Source: Rhizophagus irregularis
Lineage: Eukaryota > Glomeromycota > Glomeromycetes > Glomerales > Glomeraceae
Reading direction: 5' to 3'
Length of the DNA: 64,000 nt
NCBI RefSeq assembly: GCF_026210795.1
Contig: NC_089441.1
Location: 2,294,001 to 2,358,000, forward strand
Shown in pieces: positions 1-64,000 of the stretch. The number at the start of each line of letters is the position of its first letter. Position 1 is the stretch's first letter. Position numbers and translations under genes: made by a program. The notes beneath the pieces were generated by a model that did not search any database, had not been told where the DNA came from, and saw only the letters and a program-made list of their open reading frames with translations.

Positions 1-3000
1 CCCCTTCTAATTCACGACCTCATGATGGTGTAGGTCTTTTACTTCGCCACCCTTTACATAAACATGTTCAGAAGATCGATCCTTGGAAAGGTCGTTTGTT
101 AAAACTAGATCTTTTCTTTCATCAAACAAAAATTTCTATTATTTCTGTTTATATTCTTCCTTATCATTCTATTCATTACAAAGAACGTGATGCTATTTTT
201 GCCCAACTTAATTTATGGCTTGATAAAGCCCGTTCTAATAATTATCATTAAGGTTGCCGGGTGAAACTCATTTGGGATTTGTCTAAACGTCTAAACTTCA
301 GTTTCGCCAACTTTTTAATAAGAGTTTATTATAGTTTTGTCATTACTATAAGTTTCGTCAGTTTCGTCATTTCTCTAAGTTTCGCTAATTTTTTATTAAG
401 ATTTTAATATAGTTTCGCCAAGTTTTACCTTTTCGACAGTTTCAACTATTTGCTAAACTACCTAGTTTCACCCAGCAACCTTAATTATCATGTAGTTATC
501 CTTGGTGATTTTAATGCAGATGAAACTTCACATTCACATCTTCCTCAACATCATTTGAAAATTTTACGATCACTTTCTTCTCAATATTTTACGGATCATC
601 AATCCCATATCTCTTCAATTTCAGGTCCAAGTCCTACCTTCTATCATCATAATGGTTCTTCAAGGCTTGATTATATTTGGTCATTCCCTGGATTTCCTGC
701 TCCTGGTCTTTTCTCTCAAGTCGAAACTTGCCCTAAGCTGCATGATAATCAATTTACTGATCACTGAGTACTTACAACGGCTTTTGATTTTAGCTCTTGT
801 TTCGCTACTCTAGCTAAAGCTAGAATAAAACAAAAAAGCGAACAACGCACCATTTTTCTTTATAAAAACTTGCACGAAGATACTTGGGATAAATTTTCTA
901 ATAAAGTAAACTCACGTCTTGAGTTGTACTTGTCCACACATTATCCCTCCATATCTTCACTTTCAGCCCTTTTTCTGGATAAACTTTGGCACGCTCTTAA
1001 ACGTTCTATTCTTGGTGGTGCCATTGACTCTTTACCATTTCAACATGTATCTAATACTCACCATCATAAATATCCTCCCGAGCTTACCATGCTTATTGCT
1101 ATCAACAAATTCTTGGATAGATTATTGTTTAAATTGACCTCATCTAGGCCTAGTCGTCCTGCTCAAATTTCACAAATGATTAATTCTTTACCTACCCAAT
1201 TAATCCTCCTTAAATCTCTTTTAACAGATTATACTATACCTTCTTATAGTACAACGCTAATTTCCACTTTTGTCAAATTTTTACGTTCACAAAAGGCTTT
1301 GGTCTCAGCTTATCTTTCCACGCAATTTCATCAGCATCGTGTAGATTCTATTGAATATTATACTGCTCTTAGAGATGAACATTTCTCTACGTCTCCGGGC
1401 TCCTTTATTTCTTCAGCCCTATCAGTAGAACATCATTCTATCGTTCTTGATAGAGTTTTGGTTGTTATTGATTCCAAACCCACATTACTTACTGATCCTT
1501 CAGATATCAAACAAGCTGCTATTAAACACTTCCAATCGGTTATTACTCCTCCTTTGGTCCAGTATTCTTCCACGGATTCATTTCCTTCACGATGGCAAAG
1601 AGCATATTCTCCTCTTTCTGATATTGATTCGTCATTATATAATTCGGTCATGTCTCCTATTCTGGAAGATGAATGGAAGAACATTCTCAATTCTATGCCT
1701 AACAACAAAGCCTCTGGTCCTTCCAAAATTTCTTATGAAATGCTCAAACATTTAACTGGCGAAGCTTTTAATTTATCCCTTGTCTTAGCTAACGCCTGCC
1801 TCATTCATGGAGATGTTCCTGCTGATTGGCGTGAAGCGCTTGTTTATCCCATTCCAAAGCCTCATGAATTTGATGCACAATTAAAGAATACGCGACCTAT
1901 CACTTTATTGGAAACCGTTCGGAAATGTGTGGTTAAGGTCGTTACAATTTGGCTTTCAAAGATCCTAGCTGACAATCAAGTGCTCCAAGGTGGTAATTTT
2001 GCTGGATTACCAGGTGGTTCTACTGATATTCCTATTAAGATGCTTGATGCTATTATTCATCAACGATGTTTTGACAAAACTGATGACCAAGAGTTATGGA
2101 TTGTTTCTCAGGACATTTCTAAGGCCTTTGACTCAATTGACTTGAATATGCTCAGACTAGCTTTAATTCGTCTACACATACCATCTTTACTGATCAAATT
2201 TATCATTAATCTTTTTACAAGACGTAATAATAAAATTATTAACCATCATGGTGATACTTCTGGATATAGAGTTAGAATTGGTATTGACCAGGGTGAAATC
2301 ATTTCTCCATTATTATGGGTTATTTACTTGGATCCTTTGCTTACCACACTTAATCGAGATGCTTGTGATTCTTTTATTTTGAAATCTTCTGCATTATTGG
2401 ATTATTCTCCAATTGAATATGAACAATATAATCTTCCTGTTTCGCATATTACATTTATGGATGATTCTACTTTGATTGCTTCATCTAAACGAGGAATTGA
2501 AGATCGCCTTTCCATTACTGCTGAATTCTATACTTTAAATAATACTCAAGCGAATTCTGTAAAATACATCCTTCTTTCTTCTGAACAATTTTCCCAAACT
2601 ATAGTGTTTGACCTTTTCCCATCCCCCTTAATCCCTATTTGTTCCCTCACATTGAAGGCGTTAGCTTTATCTAAATCTTTCCGTTTTTTAGGTGTCTGGT
2701 TTTGTCTTTCAGCTTCCTCTCGTTTTGTTCATGATCAATGTACTTCCATGGTTAAAGACATGGCTACTCTACTCAGTCCTAAAAAGCTTTTGGCACAACA
2801 TGTGGCCTATCTTTATAACGTTGTCTTACTCCCAAGGCTAGAATTTCGCCTTCAAACCACCTTATTTGCTGAATCTACCATTAATCGCATGGTTTCTCCA
2901 ATGCTCTCTCTTATTCGACAGAAGGCTGGTTTGGCCTCAGTCACTCCTCTTTCCGCGCTTTTCACACTGTTGCCATTCTCTATCCAACAAGCGTTTGGTC

Positions 3001-3578
3001 AATTCCTATCATTTCATGTGGCTTCATGGCAAAGAATTTTTTCTCACCCTTTATACAAGCTTTTTGCCAACTGTATGATTACTTATCTTCAAGGATTTTT
3101 GGATTGTGATGCCTGTCCTTCTACTATTGATTTAGAACCATGGTCCCATACATTTTCCTTGCGAACACATTCTTTGTTCAATTTTTTATTATTCTCTTCT
3201 CGATTAAATATCACGTGGTCTTTATTGTTCCGACCTCCGAGAAAGGATCTACGTCCGGCAATTTCACTCCGTTCTATTTTACCGAAAGATTTATTTACTT
3301 CCATGAATAATGTTCAAAAAAATTTCTGCACTCGTTTTCTTGCTCAATTGATTACTCCGTGCAGCTCTCGCCTTCTTTCATGGAAAGATTTACGCTTTCT
3401 TAAACGAGTATCGAACAAAGGATCTGTACCTGCTTGGTTTAATTATTTATTTAATCTTATTGTTATTCCTAATTCCCCTTCTTTGTTTGTTTTATCACAA
3501 TTTAGAATTCCAATTTCCCATACTGTAGCCCTTGTTTCTAGTATAGATATTAGTCGAAATTATTGGTTTAATCCTTAA
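1..3578 (+). pseudogene. LINE A ORF2, endonuclease C-terminal half plus reverse transcriptase
   Basis: The EEP endonuclease part shows GDFNAD and SRLDYIW, and its catalytic TDH is followed at 765 by TGA where copy B has an arginine codon. The reverse transcriptase runs open from about 870 to 3578. It shows DWREALVYPIPKP, TRPITLLETVRK, the motif A region SQDISKAFDSI, the motif B region IDQGEIISPLLW and the motif C region TFMDDSTLI. FMDD replaces the common YADD but keeps both aspartates. The frame ends at 3576 in TAA where copy B has CAA (glutamine). Without that stop it would run on into RNase H. The enzyme would reverse-transcribe element RNA at a nicked target; this copy cannot make the full protein. 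Confidence 0.93.
249..483 (+). mobile_element. hAT-like MITE, 235 bp, in LINE A endonuclease
   Basis: The ends are TAAGGTTGCCGGGTGAAACT and, read inward from the other side, TAAGGTTGCTGGGTGAAACT, a 20-bp inverted repeat with one mismatch. It is flanked by a perfect 8-bp duplication ATTATCAT (241-248 and 484-491). Removing the element and one duplicate restores the sequence of copy B at this site. Termini of the form TARNG and 8-bp duplications are the hAT signature. The interior repeats GTTTCGCCAA-like words in both orientations and has no coding capacity. A related element lies at 60167-60410. Strand is arbitrary. Confidence 0.95.
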
Positions 3579-6285
3579 TGGGCTATTTCTTTTAATCGCA
3601 ATACTAACTCTTTCCTTGTTGGCCGTGTGATTACCACTTATCCTACTCCACGTAATGAAGCTCTTATTTCACATTGGATTGCGACTTCGTTCGATGATTT
3701 GCTTTCTGAATTTACTGCATGCCGCGGATGTGCCTCTGCTATCTCGCGATCCTCTACTTCTAAGACTTTACTTAAACGATGCCCTTCTGAAGGATGTTTT
3801 TCTTATGTTCCGTTATCAAGTTTGATCCGCTATCCTACAAAACCTCGTACTTATATATATGCGGACACTTGTTCAGTTTCACTCTCTGCCTCGTTAAGAT
3901 ATGCCAAATCTCTTTTGTTGTTTCATCTTTTTGCTCCGGTTCGGCTACCTCCTATGCTTAACCATGTGTCTGGGATTTCTGATATCCAACTTCCTTCTTC
4001 GGTGTCTACACTGTATATTGATGGATCCTTCCTCCCTCCTTCTAGTCATCCGATATCCTCGATGGCTTATGCATGGACTGCTATAGATCCTGACGGATTT
4101 ATTTTGGAATCTCACTATAATATTATTTCTTCCATTTTTCCTTCTGCTTTACGTTCAGAAATTTGTGCTTTAATGCATGGATTGGACTCCCTCCCTCGGA
4201 ATTCAAAGATTACTGTCGCCACTGATTGTGCTCAATTGCTTTCTTTATGGTCTTCGTATGTGAATGCTCCTTTTATTCCTAAATTACTTAAAGAACCTAA
4301 CCACCTTTTGTGGTCTTCCATACGAGCTATCAAGTCAGTAAAAAATCTGGATGTTACCTTAATCAAGGTTCCTGCTCACGCTGACGACCCTTTGAATAAT
4401 CATGTGGATGCTCTAGCCAAAGCCGCTCACACTGATTCATATCTCTCTTCTCGTCCATTGTCAGAATTATTGGCTCCTTGCATTTTACAATTTAATTCTT
4501 TACCTGTAGATATGAATATCCGGAAATTTGTTAGAGATATCTTTGACGCTAAAAGTCTTTTAACTCTTGCTGCATTACCAAGATTTAATTCCTGTTCCCC
4601 AATTTCGGATATCGATTGGGCTTGCACCAAATTTTGTCTTAACAACAATAAGCAATTTGTCTCTCATCGGAATGGCCGTTCCGATTTTTGTAGCTTCCGT
4701 ATCAAATTATTATTAGATATGCTTCCAACGCTTATGTTACGTGAATTTTTGCACATATGATTTCCGATATTATATGGTGATCCGATGAAATTCGGTACAT
4801 TTGTGTACATGTCGATTTCTGGTGTTATGAGACGATTTACGCCGATATATGATTTGTGTATATCGGTTAACTATATTAAAGATATTGATTTTGTTTGATA
4901 GATTTACTTATATATCGTTTTTATAGTTATTTTATTTTATCTAGATAATTTATTTATATTATTTATTTTCTTTATTTGTATTGTTTATATATAAGATTTT
5001 ATTAGAAGTTATTGTAGGGAAATTAGCTCAATAGTAATTAACCGTCTAAAATTATCATTTGTACTTTATTAAAAATGGCTTATAATCGTATTGTAATTGT
5101 ATTGATATATTACGAAATCAATAACCCATCAATAGACATCTATAGATTAGATTTTGCCTTGATGACAGGAAAAAGAGATGACGGTTAGATAAAATAAGAT
5201 ATAAATACACCTTCCGCCAACTCTTTGATAGAGTAGTTACCATATAGCTATTTTTCTGTAGTTATTTTGTCGTTAAATATCTTTAAGATATATTTCCTAT
5301 CCCTTTCTGTCACTTTTTATCACTTTGTTGTAAAGATCCGAATTTACACCTGTTTAATAAAATCGTTATATTTGGTCAATATTACACGTTGTTTCTAACA
5401 GTCATATAACAGTTGTTGTTATAACCATTGCGTATTTTCATTTATCGTATTTATAGTGTTTACCTTGACAATTCTTAACGAACAATACCGGAAGTACCTT
5501 GGATAGGTAGTATTGAGTAAGAATTTTGTTGGTATTCGTGTAGTTATACGATATAAGTCATCCGCCATTCGTCCCTTAATTACCGTCATTATTTGGTAAC
5601 ACTTACAACTCTCCAGAGACGAAAACCTCATCTTTATAATCCGAGTTGGCTTTGTCCTCAATGTAACTCTTCTCCTGAAACCTTAGACCACTTGTGGACT
5701 TGTCCTTATATTTTACCAGAATTTAGCCCTTTAACAACTTTTAAAGCACTTTTACTGGATCTTCGGACTACCTATCTTGATAAATTTCTTTCAGAGTCAT
5801 CTTTACTACCTTTACCGGATTCCTTCGCTGCTGATTTTAAAACTATTGATTGTTGGGATTGTGACCCTCCTTCAATTTCCTGTCTGAGACTTGCACGTGG
5901 ACTTATACCGACATCTCTTACAGAATTTCTTGGAAATTATTTTTCATCATTTACCATTTGGTCTATCTTAGATACACCTTTACACGACTTTCATTTTGAC
6001 CTTTATGTACAAATCTGGTTGTGCCATTCCATTTTCTTTCATCATTGGGAATCAGCTCAAGACATTACAAAAAAAATGAAATCGTCAGCTCTTGGGCCTT
6101 CTTCTATTTCTCAACTTTCTTCTTACATTCTTCCTGATTCTTTGACACCTTCCTTGGCGACAGTTTTCTCAGATTCCTGGGTTTCTTGGGTTTCCTCTTC
6201 TATAATTCGTGGTAGATCTTGGATCTCGCACTTGGATTTTTGGCGCCGCTTAACAGTTCAGCCTCTACTTAGGATTTCTTTTTGA
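3579..6285 (+). pseudogene. LINE A ORF2, RNase H and C-terminal zinc finger, split by insertion
   Basis: A CRGC...C region is followed by an RNase H fold with the acidic residues in order: TLYIDGSF (D), SEICALMHGLDS (E), ITVATDCAQ (D) and NHVDALAKAA (D). After the insertion at about 4736-5600 the frame resumes with a finger CPQCNSSPETLDHLWTC (C-x2-C-x9-H-x3-C), the zinc finger usual at the end of such LINE proteins. It ends at TGA 6283-6285. RNase H would remove the RNA strand during integration. It is broken by the stop at 3576 and by the insertion. Confidence 0.9.
4736..5600. mobile_element. About 865-bp insertion in LINE A
   Basis: Copy B runs straight through this point, while copy A is interrupted between GATATGCTTCCAAC and ACTTACAACTCTCC. 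The insert begins GTTACGTG and ends GGTAAC, so only five terminal bases (GTTAC/GTAAC) are inverted. The flanks AACGCTTAT and AACACTTAC could be a 9-bp target duplication with two differences. The interior is AT-rich with no convincing frame. Superfamily unknown. Confidence 0.7.
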
Positions 6286-6571
6286 TAACGGATCGGATCT
6301 TAGGGCATGCTGGATAGTTGACTCACACTGGCCTTCGGATAAAGTTGGGGTATGCGATTCTGTAATAGTTCAGTTTTTCTTTGCTTTAATTTTATTTTAG
6401 TTTAGATTTCTTTACTTGTATGAGTCGTGAAGCTAGTTCTTTTTATTTTTTATGTTTATTTTTCTATATTTCACTTTGTAATATTGTTCGATTTGATTAT
6501 TGTACTCTTCATTTGAAAATTATAATAAAAGATAAAGTCATAAGACTGTTTGCTCATAATCACCAAATATG
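6286..6571 (+). other. LINE A 3' untranslated region
   Basis: This stretch is conserved in copy B (15230-15509), including GGCCTTCGG, the AATAAAAGATAAAG block and the terminal ATAATCACCAAATATG. No poly(A) tail or microsatellite tail follows either copy. The conserved 3' end is presumably what the element's reverse transcriptase recognises (inference). Confidence 0.8.
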
Positions 6572-6711
6572 AGGATCATTGCAACTCTTTCCTGAATTTT
6601 TGAAAATACTAATAAAATTTATTTTTGGAATTTTCGTTCGAAAATTTCTAAGTGCTCGTTCATAATACTAATATTTCCACAGTTGCTTTCCTCTTTACTG
6701 AGCTTTATACT

Positions 6712-8832
6712 ATGACTACACCTCCAGCTCCTTCTGTTATTAACCCGGATATTCCGCCACCACCGCGTCCTGTTATCTCTGCTCCCTCTGGAGACCGACC
6801 TTTGTCTCCCACTAATACCGTTGGCGTACCAAACAAACGTTCGCGTACTGTCTCTGAGGACGCTATGAATGTTGATATATCTTCGCCCTTTGCTCCTGCT
6901 CCCAGCCTTATTTCTACCGTTCCTTCTGGTCTTCCTGTCAACAAAGTCCACATGATTACATCTCCTCAGAATATTACCACTCCTGTTGAAACTGTTGACG
7001 CTTCTATCCATGCTCCCTCTAACACCAGTGGTAAAGGCAAAGCTGTCGCCTTTGATATCCCAGAACGACGACCATCTCCCGATGGTAATGCTGCTGCTAT
7101 CAAATCCGCACCTTCTCGTTATCATGCTGCGGCCTACCTATGCGACGCGCCTGACGCGTTCAAAGCTAAATTCACCACCAATCACTCCATGTGTGACGAA
7201 GTGGATTGTTCACTCTCCCGTTATTCTTCTTATGGCGCTCGCGCACGATGTGAAGGATCAGGCGATAACAAAAAGATCCTTGTCTTCTTTAATGATCAGC
7301 ATGATTATACCGATTGTATCACCTCCCCACGTGCCGACCTCCTCGATTTGGCCTTCAGTCATTATTCCCCTGTAGACGCCAAGCTCAGCGATGAAATGAA
7401 GTCTTTGTTCGTCACTGATATCCCACTTTTCCTAACCGAGACTCAAGTCCGTCAGGCATTTTCCTGATATGGCATTGTAATCAAGTGCAAACTTACTCCT
7501 AGGAAACATTACTATAATGAACATGTCCAGTTTTCCTCCGCGGATGCAGTTACCCAATTCAATGATATTTGGGCGATCATTTGCCTTGGTAATTCTTTAC
7601 GTGTCTGCCCGGCATCTTTTTCAAAATCCCAATGCGATAGCGGCAGAGAACATGTTGTTATCCTCGCCGGCATCCCAAAGAATATTAAAAAAGCTGACCT
7701 GTTGGAAATTGCTACTCAAGTTAACGCTAAGGCCCTTAACGTTCCTCTATCTATCAGTTCCTACAAGCCTAAACCCTATGTATATTTGAATTTTTCCTCA
7801 TTTGAATCTCTTGAAGCTGCCAAAGAAATGACCGTGGCTTTCCGCGGCAAAGGATTAACATGGCACCCTCTCAATGAAGCACAAACTCTATGCCATGTTT
7901 GTGGGCGTCCTGGTTGTTCACCTTCTGTTTGTAATCCTCGTTCTACACAAAAAGTGGATGATCGCCTTAACAAACTATATTCACGCTTCAATGCTGGTCC
8001 TTGACGTGGTCGTCAGGATTCATGTCAATCACGTGAAAATTCTAATTCCTGTTCAAGATCGCGATCCAATTCTAGATCCCGCAATAATAATTCCTCTTCT
8101 TCCCGTTCCGACAACAGCAACAATTATACTAACACTTCTCGTCCCAATACTTCTCGAAGTACCAACCGGACCAACAATAATACTAATAATCACAGGAACA
8201 ATGAAAATTCTTCCGGCTCTACTCGACCTCCACATAAAACTCATTCTGTTAGTTCCACACCACCTACTTCTCCATCTGACAATCCTGCCCATACACTTCC
8301 TCAATATATTATTGATGATTTAAAGACGCAGATCAAAGAGATCGCTAACACTCTACGTACTCTAAAGGAAACTGTTTCTTGGATGAATGATACTATCACG
8401 TCCCATGAGTATAGGCTATCTGAGCTTGAATCAATGATGAATTATGACAACCCTGGTGACTCTGATTCGTATCCGCCTCGTGATGATCATGAAATTCAAA
8501 ATCATTCTTATGATAATGGATGGGATGATGCCCCAACCCAAGACATGAATTCTGGATTCAATCTTCCTCCCCATACTTCCCCTTTTCTCATGGACACTTC
8601 TCCTGATGCTTTTTTCTCAGCTCTGGATCTTAATTCCGTCTTATCAAGAAGACATGTCCCGTTACCTAACTCCCGACCTACTATTATTACTCCTGATGCT
8701 AATACTTCCCGTTTGCAATCGGAGATTTTTAATGTCACCAATACACAAAAGAATCTTTCTGCCCAACTTGGTTCGATTATGGAAAAATTGGACTCCTTCT
8801 CTCCTTCAAAACCCTCCCCTTCCAATGATTGA
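6712..8832 (+). pseudogene. LINE B ORF1, RRM-type nucleic-acid-binding protein
   Basis: The frame opens with MTTPPAPSVINPDIPPPPRP, a proline/serine-rich disordered head. Around residue 235 it becomes RRM-like: LFVTDIPLFLTETQVRQAF with an RNP1-like YYNEHVQFSSADA. A second alpha/beta segment follows (YVYLNFSSFESLEAAKEM), then a zinc knuckle CHVCGRPGCSPSVC, an Arg/Ser/Asn-rich tract and a short coiled coil (DDLKTQIKEIANTLRTLKE). TGA codons at 7465 and 8002 interrupt it; both fit CGA to TGA. ORF1 proteins coat element RNA; here that role is inferred from the domain order. The start is the first ATG of the open frame after the leader; an upstream in-frame ATG at 6652 is possible. Confidence 0.85.
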
Positions 8833-11800
8833 ACACCAATTTATATCGAATGCTTCACAGGGATCTCACCCCCCTGATAGTGCGCTACTTAATATTAATA
8901 GTCCTAATAACTCTCCTTCTTCCTTTTCCCCTCTTATTAATTTTGGACAAATCAATGTTAATGGTTTGTATTCCCTGTTCGTCAGCTGCATTTGTTAAAT
9001 TATTTTCTCCATTCTTCTTTTGGCGTTTTATCTTTAAATGATACTCGTCTTACTTCTTCTAGTGCTAAATTTATTTATCAAACTGAACACTCCCAATATA
9101 ATTTTAAGTCTTATTGGGCTCCTTCCCCTTCTAATTCACGACCTCATGATGGTATTGGTCTTTTACTTCGCCATCCTTTACATAAACATGTTCAGAAGAT
9201 TGATCCTTGGAAAGGTCGTCTTTTAAAATTAGATCTTTTCTTTCATCAAACAAAAATTTCTATTATTTCCGTTTATATTCCTCCTTATCATTCAATACAT
9301 TATAAAGAACGTGATTTTATTTTTGCACAACTTAATTTATGGCTTGATAAAACCCGCACTAATAACTATCACGTAGTCATTCTTGGTGATTTTAATGCAG
9401 ATGAAATTTCACATTCACATCTTCCTCAACATCATTTGAAAATTTTACGATCATTTTCTTCTCGATATTTTATGAATCATCAATCCCACATCTCTTCACT
9501 TGCAGGTCCTAGTCCTACCTTTTATCATCAAAATGGTTCTTCAAGACTTGATTATATTTGGTCATCCCCTGGATTTCCTGCTCCCGGCCTTTTCTCTCAT
9601 GTTGAATCTTGTCCTAAGTTGAATGATAATCAATTTACTGATCACCGTGTCCTCTTTACAGCCTTCGACTTTAGCTCTTGTTTCGCTACTTTGGCCAAAG
9701 CCAGATTAAAGCAGAAAAGCGAACAACACACCATCTTTCTTTACAAGAATTTAAAAGAAGATATTTGGGAGACATTTTCCAATGAAGTAAACTCACGTCT
9801 TGAGTTGTATTTGACCACACACCATCCCTCCATATCTTCACTTTCAGCCCTTCCTTTGGATAAACTTTGGCACGCTGTTAAACGTTCTATTCTTGGTGGT
9901 GCCATTGATTCTTTACCATTTCAACATGTATCCAATACTCACCATCATAAATATCCTCCCGAGCTTACCAAGCTTATTGCTATCAACAAATTTTTGGATA
10001 GATTATTGTTTAAATTGACCTCATCTAGGCCTAGTCGTCCTGCTCAAATTTCACAATTGGTTAATTCTTTACCTACACAATTAATCCTTCTTGAATCTCT
10101 TTTAACAGATTATACTATACCTTCTTATAGTACCACACCACTTCCTACTTTTGTCAAATTTTTGCGTTCACAAAAAGCTTTGGTCTCTGCTTATCTTTCC
10201 ACGCAATTTAATCAACATCGTGTAGATTCCATTGAATATTATACTGCTCTTAGAGATGAACATTTCTCTACGTCTCCGGGCTCCTTTATTTCTTCAGCCC
10301 TATCAGTGGATCATCATTCTATCATTTTTGATAGAGTTTTGGTTGTTATTGACTCCAAACCCACTTTACTTACTGATCTTTCAGATATCAAACAAGCTGC
10401 TATTAAACACTTCCAATCGGTTGTTGCTCCTCCTTTGGTACAATATTCTTCTACGGATTCATTTCCGCCCACGATGGCAAAGAGCATATACTCCTCTTTC
10501 GGATATTGATTCATCGTTATATAATTCGATTATGTCTCCTATTCTGGAAGATGAATGGAAGAACATTCTTAATTCTATGCCTAATAACAAAGCCTCTGAT
10601 CCTTCCAAAATTTTTTATGAGATGCTCAAACATTTAACTGGCGAAGCTTTTAATTTATCCCTTGTTTTAGCTAACGCCTGCCTCATTCATGGAGATATTC
10701 CCGCTGATTGGCGTGAAGTGCTTGTCTATCCCATTCCAAAGCCTCATGAATTTGACGCACAATTAAAGAATACGCGACCTATCACTTTGTTGGAAACTGT
10801 TCAGAAATGTGTGGTTAAGGTCGTTACAATTCGGCTTTCAAAAACCCTAGCTGACAATCAAGTGCTTCAAGGTGGTAATTTTGCTGGATTACCAGGCGGT
10901 TCCACTGATATTCCTATTAAGATGCTTGATGCTATTATTCATCAACGACGTTTTGATAAAACTGATGACCAAGAATTATGGATTGTTTCTCAGGACATTT
11001 CGAAGGCCTTTGACTCGATTGATTTAAACATGCTTAGACTGGCTTTAATCCGTCTACATATACCGTCTTTGTTGATCAAATTTATTATCAACCTTTTCAC
11101 AAGACGTAATAATAAAATTATTACTCACCATGGTGATACTTCTGGATATAGAGTTAGAATTGGTATAGACCAGGGTGAAATTATTTCTCCGTTATTATGG
11201 GTGATTTATTTAGATCCTTTGCTCACAACACTTAATCGAGAAGCTTGTGATCCCTTTATTTTGAAATTCTCTGCTTTATTGGATTATTCCCCGATTGAAT
11301 ATGAACAACATAACCTTCCTGTTTCACATATCACATTTATGGATGACTCTACTTTGATTGCTTCATCTAAACGAGGAATTGAAGATCGCCTTTCCATTAC
11401 TGCTGAATTTTATACTTTAAATAATACTCAAGCTAATTCAGCTAAATATATCCTTCTTTCTTCTGAACAATTTTCTCAAACTATAGTGTTTGATCTTTTC
11501 CCATCTCCTTTAATCCAAACTTGTACCCTTACTTTAAAAGCTTTAGCTTTATCCAAGTCTTTTCGCTTTTTAGGTGTCTGATTTTGCCTTTCAGCTTCTT
11601 CTCGCTTTGTTCATGATCAAAGTACTTCCATGGTCAAAGACATGGCTGCTTTACTCAGTCCTAAGAAACTTTTGGCACAACATGTGGCTTATCTTTATAA
11701 CGTTGTCTTACTTCCAAGGCTAGAATTTCGCCTACAAACCACGTTATTTGCTGAATCCACTATTAACTGCATGGTTTCTCCAATGCTTTCTCTTATTCGA

Positions 11801-12338
11801 CAAAAGGCTGGTTTAGCCTCAGTCACTCCTCTTTCCGCGCTTTTCACGTTGTTGCCGTTCTCTATTCAACAAGCATTTGGTCGATTTTTATCATCCCATG
11901 TGGCTTCATGGCAAAAAATTTTTTCTCACCCTTTACATAAAACCTTTGCCAATTATATGATTACTTACCTCCAAAGTTTTCTAGACTGTAATGCCTGTCC
12001 TTCTACTATTGACTTGGAACCATGGTCCCATATATTTTCCTTGCGAACACATTCTTTGTTTAATTCTTTATTATTCTCTTCTCGATTGAATATCACGTGG
12101 TCTTTGTTATTCCGACCTCCAAGAAAAGATCTATGTCCGGCAATTCCACTCTGGTCGATTTTACCAAAAGACTTATTCACTTCCATGAAAAATGTTCGAA
12201 AAAATTTTTGTACTCGTTTCCTTGCCCAATTGGTTACTCCGTGTGACTCTCGGCTTCTTCCATGAAAAGATTTACGTTTTCTTAAACGAGTTTTGAACAA
12301 AGGATCTGTGCCTGCTTGGTTTACTTATTTATTTAATT
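8825..12338 (+). pseudogene. LINE B ORF2, endonuclease and reverse transcriptase
   Basis: The likely start ATG (8825) lies in ATGATTGA and overlaps the ORF1 stop. The endonuclease shows INVNGL, LSLNDTRL (in place of the usual QET), ISVYIPPY, GDFNAD, SRLDYIW and FTDHRVL. The RT shows the same motifs as copy A, including SQDISKAFDSI and TFMDDSTLI. Damage: frameshifts near 8965-8995, a one-base insertion near 10465 (CCGCCCACG against CCTTCACG in copy A), and TGA for TGG at 11579 and 12263. The frame is then cut by the insertion at 12339. Confidence 0.92.
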
Positions 12339-13271
12339 CATATGGGCTGATTTGTTTACTCTGCATTAAAAGGAGTTATTAAATTGATTTTCATAATTTT
12401 TGTTACTCAAAATTGTTTTGTAATACCAAAAAATCATCTGATTGATGATCACTTGACTAAATAATAAGTTGAACAAAAATTTACATTTGCGAAACTTAAA
12501 TTATTAAATGTAAAAAAGCTGTGAAAAAACCCATTTCACTAATAAAAAACCCATTTCTTATATATATGGAATTTTTAACATATATTATTAAAAAGTAAGT
12601 ATATTTTAATAAAATATAAAGTAAAATAAAAATTTATATAGTCTTAGCAGCTATAAATGTTTATAAAAATATAATAAAAATATCATATAAAAGATGGTAT
12701 CATAATAGATATTTTTAAACAATAAAAATAATTATTTTATGTCGGAGTTTGTATTACTATCTTTAAATGCAAATATATCAAGATTCACTGATCCGTTTTC
12801 TATAATTTTAGGCTCGTTGAAAAGCCCTTGTTCTGGACTTTATAGGCGAAAAAAGAACTCGCCGATTGAATCATTAGATCCAGAGATATTTACATTTAAA
12901 GTTGAGGTACGAACTTTTTAACATGCTTAAATGCAAATATCTTGGGATCCACTAATCCATTTTTTATAAATTTAGGCTCTTTGGAAAGCCCTTGATCTGG
13001 TCTATATGAACGAAAAAAGAGCTTGCCGATTGGATCACTGGATCTGGAGATATTTACGTTTAAAGTTGAAATACAAATTTTTAACATATATAGTAAGTGC
13101 TAAGAATTATATTAATTTAAAAGAAATATTTACCAAATTATAGTATAATAACATTAAATAAAAATTTTTTAATACTCATCCCCAATTTACTGTATATTAT
13201 ATAGTATTTTGTATAATAAAAATGTAATAAAATCAATATTTTAATTAAAGGTAGACAAATCAGCCCATATG
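12339..13271. mobile_element. 933-bp inverted-repeat element in LINE B
   Basis: The insert starts CATATGGGCTGATTTGT and ends ACAAATCAGCCCATATG, a perfect 17-bp inverted repeat. Comparison with LINE A shows it sits between the codons for FN and LVVT of ORF2. Removing it leaves the frame intact, but no clear target duplication longer than a base or two is visible. The interior holds two diverged copies of a roughly 165-bp unit and no gene. Confidence 0.9.
12755..13085. repeat. Two diverged copies of a ~165-bp unit
   Basis: Both units contain the words CTTTAAATGCAAATAT or close variants, TTTAGGCTCKTTGRAAAGCCC, CGAAAAAAGA and GAGATATTTACRTTTAAAGTTGA. The unit carries the ATCACTGGATCTGGAGATAT word that recurs in other elements of this window. 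Short open frames on both strands are by-products of the repeat. Confidence 0.8.
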
Positions 13272-15229
13272 TTAGTTGTTACTTCTAATTCTTCTTCCTT
13301 TTTTCTTTTACCGCAATTTAGAATACCTAATTCCTATACTGTTGCTTCTATCTGTTCTATAGATATTAGTCGAAATTATTTGTTTAATCCACAATGGGCT
13401 ATTTTTTTTAATCGCGATACTAACTCTTTCCTTGTTGGCCGTGTGATCATTACCTATCCTGCTCCGCGAAATGAAGCTCTTATTTCACATTGGATTGCGT
13501 CATCTGCTGATGACTTATTATCAGAATTCACTGCATGCCAAGGTTGTGCCTCTGCTATTCCGCGATCCTTTACTTCCAAAACATTGCTTAAACGATGTCC
13601 CTCTGAAAAGTGCTTCTCTTATGTGCCTTTATCATGTCTTCTCCGTTACCCTACGAAGCCTCGTACTTATATACATGCGGATACTCGTTCGGTCTTACTT
13701 TCCGCTTCATTAGGCTATGCCAAATCTCTTTTATTATTTTATCTTTTTGCTCCAGTTCGGCTACCTCCTATGCTTAACCAAGTGTCTAGGATTTCTGATA
13801 TCCAACTTCCTTCTTCGGTGTCTACACTGTATATTGATGGATCCTTCCTTCCTCCTTCTAGTCATCCAACACCTTCGATGGCTTATGCATGGACTGCTAT
13901 TGATTCTGATAGTTTTATTCTTGAATCTCATTATAATATCATTCCTTCCCTCTTTCCTTCTGCATTGCATTCCGAAATTTTTGCCTTATTGCATGGATTG
14001 GACTCCCTCCCTCGGTATTCCAAGATTACTGTCGCTACTGATTGTGCTCAATTAATTTCCTTATGGTCTATGTATGTGGATGCTTCGTTTATTCCTAAAA
14101 TGCTTAAAGAATTTAACCACCTTCTATGGTCTTCGGCACGAGCTATTATCTCACAAAAGAATCTAAAAGTTTCTTTAATCAAGGTTCCTGCTCACGCTGA
14201 CGATTCTTTGAATAACCATGTTGATGACTTAGCGAAAGCTGCTCATACAGACTCACGTCTTTCCCCTATTCCGCCTGCATTTTTGGCTCCTTGCATTTTA
14301 CAATTTAATTCTTTATTTGTGGATATGAATATCCGGAAATTTATTGGAGATATTTTTGCCGCCAAGAGTCTTTTGACTCTTGCTTTATTACCAAGATTCA
14401 ATCTTAATTCCTCTATTTCAGATATTGATTGGGCTTGTACCAAATTTTGTTTTAATAATAAACAATTACAATCCTCCTATCGAAATGGCCAGTCTGAATT
14501 TTGTGCTTTCCGTATCAAGATTTTATTGGATATGTTCCGACTCTCACAACTCTTCAAAGACGAAAGCCTCATATCTATGATCCGAGTTGGCTCTGTCCTC
14601 AGTGCAACTCCTCTCCTGAGACTTTAGACCACTTATGGACTTGTCCTTATATTTTACCTGAATTTAGTCCTTTTAATACTTTTAAAACACTTCTGCTAGA
14701 CCTTAGAACCGTTTGTCTTGGAAAATTTCTCTCCGCGACTCCTTTGAAATCTTTACTGGACTCCTTTGCTGTGGAATTTACGGCTATGGATTGTTGGGAA
14801 TGTGACCCTCCTTCATATTCTTGTCTGCGACTTACACGTGGACTTATACCGATGTCTCTTACTAGTTTTCTTGGAACATATTTTTCATCATCCACTATTT
14901 GTTCTATTTTTGATACACCTTTACATGATTTTCATTTTGATCTCTACGTACAAATCTGGTTGTGCTGTTCCATTTTCTTTCATCATTGGAAAACAGCTCA
15001 AGGCATTACCAATAAAATGAAATCGTCCGCTATTGGACCTTCTCCTACTTCTCATCATTTCTCGCAAATTTCTCCTGCAATTTCGACACCTTCCTTGGCG
15101 ACAGCTTCCTTGGATTCCTGGGTTTCTTGGGTTTTCTCTTATATAATCCATGGGGGATCTTGGATTTCGCATTTGGATTTTTGGCGCCACTTAACAGTTC
15201 AGCCTCTACTTAGGATTTCTTTTTGGTAA
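13272..15229 (+). pseudogene. LINE B ORF2, RNase H and C-terminal zinc finger
   Basis: The frame continues after the insertion with FNPQWAIFFNRDTNSF, then RNase H: TLYIDGSF, SEIFALLHGLDS, ITVATDCAQ and NHVDDLAKAA. A one-base loss near 14540 shifts it to the frame with QRRKPHIYDPSWLCPQCNSS and the HLWTC finger. It stops at TAA 15227-15229. This copy keeps the glutamine codon that is a stop in copy A, which shows the two halves belong to one ORF2. Confidence 0.9.
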
Positions 15230-15509
15230 CGGATTGGATCTTTGGATATGCTGGATAGTTGACTCACACTGGCCTTCGGGTAAAGTTGGGGTATGCGTTT
15301 CTGTAATAGTTTAGTTTTTCTTTACTTAATTTTATTTTGTTTAGATTTCTTTACTTGTATGAATCGTGAAGCTAGTTTTTTTATTTTTTATGTTTAATTT
15401 TCTATATTTTATTTGTAATATTGTTCGATTTGAGTTTTGTACTTTTCGATTATAAATTTATAATAAAAGATAAAGTCATAAGACTGTTTGCTCATAATCA
15501 CCAAATATG
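15230..15509 (+). other. LINE B 3' untranslated region
   Basis: Closely matches 6286-6571. It ends at CACCAAATATG, directly against the reversed ORF1 of another LINE. Confidence 0.8.
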
Positions 15510-17830
15510 GACTGTCCCAAATGTGTGACTATAAAGAGAGTTGACTGTAGTTCTTTTAACGACTTTGGAGGGGCGTTTTGGTGTAGTCATTACTTTTTTA
15601 CTAAGTATTGTTATATTATTTGTAAGATGTTGTAATATACTATCGTATCTGTCAAGTCTTGATTTGACGTCGGTGATGGACGATTCTAAGGTATCGTAGT
15701 TGTGATTAATATTTGAAATTTTAGTATCTGTATTGGATTTTTCTTCTTCCATCGTCTTAATCTTATTCAATAGCTGTTTGACCTGTAATTCTAATTGTGT
15801 GATTCGTTGATTTGTATCATTATCTGATGATACATGTGGTTGATTTGGATGTGGGGTGTTATACATATGGTCCCTTTTATAGTTATTCATGTCATTGCCT
15901 GTTATATTACGTTGTTGTTGTCCATTACGTGGATATAATAGATTTCCTGATTGTTGTTGATGATTTTGGATTCCTGTTTGCAGTTGTGTACATCTGATGT
16001 TTTGTGGGCTAGTGAATGTGTTATTATTAGAGTTTAGAGAAATTACATGGTTGTACTTGTTTTTTGATTGTTCATTGATCGTGATTTTTTCTTCTTTGCG
16101 ATCTATAAATCTTTTTTTAAAGATTTTTCTGTTATTTTTATCTGTTATAAAGTTTTTATCGTCACATTCATTTGAGGCGTAAAGAGGTGAACCGCATATA
16201 TTGCAAGTTTTAATTGATACGTGTCCTGGAAATATGTGGATTGTGTGTCCTTCAAATATTAAAGAGGCTCCATTTTTTGATCCCTCAGGATAATTTTCAG
16301 GTGTTACGTAGATGTATGCATTTTTCATTGTTGAATTTCGGGTGGTTTGTGTGAATGTACAAGTACGTCCGTAAATGTATTTGATAAGTGGTTCAATATC
16401 TCTAGCAGTGGTATTGAGTGGAAGTCCAGTAACTCTGAAGTATTTGCTGGTACGTTTTTTAAGGACCCCGGATATCTAATATAAAGGTCATAATGGACTT
16501 TTGGCCAAAAACACCCCTTTTTGCTGAAACTCAAAAAATCGTTTTTTGTAAATATCTCAGCATCCAGTAATTCAATTTTAATAAACTTTTTTTTATTTTG
16601 TAGCCCTCATTTAGCTCTACAATTTAAAAAAAAGTTCATCAAAATTGGACCACTGGATGCCGAGATATTTACAAAAAACGATTTTTTGAGCCCCTAAAAA
16701 ATGGGCCAATCTGCCGAAAGTGTGACTTATGACCTGTTTTGGAGATATCCGGGGTCCTGTTTTTTATATTCAGGATTGTCTTGGTTGCCCAGTAAAATTC
16801 TTACTACAAAGTTTTCTATTTCTAGGCTCCAATAATTTTCTTGCATAAAGTAATCGAAAGCTGATTGTTGGTCGAATCGGACTATAAGTTGTTTATAAGC
16901 TGGTTTAATAAAAATAGGACGACCCTGTCTATTTCGATTTGGAATTTTTCTTGGAGATTTTTTAATTTCTTTGTGTTCGATGATGTTGCTTCCTGTTTTA
17001 GTGACAAGATGTTTTAAAAGCATTGATGTATCGTAATTAAATGGTATATCCATAATTTTGATGACGGCCTGATCTAAATGTTCGAATTTTCGTTCGATTA
17101 AGGTGTTTATAGCTGTATTGGTTAATTCATAAATTTTAATTTTTTGAAGACCATTAGGGCTTTTTTCGATATATTGATTTAAGGAGTCATGTGTTCCGAA
17201 GTATATAGTGAAGTATTTGTATGTAGATGTTAAATTAATTTCGAATTTGTATGCATTTGCGTCATTTAAAAATAACGTCTTAAAAGGAGGTTGATAATTT
17301 CGTTGTTTGTCATTTCAGGTTTGAAACTATCATTAGGTATGAATCCTTTGTGTACTTTGTTTAAATCTTGTGATTTATTCTTGAATATGTCATTTAGCAC
17401 AGTAATTTCTATCTGTTCAGGTATATTTGTTTGTGTGGCTGTTTGTGTTTCAGGTGATTTGCCTTTATTAGTGCTAGACTCAATAGGATCTTCATCCATA
17501 AGAGTAAGGTTTTCATCTATTGGTGTTTGCTTGTGTAAATCATTATTATTTAAGTCACGTGATGTGATTTCGATTTCACTGTGAGAGAGGGCGTGAGTAG
17601 AAGAGCTCTCATTAGCTTCGTCCATAGTAGTGTCTACTATTTCGGTATTATTAGTGGTTGAGGATTGTTTTGTTGTTGATTATTGGTCATAGTGATATTC
17701 TTTTTGGAGGAAGAATATGTAAAGTATATGTCTTCTTTGTTAGTAACTGTGTGATAAGATTTTTCAATATTTTTTAAGAATTTTTTTGAAATTTTTTTTC
17801 CTATAGCAAAACTCATATGAATAGGTTCCG
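15498..17830 (-). pseudogene. ORF1 of a second LINE family, truncated
   Basis: Reading on the minus strand: an N-terminal Asn/Gln-rich piece (MTNNQQQNNPQP), an acidic segment (MDEANESSSTHALSHSE), an RRM-like region (KQLIVRFDQQSAFDYFMQ), and SKYFRVTGLPLNTTARDIEP split from it by the miniature element at 16462-16758. Then come a Cys cluster CNICGSPLYASNEC and a coiled coil ITQLELQVKQLLNKIKTMEE. Leaving out the element and one 8-bp duplicate, the frame passes exactly from ...NPEYKK into RTSKYF. One-base shifts lie near 17285 and 17650. Two RRM-like units, a knuckle and a coiled coil match the ORF1 layout of LINE B without close sequence similarity. The ORF2 that should follow is missing; LINE B sits there instead. 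Confidence 0.82.
16462..16758. mobile_element. 297-bp palindromic MITE with 8-bp target duplication
   Basis: The ends read AGGACCCCGGATATCT and, inverted, AGGACCCCGGATATCT. The flanks are GTTTTTTA at 16454-16461 and 16759-16766. Internal arms around TCGTTTTTTGTAAATATCTC and their reverse complement make it nearly one hairpin. The 8-bp duplication fits hAT or a related group, though the first base is not a pyrimidine. Its excision would be precise for the ORF it interrupts. Confidence 0.95.
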
Positions 17831-17879
17831 GGAAGAGCGTAGATACCAAAAAAAGGTAAAAAAATAACACTTGTCTATG

Positions 17880-18889
17880 AAGAAATGAGTATTTTTATCA
17901 ATATTTCTTCTGAAAAAATTTTGGTTTTAACGATCGTCTGAAAGAGTTTTTTTCTATACCGTCATAACAGATCAATTATCTAATCAGCTATAGTAAAAAT
18001 GATTCGATAAACAAGATCATATGATCATTATCCAATAAAATTTAAGTAACGTGATGCAGTAAATCTTAATTTTGGCTGGAATTAATTCCGGCCAAAATTA
18101 TATATTACTTATATATTCAATTAAAACATTTTATATTTATTTTCATGACTGCTGTGATTTAAAACTAGAATGAAAAATTAAGATATAATGTATATTAGTT
18201 TTATTGGCATAAATTTTTTTAAAAAAATTCAGTATAATAAATTTTCAATATATCGAAATTTTTTCACTATACCAGATATCCTGATAAACCAGATATTTTT
18301 AGTAGAACCAATAGATCCGGTTTATCAAATTTCACTGTGTATATTTTTTAATTAAAAATAAAAAAAATTTAAAAATGAACATTTTTATTAAAAATATTTT
18401 TTTTTTTAACTTAAATAATATCAAAGTTTGATTTTATTAAAAAACAAGTTTTTTATAATATTATTAGATTTAAACAAAAAATATTTACTAATCATCACCA
18501 TCATGCCATTGTGTTAAAAAATCATAAAGATTATTTGGATTGAATAATTAGTAACTTTCTTTGCCAAGAGCTAAGTAACAATATAAACAATACTGTAATA
18601 AAAAGAAATAATACTATTTTAATTTTTAGAAAATCTTATTGGTAAACTAGCCAATTAATGCACGTAATGCTAAATAATTTTAATTATCAACTAAAAGCTA
18701 AAAATTTTTAAGTTTATATAAATCGAATTTAACATCTGCAGGACATGTGTCATGTGTCGATCGTTTCATTTATTTTTACATAGCTTACCATTCTTTTTTT
18801 ATAATTAAAATTATCAAATTTAAGTAAACTCCTTACATATTGAAAAGTATCCAAGATTGTATTTATGTAATCGACCTAGTCAATTTTGA
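17880..18889. other. AT-rich noncoding stretch
   Basis: Low-complexity A/T sequence with no frame, RNA or repeat I can support. Short GGCCAAAATTA words near 18075-18100 recall the TGGCCAAAATT words elsewhere in the window. Confidence 0.5.
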
Positions 18890-19380
18890 TTATGATTCAT
18901 TGTGGAGTTTTACTTCTCGCTCCCTTAAGGAGATTTCTCGTTCTTTCAAATCGAGCTCTCTCTCTTTAAGAGAGAGAGCCCGTTCTTTATTATCCTGAAT
19001 TCCTGATGTAATAATATTTAATTAATATATAAATTCAAAAAAAAATCATCTAACAAATGAATAAAATATTTTTCTCACCAAATTGTCATTCTTCTTTTTT
19101 TTATGTTTTCATTTTTTCTCTTACTTCTTCCATTTTTCTAGTGCTTCATAGAAATCTTTAAAATTTTGGGATTTTTTAACAATAAATTGGCATTTTTTGA
19201 ATCTTTTTATTATTAATAATAAAACAATTTTAAAGTTAGTATCAAATTGATATAATCAAATAGATCAATTCAACATGGCCAGTGAGTGAAGGGAATTTAT
19301 TAGTGAAATCGGTTCCTTCTTCAGAACTAATGAAATAAATTCTACCTTTCAGCTCATAATCATGATGACTAAAAAATAGA
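18890..19380 (-). pseudogene. Decayed spliced gene with a charged coiled-coil end
   Basis: Minus-strand pieces look coding: near 19375-19265 HHDYELKGRIYFISSEEG and FPSLTGHVELIY; near 19200-19085 FKKCQFIVKKSQNFKDFYEA then LEKWKK with two in-frame stops; then a possible intron (GTGAG...CAG) and ERALSLKERELDLKEREISL. The last part is a regular 7-residue repeat of KERE type. It resembles the coiled-coil tails of fungal trihelix-like proteins, but I cannot name it. The stops make it a pseudogene or mis-sequenced gene. Confidence 0.45.
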
Positions 19381-20320
19381 TTCCTGCTCGGCTGCTTATT
19401 AAGTCCAATTAAAAAACCTTACTAAGGCGAAGTTGGTGAGGGAGGAAAAAACAGGACGTCAGATAATGAGAAATACTATCTGCAGACTAGGGATTGGAAT
19501 CGATTATCATTATTAAAATTGATTTTAGAATTGATTTTAGAATCGATTAATCGTTAATTAATTATTAATCGAAATTATACTACTGCTGCCAGTCACGTAA
19601 CTATCAAGATTATTAGGATTGACATAAAAAATTTCCTTTTTGGGAATTTTGTACAACATAACTTGAATTTCATTAGACAACAAATTTCCTTTTTTGGATT
19701 TTTGTTAATATCATGTAATAACGATCTAACTTCTTATTAATGGACTACCCCCAAAATGTCACAAAATGGCCGGCATTAAGAAATTAAGAAATTAACTATA
19801 TAACAAATAATGTGTGACAAATAGGTTTTTGTCAACCAAAACAAAACCAATATTTGTAGGGAAATCTTATTAACGCTACTGCGCTACAATAAGTAAATTC
19901 GATTTTTATTCGATAATCGATTTAAAATTGATTATTATCAATTTTCGATAAATTCAATTATTATAAAATCGATTCTAATCTCTACTGCAGACAAAAAAGG
20001 CTTTCTTATGCAGCTGATTAAGTCCAATTTAAAAATCCCATTAAGGCGAAGTTGGTGAGAGTAGAAAAAAACAGGATGTAAGGAAATTTGAGAAGTAACC
20101 CATACCCTTCTCATTTATGAAAGGCTCCTGCTCGGCTGCTTAGATCCGATTTAAAAACCCTACTAAAGTGAAGTCGGTGAGGGAGGAAAAAAACAGGACA
20201 TCAAGTAATGAAAAGTACTATCTCATACAAACTAATTATGCCTTTCCTGATTTGGCTAACTTAATCTGATTAAAAAACTTCACTAAGGTGAAGTTGGTGA
20301 GGAAGGAAGAAGAAAAACAT
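19380..20320. repeat. Four degenerate ~110-bp tandem units, split by a MITE
   Basis: Units begin near 19380, 19990, 20105 and 20235. Each has CCTGCTCGGCTGCTTA (or a variant), AARGYGAAGTYGGTGAGGGAG and a purine-rich GGAAAAAAACAGGACRTC. The 19488-19984 element separates the first from the rest. Confidence 0.8.
19488..19984. mobile_element. hAT-like MITE, 497 bp
   Basis: The ends TAGGGATTGGAATCGATT and (inverted) TAGAGATTAGAATCGATT differ at two of 18 bases. A perfect 8-bp duplication CTGCAGAC flanks it (19480-19487 and 19985-19992). Next to both ends the word AATCGATT and variants recur. The middle has the phrase AATTTCCTTTTTTGG, also present in the MITE at 42024-42476. No coding capacity. Confidence 0.95.
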
Positions 20321-20345
20321 CAACCACATCAGCAAGTTTTAGAAG

Positions 20346-20451
20346 TGTTGACTTACACCAGTATACATGTTGATCAACACTAGCTAAACCAAGTCCTTCA
20401 GATACTTATAGAAAATAGTTATTCAACGTGTATACTGGTGTGAATCAACAC
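20346..20451. repeat. Inverted repeat GTGTTGANTYACACCAGTATAC
   Basis: GTGTTGACTTACACCAGTAT at the left returns as its reverse complement near 20430-20451 with two differences. A third partial copy, GTATACTGG, follows at about 20455. It could be a small element or a hairpin; ends and target duplication are not clear. Confidence 0.55.
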
Positions 20452-20599
20452 CTGTATACTGGAGTTTACCAGCACATAATATAAATATATGCGTTGTTCA
20501 ACTTTAATGTGTAGTTCAACACATTATATACTGTTGTTCAACGCTATCAACATTGCCGTTAATATACGGCATATTATTTTTTTATTTTTTTATTTTTGT

Positions 20600-20672
20600 T
20601 TACCTTAAGAATCGAACCAGATAACTCAGTTATCATGTCTCATGACCTAACAACTAAGCTATCTAATTTTTT
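20600..20672 (-). other. tRNA-like sequence (SINE head or tRNA pseudogene)
   Basis: On the minus strand there is an A-box-like TAGCTTAGTTGTTAGG (20646-20661) and, about 30 bases on, a B-box GGTTCGATTC (20609-20618). This is the spacing of an internal RNA polymerase III promoter. The acceptor and T stems pair poorly, so a working tRNA is unlikely. Confidence 0.5.
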
Positions 20673-21033
20673 TTAATTAAAAGTTATTATAGCTTATAGT
20701 ATTTAATTACTAATGCACACGTTTAAATATTTAAACAGTACATTTATGGTATAAATATAGATATATATTAATTGGAGTTATAATTGAATTAGTTTTATTA
20801 CTAATTATATGGTTTGTTGCGAGAAACAAGTTCCTAAAAGAAAGAAATTTCTCGACGATTACCTTTTACCCACTTATTTTAATAGATTTTGTATTAGATA
20901 TAATAGTATTAGGAGTTCATAGAAGAGATCTAAAATGGTTCTATATTTGCAGGTAATTATCTTGTTTTTTTTTATATTATAATATACTAATCGTATTTCT
21001 TTTTTTTATCTTGTATGTATATAACAAGGATTA

Positions 21034-21570
21034 CTATATCTTAACAAGAACGGACAATAATGCCATTCGAGAATACTCTTCTTTTTGATGTTGGCCACAA
21101 GTTATTCTGTTTCCAAATTTTTTTGACATATGTGTGTATATAGAAAGACTGAGTTTTGTCAAAATGAGGAAATGGAGTAACTTTTTGTACATAGTGTTCT
21201 TTGCCGTAGAACGAATAAAGTCAACTAAGAGGATTAGTAAAGTGTGACCACTGGTGATAAGTTCAGGACTCTTAGGTGGACACGAGAATCTTGCGCCAAA
21301 GATTTTCTTTACATTATGGATATTCCAGGAATGAATGGTATATCTAAAGTTTTCCAAGATAGCAGGAACACTTCCAATTCCCATACTATCATGAGAGCCC
21401 ACAGAACATGGTGGTACTGTCCACATTGTTTCATAGTAAGGAAAGATAGTCTCATTTCCTTTGTGACCACATAGGTTTACAGAAGATACTGGTACTGCCT
21501 TCGTTATCTCATAATAAATGAAGCTTTCTTCATTTTCTCTATGAACACAAGTATCTACAAACATTGGCAC
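21034..21570 (-). CDS. Unrecognised frame, 178 codons, probably not a gene
   Basis: The frame has several Cys and His residues and a hydrophobic stretch (TLLILLVDF), but no recognisable motif. Its first codons fall at the edge of the CGTAATATT-rich repeat, and the opposite strand is open from 21244 to 21474. Base composition here is less AT-rich than in the surroundings, which suggests that some former coding sequence, on either strand, may lie here. Low confidence. Confidence 0.2.
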   Translation of the reverse strand: MPMFVDTCVHRENEESFIYYEITKAVPVSSVNLCGHKGNETIFPYYETMWTVPPCSVGSHDSMGIGSVPAILENFRYTIHSWNIHNVKKIFGARFSCPPKSPELITSGHTLLILLVDFIRSTAKNTMYKKLLHFLILTKLSLSIYTHMSKKFGNRITCGQHQKEEYSRMALLSVLVKI

Positions 21571-21730
21571 ATCAGGAAATTTTATAGTGCGAAAAATTGT
21601 GTAAGTTTACGATTTTGTAAGTTTACGAAAGTTTATGGCATAATATTTCGAAAAATTTCAAAATATTACGTAAGTTTACAATTTCGTAAGATTTATGTGA
21701 TATTACGGTTAAAATATTACGTAAGTTTTC

Positions 21731-22290
21731 AATATCGTAAGATTTACGCAATATTACGGTCAAAATATTCTGCAAATTTACGAAACTGTAAACCTGCGTA
21801 ATATTACGGTTGAAATATTTCGAAAATTTACGAAACTGTAAACCTGCGTAATATTACGGTTGAAATATTTCGAAAATTTACGAAACTGTAAACCTGCGTA
21901 ATATTACGGTTGAAATATTTCGAAAATTTACGAAACTGTAAACCTGCGTAATATTACGGTTGAAATATTTCGAAAATTTACGAAACTGTAAACCTGCGTA
22001 ATATTACGGTTAAAATATTTCGAAAATTTACGAAACTGTAAACCTGCGTAATATTACGGTTGAAATATTTCGAAAATTTACGAAACTGTAAACCTGCGTA
22101 ATATTACGGTTAAAATATTTCGAAAATTTACGAAACTGTAAACCTGCGTAATATTACGGTCAAAATATTCTGCAAATTTACGAAACTGTAAACCTGCGTA
22201 ATATTACGGTTGAAATATTTCGAAAATTTACGAAACTGTAAACCTGCGTAATATTACGGTTGAAATATTTCGAAAATTTACGAGATTGTA
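21731..22290. repeat. 50-bp minisatellite, about 11 copies
   Basis: A 50-bp unit starting CGAAACTGTAAACCTGCGTA repeats in step from 21781 to 22280 (ten units), with one degenerate unit before. Most copies are identical; a variant ending CAAAATATTCTGCAAATTTA occurs in the first and eighth positions. Each unit contains the perfect palindrome CGTAATATTACG. It lies in a repeat-rich element starting near 21567, whose edge CATCAGGAAATT is shared with one ending near 32275. Confidence 0.95.
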
Positions 22291-22667
22291 AACTGCATAT
22301 GCAGTAGAACGTATACAAGGGGCATGTGATACTATTGAATAATCAAAAATAATATAAACACCTTTTCTTTTATATAAACACCTTTTTTTTTAAGTTTGGG
22401 AAAGCAAATTTATTTTTATTTACGAATTTTTTATTATTTACAATTTTTATGTTAAAAATTAAAGTAAATTCTAATTTTTATTATAACTTAATAAAAAAAA
22501 TACACATTTGATACTTGTTCGCTACTATTTTATAAAATAGTACCCAGGCTGTACGGCGTGGACGTCAGTATCAGTCACAGCCCAAAAAAAACGTGAGTCT
22601 CCAGCCGATATTTGGTATGGACTGGGCCTAGCTACTCACTTAATAAATAATAAAAAAATAAAAATAA

Positions 22668-23289
22668 TTATCTTCTTCTACGATACGTAGGTAAGTTTCT
22701 CCTTGCCCTACGATCGTCACGCGTGACTAAAATTGATCAAATTTATCAAATTTAAAACATGAACGTAAATATTAATTATAAATTTTATTATAGTATAATT
22801 ACCCGGCCTCTCCCAAAATCTCGTTCTAAATTCGCGATAATATTTTGCGCCGGTACGCGTCCACAGCCGCCGCCCAGGGTTACCATTACGATAAAGGACA
22901 TAGTTCTAAATATCAAAATCAGTTTGAATATTCGGTAAATACATTTAATTTATATGAATGTAATGTTATTTATTTACTTACATGGTAATCCCTGACGAGG
23001 TTCCTCCACTTTTGGCTGCACTGTTGCCCGGAAACCCTCGTTCGAAATATTCTATTTATTCTGATTCAATTAAATGGATTGGTTAATTTGAATTTAAATT
23101 CTTTCTTAAAGAAATTATAGATATTAGTCATATGAACCTATTGGCAACAGAGTCCCAAAAATCTTGGCGGCTTCTACCATTAATATTATGGTAGGCACGG
23201 TTTCTGTCGCGGCGTATGTCGACAAGTTCGTCCATTATAGCCCAGTTCCAATGGACGTTATAGGAACGACGACGTGTTTGGCGAGGCAT
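22668..23289 (-). CDS. Small trihelix (Myb/SANT-like) DNA-binding protein, four exons
   Basis: I read exons at 23138-23289, 22982-23051, 22803-22905 and 22668-22726, with GT-AG introns of 86, 76 and 76 bp. The joined length is 384 nt, an exact 127-residue frame with ATG and TAA. The protein has the spaced tryptophans of a trihelix fold: HWNWAIMDELVDIRR (helix 1), DFWDSVANRIF (helix 2), SGQQCSQKWRNLVRDYH (helix 3), then WTRTGAKYYREFRTRFW and a basic tail ending YRRRR. Such domains bind DNA, often as transcription factors or as domesticated transposon proteins. All three splice junctions fall inside the fold and keep it continuous, strong support for the model. It lies just outside the 7-kb transposon at 23858. 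Confidence 0.78.
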
Positions 23290-23857
23290 TATTAGATTTG
23301 ATTTGATTTTTATAATTTGATTTTGGGATGAGTAAAAATTTGAAAGAAAGTCGTAAAATGTCACTTTAAATAAAATTTGAACAATACCTCTTTGGTTTGA
23401 TTTTATTTCTCGTTTCAATTAAAATTTAATTTATTAGACTTTTCATCATTAAACATATTAATTAAATCTCATGCGGATATGGATTATCTAAATATAAATA
23501 TCATGATTCTAAATATAAATATAAATCACTTAATTTATTTTAATTTTTTTTTAAAAAAAAATCTTAGTTTGATTTCAATTAAAAATAATTAAAAATCATG
23601 TACATGATTTCAATTAAAAATAATTAAAAATCATGTACATGTTTTGGTTATTTAAATATAAATATCAATATATTATATTTAAAAATAAACCAATTTATTA
23701 TTAGCACATTCTATTGAATTTTAAAAAAATCAATTTTTTTTTTAAAAAAAAATCATCAATATATCATATTTAAAAATAAAACAATTATATTCTGATTAAA
23801 TATTTTGCGTACATTTCTTAAAAAAATCATAAAAAAAAATCTTGTACGTCGTACATG
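23290..23857. other. AT-rich spacer
   Basis: Upstream region of the trihelix gene. It contains a direct repeat TTTCAATTAAAAATAATTAA with CATGTACATG (about 23570-23645) and otherwise no feature. Confidence 0.5.
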
Positions 23858-24060
23858 CAATTACTAAATATCATCCCCTTGTGATAAATAAAAAATTACG
23901 CAACACAAATTCAACACAAACTCAACACAAATTTAACAAATTTAACGAAATTTGGCCAAAATTAATAATTTTTTACCAGAATTATCAACACAAATTGAAC
24001 ACAAATTGAACACAAATTTCAGTCACGATTTATTTATGTCACACCCGTGTTGTTAATAAT
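23858..24060. repeat. Left terminal inverted repeat of the Plavaka-like element
   Basis: Pairs with 30709-30902. It carries an array of ACACAAATT words, candidate transposase binding sites (inference). The last transposase exon ends about 100 bp further in. Confidence 0.85.
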
Positions 24061-24164
24061 TAAATAAATAAATCTGCATTTTATTTATGATATGGGAAAC
24101 GTGACCATAAATTCTTTAAGGATATAATTTTATTAAAATAAATCAAAACTCCTATATCAAGTGA

Positions 24165-27100
24165 CTAAAAAATATATTTATTTACGAAATATTCATTTTG
24201 TTTATCAAATCGGGGTACTATGTGAACGACACCATGTATAGACTCTATAGCTACAAAGTTATATAATTCTATCAATTTTAAGTGAGGACATCCATATAAA
24301 TATGGGTTCCTTTTAGATTTAAAATCGTACCATTGAATTAATGCGAGATTTAGCGGTGGGTCTGTTAATACTTCTGCTAACAATAAGGCCTATAAATAAT
24401 AAATATTTATTAATACTTTATAATAAATTATTACATAAATTGGAAAAATACCTGTCCATAACAAAGTCCTTTGTCTGATATATAATCATTTGATTCTTCA
24501 GAATCCATTGAAATAGCTATGTCGCTAAACCATACTTTATTATGATACCTGTTTGTGGCACGCATTATGGCACCATTTTCCAGTGTTACCGATCCGTATA
24601 TGTTTATTCGGGTTTCACCAATAATTGTGAACCCATCAAGTAAATCTAGATATGAATCCAGACAACTTATAAATCTAGCAAAACCGGTCTGCATTTTATT
24701 GTCTACGGAATCTTTTTTTTCATTAAAAAATGTATTTGCATCTTGTAAAGAGAAATCAAAGAGTCTTGCAGAAAATTTACAAGTGCGAGGTGTTTTTGCC
24801 GGATTCACTGAATGTTGAGACATTCTAATAGATATTGCTTGACGTTTTATCTATTAATTTAATTTCCATCTTAAGTTATATAATAAATATATACAATAAA
24901 TAAATTTCCAAATACTTACAGTTCGTAAAAGCTGAGGTTCGACATCTTTTTTATTGCTAATTCGGTAGGGTATTTTAACGAAATATTTGTGGAGACTTTC
25001 GTAAGTTTCTGTGGTATAGCCATTTATTGCGCCATAAGATCGTATTGAGTCAATAATGTGATAAACCCATGAATGCAATTTAAGCAACTTCAAATTGGAA
25101 GGAGAAACAAATTTAAAAGCCTTGACAAACATCCGCGCCCATCTATGTATTGCATCCTAAAATTTAAATGTTAATTTAATTTATTTAATTTAAATTTTCG
25201 ATTTTACTAAAATTTTAATACATACATTAAATTTCTCCAAGTCACTTTCACTAAATTCTTCATATCTACTTAAAATATACATTTCATTCCAATATTCGTA
25301 CAATTTCACAAGATCATCATTATTTACAAAATTATCTACTTCGTTATTATTTTCATCATATAAATTATCAATAACAAATATCATGACTTTCATCAAACTT
25401 CGATATTCATTAGCAGTTAATCTTGCAATTGACTGCAGTCCATTGGAAAAAAATTTTAATGGCGGGAAAACGTGGAATTGCTGCTAGACGGCGATCTACT
25501 TCTTCAACTAATTTATTACCATTAACATGTTGCAATTTTAAGATATCGCACGTGAAGATAATTTGATAATGAAATAAACCCAAATCTAAATGATGCATTC
25601 TGTCAGGAACAGTAGCCAAGTAGATATTTATATTCCTTGATAATATAAATATTTATAATTAATATATATATATGTTATTATAATTATTTCTACTTTTGCA
25701 TACTTACGGCAAATCCCAAAAAAAATTAGGTACAGATTCTATGCAAACAGATTTTTGTGTATCATTTTCAAAATATTTACGCATTTCATCATGAGTTCTT
25801 AGTATTACATCATTAACCGATAAGTTTATATTTGCAAGATTGTCCCTTTTAATTAAACAGGAGTGACATGGAAGGCTTGAATTGGAGGATTTATAAACTA
25901 AACAAAAACTTGCGGCTTCTGGCCAATCTGCAATAATAGTTGAAACTCTAGGATAAAACCAGGTATTTTCATTATTTATAAAAAGGTCTATACCATCTTT
26001 TAATAAAATAATTGGTTCTAGTAAATGACGTAAAGATTTATGAAAGGTATCACGAACCAGATCTTTATTTGCAGCTTCTAAAATTGGTAAATATCCCAAA
26101 AGTTGCTTTGCATCCTGTTTATTACGACTAAGGATGGTCATCGGTCCTACCGGTCCTACTCGGTCCTGGACCGGTCGGTCCCAGGACTTGTAGGACCGGA
26201 CCGCGGTCTTGCATTTTTTTGTGGCGCAGTAGGACCAATCCTGAGGACCGACCAGTCCTCATACCGGTCTTCATATAATAAATGATTTTTATATTGAATA
26301 AACCTATTAATCTGACAAAGGTCTTCATAAAGTAATATAAAGACCGGCCATTTCCAAACCAATAAATAATGACAATCACTCTTCCCACTTGTAGAGTTGC
26401 TTGTCAAAACGCTGAAACTCCGAAACTCCAAAAAAAGCCTTTAAGCGGAATATCTCGTCATCCAGTGATCGTAAAAGGATGAAACCACCACCATTCGAAT
26501 CGTCTCAGCGAGACGCGTCGAATGGTGACTAAATCATGTTTCTAGGATCGATAGATAGTCGGTAATTATTGAATTTATTATCAAATAGTTTTGCCGACGT
26601 AATTTTTTTTTATCGATTCTAAAATCATGATTTTGATACCATTTGACGCGCCGCAGCGAGACGATTCGAATGGTGGTAAAATCATCCTTTTATAATCACT
26701 GGATAGCGAGATATTGCGTTTTGAAGTATTTTTTCTCAAAGCTTTAAATTTTGCATGACGTTGTGATGATATCCAGGTGATTTGTAAAAAAAAAATTTAT
26801 ATTAAAAATCATCCCAATTAGTGTTCATTTATAAAACAAGGCTATTCCTAATAAAGTTAGGGAAGAAAATCTTTTTTTATTTGCAAAAAAAAGAAAAAAA
26901 GACCGATCGGTCTTAAAAAGACTGCGGTCCTTAAAAAGACCGACGGTCTTATTATATGTGATACAGGACCGAAAGACCGCGGTCCTACACTAAGATGGAC
27001 CGGTCCGTCTTTTTATGGTGTAGGACCGTAGGACCGCGGTCTTCTAGGACCGATGACCATCTTTAATTACGACGCCATATTGGAATATTGCCTAATGAAA

Positions 27101-28091
27101 TATATATTGGATGCAATTGACTTTTTCCTAATGTATCTGTAGTTGTTGCATCTGAATATAAAATAATTGATAATAATTTGGAACCAGTAGGTAAGGATTC
27201 TTGCGTAGTTTTCCACCATTTTCCAGTGTTTTGTTCACTGTAAATACTTTCTCTATTATACTATAAAATAATATAAATAAATTAAAATAAATATTATTTA
27301 AATTATTGAATTAACTAATATTTACTATTTACCTCATAGTTTTCGTAAGATAGCGCAAAATTTTGTGTTATGTCAGGAACAGTTAAGATATTTTTGATGC
27401 ACTGTATTAAGTTTTGATAATAAAGAAAATAATCTTTATCCTTATGTTTTGTTATAAGAACTTTACTAAATTCTAAATTAGAAAACTTCATATTATTCAT
27501 AAATGCTCGTCCCTGTTCAATATTTTTTGGTAATGGTGATTCTGTAAGATTTGAATGTTTATTAAAAAAACGTATTATTTCATTACCACCTTTATTGTTT
27601 ATTTTATATTTCGTTACTAATAACATTAGATCTTTATAAGCATCATTAGGAAATTCTGTGCAAGTTTTGGTATTGAGATTTTTGGGTTCTTCAAAAATTT
27701 CAGGCTCTTCAGATGAATCTAATATATTTTCAAAGTTACTATCTTCAAGGCTCATCTCTGATATTGCACTTCCAATACTGTCAAATGACATATTTTGTAC
27801 ATTATTATCATCATCCACCTAAAATTATAAACCAAAATGAGTTAGTATAATTTGAGCTTTTTCTTTAAAAAGAATAATCTGGAATAACATAATTACCTCA
27901 ACTTTATCATTTTCATATTCACTACTTAGATTACTTCTTGTATCCATTTCACTGCTATATTTTTCACTATCATTATTATCATCATCATCTTCTACTTCTA
28001 CTTCTACATTTTTTAAGCATTTTTGGGCGTGTTGAGTATATGCAAAGCGTTGACTGAATATTCGCATACAAAGGGGGCATTTGAAACTCAT
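24165..28091 (-). pseudogene. Plavaka-like transposase, seven exons, split by a hAT-like insertion
   Basis: Exons read 27897-28091, 27333-27818, 25708-27260, 25226-25635, 24920-25156, 24452-24850 and 24165-24389, with GT-AG introns of 62-78 bp. Without the insertion (26129-27065 plus one duplicate) and one extra base near 25450, they join into 852 residues. Exon 1 encodes a C2H2 finger (CPLCMRIFSQRFAYTQHAQK) and an acidic stretch. The core has LYSDATTTDTLGK, HPIYISLGNIP, a CHSC pair and LATVPDRMHHLDLGLFHYQ, landmarks of Plavaka transposases. The junction WDLP/NINIYLATVPD matches the family pattern well. The enzyme would cut and move the 23858-30902 element. The insertion and the frameshift disable this copy. 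Confidence 0.88.
26129..27065. mobile_element. hAT-like non-autonomous element, 937 bp, inside transposase exon 3
   Basis: Termini TAAGGATGGTCATCGGTCCT and (inverted) TAAAGATGGTCATCGGTCCT differ at one base. The perfect 8-bp duplication ATTACGAC lies at 26121-26128 and 27066-27073. Both flanking zones are dense in GGTCCT/AGGACC and CCGCGGTC words. The centre has inverted arms with CATTCGA...CGTCTCNNNGAGACG hairpins and the CATCCAGTGATCGTA word. There is no transposase gene inside. Confidence 0.96.
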
Positions 28092-28345
28092 GTTACTAAA
28101 TTAACGCGTCAAATTTGATGAAAAGTATCAATTCACTATTTAATTTATATGAGATTATGTGTGCTAATAAAATTATATTGCAAATTCATTGTAAAAATTT
28201 AATGAATTAATTGAATGGATTACAATTGATTGAGTTATTTGAATAGACACGACTACGCAAATTTACGCATTAATGAATGGAACTGGCTGTAAGAATCTGG
28301 TGGCTAATATCGCGGAATCATTCGCAATTTTACGCATTATAGCAA

Positions 28346-28551
28346 AATTTAAAATATGCGAAACACTCAGCAATTTTGCTGTCGGGAACTTGCCGAGTTC
28401 GTGGGTTGGCAAATCTAAAAATAAATGTAACAAGTCTATGATGTACCATATAAATATTGTTTATTATTTTATTTACTATTTCAATTTGCCGGCAACCTGC
28501 CAAGTGAATCTGACAGCAAAAGTGCTGAGTGTTTCGCATATTTTGAATTTG
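28346..28551. repeat. Imperfect inverted repeat between the divergent transposon genes
   Basis: TATGCGAAACACTCAGCA near 28357 returns inverted as TGCTGAGTGTTTCGCATA near 28526, followed by AATTT on the outer side. GGCTGTAAGAAT occurs as a direct repeat outside both arms. It lies in the 1.1-kb promoter region shared by transposase and companion gene, or is another small element. Confidence 0.7.
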
Positions 28552-29088
28552 CTGTAACGGGCTGTAAGAATTCGGATGGCCGGCTAATCATCTGATAATC
28601 AGCCGCAAATTTATTGGCTTAACACGGCAAATCACTTTTACAATAATGGACGGATGATCAGCCACAAATTTATGCGATAATCAGGTTATAAGCGCTATCA
28701 ATCTGATCAGCCAAATGAGTTCACTGGCTGCAACTTTTTTTTTCCATGCATAAAAGCCCCAACATGTGTAACATGTTATTTTTTTATAAATTGGATTTGA
28801 TTAATATTTCGATTGTACTATGTATGTGCTTTTACGAGAGTTTTTTTTTAAAGTTCTCTTATGAAAGTGTTACAATATTTTTTCGTAATATCACGATGCA
28901 AAATTTTTGCATTAGTACATTCATTTTTCGTAATATTTCGCATTAGTTCATCCATTTTTCGCAATATTTCGCAAGTTTTTTTTCTTTTTTAGTATAGAAT
29001 GGCGGAAATTACCTTATGACAGCTTGCCTCCTTTTTCTGAATTTCTGATTCATGTATTTCCCCCTTTTTCCTCATCCTTTTCGAATTT

Positions 29089-29178
29089 TCTAGTTCACCT
29101 TTTTCTCATATATTTCCTCTTTTTTCTCATATATTTCCTCTTTTTTCTCATATATTTCCTCCTTTTTCTCATATTTTC
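29089..29178 (+). repeat. 21-bp pyrimidine-rich tandem repeat before the companion gene
   Basis: The unit TTTCCTCTTTTTTCTCATAT repeats about 3.5 times and ends some 20 bp before the companion gene ATG at 29199. A long CT tract just upstream of a start is typical of fungal promoters, so it may be part of this one. Confidence 0.6.
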
Positions 29179-29198
29179 GTTTCAAATTTATTATCATA

Positions 29199-30629
29199 AT
29201 GGCTACAAAGCGTGGCGAAACGAAGAATTGACGATAATGAAAGATTTTCAAAACGTAGTACTGAGGGTAGCGAAGCTGAGAAGCGAGTGAGAATATCCGA
29301 TGATAGTGTTGATGGTATATATGACATAATATGTATCATATTCTTTATAAAAGAAATTATATAATATATAGTTAAATTATATTTTATTGTTAAAGTTAAT
29401 AAAAAAACAATAGAAAAACTATTAAGAACCAATTCGCAGATAATTTCTAAGCTTGAAGTTCTTATCACCGGACAAAAAAATCTCGAAACCCGTCTCTCGA
29501 GCATAGAAAAAAAGCTCAACGATAATAACAAAAATAATAATAATACAATAGATCCGGAGTATGTAAAGGTAATAAAGATGAATATTATTTAATGTAAACC
29601 TGAAATGCTAACCTCGTTTGATTAGGAGCTCGTTAAGAAGGTGTCGAAAATTTTATTTGAAAATTTTGTTTATCCTTCGCAAGACGAGTACAAACTCGCT
29701 ACCGAAAAATATTTAAAAGACGAAAATCCAGAATTTATGCGCCAGTTCAAAAAAAATCAATGGATTATTTTTTTCGAAAAAAAAATTGCCCCGACTGTAA
29801 GTTAAAGCAATTATGAATTTTATTAAATTTCATACTAACATTTTTTTTTAATAGTTAGTACAACAACATAGAAGCATACGAGGGACGTTCACGTCTAGAG
29901 TTAAAGACGTTATGTATTCTGTTTTCGAAGCGACTGGGCATAAATTACCGTCTATTAACACTCAGGCTAGTCCGTCAAAGATTCAGGAATGGAAGAGTAA
30001 GGCGGAGGTGAAAAGATGTTACAACAACCTATTTAAAAAGGTTAAAGATGGGCAACCTACGACATATATGTCGCTGATAATTGATAAGTTGCGAAAAGAA
30101 AATAAAAATCCCTCAAAAACACAAATAGCGTATGCGATTAGCATATGTGAAACGTACTTAAATCCTAATAATCAAAACATTCAAATGAGCGAAAGTATAA
30201 TGAAGTCGAAGATAATCAACAACTTAGTAAGTTTTTAATTTACAATTTGCAAAATGTGAATTATTTGAATTACAGTTTATTTATTTATTTATTGATTTTT
30301 AGCAAAAGTTGGAAAATAGGGATAAATTTACACATTCAGACGATGATTCTCATGATGGTAATGATGTAGACGATGGTGGTGATAGAGCAGCTGACGATAG
30401 AGCAGGTGCGGCTGATAATGGTGTGACTAACGATGGTAGGCCTAACGATGGTGCGGCTAACGATGATGCGGCCAACGATGGTGCGGCCAACGATGGTGCG
30501 GCCAACGATGGTGCGGCCAATGATGGCATAGCTGACGATGATATACTTTCTATTGACTCTTATAACACGGAGGAGGAAGGTCGGTATGTAAATAGTTTAT
30601 TAGAGAATTATGGGTTGCATAAAAAATAA
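29199..30629 (+). CDS. Transposon companion protein, unrecognised, five exons
   Basis: Exons read 29199-29314, 29396-29568, 29626-29796, 29855-30226 and 30303-30629, joined by GT-AG introns of 57-81 bp. One base near 29230 must be ignored to keep the frame from ATG; the other four exons join cleanly. The product, about 385 residues, has a basic start (MATKRGETKN), a coiled coil (KTIEKLLRTNSQIISKLEV), a helical domain with PSQDEYKLATEKYL, then GTFTSRVKDVMYSVFEATGH and a basic KAEVKRCYNNLFKKVKDG. It ends in an acidic tail with tandem GAAND repeats. It could be an accessory DNA-binding subunit, as some CACTA-type elements carry, or a passenger. No known motif; function not assigned. Confidence 0.72.
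30450..30525 (+). repeat. 15-bp coding microsatellite GGTGCGGCCAACGAT
   Basis: About five tandem units within exon 5 encode GAAND repeats. They keep the frame, so repeat number can vary without breaking the protein. Confidence 0.9.
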
Positions 30630-30708
30630 ATATTATTTTTTATATATATCACACGTAATAGCATTTTTTTTACCATAATTAATATAGTTTTAATAAATAA
30701 AATGGTTA

Positions 30709-30902
30709 TTAATTCTTAACAACACGGGTGTGACATAAATAAATCGTGGCTGAAATTTGTGTTCAATTTGTGTTCAATTTGTGTTGATAATTCTGGTAAA
30801 AATTTGTTAATTTTGGCCAAATTTCGTTAAATTTGTTAAATTTGTGTTGAATTTGTGTTGATAATTTTTAATTTATCACGAGGGGATAATATTTAGTAAT
30901 TG
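30709..30902. repeat. Right terminal inverted repeat of the Plavaka-like element
   Basis: Reverse complement of 23858-24060 with few differences, including AACAACACGGGTGTGACATA and TTTATCACGAGGGGATAATA. The companion gene stops about 80 bp inside it. Confidence 0.85.
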
Positions 30903-31170
30903 TGCATATACAATTTCTGTGATTTTTTAAAATGCGGATTTCCGTAATTTTACGATATCGTATTTTCTGGCCAATCAAAATTAGGCTGATCCTTGCATGT
31001 GATTTAATCATTTAATCATTTAATCGTACGCACGCGTTTTTGTCTTATTTATTTTTGTTTCTTATTTCTTTATTCTTTTGTTCAATATTTTTAATTTTTT
31101 TGTCTCTTCTTTCTATTTATATTTCTTTAATTATATACAATATATTTACATATATTTCATAATTTATTGC

Positions 31171-31586
31171 TTTGCAGGTATAGAAATATTTGTTTATTAA
31201 TACTAATTATTTTCATTTTTTTTTACCTCTTTGTTATTTTGTATCGTAATACTAACAATAATATCCATGTTTCCTTTATTCCTTTTTACTTGTACTTTAA
31301 TACTAACGATACTAACAATACTAACAACATGTTTATTTTTTCCTTTCTCTTTATTTCTTTATTCTTTTGTTCAATTACTTTGCAGGTATAGAAATATTTA
31401 TTTATTAATACTAATTATTTTAATATTAACGCGTTTTTTTTTACCTCTTTGTTACTTTATGTCGTAATACTAACAATACTATCTACGTTTCCTTTATTTC
31501 TTTTTACTTGTACTTTAATACTAACGATAATATCCATGTTTCTTTTACTCCTTTTACTGTTTCTTTAACTCTTTTTACCTTAATAC
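31171..31586. repeat. 208-bp tandem duplication
   Basis: TTTGCAGGTATAGAAATATT at 31171 returns at 31379, and both copies go on to AATACTAACAATA, TTTCCTTTATT and CTTTTTACTTGTACTTTAAT. The surrounding sequence is a CTAACAATA-rich low-complexity tract with no gene. Confidence 0.85.
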
Positions 31587-31784
31587 TAACAATAATAACA
31601 ATATTTCTTTTATCTTTATATCTAATACTAACGTTACTATAGCTGTTTCTCTTCTTTTTACGTCTAATAATATTGTTACTCTACTCTTTCTTTTTTTTAC
31701 TTTTATGTATTCTGTATATATTAATAAATACTTGTAATTTTTTATGATTATATCTAATAAAACATACATTATATAAACTTATAG

Positions 31785-32275
31785 TACAGAAAATGAAGTA
31801 TTATTTATCGAAATATTTTGAAATATTACGAAATATTAAGTTGTGTAAAATCACAGAATATTACGAATCGTCAAATTATGGAACATTACGCATCATAGAA
31901 TTTCGAAATATTTTAAAAAGTTGCGAAGTATTACGCAGTAAAATTACGGAATATTACGAATCGTAAAATTACGAAGCCTTGCATACAGTAATATTTCGAA
32001 ATATTTTAAAAAGTTACAAAATATTACGCTTACGCAAACTTGCGGCGGGTCTGAAAACTTACGAAATATTATGTAAAATTACGAAATATTGCGAACCGCA
32101 AAATTACGGAATATTACAAATCGTAAAATTACGAAGCTTTGCATATCGTAATATTTCAAAATATTTTAAAAAGTTACAAAATATTACGCTTACGCAAACT
32201 TGCGGCGGGTCTGGAAGCTTACGAAATATTATGATGTGTAAACTTGCGCAACTTTTCGCACTATATAATTTCCTG
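31785..32275. repeat. CGTAATATT-rich element with a 160-bp internal duplication
   Basis: TCGTAAAATTACGAAGC at 31961 and 32121, and CAAACTTGCGGCGGGTCT near 32036 and 32196, mark a 160-bp step. The right edge (GCACTATATAATTTCCTGAT) matches, inverted, the edge of the minisatellite element near 21567, so both belong to one family. The outer left end is unclear. Confidence 0.75.
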
Positions 32276-33240
32276 ATGCACCACTTCTGTTTTTTTACTT
32301 TTGTTGTATAAAGCATCTTCAAACAGTAAACTATTTGTTGAATCTGTTTGTGAACAAGTCTGAGAACTGCCCCGAAGGGACGTTACTATAGTGTCACAAC
32401 TAGTGTCACAACTAGAGGGATTACCGGGAGGTTCTATACACAAAATCATACTCTGGTTTTCATTAGTAAAAACAGATGAGGGGCTGTTAATCAAAGGAGA
32501 ATTAACATATACTATACTAGGAGGAAGTTTATATTTCAGATAACTGTGAGTACTGGATTCCTTATGATCTTTCTTCAAAATGTTGTTTTCTGCATGATTC
32601 GCATTAAATGTTGATGATAGTTCATATACAGTATTTTCATTCGTTATCATTTCATGTTTCGTTATTATTTTGCGTACTGGTAGACGAATAGTAGGCGAGG
32701 GACTAATCTGCACATTGTTATTAGTTAAGTTAGAAATTTTCTCTGAATAACCAGTATATTCTAATTTCGACAAATCGACAGAGCAGCACTCTCCATTAAT
32801 CACAATTTCACTATTTTCAGTGACACAAAACAAGAATGAACTATGTAGTATCACATCCGAATCATGTTCTAAAAGCACAGTATTCTCCACTTGGTCGACA
32901 CTTGTTAAGTCTAGATTCTTCACACTAGGATTGTGTTTAACGAGTTGTTTATGCTCTGTCTTTCCACGAAAATTTCTACAGAAAAATTTCCTAGTATCCA
33001 ACCTCTCTGAGTATGCTCGCCAAAGAGGCTCAATAGAAGACATTGTAAAATCCCCTCGGGTATAACAAGATAGTCAGAGTAGTTAAGTGCACTGGCCCAA
33101 AACATCAGGTGAATAGAATTATTAAAACGTTCAACGAAAGAAACGATTTCATCTCAGTTCTTAGCATCGGCATAGTTATGTACATTATGAAGGGTTTCGA
33201 GAAGAGCAGCATCTATATTGGGCATTTCAAAGTCGTCATC
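32276..33240 (-). pseudogene. Unrecognised gene, truncated by the CGTAATATT element
   Basis: A 260-codon frame (start 33043) joins, by a shift near 33000, an upstream frame with LLETLHNVHNYADAKN, an in-frame TGA where TGG would fit, then FVERFNNSIHLMFWASALNY. The downstream part is Ser/Thr/Asn-rich (PSPTIRLPVRKIITKHEMIT). The last codons come from the adjacent repeat element, so the natural C-terminus is lost. No motif recognised. Confidence 0.5.
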
Positions 33241-33584
33241 TGCTATGAAAAGTGTGGGAGAGTTTGTTTTGCATGGTAAAACATTTTTTTGGAAGTGATT
33301 ACTCATATTTTTTTGACATCGTGTTCTTTGTTCAAATAAAAAATTTCCGCATGAAACCCATAATTATTAACTGCGAAAATAGGATAAAAAGTTCTGTACT
33401 ATTTCATTATGTAGTAACAATATATTCTAGAGATTGACTACATTTTATAATGGAAAGTTTGTGTAATCATGTGAATGTGTAAGGGGTATCCAGGTAATGC
33501 ATGAGGGTATCTCTTCAGGATGTAAAAATCCTTATCTAGTACACGAATGCAGTGTCCCTTTCACTTCATAGGCAAAGCCCATAT

Positions 33585-34455
33585 TAAAGCTCCGAACAGT
33601 TCAGGCTAAACCGGGGAACCGATCCGAAACTGGCTCAAAATTCGGTTCGGTTCGGTTCGGGTATTAGAACCGAAAAACCGGCGGTTCGGTTCAGTTTAAT
33701 CCGATTTTTATAAAAATGCGAAAAATCGAATAGCCGGCCATCTAGTGATCGTACAAAGTCGAACCATATATCATTGGATTCGTCTCGATGAGACGCGTCG
33801 AATGGTGGTAAGATCATGTCTCTCGCATCGATAGATCACACGTTAACCCACGCTAAATGATTTATAAATAATTGGAATTAGAAAGCTTTCTATCAGTGCT
33901 AGAGACATGTTCTTACCACCATTCAACTCGTCTCATTGAGACGAATCTAATGAGTCCTAATTCATATTTATACGACCATTGGACGACGAATAAATTCATG
34001 TATCAGAATTTCTAATTTTTAATGCTCGAAATTTTTAAAAAAATGCGAAACTTGATATTATTCGCCATCCAGTGGTCGTACACGAACGAATTTATATTCA
34101 TTGGATTCGTCTCACTGAGACGCGTCGAATGGTGGTAAGATCATGATTCTAGCACCGATAGAAAGCTTGCTAATTCCAATTATTTATAAATCATTTAGCG
34201 TGGGTTAACGTGTGATCTATCGATGCTAGAGACATGATCTTACCACCATTCGACGCGTCTCATCGAGACGAATCCAATGATATATGGTTCAACTTTGTAC
34301 GATCACTAGATGGTCGGCTATTCGATTTTTCGCATTTTTATAAAAATCGGATTAAACTGAACCGAACCGCCGGTTTTTCAGTTCGGTTCTTACGGATTTC
34401 GGCTCTAATCCGAACCGTCTATAATCCGGACCAAACCGACCCATTCAGAGCTTTA
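33585..34455. mobile_element. hAT-like palindromic element, 871 bp
   Basis: Ends TAAAGCTCCGAA and (inverted) TAAAGCTCTGAA, flanked by the perfect 8-bp duplication GCCCATAT (33577-33584 and 34456-34463). GGTTC/GAACC words crowd both ends. The two halves are reverse complements over long stretches, so mirror-image open frames (MILPPFDASHRDES...) appear on both strands; these are by-products. The core has CGTCTCNNNGAGACG hairpins and the CATCCAGTGRTCGTAC word. Confidence 0.95.
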
Positions 34456-34522
34456 GCCCATATATTACTAGTTTTGGATTAAACATCATACAAAAAAATT
34501 GTGCGATATTGTCACATTACAC

Positions 34523-35838
34523 TAGAGTTCCGAACAGGTTGACCAAATTCAGGTAACCTGACAGGTTGACCTGAATTTTTCAGGTCAGGTTTAGCAATTG
34601 CAATTCAGCATCAGTTCAGGTTGTAACATCAATATAACCTGAATGACCTGTTGACCTGAAACTATGATTTTATATAATAAGTGGGTTATGGTATTATAAT
34701 TCACTTTTTATATTGATTTTATATAATAAAAGTGAATTGTGATATTGGGATTCACTTTTTTATATTGATTTATATAATAAAAGTGAATTGCGATATTGGG
34801 ATTCACTTTTTTATATTGATTTTATATAATAAAAGTGAATTGCGATATTGGGATTCACATTTTTATATCAATTTTATATATAAAAGTGAATTGCTGTATC
34901 GGAATTCACTTTTTTATATTGATTTTATATATAAAAAGTGAATTGCGGTATCGGAATTCACTTTTTTATATCGATTTTATATATAAAAAGTGAATTGCGG
35001 TATCGGAATTCACTTTTTATATCGATTTTATATTTAAAAAGTTAGTTGCGGTATTGCGATTCACCTTTTTATACGATTTTAATATAAAAAACTGAATCGC
35101 AATATTTCATAAAAAATGTTTTGCATCATTTTTTTTGATATTTTTAATATAAATCCTGAAAATTTTCAGGTTTCAGTTTAGGTCAGGTCAAATAGATAAC
35201 CTGATATGACCTGAACTGACCTGACCTGAAAAAAAATTTCAGGTCAGGTTTATCAATTTACCTGACCTGACCTGACCTGAAATTCAGGTCAGGTATGAGA
35301 TTTTTGAAAAAAATTCAGGTCAGGTATGAAGATTAACCTGACCTGATTGACCTGTTGACCTGAAACTATTGATTCTACTATATAATAAAAGTGAGTTGCG
35401 GTATTGGGATTCACTTTTTTATATGATTTTAATATAAAAATGTTGAATCGCAATATTTTGAGAAAAAACGTTGCGAAAACGTTTTTTTCATAATATTATA
35501 TTAAAAAAATGTTTTGTAACGTTTTTTTTTTTATATTTCAATAATAACGTTGCAAAAGCATTTTTTTCATAATGTTATATTAAAAACAACGTTTTTTTCA
35601 ATATTTTAATAAAAAACGTTGCAAAAACGTTTTTTTTCATAATATTATATTAAAAAAAAAAGTTTTGTACCATTTTTTTTCAATACTTTAATAAAAATAG
35701 TCCTGAAATTTTTCAGGTTTCAGGTCAGGTCAGGTCAAACAGATAACCTGATATAACCTGACCTGATCTGACCTGAAAAAAAATTTCAGGTCAGGTTTAT
35801 CAATTAACCTGACCTGACCTGACCCATTTGGAACTCTA
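34523..35838. mobile_element. hAT-like repeat-filled element, about 1.3 kb
   Basis: The ends are TAGAGTTCCGAACAGGT and (inverted) TAGAGTTCCAAATGGGT. CAGGTCAGGT/ACCTGACCTG words crowd both ends. No matching 8-bp flanks are visible (CATTACAC and TTAAATAG), so the duplication may be lost or an end misplaced. The interior holds a 52-bp tandem array and AAAACGTTTTTT stretches. Confidence 0.8.
34675..35060. repeat. ~52-bp tandem array, about 7 copies
   Basis: Unit: AAAAGTGAATTGCGATATTG then GGATTCACTTTTTTATAT and an AT spacer. Steps fall at 34728, 34780, 34832, 34883, 34936 and 34988. GTGAAT...ATTCAC makes each unit self-complementary. An isolated copy lies at about 35385. Confidence 0.85.
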
Positions 35839-35879
35839 TTAAATAGAATAACTTTTTCTAAAAAAATTTAACATAATTA

Positions 35880-36890
35880 CTCCTCAAAAAATTGTACTAG
35901 ACTTACGATTCTCTGGAGCTCCATAATTTGGATCTAAATCCGCTGTACGCGTTCCTATTGGTATATAGCTGAAGTACTTTTGGATATAATAATTTTATCT
36001 AAACTATGTCTTAATGCAAATGAACTTGGTTGATCTGGTGTTTTGGTATCTTTAATATCTATGAGTAACAAAATTTGATCTTCACGAGTGTTTCTCTTAT
36101 ATTGATACCTATCATATGGTATAAAAATACGACCTTCTTCAATTGCAAGAGCTTTTGAAATTTCTTTAGACATTTCGTAGACATATATATTTCTATTTTC
36201 TAAATAATTTTTTGTTCCAGCTGGAGTTAATAGAATAGTTGCTCTCGTATCACCTAATTTTTTTTTTAAAAAAAAAAATAATTAAAAATATTTCAGCATC
36301 TTAAGTTTATGAAATTATAATAATTTACCTGGTTCATTACTTCCACTACCGGGCGCTAAAATAAAAAATTTTTTTATATATAAAAAACTACTAGTTCATT
36401 TATCAGATAAAAAAAATAAAAGTCACAAAATATTTACCTGTCGAAACTTCCCAAGAACTACCCGTTAAATTTTGACCATTAACTTCAACAAAAGTCATCA
36501 TCAATCTTAAAAATGTATGTCGTATTTCCTCTATCAAAAACATAATCTTCTAATGTAACCCTCACCTCGGATCCAATTATTGTAATAGATTTTGAATTAT
36601 TTGCGGATATTTTTGTTCTAAGGAAATCATCACCTCCTTCAATTGTATTCTTTTGACTAATTGTAATATAACCTATTGACGGTTTAATATCGTTCATTTT
36701 ATATGTTATTGTAATTTGGTTAGCACCCGGTATTATTACTGCATTTCTTTCTGGTACTGTTGATAATATGGATGATGAGTATTCCGTATTTCCTTGAATT
36801 AAATAAAAAAAAACTAATTAAAAAAAGTTTATAATTTTGAGTTTCCATATATTTTCTCTACCTGTAGGAGGTTGTGAATTTGTTATAGAA
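35880..36890 (-). pseudogene. Possible Ig-like surface protein fragment, spliced and frameshifted
   Basis: Minus-strand exons read: DSITNSQPPT, intron 36795-36863, GNTEYSSSILSTVPERNAVI then MNDIKPSIGYITISQKNTIE and VRVTLEDYVFDRGNTTYIFK. One extra T near 36492 leads into VNGQNLTGSSWEVST. Two more introns lead to PGSGSNEPG and GDTRATILLTPAGTKNYLEN, then YVYEMSKEISKALAIEEGRI. A shift near 35965 opens IPIGTRTADLDPNYGAPEN. The ITITYKM..IGYITISQ pattern resembles the SbsA-type Ig-like fold of a large secreted or membrane family in these fungi (from memory; uncertain). No first exon or signal peptide is seen. Confidence 0.45.
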
Positions 36891-37334
36891 TCCTAATCAA
36901 TGACCCAGCCAAAAAAAAAAATGTAGTGTATTGTAAATTCCGAACTTGGAAAAATTATAAATGAAACATTTTGAGGCACAAAATAAATTTACGCCAAACT
37001 TTTGCATTGATGCATTCACAAGTTAAAATTGTCGAAATGATTTACTTTATAACCAAGATCTAGGAATTCCATCTTCGATCTTTATGTAATAAATATGCGG
37101 TATCAGCTATAATGTATAGAATTTTAATATGAAAATAGTGTACCATACTAAATTATTAGTTGTACCAATTTTAGCACCATACCGTATATCATATTTTTAC
37201 TATTCCTAAAACATATAAGTTTATTTTTATAATATTGTAATCAAATAAATTGGGAATTTAGATTTTGTGCGCGTGGGGATTATAATTTATAAAATGGATA
37301 TTTGTGATCATCACGTGAGTTATCCAGCTAATCA
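36891..37334. other. Spacer before the MULE
   Basis: AT-rich; no frame or repeat supported. Confidence 0.4.
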
Positions 37335-40300
37335 AACTACCCCAACAGCACCCAGAAAAATTCTTCGATCACGTGATATTGTGGCACATATGTGGCACAT
37401 ATTCTTATCATTAATTGGATAAACAAATAATTATACTGTATATCGATCATATCAATCATCTTTTTTTTCTCGCAAAATATAACACGTCTTAAAAGTTAAA
37501 ATTTGAAGATTAAAAGGTATGTATACGCGTATATTATGGTTTTTTTTTTATATTTATGTATTTAACAACATAAAATATATAATTACGCGTATATTATATA
37601 TTTTTTTTTTATTTATAATTATGTATTTAACAACATAAAATATGCAATAAAGATGACTTCTATCAGTAAAAAACAATGTTCTAAATGTTATCAGCATTTT
37701 GATACAAATTTTTTTACAAGTAAAACTGGACGTGATTTAAAAACATGTATTAATTGTCGAGAACAAGCAGCTACTGTTTATCGGACTCATCATCTTAATG
37801 ATAAAGATCAGCTAGAACAATTATATTGGAATGATGTTAAAAAAAAGCTCTATGATAAAATTGTTGAAATTGGGAGTAATGAATACTTGGAAAATAAGGA
37901 AAATGGTGTTCTTTTTTCATGTATTCTTATAATGGAAAATGAATTATTAAAAGAAGAGCCATGTAATATTTCTAAACAAGTCGCAAAATTAGTGGAACAA
38001 GCAGATGGCTATTATTATATGTGAGTGTTTTTATTACTAATATTATACTAAAATAATAATTACTATTATATTTATTAATTATTATTATACTTTTATATAG
38101 TTACAAAGATCACTATTTATCAAAAAAATCTGACGGAATTTATACTTATTGGTATTATTGCTCTCAATGTCAACAATTAGCAAAAAAACCTCGTAAAAAT
38201 GAAGATCTGAATAAACAAAGAGATCGTGAATATATAAAACGTTTTGACTGTAATGGACTTATAACTATATCTATTAATATGAATACTTTTCTTGTGACTA
38301 TTCATCTTAAACATGACATATTGCATAAACGTCCAGAAAGATATGCTGTTAGTGATACAATTAAAGAAAAAATAAAGCAATATATCAATTTTACACCAAA
38401 GGATATATTTCGGCAACTTGAACAAGAAAATCCAGATTTAACCCAAAAACAAGTTCATGCATGGTGGGCTAATTTTATTAAACAGGAGTATATTCGTGAT
38501 AAAAATAATCAATTGAAATCTGCAAAATTGCTCCTTGAAGAATATAACTATGAAATTATTTTAGTGAATATTGAAGGTGAAATAAATTACTTGGGATTTA
38601 TAACACCCTTCTTTGAACTTTTGTCAACAAATAAGGAAATTGTTGTGGATGCAACATGTAAGTAAAAAAGATTTTTTTTTAATTTACTTATTTTAACTTT
38701 TCTTTATTTTATCAGATAAAACAAATGCTTTAGGTTTTGTCATTTTGAACTCTATTCAGTAATTGGGCAATCAGATGGTGCTGGTTTTGCACTGGCTTAT
38801 CTTTTATTAGATAGTACAAAAAAAAATGATGGTATACGAACGGAAATTCTTGTAGAATTTTTTAACCAATTGCGAATTAGAGGGTTAAATTATTTACAAT
38901 TTTTTTTAACTGACAAGGATTTCGCTCAAATTACAGCTGCCCAATCAACCTGGAATAACATAAAAATACAATTATGTTTATGGCATATCAAAAAAGCATT
39001 AAAAAAGAAGCTTTCAGATAATACATATCCAAAAACTACAACTTATAGTTCTTATGATGCTCACGAAACATTTGATTTTATTGATATTGAGTTTTATCCT
39101 GTAATATCTAATCAAAAAAGAAAAAAATTTCATTTTTTGTCCAAAAGATCTTAGACCTAAAATTATTGAATTATTAGAAACTCATTTGCATCGACATCCA
39201 CTTATTCCCAATTGTGCAGGAGAATTTCTATCAAAAGAAGATATATGGAAATTGTCAGTTCAGGAAATTTATGAATTTTGTTTTAAGTATGATTTACGAT
39301 ATGTGTGGGCTTATCTTTGGATCAACTGGTATCAAAAAAAAATGTGGATTCTATGGAGTCGTGCTGCTATTGAAGATCAAATTTGTATTTTTCGTACAAC
39401 AATGTTAATGGAGTCCCACTGGAAAGTTATAAAACGGGATTTTTTACCAAAGTTTTTTCGTCCACGAATTGATCTTCTTATTTATATAATTATCAGCCGG
39501 TTGATCCCTCATCATCAGCAACAATATCAAAAATATTTAAATGAAAGAGAACACATATCTTGGAAAAAAGATTTTAAGAGAGAATGGAAAAAACTTGAAA
39601 ATGTAAAAATCAATAATTTTTATTTAACAGATACTACAAGATGGATTTGCAGTTGTTTGTCATTTGCTCGTAATAGATTTTTCATTTGTAAACATCTTGT
39701 CCAACAATATGGTAGACCAGAATCATTTTATGATGTTCATCGTCAAGAAAGATATCCTTTCATATTCTTTAATACTATGGAAACCACTAGTGAATCAGAT
39801 ATTGTATTAATAGAGAATGATAATATTCAAAAAGGTAACATAATAGTAAATATATTAATAATAATCTCTGATAATATTAATGATATTATTTTTTTAATAA
39901 TAGGTATTTTACAAGATGTTACGAATATTGAAGATGATGATAAAAATGAAACTGATAAAATATTTGATGAATATGAGGAATGGTTAAATGGTACATTAGA
40001 AATAATTCGTAAACAAAGGACTTTCGGTAATTATAGATGGGCCAAAGCAATAAGAAATAGTTTGGAGGGGGTTCATAAATTATATTCTGATGTAAAAACA
40101 TATCAAAATCGCCATACCAATCCACGAACCTGGAAAGATTTTAATAAACATACTATGTTTTTAGAATAAGCTGTTTTTTATTGTTTCTAATATGGTAATA
40201 TTTTTATTATATATTTTATGTTGTTAAATACATAAATATAAAAAAAAACCATAATATACGCGTATACATACCTTTTGAATCTTCAAATTTTAACTTTTAA

Positions 40301-40473
40301 GACGGGTTATATTTTTTTTAACGTGTTATATTTTTGCGAGAAAAAAAAGATGATTGATATGATCGATATACAGTATAATTATTTGTTTATCCAATTAATG
40401 ATAAGAATATGTGCCACATATGTGCCACAATATCACGTGATCGAAGAATTTTCTGGGTGCTGTTGGGGTAGTT
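37335..40473 (+). mobile_element. MULE DNA transposon, 3.1 kb, with ~250-bp inverted ends
   Basis: The left end AACTACCCCAACAGCACCCA returns inverted at 40473. The match runs through TTCTTCGATCACGTGATATT, GTGGCACATATG, AATCATCTTTTTTTTCTCGC and ATACGCGTATATTATGG to about 37590 and 40200. Long inverted ends and a transposase with a SWIM finger define Mutator-like elements. Flanks share GCTAA, so the 9-bp duplication is not perfect. The single gene fills the interior. Confidence 0.9.
37653..40169 (+). CDS. MULE transposase with SWIM zinc finger, four exons
   Basis: Exons read 37653-38020, 38101-38657, 38716-39834 and 39904-40169; introns are GT-AG. The product is about 770 residues if two one-base slips, near 38748 (a lost T) and 39133 (an extra T), are allowed. 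The N-terminus has Cys pairs (CSKCYQHF...CINC). The DDE core shows KEIVVDAT (first D), FFLTDKDFAQ (second D) and LCLWHIKKAL; the E is probably in MESHWKVIKRDF. The SWIM finger is CSCLSFARNRFFICKH (C-x-C-xn-C-x-H). The enzyme would excise and insert the 37335-40473 element. Both slips are in T runs, so the copy may be intact in the organism. Confidence 0.85.
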
Positions 40474-40580
40474 GCTAAGATCACGTCATTCACGTGTTTT
40501 AATAAGCTTTTATAAGCTCCATTTTCTTTCTTACGCTCTCCTTATTTTTCTTTTCTCATTTATTATTTACGGTTTTAACA

Positions 40581-40960
40581 ATGTCAATGAGTGATAGTAC
40601 AGTGATGGCTCTGATAGCGACCTTTTTATTGAAGAATTCCTTGAGAATATTCCAGATGACAGTGACTTAAGCGATAATGAACATTAGAAGTTGGCTTAAG
40701 AATTAGACCAGTCTAAGAATATGAATAACCTATTAGAATTCGATCCGGAAAATGTTAGAAATCCCGTGATTAGACATCCAAGGGAAGACCGCCAGGAAAT
40801 ACCAGATTTAAAAGACCTTTAGAAATTTCAAATGACTCTAATAAAATCACTAATAGGCGGACTCAAAACAAATGTAGTTATTGTATAATAAAGGACATAA
40901 TCATGCTACTTGTCCATCAAATCCTTGTCAAAAGAAAAAATAGAATGACGAATAAAAATT
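40581..40960 (+). pseudogene. Zinc-knuckle protein remnant
   Basis: After an acidic start (DLFIEEFLENIPDDSDLSD) with two in-frame TAG codons, a shift gives KGRPPGNTRFKRPLEISN, an AT-hook-like motif, and NRRTQNKCSYC. A further shift gives KGHNHATCPSNPC, together a C-x2-C-x4-H-x4-C knuckle. This layout is common at the C-terminus of transposase-derived proteins. It lies just outside the MULE, so it may be the tail of another element. Confidence 0.5.
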
Positions 40961-40984
40961 CTAATTGGTAGGTCATTATGAGTT

Positions 40985-41200
40985 GGTTAGCGTTGGCTTA
41001 GGTTATGCATTGGCTTAGAGTTAGATTAGGGTTAGGATTAGGGAGTTAACTGGTTTAGAGTTAGGAGTTGGCTTAGGGTTAGGGACAGGGATGGTTGGTT
41101 TAGGAAAAAAAAATACTAATTCTAATTTTTCTTTTTTTAATTATAGGATTTTGCATTGACTTAGGGTTATGTATTAGCTTCGGGTCTAGGAGTTGGCTTA
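40985..41200 (+). repeat. Interstitial telomere-like TTAGGG/TTAGG tract
   Basis: Degenerate repeats of GGCTTAGAGTTAGATTAGGG type, including TTAGGGTTAGG several times and GGCTTAGGGTTAGGGACAGG. TTAGGG is the telomere repeat of many fungi. The tract is impure and internal, so it is not a chromosome end. Confidence 0.65.
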
Positions 41201-42023
41201 AGTTTAGACATTAGTTTAGAATATTAACGGGATTCATGAGTTTTTAGTGCCTTTCATTTTTATTTATATAGAATTGTTAATCGCTAACCCTGGTAAAATA
41301 ACAAAAGACATTCCAAACCTGTTAGTTTTAGTATTATTAAAACAACTACATCATAGAACTGGCAAATTCATTCTCCGATATATTAGTAAAATTTTAAGCG
41401 GCTCATGATAAAGTTAATATCGCCATGCTTTGAACGAGAAACTGGCCCAAGATAATCTCTCACTTTCCAATGTCAAAAAATTAAAAAATACTGACCAACT
41501 CCACAAATTGCTTTATGATTGATTTTTCCCAACCCGAAATTATAATAAAATAAATATTTTATCAAAAATTGTACGCTCGAAACATCCCATTGTTAATAGT
41601 ATTATTATTATCGATCAGTATAGGTTCAGGAATCATGATCAATACCAATGACACTGAAACAAAAGTTTTGATCTATTTAAACTACAAACCTGTTTATTAT
41701 ACTTCTTGAAAAAGTGCCAAGAAATTTTTTATTATTAGTCTTCTCATACATAGTTAATCCTATGAATTGTTATTTGAAACGTACAAAGTACTTTATAAGC
41801 TTTCATTATATTTTTCTTAATTGTACGATCACTGAAAAAATCATGTAATCATCATCAAAAGGTGGTTCACTTTCTTCAGTTTCGTTTTCATTTTCATCAT
41901 TTTCAAATTAGACCGCTGGTCTCTTGGGAAAATGGATTGGCAGTTTTACGGATTTTTGATTTGTCAAAGAATGAGACTTAGGTACTAATAACACGTGAGG
42001 AGTTCGTGAACTGAGTTCAGAAT

Positions 42024-42476
42024 TAGAGATGGGCATGTTATATAACAATATAAAATAACACAATGTTATATAACATATATAACATATATAACAGTTATAT
42101 AACATAAATAACAATGTGTAACAAATATAATACTGGCCAAAAAAATTGTATAGTGACTATAATTCTAGCCAAAATTATATTAAAAAATTTCTGATGTGAT
42201 CAACGAAATAATTTCCTTTTTTGATTCTTGTGTAACAACTGGCAAAGATTTTCTCAATTTTTATTGGGAGACAAAATTTCCTTTTTTGGATTTTGTGTAA
42301 CGTCACGTGATATGTACCGAAATTAGAACTTAATTCCGGCTAACTTAAATTAATTTTGGCCAATTTTGTTATATAATGTTATATATGTTATATATGTTAT
42401 ATAACTAATATTAAAAAATGTTATATATGTTATATATGTTATAAATGTTATATAACGTGTTATATGCCCATCTCTA
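42024..42476. mobile_element. hAT-like MITE, 453 bp
   Basis: Ends TAGAGATGGGCATGTTATAT and (inverted) TAGAGATGGGCATATAACAC are identical for the first 13 bases. The 8-bp duplication TTCAGAAT flanks it (42016-42023 and 42477-42484). The empty site survives in the second segmental copy near 47595 (CTGAGTCCGGAATCATTAAC). GTTATATAAC words crowd both ends. The centre shares AATTTCCTTTTTTGG with the MITE at 19488. Confidence 0.97.
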
Positions 42477-43479
42477 TTCAGAATCATTAACTATTATTCA
42501 TAAAGAGAAATACTAATTAAATTAACCCTGTAAAACGTAATTTCTGGAAACTCGGTGAATATGATACATTTATGAGAAAATAACTTAAGTAACTGGATAA
42601 TTTTCATGTTTGAGGCTATAAACTCCGTGAATATGATACTACATTTAAGGAAATAACATGGAATAAAAAAACATGAATAACTAATTTTTTACTGTATCTC
42701 TAGTAAATTATTATATTTATTTAGATTACCCTGTATAAGCTAATTTTGTGTTGTGTATTGTAACGTATAGTATGTCTCCGTAATTTATTACGGATTGTTA
42801 TCTTAAAATAGATCGGTTTAACCAGTTAAACAATAGGAATGTCTCATGTTAAAATGCTCCATTTTTTATCATTGTTTACGTTAAATTAAGATATAAACTT
42901 TTATGAATATCTTTCCATTCCCTTCGGTAATGGTTTCATGTCTCTAGACACAATAGATGAGGAATAATATGTCAGTATGTCAGCAAATTGGCTTGTTTAA
43001 TGCGCCATTTTGCATCCAATGATCTTAGAAAGATGAAACATAGCTGAGTGATAGACAAAGAGTAATAATACACCAAAACACTAAAATTTTCTGCAGCAGT
43101 GATACTAAAATTATGATAAATTTTAATAAATTTAAAAAATTTTAAAAATATTATTTGTTTACAATATGTTTGTTTATGATCCCAGTGCTTATGGTTTAAT
43201 TGCTTCCAAAGTTTATTTGTACAAGGTAATAGACGTTTTACCACTAACTTCTTTGATACCAAACGCATGTGCATACCAAATACAAGCTTTTAAAGAGAGT
43301 CAGATGTAAACAATTAATTTTTCCATTTAAATTACTAATTAACTATTAATAGACTAATTCAAATTTCTATAACATACCTTTTACAGCATTTTTTTTACAT
43401 ATGTGAATAAAGCAAATGCAGATCTGTTTTTTGAAAATAGTATAATAGAAATTCTTGAAATTGTATTACAATGAATAAT

Positions 43480-43585
43480 CATTCCCCTCCCCTTTTTTTA
43501 GTGTTTGGTTTTTTTTTTAAACACGTTTGGTTTTTTTTTTGAAACATGTTTGTTTTTTTTTTCTTTTTTTGAAACATGTTTAATA
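43480..43585. repeat. Poly-T / GAAACATGTTT tract
   Basis: Runs of T (8-11 bases) alternate with GAAACATGTTTG or AACACGTTTGG three or four times. A longer version lies at 48520-48665 in the second segmental copy. Confidence 0.8.
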
Positions 43586-44109
43586 AAAAGAAATTTTATT
43601 AATAGTTAATAAATAATCAATATATAAATGACAAGAAACATATATAAATGTTCTGTAATTCCCTCAAGTAAAAAATTTAAGTAAAAATGTTCAATTGATC
43701 ATTTTTATTGCTTAATATACATCTGCTGCTTTTTCTCATCTCATCGTGAGATATATAATCTCAAAATATATCGAGCAGTTTATCCCATTAATATGGATAT
43801 TTTATCCTTAACTGAAAATGGCGAATTTCACACATTATACCTATTATCGTATATCTTAGTAGATAGTTTAAATTTTCATTTAATAGATGGAGTTTTCAGT
43901 TTTATATATATTTTAAATATAGTGAAACAAAAGGACAAATCTTCAATACTGGAGAGTCATTCCTACAGATTTACCCTATCTACCACCAAAAAAATTAGAT
44001 AATATACCAATTAATTATAACACTAAATAATATGATTATGACATTAAGTAATATAATTATGACATTAAAATAATACAATAATTATGACATTAAATAATAT
44101 GATTACAAA

Positions 44110-45305
44110 TAAGAACAATAAATCATGGACTGAGATAAATTATTTACCAGTTGGGATTTTTATCAACATATAGTTTCTCATCCAACAAATAATACAGACA
44201 TTGATTTGAGAATTTTATATTATGGGGATTTCTTGTGATTTATGCAAATACAACTTCTAGTGATTTTTATCTTTTGGATGATATGCAATTATGGGATCTT
44301 TTGGGCCAAAATTCTTCATTTCAGTTCGAATGAATAGTACTATTTTTGGAGTAAAGGAACAGAATAAAAACAACCAAAGATTAAATAATTAGAGTAAGCT
44401 TTTAATTTCTTTTCTTTCTTTACATACATATATATATATATTTATTTAATATTTTTTTTTTTATCTGTAGATACTGAATATAATTGTCCCATAATTGAAA
44501 CAACAAAGCCAGCTAGCTAGCTGCTATCAATGAAGTTATTGATCTTTCAATCTCCAATTTTTGAAAGCACATTCAACCAACAGAATTCTACCTACTATTG
44601 AAAATAATTTTGTCATCTCTCGAGAGAGATGAACCTTTAATGGGAATTAAAGAGAATATTAGGATGCTTTCAACAAGTAATATACATATTTTTTTTTTGA
44701 TTTTTTAATGATCGAATAGAAAATTTATTTTGTTACTATATTTAGAACCATTTAAATGGCACAACTTGCAGATTCAGTTATGGGATTACTTCGATTAAAC
44801 GAGGAAGGAAGTTCAAAATTTCTCCAAATGAATCATTCAGTATTTTTCAGGAATATGGCTCAAGAATTTTTAAAACAATTCCAGTAAACGAACAGAGGTA
44901 ATCAACAAGTGTTGGATGGCAATATGACCCTAGTACCTTGATCAAAAAAAAAGATACAGTTAATAAAAAGTGTCCTCGGTTTGTCGAAACTCCAAAAAAT
45001 TTTTGTGCCTATTCAGAGCAACAAAGGCGACAGTGTAATTGGTATGTCGCACAAGAGAAGATAATACCATTTGACAAGCGCCAGGAAAAGCCATTAAAAT
45101 ATTATGAGTTAAAGCCAACAGACGAGTTTACTGCACTTACATTCAATGAATATACGTCTTTAATTGATGAGAGCACACCTTTTACAATGACCTGTAAGTG
45201 TGTTCATTAAATATTTTTGACAACATCTGTAAATGATTAATATTTCGTTAATTTTAATTCTATTATTTTACAGGAGATTATTTTGAAGAAATTTATCCAT
45301 TGATT
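44110..45305 (+). pseudogene. Unrecognised spliced gene remnant
   Basis: Several open plus-strand pieces follow each other in shifted frames: WDFYQHIVSHPTNNTDIDLR, IYANTTSSDFYLLDDMQLWD, TEFYLLLKIILSSLERDEPL, GTTCRFSYGITSIKRGRKFK and the 90-codon frame 44938-45210 (KCPRFVETPKNFCAYSEQQR, then ELKPTDEFTALTFNEYTSLI). Likely introns start at GTAATA near 44675 and GTAAGTGTG near 45194. No known domain. Related but more damaged pieces occur near 48960-49140 in the second segmental copy, suggesting the gene was part of the duplicated block. Confidence 0.45.
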
Positions 45306-46023
45306 ATATAATATTTATAGTAAGTTTAGTAGTCGGTATTAATAATATTCAAATTGATAAGAAAAAAAGATGATAAAAAAATTAAGAATTTCCGGTTAAT
45401 AGAAAAGTTTTTTTTTTTTTAAGAAAAAATTGAATCATTTATTAAACGATTCTTTAATAATTAAGAAATTTATAGAGGGAAGAATTAGGGAAGAGAAAGG
45501 ATGAGGGATAAGGAAAGGCATAGGACAAGGGAAAGGGAAAGTACGACGGAAGGAAGGGGAAAAGTTTCGAAATTTTTAAAAGGGGAAAAATTTCGATAGT
45601 TTGAAAATTTTATTAAATGCCGAGTTTAATATTAATCACGTGATATACGTAACCATATGACCAAATACTATGTAAGCATTTAAATTAAGAAATACATACA
45701 AACGTTACAGTCATAATTTTGCTATATTTTTTGCATATACTGTATCCATTATATATATTTTTCAAAATATGTTATTTATATTACAAAAATATTATAATAA
45801 TTAAATATGTTAAATATATAAATGCCATCTATCAGTGATATGGTTAACTTATTTAATGAAAATCAAAGATTCAGCAAAGAAATGAACTGGCTATTATTTG
45901 TAAATCGCAATAATTAAGAAAATAATTGACCATAATTTATAATGAATATTTACCAGTGTCAAAAAAAAATATCTCTGCATACTCTTACTATGTAAGTAGT
46001 TAATTGACATTTATAGGAAAGAT

Positions 46024-46882
46024 TCATTTTATTATCATAATTAAGAAATCTAGCAAACGCCACGCAATATTATTGTTGCATTTCAGGAGTTGTCGGATGG
46101 ACGTCAATTTGTTGGTGACTTTGTGAAAAGTATGTATAACATTCTGGGAATCAGTGAATATTTCTACCGAACTAGAATGGGGTACGACGATAATAGCCGC
46201 AAGTAAAGCATATATTTCAGCCTTAGTAGACAATGGATTAAAAGATAAAGCACCCGTAAAACTGATAGGTGGATCAGATGTTGTCATATTGTAATCAGAC
46301 GTTTCAACCCAAGCAAATCCCATTTGAGTAGTGGGATGTAATTCTCGATCATATTTTGAGTAAGAACCATCTGTATAAAAAATAAAATTAATTTTGTTTT
46401 CAAAATTTTCAGCTAACTTAATCAATTGTGAAATAGTATCAGGATGTCCTAATAAAATATTTTCTATAAAATAAAATGATGAAGGGTCTAAATTAATATT
46501 TAAAAATTTGCGAGAAGAATTTGATGGAACTATTTGGATCTGGTAATAAGGGGATATTTGGAGGCAAAACATTAGGAATAATTAAATTATGTTTAGAAAT
46601 TTCTAATGCTAAAGTACGTAAAGATAAAAGAGGATTGATAGGAAAAATAAGTAATTTTTTGTTAAAAGAACTATTGATATTTGGATTATAAGTTTTTGAA
46701 TGAACTTTAAAAATAACTAAATGTTGAGTTTGTGAAAGTATGATACATTTAGGGTGAACATCACCACTAAAAGGAACACCGTGGCCGCAACCACCAGGAC
46801 AAGGACGTAGTGCTGGAATTTGTTTTTTAGGTGTTAAATGTGTACGAGGGTCTATGTCTAAAGCTGGGATGTAGTGAAGCAA
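46024..46882 (-). pseudogene. LINE fragment with RNase H domain
   Basis: A first frame (46882 down) has a Cys/His-rich patch CPGGCGHGVPFSGDVHPKC. It shifts near 46540 into an RNase H: FIFYTDGSYS (D), STKAEIYALLAAI (E) and VEIFTDSQNVIHTF (D). It stops before the last Asp motif. No RT remains. The family differs from LINE A/B; it could belong to the LINE whose ORF1 lies at 15.5-17.8 kb, which cannot be told from this window. Confidence 0.75.
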
Positions 46883-46899
46883 GTATCAACTTTACACAT

Positions 46900-47390
46900 T
46901 ATTCAAAACACACATTTATTTACATCACGTGACAAGTACATGAAAACGTAAATGTAAATACAAATAAAAAATTAGTTGCACGACATTATGCTTAGAAGTA
47001 AATGGTCCTACGCTACGCTCTGGACAATTAAATTAAAATACTTAGTTATCGCTAATTATGATAATTATCAATGAAATAATCTCTCAATTAATATCGTGAA
47101 TCGCTATTAAAAGACATCACGGAATTTTGACCGAATAAAATTTGTTATTTATTTTTAACATATTAATTTACTTACAATTTTTGCCATTGTTTATTAATAT
47201 TTTGTAAAGAAAAGCTGAAGACTGTTTTTTAAATAAAATATAATCCTGGTGTAACTGAACTAAGAACCTGCGGTCATTCTTGTTACTTACGTCAAAACTT
47301 CTAGGACAGATAGAGGCATTTATTCGATATGCAAATCTTCGTCGATCTTTTTTAAATCAAATCAATTACTATTTAACTATTATTAATACT
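46900..47390. other. Spacer between segmental copies
   Basis: AT-rich. It contains ATCACGTGAC near 46925; nothing else supported. Confidence 0.4.
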
Positions 47391-48519
47391 GTCACCAAGT
47401 ACTTTATACGTTTCAAATAACAATTCATAGAATTGACTATGTATGAGAAGACTAATTAATTCATTTATTCACTGTTAATAAAAAATCTCTTGGCACCGGA
47501 AATTTCTTGGGAAAAATGGATCGGCAGTTTTACGGATTTTTGATTTGTCAATGACTTAGTACTAATAACACGTGAGGAGTTCGTGAACTGAGTCCGGAAT
47601 CATTAACTATTATTCATAAATAGAAATACAACCCTATAAAACGCAATTATCTGAAAAACTCCGTGAATATGATACTACATTTACAGAAATGACATGAATA
47701 AAAAAACACGGAATAACTAAATTTTTTACTAAATATTATATATTTAGATTACCCTGTATAAGCTAATTTTGAGTTGTATATTGTAACGTGTAGTATGTCT
47801 CTGTAATTTATTATGGATTGTTATCTTAAAATAGATTGGTTTAACCAGTGATCATGACAATTAAACAATAGGAATGTCTCATGTTAAAATGCTCCATTTT
47901 CTATTCATTGTTTACGCTAAATTAAGATATAAACTTTTATGATGAATATCTTTCAATACTGTTCAGTTGTCTTACAAATAATAATGGTTTCATGTCTCTA
48001 GACACAATAGATGAGGAATAATATGTCAAAATGTCGGCAAATTGGCTTGTCTATTGCGCCATTTTGCATCCAATGATCATAGAAAGATGAAACATAGCTG
48101 AGTGATAGACGAAGAATAATAATACACCAAAATATCAAAATTTTCTGCAGCAGTGATACTAAAATTAGGATAAATTTTAATAAATTTAAATATTGTGTGA
48201 CCATAATTTACGATCCCAGTGCTTATGGTTTTATTGCTTCCAAAGTTTATTTGTACAAGGTAATAGACGTTTTACCACTAACTTCTTTGATACCAAACGC
48301 ATGTGCATACCAAATACAAGCTTTTAAAGAGAGACGTAAAACAATTTTTCCATTTAAATTTCTAATTAACTATTAATAGACTAGTTCAAATTTCTATAAC
48401 ATACTTTTTTCGGCATTTTTTTTACATATGTGAATAAAACAATGCAGATCGGTTTTTGAAAGTAGTATAATAATAGCTAGACTGAAATGCTTTGAAATTG
48501 TATTACTGACAATAATCCC

Positions 48520-48665
48520 CCACCCCCTTTTTTTGGGGGATTTTTTTTTCTTTTTTTTAAACACGTTTGGTTTTTTTCTTTTTTTTTTGAAACACATTTG
48601 TTTTTTGTTTTTTTTGAAACATGTTTGGTTTTTTTTTCTTTTGTTTTTTTGAAACATGTTTGATA
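48520..48665. repeat. Poly-T / GAAACATGTTT tract, copy 2
   Basis: Counterpart of 43480-43585, expanded, with T runs of 7-10 separated by AAACACGTTTGG and GAAACATGTTTG. The Lys-rich minus-strand frames here are low-complexity by-products. Confidence 0.8.
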
Positions 48666-49393
48666 AAAAGGAAAGTTATTAATAGTAATAAATAATCAAG
48701 ATATAAATGATGAGAAATATATAAATGTTCTGTAATCCCCCCAAGTAAAAAATTTAACATTTTTCAAGTCCCTTGTTAAAAATGTTGAATTTAAAGGGGT
48801 TGACCACCTTTATTATCTAATATCCACTTATTGCATTTTCATCTCATCTCAAAACATATCATCGCGAGATATATATTACATCTCAAAATACATCCCTCCA
48901 AGATATATCACCCCAAGATATCATTCATTATGAAGAACTGAAGGCCTTCGAAGATAAAGATCCAGCATGCATATTACCTTATTTCCATCTACGATTGATA
49001 AAATAAATAATTACACTCTTCCTGCGGAAACAATATTGATTTCTGATAATTATACAATGTTGTATTATGCTAAAACAACAAATGATATTAAGGGAAAATA
49101 TGGCATAATAATTAATTACAGCAATGAGTCTATAAAGTAAGTTTAAATGATAGTACTTTTTTAGCGAATATATTTAGGAAATGCTAACGGATTTGTTGAA
49201 CATAGTATATATCGAAAAACCAGATAAAGAAGGAATAGCGGCATCACGTCAGTTTAATAACATAGTACTGTAAGTAAGTATTTTTACGAATAACAATTAG
49301 TTTTTTTTTTGAGATATTTATATTAACTTTTTCATCTTATTTTAGATATTACGTGAATTTCATGCACTAAACCTGTTATCGTTTACCTTAGTA

Positions 49394-50221
49394 TGGTCTG
49401 GTGCAATACACAAAATCACTACCTAAATTGGTAGTATTACACAAAAATCGACAAAAGGTTCCCACCTTCAACGTTATCAACAAAAACACCTTTTTTTTCT
49501 CCATGGATACGACCAAAACTTTTTAACTAGCAACGAAAAAAAAAATGAATATTCACGTCTACCAATAATTTTTAGATATTTGACAATGCCAGAAACAACA
49601 TCAAGACTTATCACTAGTACACAAGGAGATTGCTACAGTTCTTGTTATAGGGAGGCAACAGTTGCGCTGAATATAATAAAAATGAGATCTTACCACAAAA
49701 AAACCACGGCCGACCAAAAAAAGAACTTAACTGTATTGTTGTTGAGCTTATGTTATCTCTGTAAATATTTCCGATGCCCACTTATTATGACAAAAACTTG
49801 AGGAAATGGCCATATATTTCAAAATGGACATTACTTCATATACCACCTTACCATTGTGAACTACAACCGATCGAGGGAGTTTGGTCTACTGTATTCTCGC
49901 TATTAGAGACAAATTATTGTATGCTTTTAAGAAAAAGGTTACCTCTAAAGTTATAGTTAGGTTTTGGAAAGGTGTCTTGATAAGGCGAAAGAATATAAAG
50001 ATTTATCATTTATGTGATGGCCGAAAATGAAAATGAAGATTCCGAAGTTGAAGAATATTAATAAAAAATTTTATATAATTGAGAACTTTAATAAATTTAC
50101 ATTTAAATATGTCTTAAATCCTAAGTTATAAATAAAATAATTTAAAAAATTTACTTTAATTTTAAGAAAAAATTTTTTTATTAATAGCATATTGGTGTAT
50201 CAACTTTTTTGCACCGAACCA
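49394..50221 (+). mobile_element. Tc1/mariner-like element, 828 bp, with TA duplication
   Basis: Flanked by TA on both sides; the ends are TGGTCTGGTGCAA and (inverted) TGGTTCGGTGCAA. The first segmental copy shows the empty site CTTAGTAGATAG at 43854-43865, where this copy has CCTTAGTA, then the element, then TAGATAG. This establishes a precise TA insertion. Confidence 0.95.
49560..50062 (+). pseudogene. Decayed Tc1/IS630-type transposase
   Basis: The frame at 49774-49956 contains LLHIPPYHCELQPIEGVWST, the PPY..ELNPIE.VWS block just before the last acidic residue of Tc1/IS630 DDE transposases. The frames before it (MPETTSRLITSTQGDCYSSC) are shifted, and the element is too short for a full enzyme (about 340 residues would be needed). 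An acidic ending, AENENEDSEVEEY, closes it near 50060. Inactive remnant. Confidence 0.8.
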
Positions 50222-50909
50222 TAGATAGTTTAGATTTTCATTTAATAGATGGAGGTTTTGATTTTATGTATATTTTAAATATTAATGAAACACTGAAACA
50301 ACAGGATCATCACCGAAAAATTAAATAAATAATACCATTAAGTAATTTGATTACAAATAAGAATTAACAAATAATACGGACGTTGATTAAAAAAGGGTCA
50401 CCAATCAACAATTTCGATCAAAATATTAAAATTTAATAATTAATAAATTATTTTTTTAAGATAAAAGTTTCACTACTTAAATAATCAATTAAGCAAAGAA
50501 GAGAATTTAATGGTATGTTTAAATATTGTTAATATTATTGAATTTAAATGAAATATATATTTATTGTTTTTAAACTGACTATTATTTTTATAGGTGCGAT
50601 TTCAGTTCTGGATTAAATCTCATTTTCAGTAATACCAGGAACTTTCAATTTTTTATCGCGAATCATTAATATTTACTTATTTCGCTATATATCTATATAG
50701 TATACATTGATCTGTATTAATGGTGATAATTTTGGCAATTCACGCAATTTAAATCATGAAAGCTTCTACCAAAAATGTCAGTTTTATAGTTCGTACAAGG
50801 AAATATTCAATCAACGTACTCAGGGTTTATACAAAATTCGGTACACTCACTGATTTTGTATTTTTTTTAAATCTATCAATTCTATCATGAAGAAACAAAA
50901 TACTTATTC

Positions 50910-51345
50910 ATATCAAATATGCCTAGTAGTTCAAGTAAAAGTAAAAAATGAGCAAAAGACTGAAAATATTCGTGAAAATTTAATATGGGTCGATATATCC
51001 AATAAAACGAGTTGGGTTTGGAATTATTTTAAGTTGGCAACAGATGGAAAAACTTATTGAAACTATTGATGATGTAGAAAAAACTTGTGATTTTTCTTGT
51101 GCTTATAATGAAAGCGGTATGTATGACTACAAAAATTTTTTATATATTTAAAGAAAATAATATTAATTATAATACTGTATATATTATAGGATCAACTTAA
51201 AATTGATGGCGAATTTAAAAAAGTGACACCTTACAAAGAACCTAAACAAAAAGAATTAAACGAAGTGAACGGAAATGGTTTTAGAAGAATGATGAAAAAA
51301 GTCAATCCACAATTTTAACTACCATCAAACATGGTAATTAATTTT
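50910..51345 (+). pseudogene. BED-finger hAT transposase remnant
   Basis: SSSSKSKK is followed by IWVDISNKTSWVWNYFKLAT, the tryptophan/aromatic start of a BED finger, then KTCDFSCAYNESG with its Cys pair. A GT-AG intron (about 51115-51189) leads to DQLKIDGEFKKVTPYKEPKQ, GNGFRRMMKKVNPQF, a stop, then LPSNMV. NP.F..PS is typical of hAT transposases after the finger. Internal stops and the lack of a catalytic core show it is dead. Confidence 0.6.
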
Positions 51346-52559
51346 ATCACACGTAGAATTCATCCTTTTTGGCGCGTCTAAAAAATCCTGAAGGACAAAA
51401 CTCTGCGATATTTGAGACCGGTTGTTAATACAACATTCATATTATTAAAGGTTAAAAATACACCACATTTAATAATTCTAAAGTAAGAAATTTAATTTAA
51501 TATCATTTTATTTATATTATTTAGAGATTAATTTAATTTTCTTACTTATTATTATTTAGATAATATTCTTTATTTTACCTATTGTAATCAATATTTTATT
51601 AGCCATAAATATTTTTGTATCTGAAATAGTAATGAATCCATCGTTCACTAATAGAGTTTTTAGCCGTTGACATACTAGTATTAACTTACACTTTATCATC
51701 GGATTTATTTGGTCTTAAAATATTTTCGGCTGCTTTAACTCAAAGGTCAAAAAAAAATAATAGTATTGGATAGATTGTCGTTAGAGACTAGGTAAATAAA
51801 TGTAAACAAGAATTTTTTGTTCTAAGAAATACCAAAGGTTTTCAATGGCAATCTAGAATAGATTTTATGAATTATAAACGCTCTTTGGATTGGAGGAATT
51901 TTTTGGAATTTAGATTGGGAGAGAGGTATTAGGATTCACTGTTCAAGGTCGATTACGCTTTCAAGGAGATTCAGATTTTGGAAGGCTTCTTCCCCTCGGT
52001 TTTTTGGGGCTATTGGATTTCTGTATAACGTTCAGAACTGTCATTTTTTATGGCCAAGCGCAGAGTTATTCCTGTTAAGGCAGATTTCCTAAATTTTGTT
52101 CAAAAGTAAAGTAAATTGATAAGAAAAAGAGATGATAAAAAAATTAAGTTTTTTTTTTAAGAAAAAATCGAATCGTTTATTAAATGTTTCTTTAATTAGT
52201 AAGAAATTTATAGAGGGAAGAATTAGGGAAGAGAAAGGATGAGGGATAAGAAAAGGCATAGAACAAGGGAAAGGGAAAGTACGAAGGAAAGGGGAAAAGT
52301 TTCGAAATTTTTAAAAAGGAGAAAGTTTCGATAGTTTATTAAACCGAGTTTAATATAAATCACGTGATGTACGTAATGACTAATTTAATATAAATATCGA
52401 AAGGTTTCAAAATATGCAATAAGCCATAAATATATACATTTCAAATAATACGTAAGCATTGATAAATTAAGAAATACATACAAACATAACAGTCATAATT
52501 TTGCTATATTTTTTGCATATACTGACAATACCGTATTATAGTAAAATCACAATAATTAA

Positions 52560-55500
52560 GATAATTGAATAATTGACCATAATATCTCTGCATACTCTCA
52601 TGTAAGTTATAATGCTAATATATTAATGAAAGAAATAAATGTAAGAATAAGTATATTTTCAAGCGAAGGAAATCTTATTTCATACCTTATTACACCATAA
52701 AGAGATAAATTTAATGTGTCTACACGATCATTAAAGATATGTAACTAGTATTTATAATGCCGGCTTTTAATATATTAGTCTTAAGTGAAAACTTACGTTA
52801 TTTATCGCACCGAAATAAGAATTCCAAAATCTAAATAACAGGAACATTAGAGTCGCATCAAATTAACATTATAGTGATCAGCGAACAATAAATACCTGAA
52901 ATGGCGGTTGCGTTGTTTGATATATTGTGACTATATCATAAATATGGATTTTTTTTATATTAAAAGTTTTAAAGTAATATTTTTTCATTTTTATAATGTT
53001 GACGTTGAAAATGCGGCTACAATGCTTATAATTGCATAGTTAATTTGACACATTTAATTTGGGTTTAATCAACTAATTTTTCTGGAGAGTCAATGAAAAG
53101 ATTCGAAATGACATTAAATTAATTAAATGATCTGAAATTTATCTACTAATGAATGAAATTCGTAAATAGTGTATTTTTTAGATATATTTATGCTATATAT
53201 CTTATGTAAATATTATAAAGAATATCATAAATTTGTAAATTAGGCTGTTAAGGATGTACAATTAAATAATCAAATGATTTAGATTTATGTTCATTATTGA
53301 TATTAATGTATATTAAAAAAGCACTTTTTATTTTAAATTGCTGTAATTGGAGATCTTTTTTCCAGGATCATATCAAATCCGAACAAATTTTACTTTTCGC
53401 TTTTTTTTATTTTATTTATTTTTAATTTGATCGGGACCCGTGAAATTGTATTAAATGTGACCACAATGGATTCTTATTGCGGTAAATACAAAATTGTATA
53501 AATCATTAAACGCTTAATGTTAATAATTAATAACATTAAAAGAAAGCGCTTCATATTAACAAATAAATATTGTTTTTTTCGTAATTTGTATATTATTACT
53601 TAGCCTTTTTTTGAAATAAAAATGCATTAAGCACTTTAATTTCCGTTATCACCCTACAATTACTAGTTCTTAATAATATGTACTCAAACGAGTAATAACC
53701 TAAAAAGTAAATAATACGATACTTGAAACGTGTAACATTTTCCGTTATTAAATCTAGTAAATAATATTGATCGTTCTATTATGATTATAATTATGAAGAA
53801 CAAAAAAGTCGAGAAATAGAAATAGTATTTAATATATGTGAGGGATATTAACAGAATGTATTTTTAGTGAATAAATCAAAAAAAAAGATGTCAAATAATT
53901 TGAAAATAACATTATCAAACATTTTTGAATCTTTCGTGTCACATTATGTCTAAATTGAATTCAAACTCGAGAACTATCTATTATTCATCGATATTGATTT
54001 TATTAAATTTATTTTTATTAAAAAGTTCTAAAATTAGTTCTTTTATTATTACAGTATCATAATTACAAAAACTCGCTGAAACGTGCGGTAAGATTTTATG
54101 ATTGGTTTTGACAGTATATTGTTACTTATGATTTTTCGAATGTTTATAATTAATCAGTTCACCAGATATGTTATGTACATACCAACATTTTTGATAATAT
54201 TTTATCCGTACATTTTAATTTTTTTTTCGATCGCGGAGTTAATCGAAATTGAAAATATTGTGACTCCGATAGATGACGGTAACGAACGATAGATTCTTTG
54301 TTTTATTTTCAAATAATAAAAATATTTAGGAGCAATGAACGATCAAATACAACAAGTATAACAAAAAGAATATTGATAATAAAAGTGACACTAATAAATC
54401 AATAAATCAATTTTTTTAGAATATGTACTGTAAATAAAATAACTTTAAAAGAAGCAATGTGAATTTGTTGTTTTATTCATTTAATTTCTCAATTGTTGAT
54501 AACAAGCATTTAGGTGAATGGTGAATTTTCATTCCTTTAAAGAAGGCTACGTACTACGATTATTTCTCTATTGGTTAATATTGAAAATCTGATATTTGAA
54601 AAAATAAACAAACACTATACTTTAAAAGCGACAAATTTGCTTAAATTTTGTTGTTATATGTGAACATTTGTTTCAACTAAGAAATACAAATTATTAATAA
54701 GCCGTAGTTCTAACTAAAATTTTTATTTTAAAATTACAAAATTACGGTTTCTTAAAGTATAAAAAGAGAGATTAAAATATAAATAAATTTAAAAATTATT
54801 TGTATTAAAGTAATGATGATTTTACATTTATAATCAAGTAGTGTTATTAGGTTTTTGACTCTTTGTATTGTTACGCGTATTCTTGCTTATGCTCATAAAC
54901 GATGAACATCTTTTGATTTATAAATTTACGAGCGTAATATTCATTTAATTTATCCGTGCAAATCAACTTTTTTTTTCGTATAAAAGACTGAGCGATTGTT
55001 CTTTTCATTAATAAACGCAAATATGTAATTATTTAATCATAAAATTAATTCTTTTTTGATAACTTAAAACTTCCCCGTTATAATTTATTATATGATGAGC
55101 AAGGATCATTGATCACTTCATCAGGAGTTGTATTTTTTGTAGAGTCTATAATGTAAATTTATTATATAAATTTTTATAATCTGTAATACATATAAATAAT
55201 TTTTTTATTTTTTATATAATTGTCAGGTAGTTTCTTGTGAATCAAAAAATACATTTCAGATGCACTAGACACACATAATTGGTAGGCAACATCTCCACAT
55301 CTGAGATTGAGAATGTTAACGTTAATAACTGGTATAAGTAGGAACCATGAAAAAAAAAAAATTACGATTACCCATGCTAAAATTTAAGTCATGTTAGAAA
55401 TAGTAAATTGAACAAACTACTGTATAGTGCGTAAATTAACATGTCCAATCTAACGAACCAATTTAATAATTTATTTCACTAATTTGATTGGAGGAACGAT

Positions 55501-56383
55501 ATATTTAAACTAGAAGAGTTTGAAAGGGCATACGCAAAGAATTTTAATAAAGGTTGATATCGCATCACGTGAAGTATCCTTTTCCTTAGATGATATTTGT
55601 GCTAAATTTGGCGTTCGAGTCTTCGAGAAATATCTTGTATTGCCTTGTTAAATTTCTCTTTTTGTTATAAGTATCCAAGAGAAATATTTGCGTTAAGAAA
55701 ATATTAGGGCTTGAGTGAAACCGGGTTTTCCGTAGTTTGAATATAGGCCATCTATCTCAAAGTTCTTTTTTATTATGATACAGTATTTAATTACTGTTCG
55801 AATCAATATGTTTATTTAATGTCCTTTAATAAGTTCGAATTGTGGTTCAAACTGTGATATTGTCCGATCTGTTTTGCGGTCTAAAGTCTAAACCACTGTT
55901 TACGAACCGATCCTAACAAATACAGTATACTTTCATTGCATTTTAAGATATAACAGATACTGTATAACAGTCATAATATGATATTACTACCATTTTTTTT
56001 TTATAGAAGAGTTTCGGTTGAATATTACTTTTAGACACTGTACGTCGTTAAAAGATAGTAATATGATATACTTTTGTAAAGAAAAGAAATGTATACTGTA
56101 TTATAACAAGTCACAATGAAGAATTTTAATTAATATGAAAATGTCATAATACACTTAACTATCCTGTTAATTTCCGAAAAATAAAATGAGGCTTTGACAC
56201 TTTTTTACCGAAATTAGTCAACTGCATGGCCACAGTAATAATTATATTCTTTAATCACATGACATTCTCCACAGCCGTGGCGAAGTAGTGTTTTTTTAAA
56301 GCCGCATTATTCAATTTGTAAATCCTTTCTTGAATCGGATCCTTTTCTTTTTCTTTCGTGAATTCTGTTTTTTCCCCTTTATT
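52560..56383. other. AT-rich noncoding region
   Basis: No convincing gene, RNA or repeat family in nearly 4 kb. A 64-codon hydrophobic frame at 54098-54292 has no supporting context. The end of the region (56220-56383) includes CT-rich sequence before the next gene start and probably holds its promoter. Confidence 0.5.
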
Positions 56384-57733
56384 ATGGCAAAAGAAATAAA
56401 TGCGGATTATGTTTATATATTTAGCGAAAATGATGTAATAAAACCAAGCTCTTCAAAATCTTGGTCAACATTATACACTTCTGTAATTGATTTAGGTAGT
56501 GATTCAACATCTCCTCCTTCAGAAACTGCTCCAAGTTTATCAACATCAACACCAACAACTCGTCAATCAAATTATGATGATGCTTTACGCATATCTCAAT
56601 CTGCTAGTTTATCTATCGTTAATCCTATTGCAAGATCTGCTAATATAAGTAGACAATTAGAAGAAGTTTATGTACATGATGAAAAAAGGGGCAAATCACC
56701 TATTGCTTCTCCTCGTTTATTAGCCACTAAAACTAAAGGTTATAATGGAACAGCTGATTCTTCTAAGGAAAAAAGTGATATTAAGGATGATACATCGACA
56801 GATAATAAATTTAAATTAGAAAAAACTGACTTTGGTGTAATTAGTAAAGATCCCAAATTAAATAAAGAACCAAAAATATTATATGATTTCTTTTTATCAA
56901 ATAACGATAAATCTGAAATGGCTATAACAATTCATGGTAAATTTTCTATGAAATTTATGACACGAAACCCCGTATATATATTATGTTAAATAACTCGTTT
57001 ACTCCCTTTTTTTGAAATTCTTTTTTTTTAGGATATCGTACCGAAGAAAAAGATGGGACTACCCATGTAATAAGTGGAAGTCATGGTTATGAATATGAGA
57101 AAAGAGATGTTAATACCGTAGAAATAACAGATTTTATTTTTAAAATAGATTTATCTGATCATATTTTATCACAAGGTGAAATTTCTACAATTCCTCCAAA
57201 AGATGATGATGATTATGATATTAAAGATAGTAACGATATTATGCAAGTATTAGAAGAATATTGTAACAGTGGCGTCGGATTTAAAGAAATTGAAATGATA
57301 AAGGTGAGATACATGAAAATATAAAAAGACTTTAAAGACTTTGTAAGATTTTTCGTTTGTAACATTTCGTTTTGTTCGTTTATAGGTTATAATTTGGGAT
57401 TATGAACCATTATCTAAAGTGATCGCAACAATAATCAGACAACAACATTATTATAATAATATAAAAATTTCTTATCCGTTACGTAATAATATAGTTAAAG
57501 TACAATCAACTTCAACATTATATAGTTTCACAAAAAATAAATGGATAAAATTATTTTGTCTATTAACTTGCCTTTGGATAATTTTTTGGCCTATTTGGTG
57601 GTTATATAGAAAATTTTACACTGTTCAAATTAAAAGTGAATTTAGAATGAAAATTAGCACTAAAGAATGGTTCGAAAATAATGTTTCTTATATTGTTAGT
57701 AAAGCTAAACTAAATAATGAAGGAGGGAAATAA
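56384..57733 (+). CDS. Conserved-type fungal membrane-anchored protein, three exons
   Basis: Exons read 56384-56936, 57032-57303 and 57386-57733, with introns of 95 and 82 bp. The joined 1173 nt give 390 residues, ATG to TAA, without any correction. The first donor (GTAAAT at 56937) gives the smooth join AITIHGYRTEEKDGTTHV; reading on instead meets a stop. The first 150 residues are Ser/Thr-rich and disordered. The middle has EITDFIFKIDLSDHIL and VIIWDYEPLSKVIATIIR. Near the end is one strong membrane segment, LFCLLTCLWIIFWPIWWLY, followed by KEWFENNVSYIVSKAKL. I recall unnamed fungal proteins with this W-P-W membrane patch; function unknown. It is the best candidate in the window for an active host gene. 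Confidence 0.88.
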
Positions 57734-58301
57734 AAAAATTATATTGTAGAAAAGTGTAAAAATTTTCTAATATTATTATGAAGTAAATTCTTGTACATAT
57801 TTTCTTTTTGATGTATTTTAAATAGTATATTTCAAGATTTCATACGGCAGAAAAAATAAAAATTGAAAGATTATTTCATTATTTTTTATCTGGACCAAGG
57901 TTTAACGTAGCAGCGCAGCCACTATTTCTTTCTTTACAAATGTTAACGGTCCGGTTCGGTTTGACTTAAAGCCAAACCGATAAAAAGTCATTTTGTGATG
58001 CACATACATTTTATCACGCAAACTCAACCTTAATGGATCATTTATTGGTGAGTTTAATTCATCTTATAAAAAATAAATAATTTCATTAAACTACACCACC
58101 TGTGATCACTCGCTTAACACTAGTATGTTGTTTTCACAAAAACTATGGCGCAAATTATACTTGCCACTGGAATGGAAGCCATTAGACCATTAGTGTCAAA
58201 CAGTCATAAATTACACAGTATTCCAAAAAGGCAATTTTTGCAATTATTTTTTCAGAATTATAATCATGTGAATTTATTAACTACGAGAAGCTGCGCACGT
58301 C
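57734..58301. other. 3' flank of the 56.4-kb gene
   Basis: Contains AATAAAAATTG at about 57857, a possible polyadenylation signal, and the small imperfect palindrome CCGGTTCGGTTTGAC...GCCAAACCG near 57951-57980. The frame beginning at 58145 has no supporting features. Confidence 0.4.
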
Positions 58302-59649
58302 TGATGGCGCAGGCGCAGCTCCACAGCCACCCGTCACGTGATACAACAATTATTTTTTTTGTTTTCGAGGCTAAAATTAATGATTTTATCATAACAATTA
58401 AAATATTATAACAAGAAATATATGTGATAGAAATAAAAATAGCGATGTGATAAAAATAAAAACTTAAAATAGATATTCAAAATGGATCCACAATGCATCC
58501 CTTAATTCGTATTCCCTCTTTGAACTTAGAAGACCTATCTTGGTGGAGTTTTAACAATATTAATATTTTCATATTTGTTGACTATGTGTAATTAGTTTTT
58601 TTTTCATATAGTAAATCAATTGTAATTATAATAATAATTACTGTGAAGACAATGGCGTTTCTCTCGAAAAAGTACACACCTTTCTTTTATTTTGTAACGT
58701 TTAGTTTCTGGTATCGTAGTTTTCGATCTAGATTCAAAATCTTTAAACCATTCATCCATGAATGCATCTAATTCAAATTGTGGAATTTCAAAACCTACAA
58801 CAGTTCGAAATGAAGGTAATTCATTAAATGTTTTTATTAAATATGTATAATTTTGAAGGAGTATTGTTTTGGAAATTCGGGTAAAAACGTAAAGTATTCC
58901 AAGAAATGATCTATAAATGAATTTTTTATTAATATCATTCTTTAATAATAATTAATAATAATCAATATCATCTAACAAATTAAAGCTTCATGATAAATTT
59001 AACAATTAAAAATTCAATAATTAAAGTTTTATAACAAATAATTAATAAAAATTTAACAAATTAATATTCCACGATAATATTTAACAATAAAAGATGATAT
59101 AAACGTATCATTATTTAAAAAAAAAATAATTTTTAACAAAAATAAATGCAACTCTATAGACAAATCAATGATATTTTAACGAATTATTAACGAAATTAAG
59201 ATATATGATAAATTAATAATAAAATAAACACAAAAATCGAAAATATATTATCAGTTATACTAACTACAGTACATAATATAATAAATACAAATAAATTATA
59301 TTACTTTTACCAATAAATTGCATTTTTTTTTATTTTTTTCTAAAGTATAAATACTTTAAAAATCTAGATAATTAACTAACCGGCATTTTTTTGGTAATAT
59401 CACCTTCCATAATGATTATTTGTATAACTTTCTAAAAAATTTCTTAATATAAAAGCATATATATTAATTACATTAATTACATAAATATTAAGAGAAATTA
59501 TGTAAGAAATAAAACTGAAATGATAAAGAGATCGTTCTACTTGAGAAGAGAGGCGTGCACTGAAATAGGAGTATAATGTTTGCGATACAAATGATATTCC
59601 AATTTGTTGTATCACGTGACAGGTTGCTGTGGCGCTGCGCCTGCGCCAT
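58302..59649. mobile_element. 1.35-kb element with ~43-bp GC-rich inverted ends
   Basis: TGGCGCAGGCGCAGCTCCAC at 58302 runs through CACGTGATACAA and returns inverted at 59649 with few differences. These are among the most GC-rich bases in this part of the window. A target duplication is not evident. The interior is AT-rich except for the exon-like frame at 58616-58910. Confidence 0.75.
58616..58910 (-). CDS. Orphan exon-like frame inside the inverted-repeat element
   Basis: From a good acceptor (TTCATTTATAG) the minus strand stays open for 98 codons to TGA at 58616: SFLGILYVFTRISKTILLQN, then LPSFRTVVGFEIPQFELDAF and MDEWFKDFESRSKTTIPETK. The composition is protein-like and less biased than its neighbours. 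A possible first exon, MEGDITKKMP with GTTAGT, lies near 59383-59412, but its phase does not fit. It may be a captured host exon or the remains of the element's own gene. Confidence 0.4.
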
Positions 59650-60166
59650 TATGCAACATATTACATCAGTTTTAAAATGTAATCTTATTTATTAGTTATA
59701 ATATAAATAATATAATACAAAATTTATATCTATCTGCAAAAATAAATTTAAATGTAAACTTATCTGGAATGAATATAGGATTACTATAAATTTCATACTA
59801 TATTTATATAACAATTAGTCAATTATTAGTTAATCACTACTTATAATAACAAATAACTCTTTTAATTTGAAAATTCAGTAGAAAAAGCATTCAGTTTATT
59901 TGAATAAATGAACCATAAAAATCATTACTAAAAATATGTACTTCAATAAAATAAAAATAAAAAATTTATTTAAGTTATATATTAAAATAATTAAAGATTA
60001 TTAATTAATTTCAGTATTTTGTAATTTTTGTAATTAATTGTAATTTTAATTTTTTTTTTTTAACTTAATATTTAAGATATTTTAAATACAATTGTACTAA
60101 ATAATAATAATGCAAGAAAAAAATATAGAAATTATAGTAAATCAGTCTTATATTAAATATTAATAA
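59650..60166. other. AT-rich spacer
   Basis: Nothing supported. Confidence 0.4.
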
Positions 60167-60410
60167 TAAGGTTGCTTGCCGAAATCTAGGGGTTTAGGCA
60201 AGATGGCGTTTCGCCAAAAAGCGAAATTCTGCTGAAACTATATTAAAGTTATATTAAAAAACTGGTGAAACTTTAGAGAAAGGCGAAACTGCCAAAACTT
60301 ATTATAAATGCTGAAACTGCCGAAATTCTGCCGAAACTATAATAAATCTATAGTAAAATTTTGATGAAACTAATCGTAGGATTTTGAAGAGGTTTAGACA
60401 AGCAACCTTA
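60167..60410. mobile_element. hAT-like MITE, 244 bp
   Basis: The ends TAAGGTTGCTTGCCGAAATC and (inverted) TAAGGTTGCTTGTCTAAACC share the first 12 bases. A perfect 8-bp duplication ATTAATAA flanks it (60159-60166 and 60411-60418). The interior repeats GCCGAAA, GCTGAAAC and GGCGAAAC words. Same group as 249-483 by its TAAGGTTGCYKG end and GAAAC/GTTTC words. Confidence 0.96.
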
Positions 60411-60418
60411 ATTAATAA

Positions 60419-61392
60419 TATATAATAGTTTAATAAATAATCAAGCAGTATTTTTTAAAAACTTTTCTACTTTTTTTATTAATAAATACTACTAATAAAA
60501 AAGTAATTAATAACATTAACAGAAAATCTAAAATAAATAACAAATATATTTTGAATTAGCCTTTTAGAATTTTGGTAACTAAAATTTTTATAGTAAATAA
60601 ACCAATATAGCTATAAATCTAATTTTAATAACAAACTTCAGTATAAATATATTTAAAAGGAAAGAAAAAAAGTTTCATTAATTGAAATTTGAAAGTATAT
60701 CAAATCCAAATAAAAACTGGCAAAAAAATGCTATTCATATTTTTTTAAATAGGCTTAATTTATATCAAAAAAATATTTCATTTTATTAAGTAATAAAGGT
60801 AGAAAAAATTTCAAATATAACCAAATTCTTCTCCTATTGTTGTTTTTAAAGATTTTTGCATTTAATCAAAAAAAATGCATTATTTTTTACTTTATTAGTA
60901 GATTAGTAAAGATAATGAAGATTTGTATAATCTTATAAGAATTAAAAAATTTCACTTACATTAAGTTATTGTCTTTTAACTGTAAATTGCAAGTATGCAT
61001 TAAAAAATAAATGTTTTGTTTTCATAGTAAATAAGATGTGAGCACAGTAGGATGTGTTTTATTATTATTTAATTAACAAATTCTATTCTATTCATCCAAT
61101 TTTAAGGGCATATTTTATCAGTTACTTTAGTAATAAATAATAATTGAAGATTACAAAATTCCAATTTTATCAATCATTTGAATTATTTCTAGATTTTTGA
61201 ATTAGTATATACTATACTATTGGTAAAATGTTTTAGATATTTTGGTGCAGCTAATGTTATGTAGTATATCAATGTATATCAATTTAATCTATTACTAAAA
61301 ATTTATACATATTGAATGTTTTTAAGAATACAAGAAAATATGATCCTAAAAAAAAATTCAATTAAAGCTAGCTGAAAATGTATTAATTGGGT
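60419..61392. other. AT-rich noncoding stretch
   Basis: Very low GC; no gene, repeat family or RNA seen. Confidence 0.45.
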
Positions 61393-62771
61393 AGACCAAT
61401 AACTGTAGCCTTGGTGAGGATGTGTGTACCTCGCCATAGGCGTGATGGAGAATTAGGCGGGATATTCGAAGCGATTACCTTCAAAACTTCAGAAATATGA
61501 TCCTTAACGAGTTAATGTTAAATTAATAAAAAGAAAAGCATTAAATAGTTTGTTGCATTAAAAGGTAATAAACAGTTACTACTATTGACCCTTACTTTGA
61601 CAATGTAAAACGCTTCTAACACTGGAATTGTTCAGTTTGGGTGACAACATTTGCCGCCAACGACATCCTAGTAATAAACCGTAAAAGGTGTTAATATTAC
61701 ATTAATTATGATAGCTTTACTTAACACTTACAAATTTCGTAATATAATTTGACATTTGCAAAACTTGTCTTAATTGTTCAACTCTGTTATTCCGGAGAAA
61801 TTTTCACACCACTTTTTTTGGATTACATCTAAATGTGTGAAAGAATTTAGTAACTAGGATGGAAGAGGTTGCTTAGTGTTAACTTTTGCAGTAGTATTGC
61901 AGCTTAACAACACTAAACCTTTGAATAAAAAATTAAATCTTACTGAAGAATACTCAAAATTATGCCATAAACTACTGACGATTGGTGTTTGTCTTCGGCA
62001 GATTTTATTCTAAATCTCCTGATCGCAGGTGAGATATGCAGGTTTTGTCTGTTCGATGTACATTATATTTGGTAGACATCTATTTTTATCGCAAATATAA
62101 TATGAAATCGCCACGGAAACTCATGATTCAGATGGAATGCAATAATTACAAGATTTTTTTTTTGAATGTCTTTTTATAACATAAATATGGATTTTTTTGA
62201 CTTGCTGAATGCTAGCTATTGAAATTCCGAAGCTCGGAGAGATTTTAGCTTTCAAATCCACTGAAAAAGCGCGAAAGTATAGTTAGTTAATGTACGGTGA
62301 ATGTAACGAAGCATTGATCACATTATGTACTCACATCCTTTTTAGAAGTATCTCTGACATCAATCTTATGAATTGCATCTTCCCATGAATAAAGAATTTT
62401 CTTCCTGGCATCTATCTATTTATATATATATATGAACTAGATCCACTTTAGATTCTTCATGTAGCAAACCTAAAATGCTTTATTACCTTCTTCACGATTA
62501 ATGTAGTAGACAGAACAGATATCGAATTATCATTCTGATTGAACTCCATGAAAGGTTTTTTCGGGTGTGCTTGGTCGCTGGGAAAAAGATCTGCAACATT
62601 GGAAGTATTACTTCCATCATCATCTTTAGGTGATATATTTGTTAAATCTTTTCGCTTGATTGTATCACATATAATATGTCAATTACACAATACAATTTGT
62701 GTTACAAAGCTTATCACCCTTTTGGTTGCGTCGCTTCTTCCTCTACGTTGATTTTGTGCTTGGATTTCCAT
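61393..62771 (-). pseudogene. Probable spliced gene of unknown product, partly unresolved
   Basis: The first three exons join exactly: 62718-62771 (MEIQAQNQRRGRSDATKR), 62487-62654 (RKDLTNISPKDDDGSNTSNV ... LIVKK) and 62335-62415 (KKILYSWEDAIHKIDVRD), with introns of 63 and 71 bp. Further exon-like pieces follow: VDLKAKISPSFGISIASIQQ (from about 62260, one base out of phase), FLRNNRVEQLRQVLQMSNYI then TKF with GTAAGT (about 61735), and DVVGGKCCHPN, a TGA, then TIPVLEAFYIVK (about 61670-61595). The last is DHISEVLKVIASNIPPNSPS, ending at TAA near 61393. I do not recognise the protein. The one-base slip and TGA mean either decay or sequence error. Confidence 0.5.
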
Positions 62772-64000
62772 GATTCTAGCAGGTGATGTGGCTAGACCAT
62801 ATCATCTTCTCTCTTACAAACTCGTACTATGAAATAGTTCATATCGTTAGAATAGATTACCAGAAAGTTGATGTCATATTCCTGAGCTCTTCATTTTTTG
62901 CTAATTTATTAAGATTCTCCTTCATTTTTTGTCAAAGCAAGATAAAGATAAAATTAGTTACCGGTCCGAATAATATATATATATATATATCAACAATCTA
63001 TCGTACGACGAGGAAACCCAGAGTGAGGAAACCCCGTATAGTATCGATGCTTTGTCTAATATAGTACAACAGTGGCAACACGCTAAGGAAACCCAGTGGC
63101 GCGTGAGCAATCCGTATAGTATTGACGTGGCTTAAAGCCAAGCTGTGTTGTTAACAAGTTGTGCTCATTTGCACACAAAATGTACTAACCTTGAACGATG
63201 TCTTTAGTAAAATTGCCTTTGAGCACTTCGAAAAGCCGTAGTTTTGTTAGATAAACTTATAAATGTACTTTTACGGGTTAGACGGAAGCAACTTTTGTCA
63301 AAAGCGTAGTGTATAAAGCTTAAGTAGGACCAAATATCAACCGAAATACTCAGAGTAAGGAATAGGTTTTTCTCGATATATGGTATACTCAGTTAAGGGA
63401 TGAAAAAATGGATCACTGAACTGAAATACATACGGTAAATAGAGTGTAAATAGTCACATCTATCGTTACACCGACATCATAGACATCAACCAACAACTAA
63501 ACAACGCGATTTTTGCAACTACTGCACCCGTGACATCTTCTCAAATATATCTTTGTATATATTAGTTAATGTTTAATTCTTCGAAACATCTAGAGTACGA
63601 AAGCTGTTAATGCAATTACTAAATTATTTGTTGAAAAATGAAAAGCTACAGTATATACAATACATTCTGGGGACTTTAGCTTTTAAAATTATATTTGTCA
63701 CGGTATTATTTGTCACGCGGTTAATTTCTTAATGCCGTGGCCAAAGTCACGTGGAGGTAAAAAAAGTGTTGGCACCTATTATGTGGATTTTTTTATTAGC
63801 TTACATAAACATGATTTTCAACGCCCAAATTTTTTTTAGAGTAGTACATTAGAAGTTAAAGTGCTAGCCTAATACATTTTTGTAATAATCATATTCCAAT
63901 TATTAATAAATTCATCAGATAATAATTTCAGCCTAAATATGTTTTCATACTTTAGATATTGAATTAAAGATAAATTAAAAGCAATTAATACAATTATTAT
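62772..64000. other. Right-edge region without a supported gene
   Basis: Contains an imperfect direct repeat GAGGAAACCCMGAG / AAGGAAACCCAGTG with CCGTATAGTATYGA (63009-63125) and an (AT)n run at 62972. The 93-codon frame at 62783-63064 crosses these repeats and has no motif. Nothing else supported. Confidence 0.4.

Follow-up and report, generated by a model that had tools for sequence, protein, structure and literature searches.

The window analysed here is a 64,000-nucleotide stretch of the Rhizophagus irregularis genome (contig NC_089441.1, positions 2,294,001 to 2,358,000). It contains seven elements of 235-1316 bp, all of which (7/7) start with TARNG at both ends and none of which overlaps the window's 14 listed open reading frames of at least 180 aa. 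YARNG is the consensus of short hAT terminal inverted repeats (TIRs), and we scanned the window for every YARNG...CNYTR pair that was separated by 80-6000 bp, showed a TIR agreement of at least 8/11 and had an 8-bp duplication. Eleven pairs were found with at most one mismatch in the duplication (mean 4.05 in 20 block shuffles) and six with an exact duplication (mean 0.15, maximum 1). These six were precisely the elements to which a preliminary description of this DNA had attributed exact 8-bp duplications, and their TIRs match at 9-11 of 11 positions. The exception among the seven, 34523-35838, had been credited with matching ends only; its flanks differ and contain no 8-bp duplication. The seven elements are non-autonomous hAT elements (MITEs). 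They are listed here with their internal features and target-site duplications (TSDs).

249..483, unstranded: hAT-type MITE with TAAGGTTGC ends; TSD ATTATCAT at 241-248 / 484-491
19488..19984, unstranded: hAT-type MITE with TAGGGATTGGA/TAGAGATTAGA ends; TSD CTGCAGAC at 19480-19487 / 19985-19992
19610..19735, + strand: degenerate core copy inside 19488-19984; best 16-mer match with 5 mismatches
26129..27065, unstranded: hAT-type MITE with TAAGGATGGTC/TAAAGATGGTC ends; TSD ATTACGAC at 26121-26128 / 27066-27073
26392..26752, unstranded: left part of the nested 730-bp MITE of L009, brought along into 26129-27065; limits from the L009 alignment
33585..34455, unstranded: hAT-type MITE with TAAAGCTCCGA/TAAAGCTCTGA ends; TSD GCCCATAT at 33577-33584 / 34456-34463
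34523..35838, unstranded: element with TAGAGTTCC ends, without TSD; 44 copies of CAGGT in three clusters
42024..42476, unstranded: hAT-type MITE with TAGAGATGGGC ends; TSD TTCAGAAT at 42016-42023 / 42477-42484
42194..42313, + strand: shared ~120-bp core; 16-mer GTGTAACGTCACGTGA at 42295-42310, box AAATTTCCTTTTTTGG at 42274-42289
60167..60410, unstranded: hAT-type MITE with TAAGGTTGC ends; TSD ATTAATAA at 60159-60166 / 60411-60418

Each element had been described as carrying a different short word crowded near its ends. Word counts were tested against 300 dinucleotide shuffles per element, and the distances of the words to the element ends against 20,000 random placements. GGTCCT occurs 12 times in 26129-27065, a count reached by 0% of the shuffles, and clusters at the ends (p<0.0001), with 0/12 copies lying more than 150 bp inside. 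GGTTC occurs 13 times in 33585-34455 (3.7% of shuffles) and CGGTT 15 times (0%); GGTTC is also end-clustered (p<0.0001), with 2/13 copies more than 150 bp inside. In 42024-42476, GTTATA is present in 14 non-overlapping copies (0% of shuffles), or 19 when overlaps are counted, 0/19 of which lie more than 150 bp inside, and GTTATATAAC occurs five times with terminal clustering (p=0.0088). The four copies of AATCGATT in 19488-19984, a count reached by 8.3% of shuffles, are the only ones in the window; they cluster terminally (p=0.0046), with 0/4 more than 150 bp inside. The word was thus clear for GGTCCT, GGTTC and GTTATATAAC and weaker by count for AATCGATT, and in the window the fall in density away from the ends was seen for GGTCCT, GGTTC, GTTATA and AATCGATT. 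It was not seen for CAGGT, whose 44 copies in 34523-35838 (0% of shuffles) form clusters at both ends and in the middle, and 20/44 lie deeper than 150 bp (p=0.12). The word assigned to the TAAGGTTGC-ended pair, the two 235-244-bp elements that lie outside the density test, proved wrong: each of them has just two copies of GTTTCGCC, 249-483 lacks GCCGAAAC, and the word that exceeds the shuffles is AGTTTC/GAAACT (8 copies in 249-483 and 6 in 60167-60410, 0% each), spread evenly over the whole element (p=0.68 and 0.94, respectively).

Full-length hAT partners were sought in this genome by scoring 150 of 836 hAT candidates and looking at 92 of those 150 loci. Partners with matching ends and words were found for three of the six words, GGTCCT, AATCGATT and GTTATATAAC, and they encode different hAT transposases. 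In the GGTCCT partner (L009), an open frame of 651 aa encodes BED and dimerisation domains. Positions 1-624 and 624-937 of 26129-27065 correspond to L009 948-1572 and 4339-4658, at 97% identity each, and judged by this alignment 26129-27065 is an internal-deletion derivative of full-length L009. L009 also contains a nested 730-bp MITE (ends TAGAGTTGCTT / CAGAGTTGCCT, duplication CCCACTTG/CCCACTTA). The palindromic interior at 26392-26752 resembles 33585-34455, which is one long palindrome over most of its length; for 26129-27065 this likeness is explained by the nested MITE rather than by a common origin. The AATCGATT partner, L011, is 88% identical to 19488-19984 at the right end and 81% at the left, and the right end is present also in L010, which has a frame with a dimerisation domain. 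The GTTATATAAC partners, L149 and L150, encode BED, DUF659 and dimerisation domains in broken frames and are 75-90% identical to the ends of 42024-42476. The middles of 42024-42476 and 19488-19984 have no match in their partners, so neither element equals its parent minus one stretch.

For GGTTC, CAGGT and GAAACT, no partner was found among the 92 loci looked at. Several candidates were rejected. The CAGGT ends at L012 and L013, 1.2-1.8 kb from the hAT domains, are those of distinct MITEs, each flanked by a duplication, exact for the 844-bp MITE in L012 and with one mismatch for the 762-bp MITE in L013; 34523-35838 is probably a composite of this MITE family. At L088 the CAGGT stretch lies at the end of another element, one of the ATCCG type, and at L110 (C9:5015684) the GAAACT stretch by the hAT domain is a MITE of 244 bp that has an exact duplication of its own.

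We examined the distribution of words in 13 full-length hAT elements of several clades. With words picked on the same ends whose density is given, density was 51, 54 and 36 per kb in the outer three 50-bp steps, 4.6 and 1.5 per kb in the next two, 0 at 250-400 bp and 0.3-0.8 per kb deeper. The words crowd both ends and cease at around 150-200 bp. Density thus drops from roughly 50 per kb to less than 2 beyond 200 bp, and the equally dense interiors that had been named as grounds for refutation were not seen in these 13 elements; nor does the other such ground, absence of an autonomous partner, hold in this genome for the three words with partners. The word matrix by clade is near-diagonal, and elements with more similar transposases have more similar 5-mer content at their ends (Mantel r=0.75 with 13 elements and 0.64 with 12, 0/5000 permutations each). 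The proposed match of each word to one transposase clade was largely upheld, but not strictly: AACCG dominates in two distant clades (L023, L032) and recurs as a minor word elsewhere, and end similarity is as low as 0.05 among the 14 pairs with at least 35% transposase identity and as high as 0.47 among the 64 less related pairs.

The partners and the Mantel agreement support the proposal that several distinct hAT transposases each have their own word. Following published hAT biochemistry, each word array would be the landing array of its own transposase. The N-terminal zinc finger would bind many word copies packed in the outer ~150 bp, and this would place the transposase on the TARNG terminus for cutting, followed by insertion with an 8-bp duplication. 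MITEs would need just these ends, so their interiors may vary. Since relatives inherit their ends by descent, the agreement of word and clade is by itself no proof of binding.

It is improbable that all of the MITEs are moved through the TARNG termini by a single promiscuous hAT transposase or a small number of them, with specificity not set by the words. The termini are alike across families, AACCG occurs in two distant clades and three words lack a partner among the 92 loci, but every partner found has the word and the terminus of its own MITE, and word segregation largely follows clade. Still more improbable is an origin of the words as by-products of end decay and of local tandem and foldback duplication: strong palindromy or duplication marks the interiors of 33585-34455 and 34523-35838, and CAGGT and GAAACT are not limited to ends, but words stop ~150-200 bp from both ends in 13 full-length elements of several clades, and published work reports that transposases bind such words in Ac, Herves and Hermes. 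Moreover, ATCCG is retained in L024, L025 and L026, which have 42-64% transposase identity; at E<=1e-4 the ends of L025 align with neither L024 nor L026, although an 80-bp stretch at one end is still common to L024 and L026.

Private words per hAT family have already been published. In maize Ac/Ds, including Ds1, Ds2 and Ds-l4, the subterminal hexamer AAACGG is bound by the transposase, and the short elements carry unrelated filler, one of which is common to Ds1 elements (PMC3260210). The present elements resemble that system in their 8-bp duplications, short TIRs and internal-deletion derivatives; unlike that system, with one transposase and one word, there are many words in one genome here (PMC3260210). 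Herves has a short repeated subterminal motif recognised by its transposase, and its authors state that the bound regions differ among hAT elements, ensuring specificity (PMC3143072); subterminal repeats are called a defining feature of the superfamily in work on Tgf2 (PMC4890040). Both are single animal elements for which binding was shown, whereas for the present fungal set of families it is deduced (PMC3143072, PMC4890040). In structural work on one element, Hermes, BED zinc fingers bind several left-end subterminal repeats but not the right end, whereas the words here are dense at both ends (PMC10368747). A study of hAT-derived BED proteins, one of them from Rhizophagus irregularis, gives distinct motifs, usually with CGG and some AT-rich, and the motifs of hAT-encoded members match their own subterminal regions (PMC8097297). 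Most of our words likewise hold CpG and one is AT-only; that work measured proteins, whereas our words were read from element ends in one genome (PMC8097297). The natural single-genome panel of hAT transposases and subterminal words makes a recognition code of BED zinc fingers directly testable.

A ~120-bp core is common to 42024-42476, 19488-19984 and MITEs belonging to four or more other end/word classes. It comprises two TTTCC-T6-GGAA boxes, counted from a 22-row alignment, and a GTGTAACGTCACGTGA site. We take the boxes to be CArG-like, of the type bound by MADS-box factors, and read the CACGTG inside GTGTAACGTCACGTGA as an E-box. With at most one mismatch the 16-mer occurs at 214 places in the genome (reversed control, 0). 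It is exact in 11/12 loci picked by the 42024 interior independently of the 16-mer, compared with a median of 0/12 for the core's 105 possible 16-bp windows. It has decayed in 19488-19984 (5 mismatches), L051 (2) and L045 (4); within class D, L033 keeps it and L051 and 19488-19984 do not. Of 25 non-redundant core sequences, 22 entered that alignment; L120, L125 and the second L135 copy, which align partly, were left out. Five cores from five classes are mutually 71-79% identical.

The core was present in 0/17 full-length hAT elements examined (L149-L152 and 13 others). A role as part of a hAT promoter was set aside for now: a core on C9 upstream of a hAT domain (L153) lies outside the element at 260-2703, and at L022 a two-mismatch 16-mer upstream of the transposase lacks the rest of the core. 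A known RNA was also rejected, the sole match up to E=1 being mir-1011, whose 18 bits fall short of the gathering score of 60.

Homology between the seven core-bearing classes (A-G) is almost confined to the core, mostly at 73-82% identity. Nineteen complete core-bearing elements with exact 8-bp duplications fall in five classes (A-E). The class F duplication has one mismatch, and in class G the TIRs agree at 15-16 of 16 positions and 4/4 loci lack an 8-bp duplication. For many core loci the duplication search gave no reliable element ends: L115, L116, L123, L127, L130-L132, L135, L136 and L143 were dropped for poor TIRs or AT-rich chance duplications, and L036, L041, L042, L051, L052 and 42024 as internal palindromes, with ends from separate element determinations used instead for 42024 and L052. 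Classes B (L151), D and E have hAT-coding partners; in L151, DUF659 is over the cut-off and BED and the dimerisation domain are below it.

Elements 42024-42476 and 19488-19984 are sandwiches, with ends related to their own full-length family and a middle absent from that family. Most likely, different hAT ends repeatedly captured one conserved core through gap repair or template switching, and the core would be retained because its boxes do something useful for the element. As a whole, the explanation by landing arrays of each MITE's own transposase and a core captured by MITEs of the 42024 and 19488 type appears probable to us.

That the core is a small nested mobile element, or its remnant, inserted independently into several MITE families is a rather unlikely alternative. 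It would fit the more than 200 core copies, the CACGTGAC site at the left edge in L122, L126 and L141, which mirrors the right-hand one, and the two consecutive cores in L135; against it, the core lies near the middle in complete elements of classes A, B, E and F, which are mostly 435-453 bp long (L119, 384; L138, 369), its left edge varies from class to class, and no flanking duplication was seen by eye in the alignments. Slightly less likely is descent of all core-bearing MITEs from one ancestral MITE, with ends and words diverged beyond recognition around a conserved core. The similar overall length, the central core and the ~294 bp around it shared by classes A and G speak for such descent, but the ends are 81-88% (19488-19984 with L011), 75-90% (42024-42476 with L149/L150) and 75-91% (class B with L151/L152) identical to their parents. 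They match as closely as, or more closely than, cores match cores, so the ends look parent-derived.

If the core was captured repeatedly, MITEs of different hAT transposases may tentatively be viewed as having taken up a portable docking module for host factors. Such a module would raise the success of any enclosing hAT ends, making MITEs modular: transposase-specific ends could be exchanged around a shared centre that faces the host. A conserved middle segment in families with unrelated ends is known from CORE-SINEs and other SINE families; core-bearing MITEs resemble them in the shared centre, although SINEs are retrotransposons and MITEs move by cut-and-paste, and a docking module would be the cut-and-paste counterpart of their central domain. 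Unlike the Ds1 filler, the filler-like core spans classes with different words (PMC3260210). If it holds up, a MITE's middle can be more than inert filler, with one conserved segment lying between the ends of several hAT families, and the core allows a concrete test of whether host factors, beside the transposase, decide which MITEs multiply.

The two TAAGGTTGC-ended elements have many relatives. Those of 249-483 are 73-81% identical (40 scored of 760 candidates), and the family of 60167-60410 is high-copy (1201 candidates, 40 scored). At other places in the genome there is a related TAAGGTTGC family of 437 bp, whose dominant word is GCCGAAA.

A scan of the window for YARNG...CNYTR pairs (spacing 80-6000 bp, TIR agreement at least 8/11, 8-bp duplication; 20 block shuffles as control) returned 11 pairs with at most one duplication mismatch (shuffle mean 4.05), six of them with exact 8-bp duplications (shuffle mean 0.15, maximum 1). 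The six exact pairs of this unbiased scan were precisely the hAT-type MITEs named in the preliminary description (249-483, 19488-19984, 26129-27065, 33585-34455, 42024-42476 and 60167-60410), and the seventh element, 34523-35838, had matching ends and differing flanks, as claimed. This element and 33585-34455 are neighbors separated by 67 bp, with related termini (CCGAACAG left, ATGGGTC right) and different words (CAGGT vs GGTTC), as if sister families had switched word.

Each element had been described as carrying its own word, a short oligomer crowded near its ends. With no word picked beforehand, the counts of each element's top 5-8-mers were set against the highest counts in 300 dinucleotide shuffles, and GGTCCT/CGGTC, CGGTT/GGTTC, CAGGT and GTTATA/TGTTATA were over-represented. 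AATCGATT (four copies in 19488-19984, a count reached by 8% of shuffles) was confined in the window to element ends, with zero copies elsewhere. The words proposed for the TAAGGTTGC elements (249-483 and 60167-60410), GTTTCGCC/GCCGAAAC, were not in real excess; AGTTTC/GAAACT was (8 and 6 copies). In placement tests of the window copies, crowding near ends was borne out for GGTCCT and GGTTC (p<0.0001), AATCGATT (0.0046) and GTTATATAAC (0.0088), but end proximity above random was not found for CAGGT (p=0.12) or AGTTTC (0.68 and 0.94).

A hAT dimerization domain search of the Rhizophagus irregularis genome (146.7 Mb, 32 contigs) gave 836 candidates, 150 of which were scored. This low-GC genome, in which the window occupies C13:2294001-2358000, also has seven matches to the fungal family Chitin_synth_1 (PF01644), six near-complete and one partial. 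From the 150 scored candidates we cut out 8 loci with 1.5-kb flanks (L001-L008), 24 with 3.9-5.2 kb surroundings (L009-L032) and 60 that included 1.1 kb of downstream sequence (L053-L112). In 13 of the 24 loci, both ends and an 8-bp duplication (12 exact, one mismatch in L023) enclosed a transposase; no convincing end pair was found in the other 11 within the 3.9-5.2 kb stretches. Full-length partners with the same ends and words, as postulated, were recovered for GGTCCT, AATCGATT and GTTATATAAC, but not for GGTTC, CAGGT or GAAACT among the 40 scored places per search, which were occupied by high-copy MITEs.

Right-end matches of the GGTCCT type lay ~2 kb from seven hAT domains, among those listed. 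One such locus, L009, is a 3711-bp element (duplication CCCGTAGG) with an open frame of 651 aa containing a BED finger and the dimerization domain. Since 26129-27065 equals the two ends of L009 (at its own positions 1-624 and 624-937, 97% each), it is an internal-deletion derivative of this element, the deletion breakpoint crossing a nested 730-bp MITE. The nested MITE lies at 1211-1940 of L009, with ends TAGAGTTGCTT / CAGAGTTGCCT and duplication CCCACTTG/CCCACTTA, and part of it is retained in 26129-27065. The AATCGATT partner is L011 (2799 bp, duplication CATCACCT), whose ends share 81 and 88% identity with those of 19488-19984; another locus, L010, has a right end of AATCGATT type (84%), together with the dimerization domain in a frame of 600 aa. 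A genome search with the GTTATATAAC ends only (36 of 36 candidates scored) identified end pairs 3.8 kb apart: L150 (3841 bp, exact duplication GTCACAAT) and L149 (3832 bp, duplication with two mismatches). They contain 27 and 26 copies of GTTATA, respectively; 25 and 24 of these are no more than 150 bp from an end. In L149, BED, DUF659 and hAT dimerization domains score above cut-off, each in a separate frame; DUF659 in L150 is slightly under cut-off.

We examined word density in the 13 full-length elements, using the best word per element, picked on the same ends as scored. Counted in 50-bp steps from the ends, density was 51, 54 and then 36 per kb in the three outermost, 4.6 and 1.5 in the next two, 0 up to 400 bp and 0.3-0.8 deeper. 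Picking the word in this way raises the height of the density and does not create the break near 150 bp; the predicted sharp drop away from the termini (51 to 1.5 per kb) was observed in these elements. In a tree of transposase C-termini (23 rows), words mostly followed the tree: CGGTCC in L009/L018/L020, AATCGA in L011/L029 and ATCCG in L024/L025/L026, plus L030; ACCCG was the word of L015 and AGTCGA that of L016. The suggestion of one word per transposase clade holds in so far as words largely group with the tree, but AACCG is the word of two elements set apart in it, L023 and L032, and words also turn up in elements with another main word (e.g., ATCCG six times in L023, AACCG seven times in L025 and five times in L016). 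A word-free comparison of end 5-mer content (interior content subtracted from that of the terminal 2 x 150 bp) with transposase identity gave r=0.75 (13 elements) or r=0.64 (without L020), values reached by 0 of 5000 permutations; part of this correlation is owed to plain descent of the ends. Pairs with at least 35% transposase identity, 14 in number, had a mean end similarity of 0.41 (minimum 0.05); among the remaining 64 the mean was 0.13 (maximum 0.47). CpG observed/expected was higher in the outermost 2 x 250 bp (0.85-2.58) than in the interior (0.12-0.93) of all 13 elements, so that many words hold CpG and could be sensitive to methylation; CAGGT, GTTATATAAC, GAAACT and GGGATGGG are CpG-free.

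The interior of 42024-42476 matches at least 28 places without its ends, and part of it is contained in 19488-19984. In alignment, this common core spans ~120-140 bp, with repeated AAATTTCC-T6-GGAAATTTGTGTAAC, and terminates in GTGTAACGTCACGTGA. Its 16-mer (42295-42310) occurs at 214 genome places with at most one mismatch (100 listed, all exact); the reversed 16-mer occurs at 0 places. The 42024-42476 interior alone supplied a first set of loci with at least 28 members. Of these 28 places, 12 were cut out (L033-L044), and so were 36 loci by 16-mer (L113-L148), the latter comprising two inverted pairs and 34 singles in roughly the order of the 100 listed. Ten of the 34 single places had exact duplications and one (L129) had one mismatch; at the other 23, reliable ends were not found within the 871-bp stretches. 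In all, 19 complete core elements with exact 8-bp duplications were found, in classes A-E.

Core-bearing MITE classes by end type and word.
Class A: TAAGGTTGC-type ends, word GCCGAAA; 8 complete core elements with exact 8-bp duplications
Class B: TATAGGTGC-type ends, word TTACGGC; 5 complete core elements with exact 8-bp duplications
Class C: TATACTTGC ends, word GGGATGGG; 2 complete core elements with exact 8-bp duplications
Class D: TAGGGATTGG ends, word AATCGATT; 2 complete core elements with exact 8-bp duplications (includes 19488-19984)
Class E: TAGAGATGGGC ends, word GTTATATAAC; 2 complete core elements with exact 8-bp duplications (includes 42024-42476)
Class F: TAGTGTTCC ends, word ATCCG; one element (L129), one duplication mismatch
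Class G: TAAAGATGCTGCC ends; TIRs match at 15-16/16, no 8-bp duplication, four loci

The 16-bp ends of the class G loci (L036, L037, L146 and L148), TAAAGATGCTGCCCGA, are nearly identical; a TA duplication would fit, and the core could thus occur in another superfamily too.

Pairwise comparison of eight representatives of the seven classes detected core homology in every class pair. Most matches were 79-158 bp long at 73-84%; those of class F to five classes covered just 36-43 bp. Outside the core there was almost no homology: the exceptions were A and G, which share ~294 bp, and D and one B element, with two short stretches in common. In the 12 loci picked by the 42024-42476 interior, which are related and not independent, the exact 16-mer and the box AAATTTCCTTTTTTGG (42274-42289) were each present in 11, the median for the 105 possible 16-bp core windows being 0 of these same 12. 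In L051, L045 and 19488-19984, the 16-mer is degraded, with 2, 4 and 5 mismatches, respectively. CC[AT]6GG, the CArG box, was present in 17 of 22 aligned core copies; the whole window has five. CACGTG was present in 21 of the 22, 14 of which were picked by the 16-mer, itself containing CACGTG.

The core was not found in L149-L152, nor in L001-L032 and L053-L112, where matches were just 15-28 bp. L151 and L152 are 4.09-kb elements with exact duplications enclosed by class B ends, with TTACGG confined to within 250 bp of the ends; L151 has DUF659, and BED and dimerization matches under cut-off. The ends of classes B, D and E thus match full-length elements that lack the core. End identity to the full-length parents is 81-88% for 19488-19984, 75-90% for 42024-42476 and 75-91% for class B, and five cores are 71-79% identical among themselves. 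Because the ends are as close to their parents as, or closer than, the cores are to each other, these identities favor capture of the core, which would have occurred on more than one occasion. The core may itself be a nested mobile element. Slow divergence of the ends of core-bearing MITEs is less favored, as ends match full-length parents (75-91%) at least as well as cores match each other (71-79%). The transposase would recognize the words via its BED finger, by analogy with other hAT elements, for which subterminal word recognition by transposase is shown in PMC3143072, PMC4890040 and PMC10368747.

Published work already reports subterminal words private to each hAT family: the Herves authors state that bound regions vary among hAT elements (PMC3143072), and hAT-derived BED proteins, one from Rhizophagus irregularis, have distinct motifs, mostly with CGG and some AT-rich (PMC8097297). 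For R. irregularis, PMC11075540 puts transposable elements at ~50% and lists hAT-Ac, hAT-Tag1 and hAT-19. Filler is known in Ds elements, including Ds1 with one common filler (PMC3260210). No MITE core common to several end classes was found among the titles and abstracts listed by searches of an open-access library. The word finding is a further set of a published phenomenon.

Close pairs of core elements, 2-3 kb apart, were present at C1:3923982/3926637, C12:1110028/1112258 and C14:2059224/2061308 (contig:position), the members of the C1 and C12 pairs being from different end classes; such spacing may be commoner than a rough estimate would give. A near-identical copy of 42024-42476 lies at C12:1111987-1112439 with a different duplication (CATGCAGT), and this family has therefore moved recently. 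The 60167-60410 family had 1201 candidates, of which 40 were scored; 39 of these are other copies that align over all 244 bp at 96-97%, such homogeneity in a high-copy family pointing to a recent burst. LINE-like ORFs at 870-16328 of the window (reverse transcriptase and endonuclease once each, RNase H twice) apparently represent more than one copy, lying one after another.
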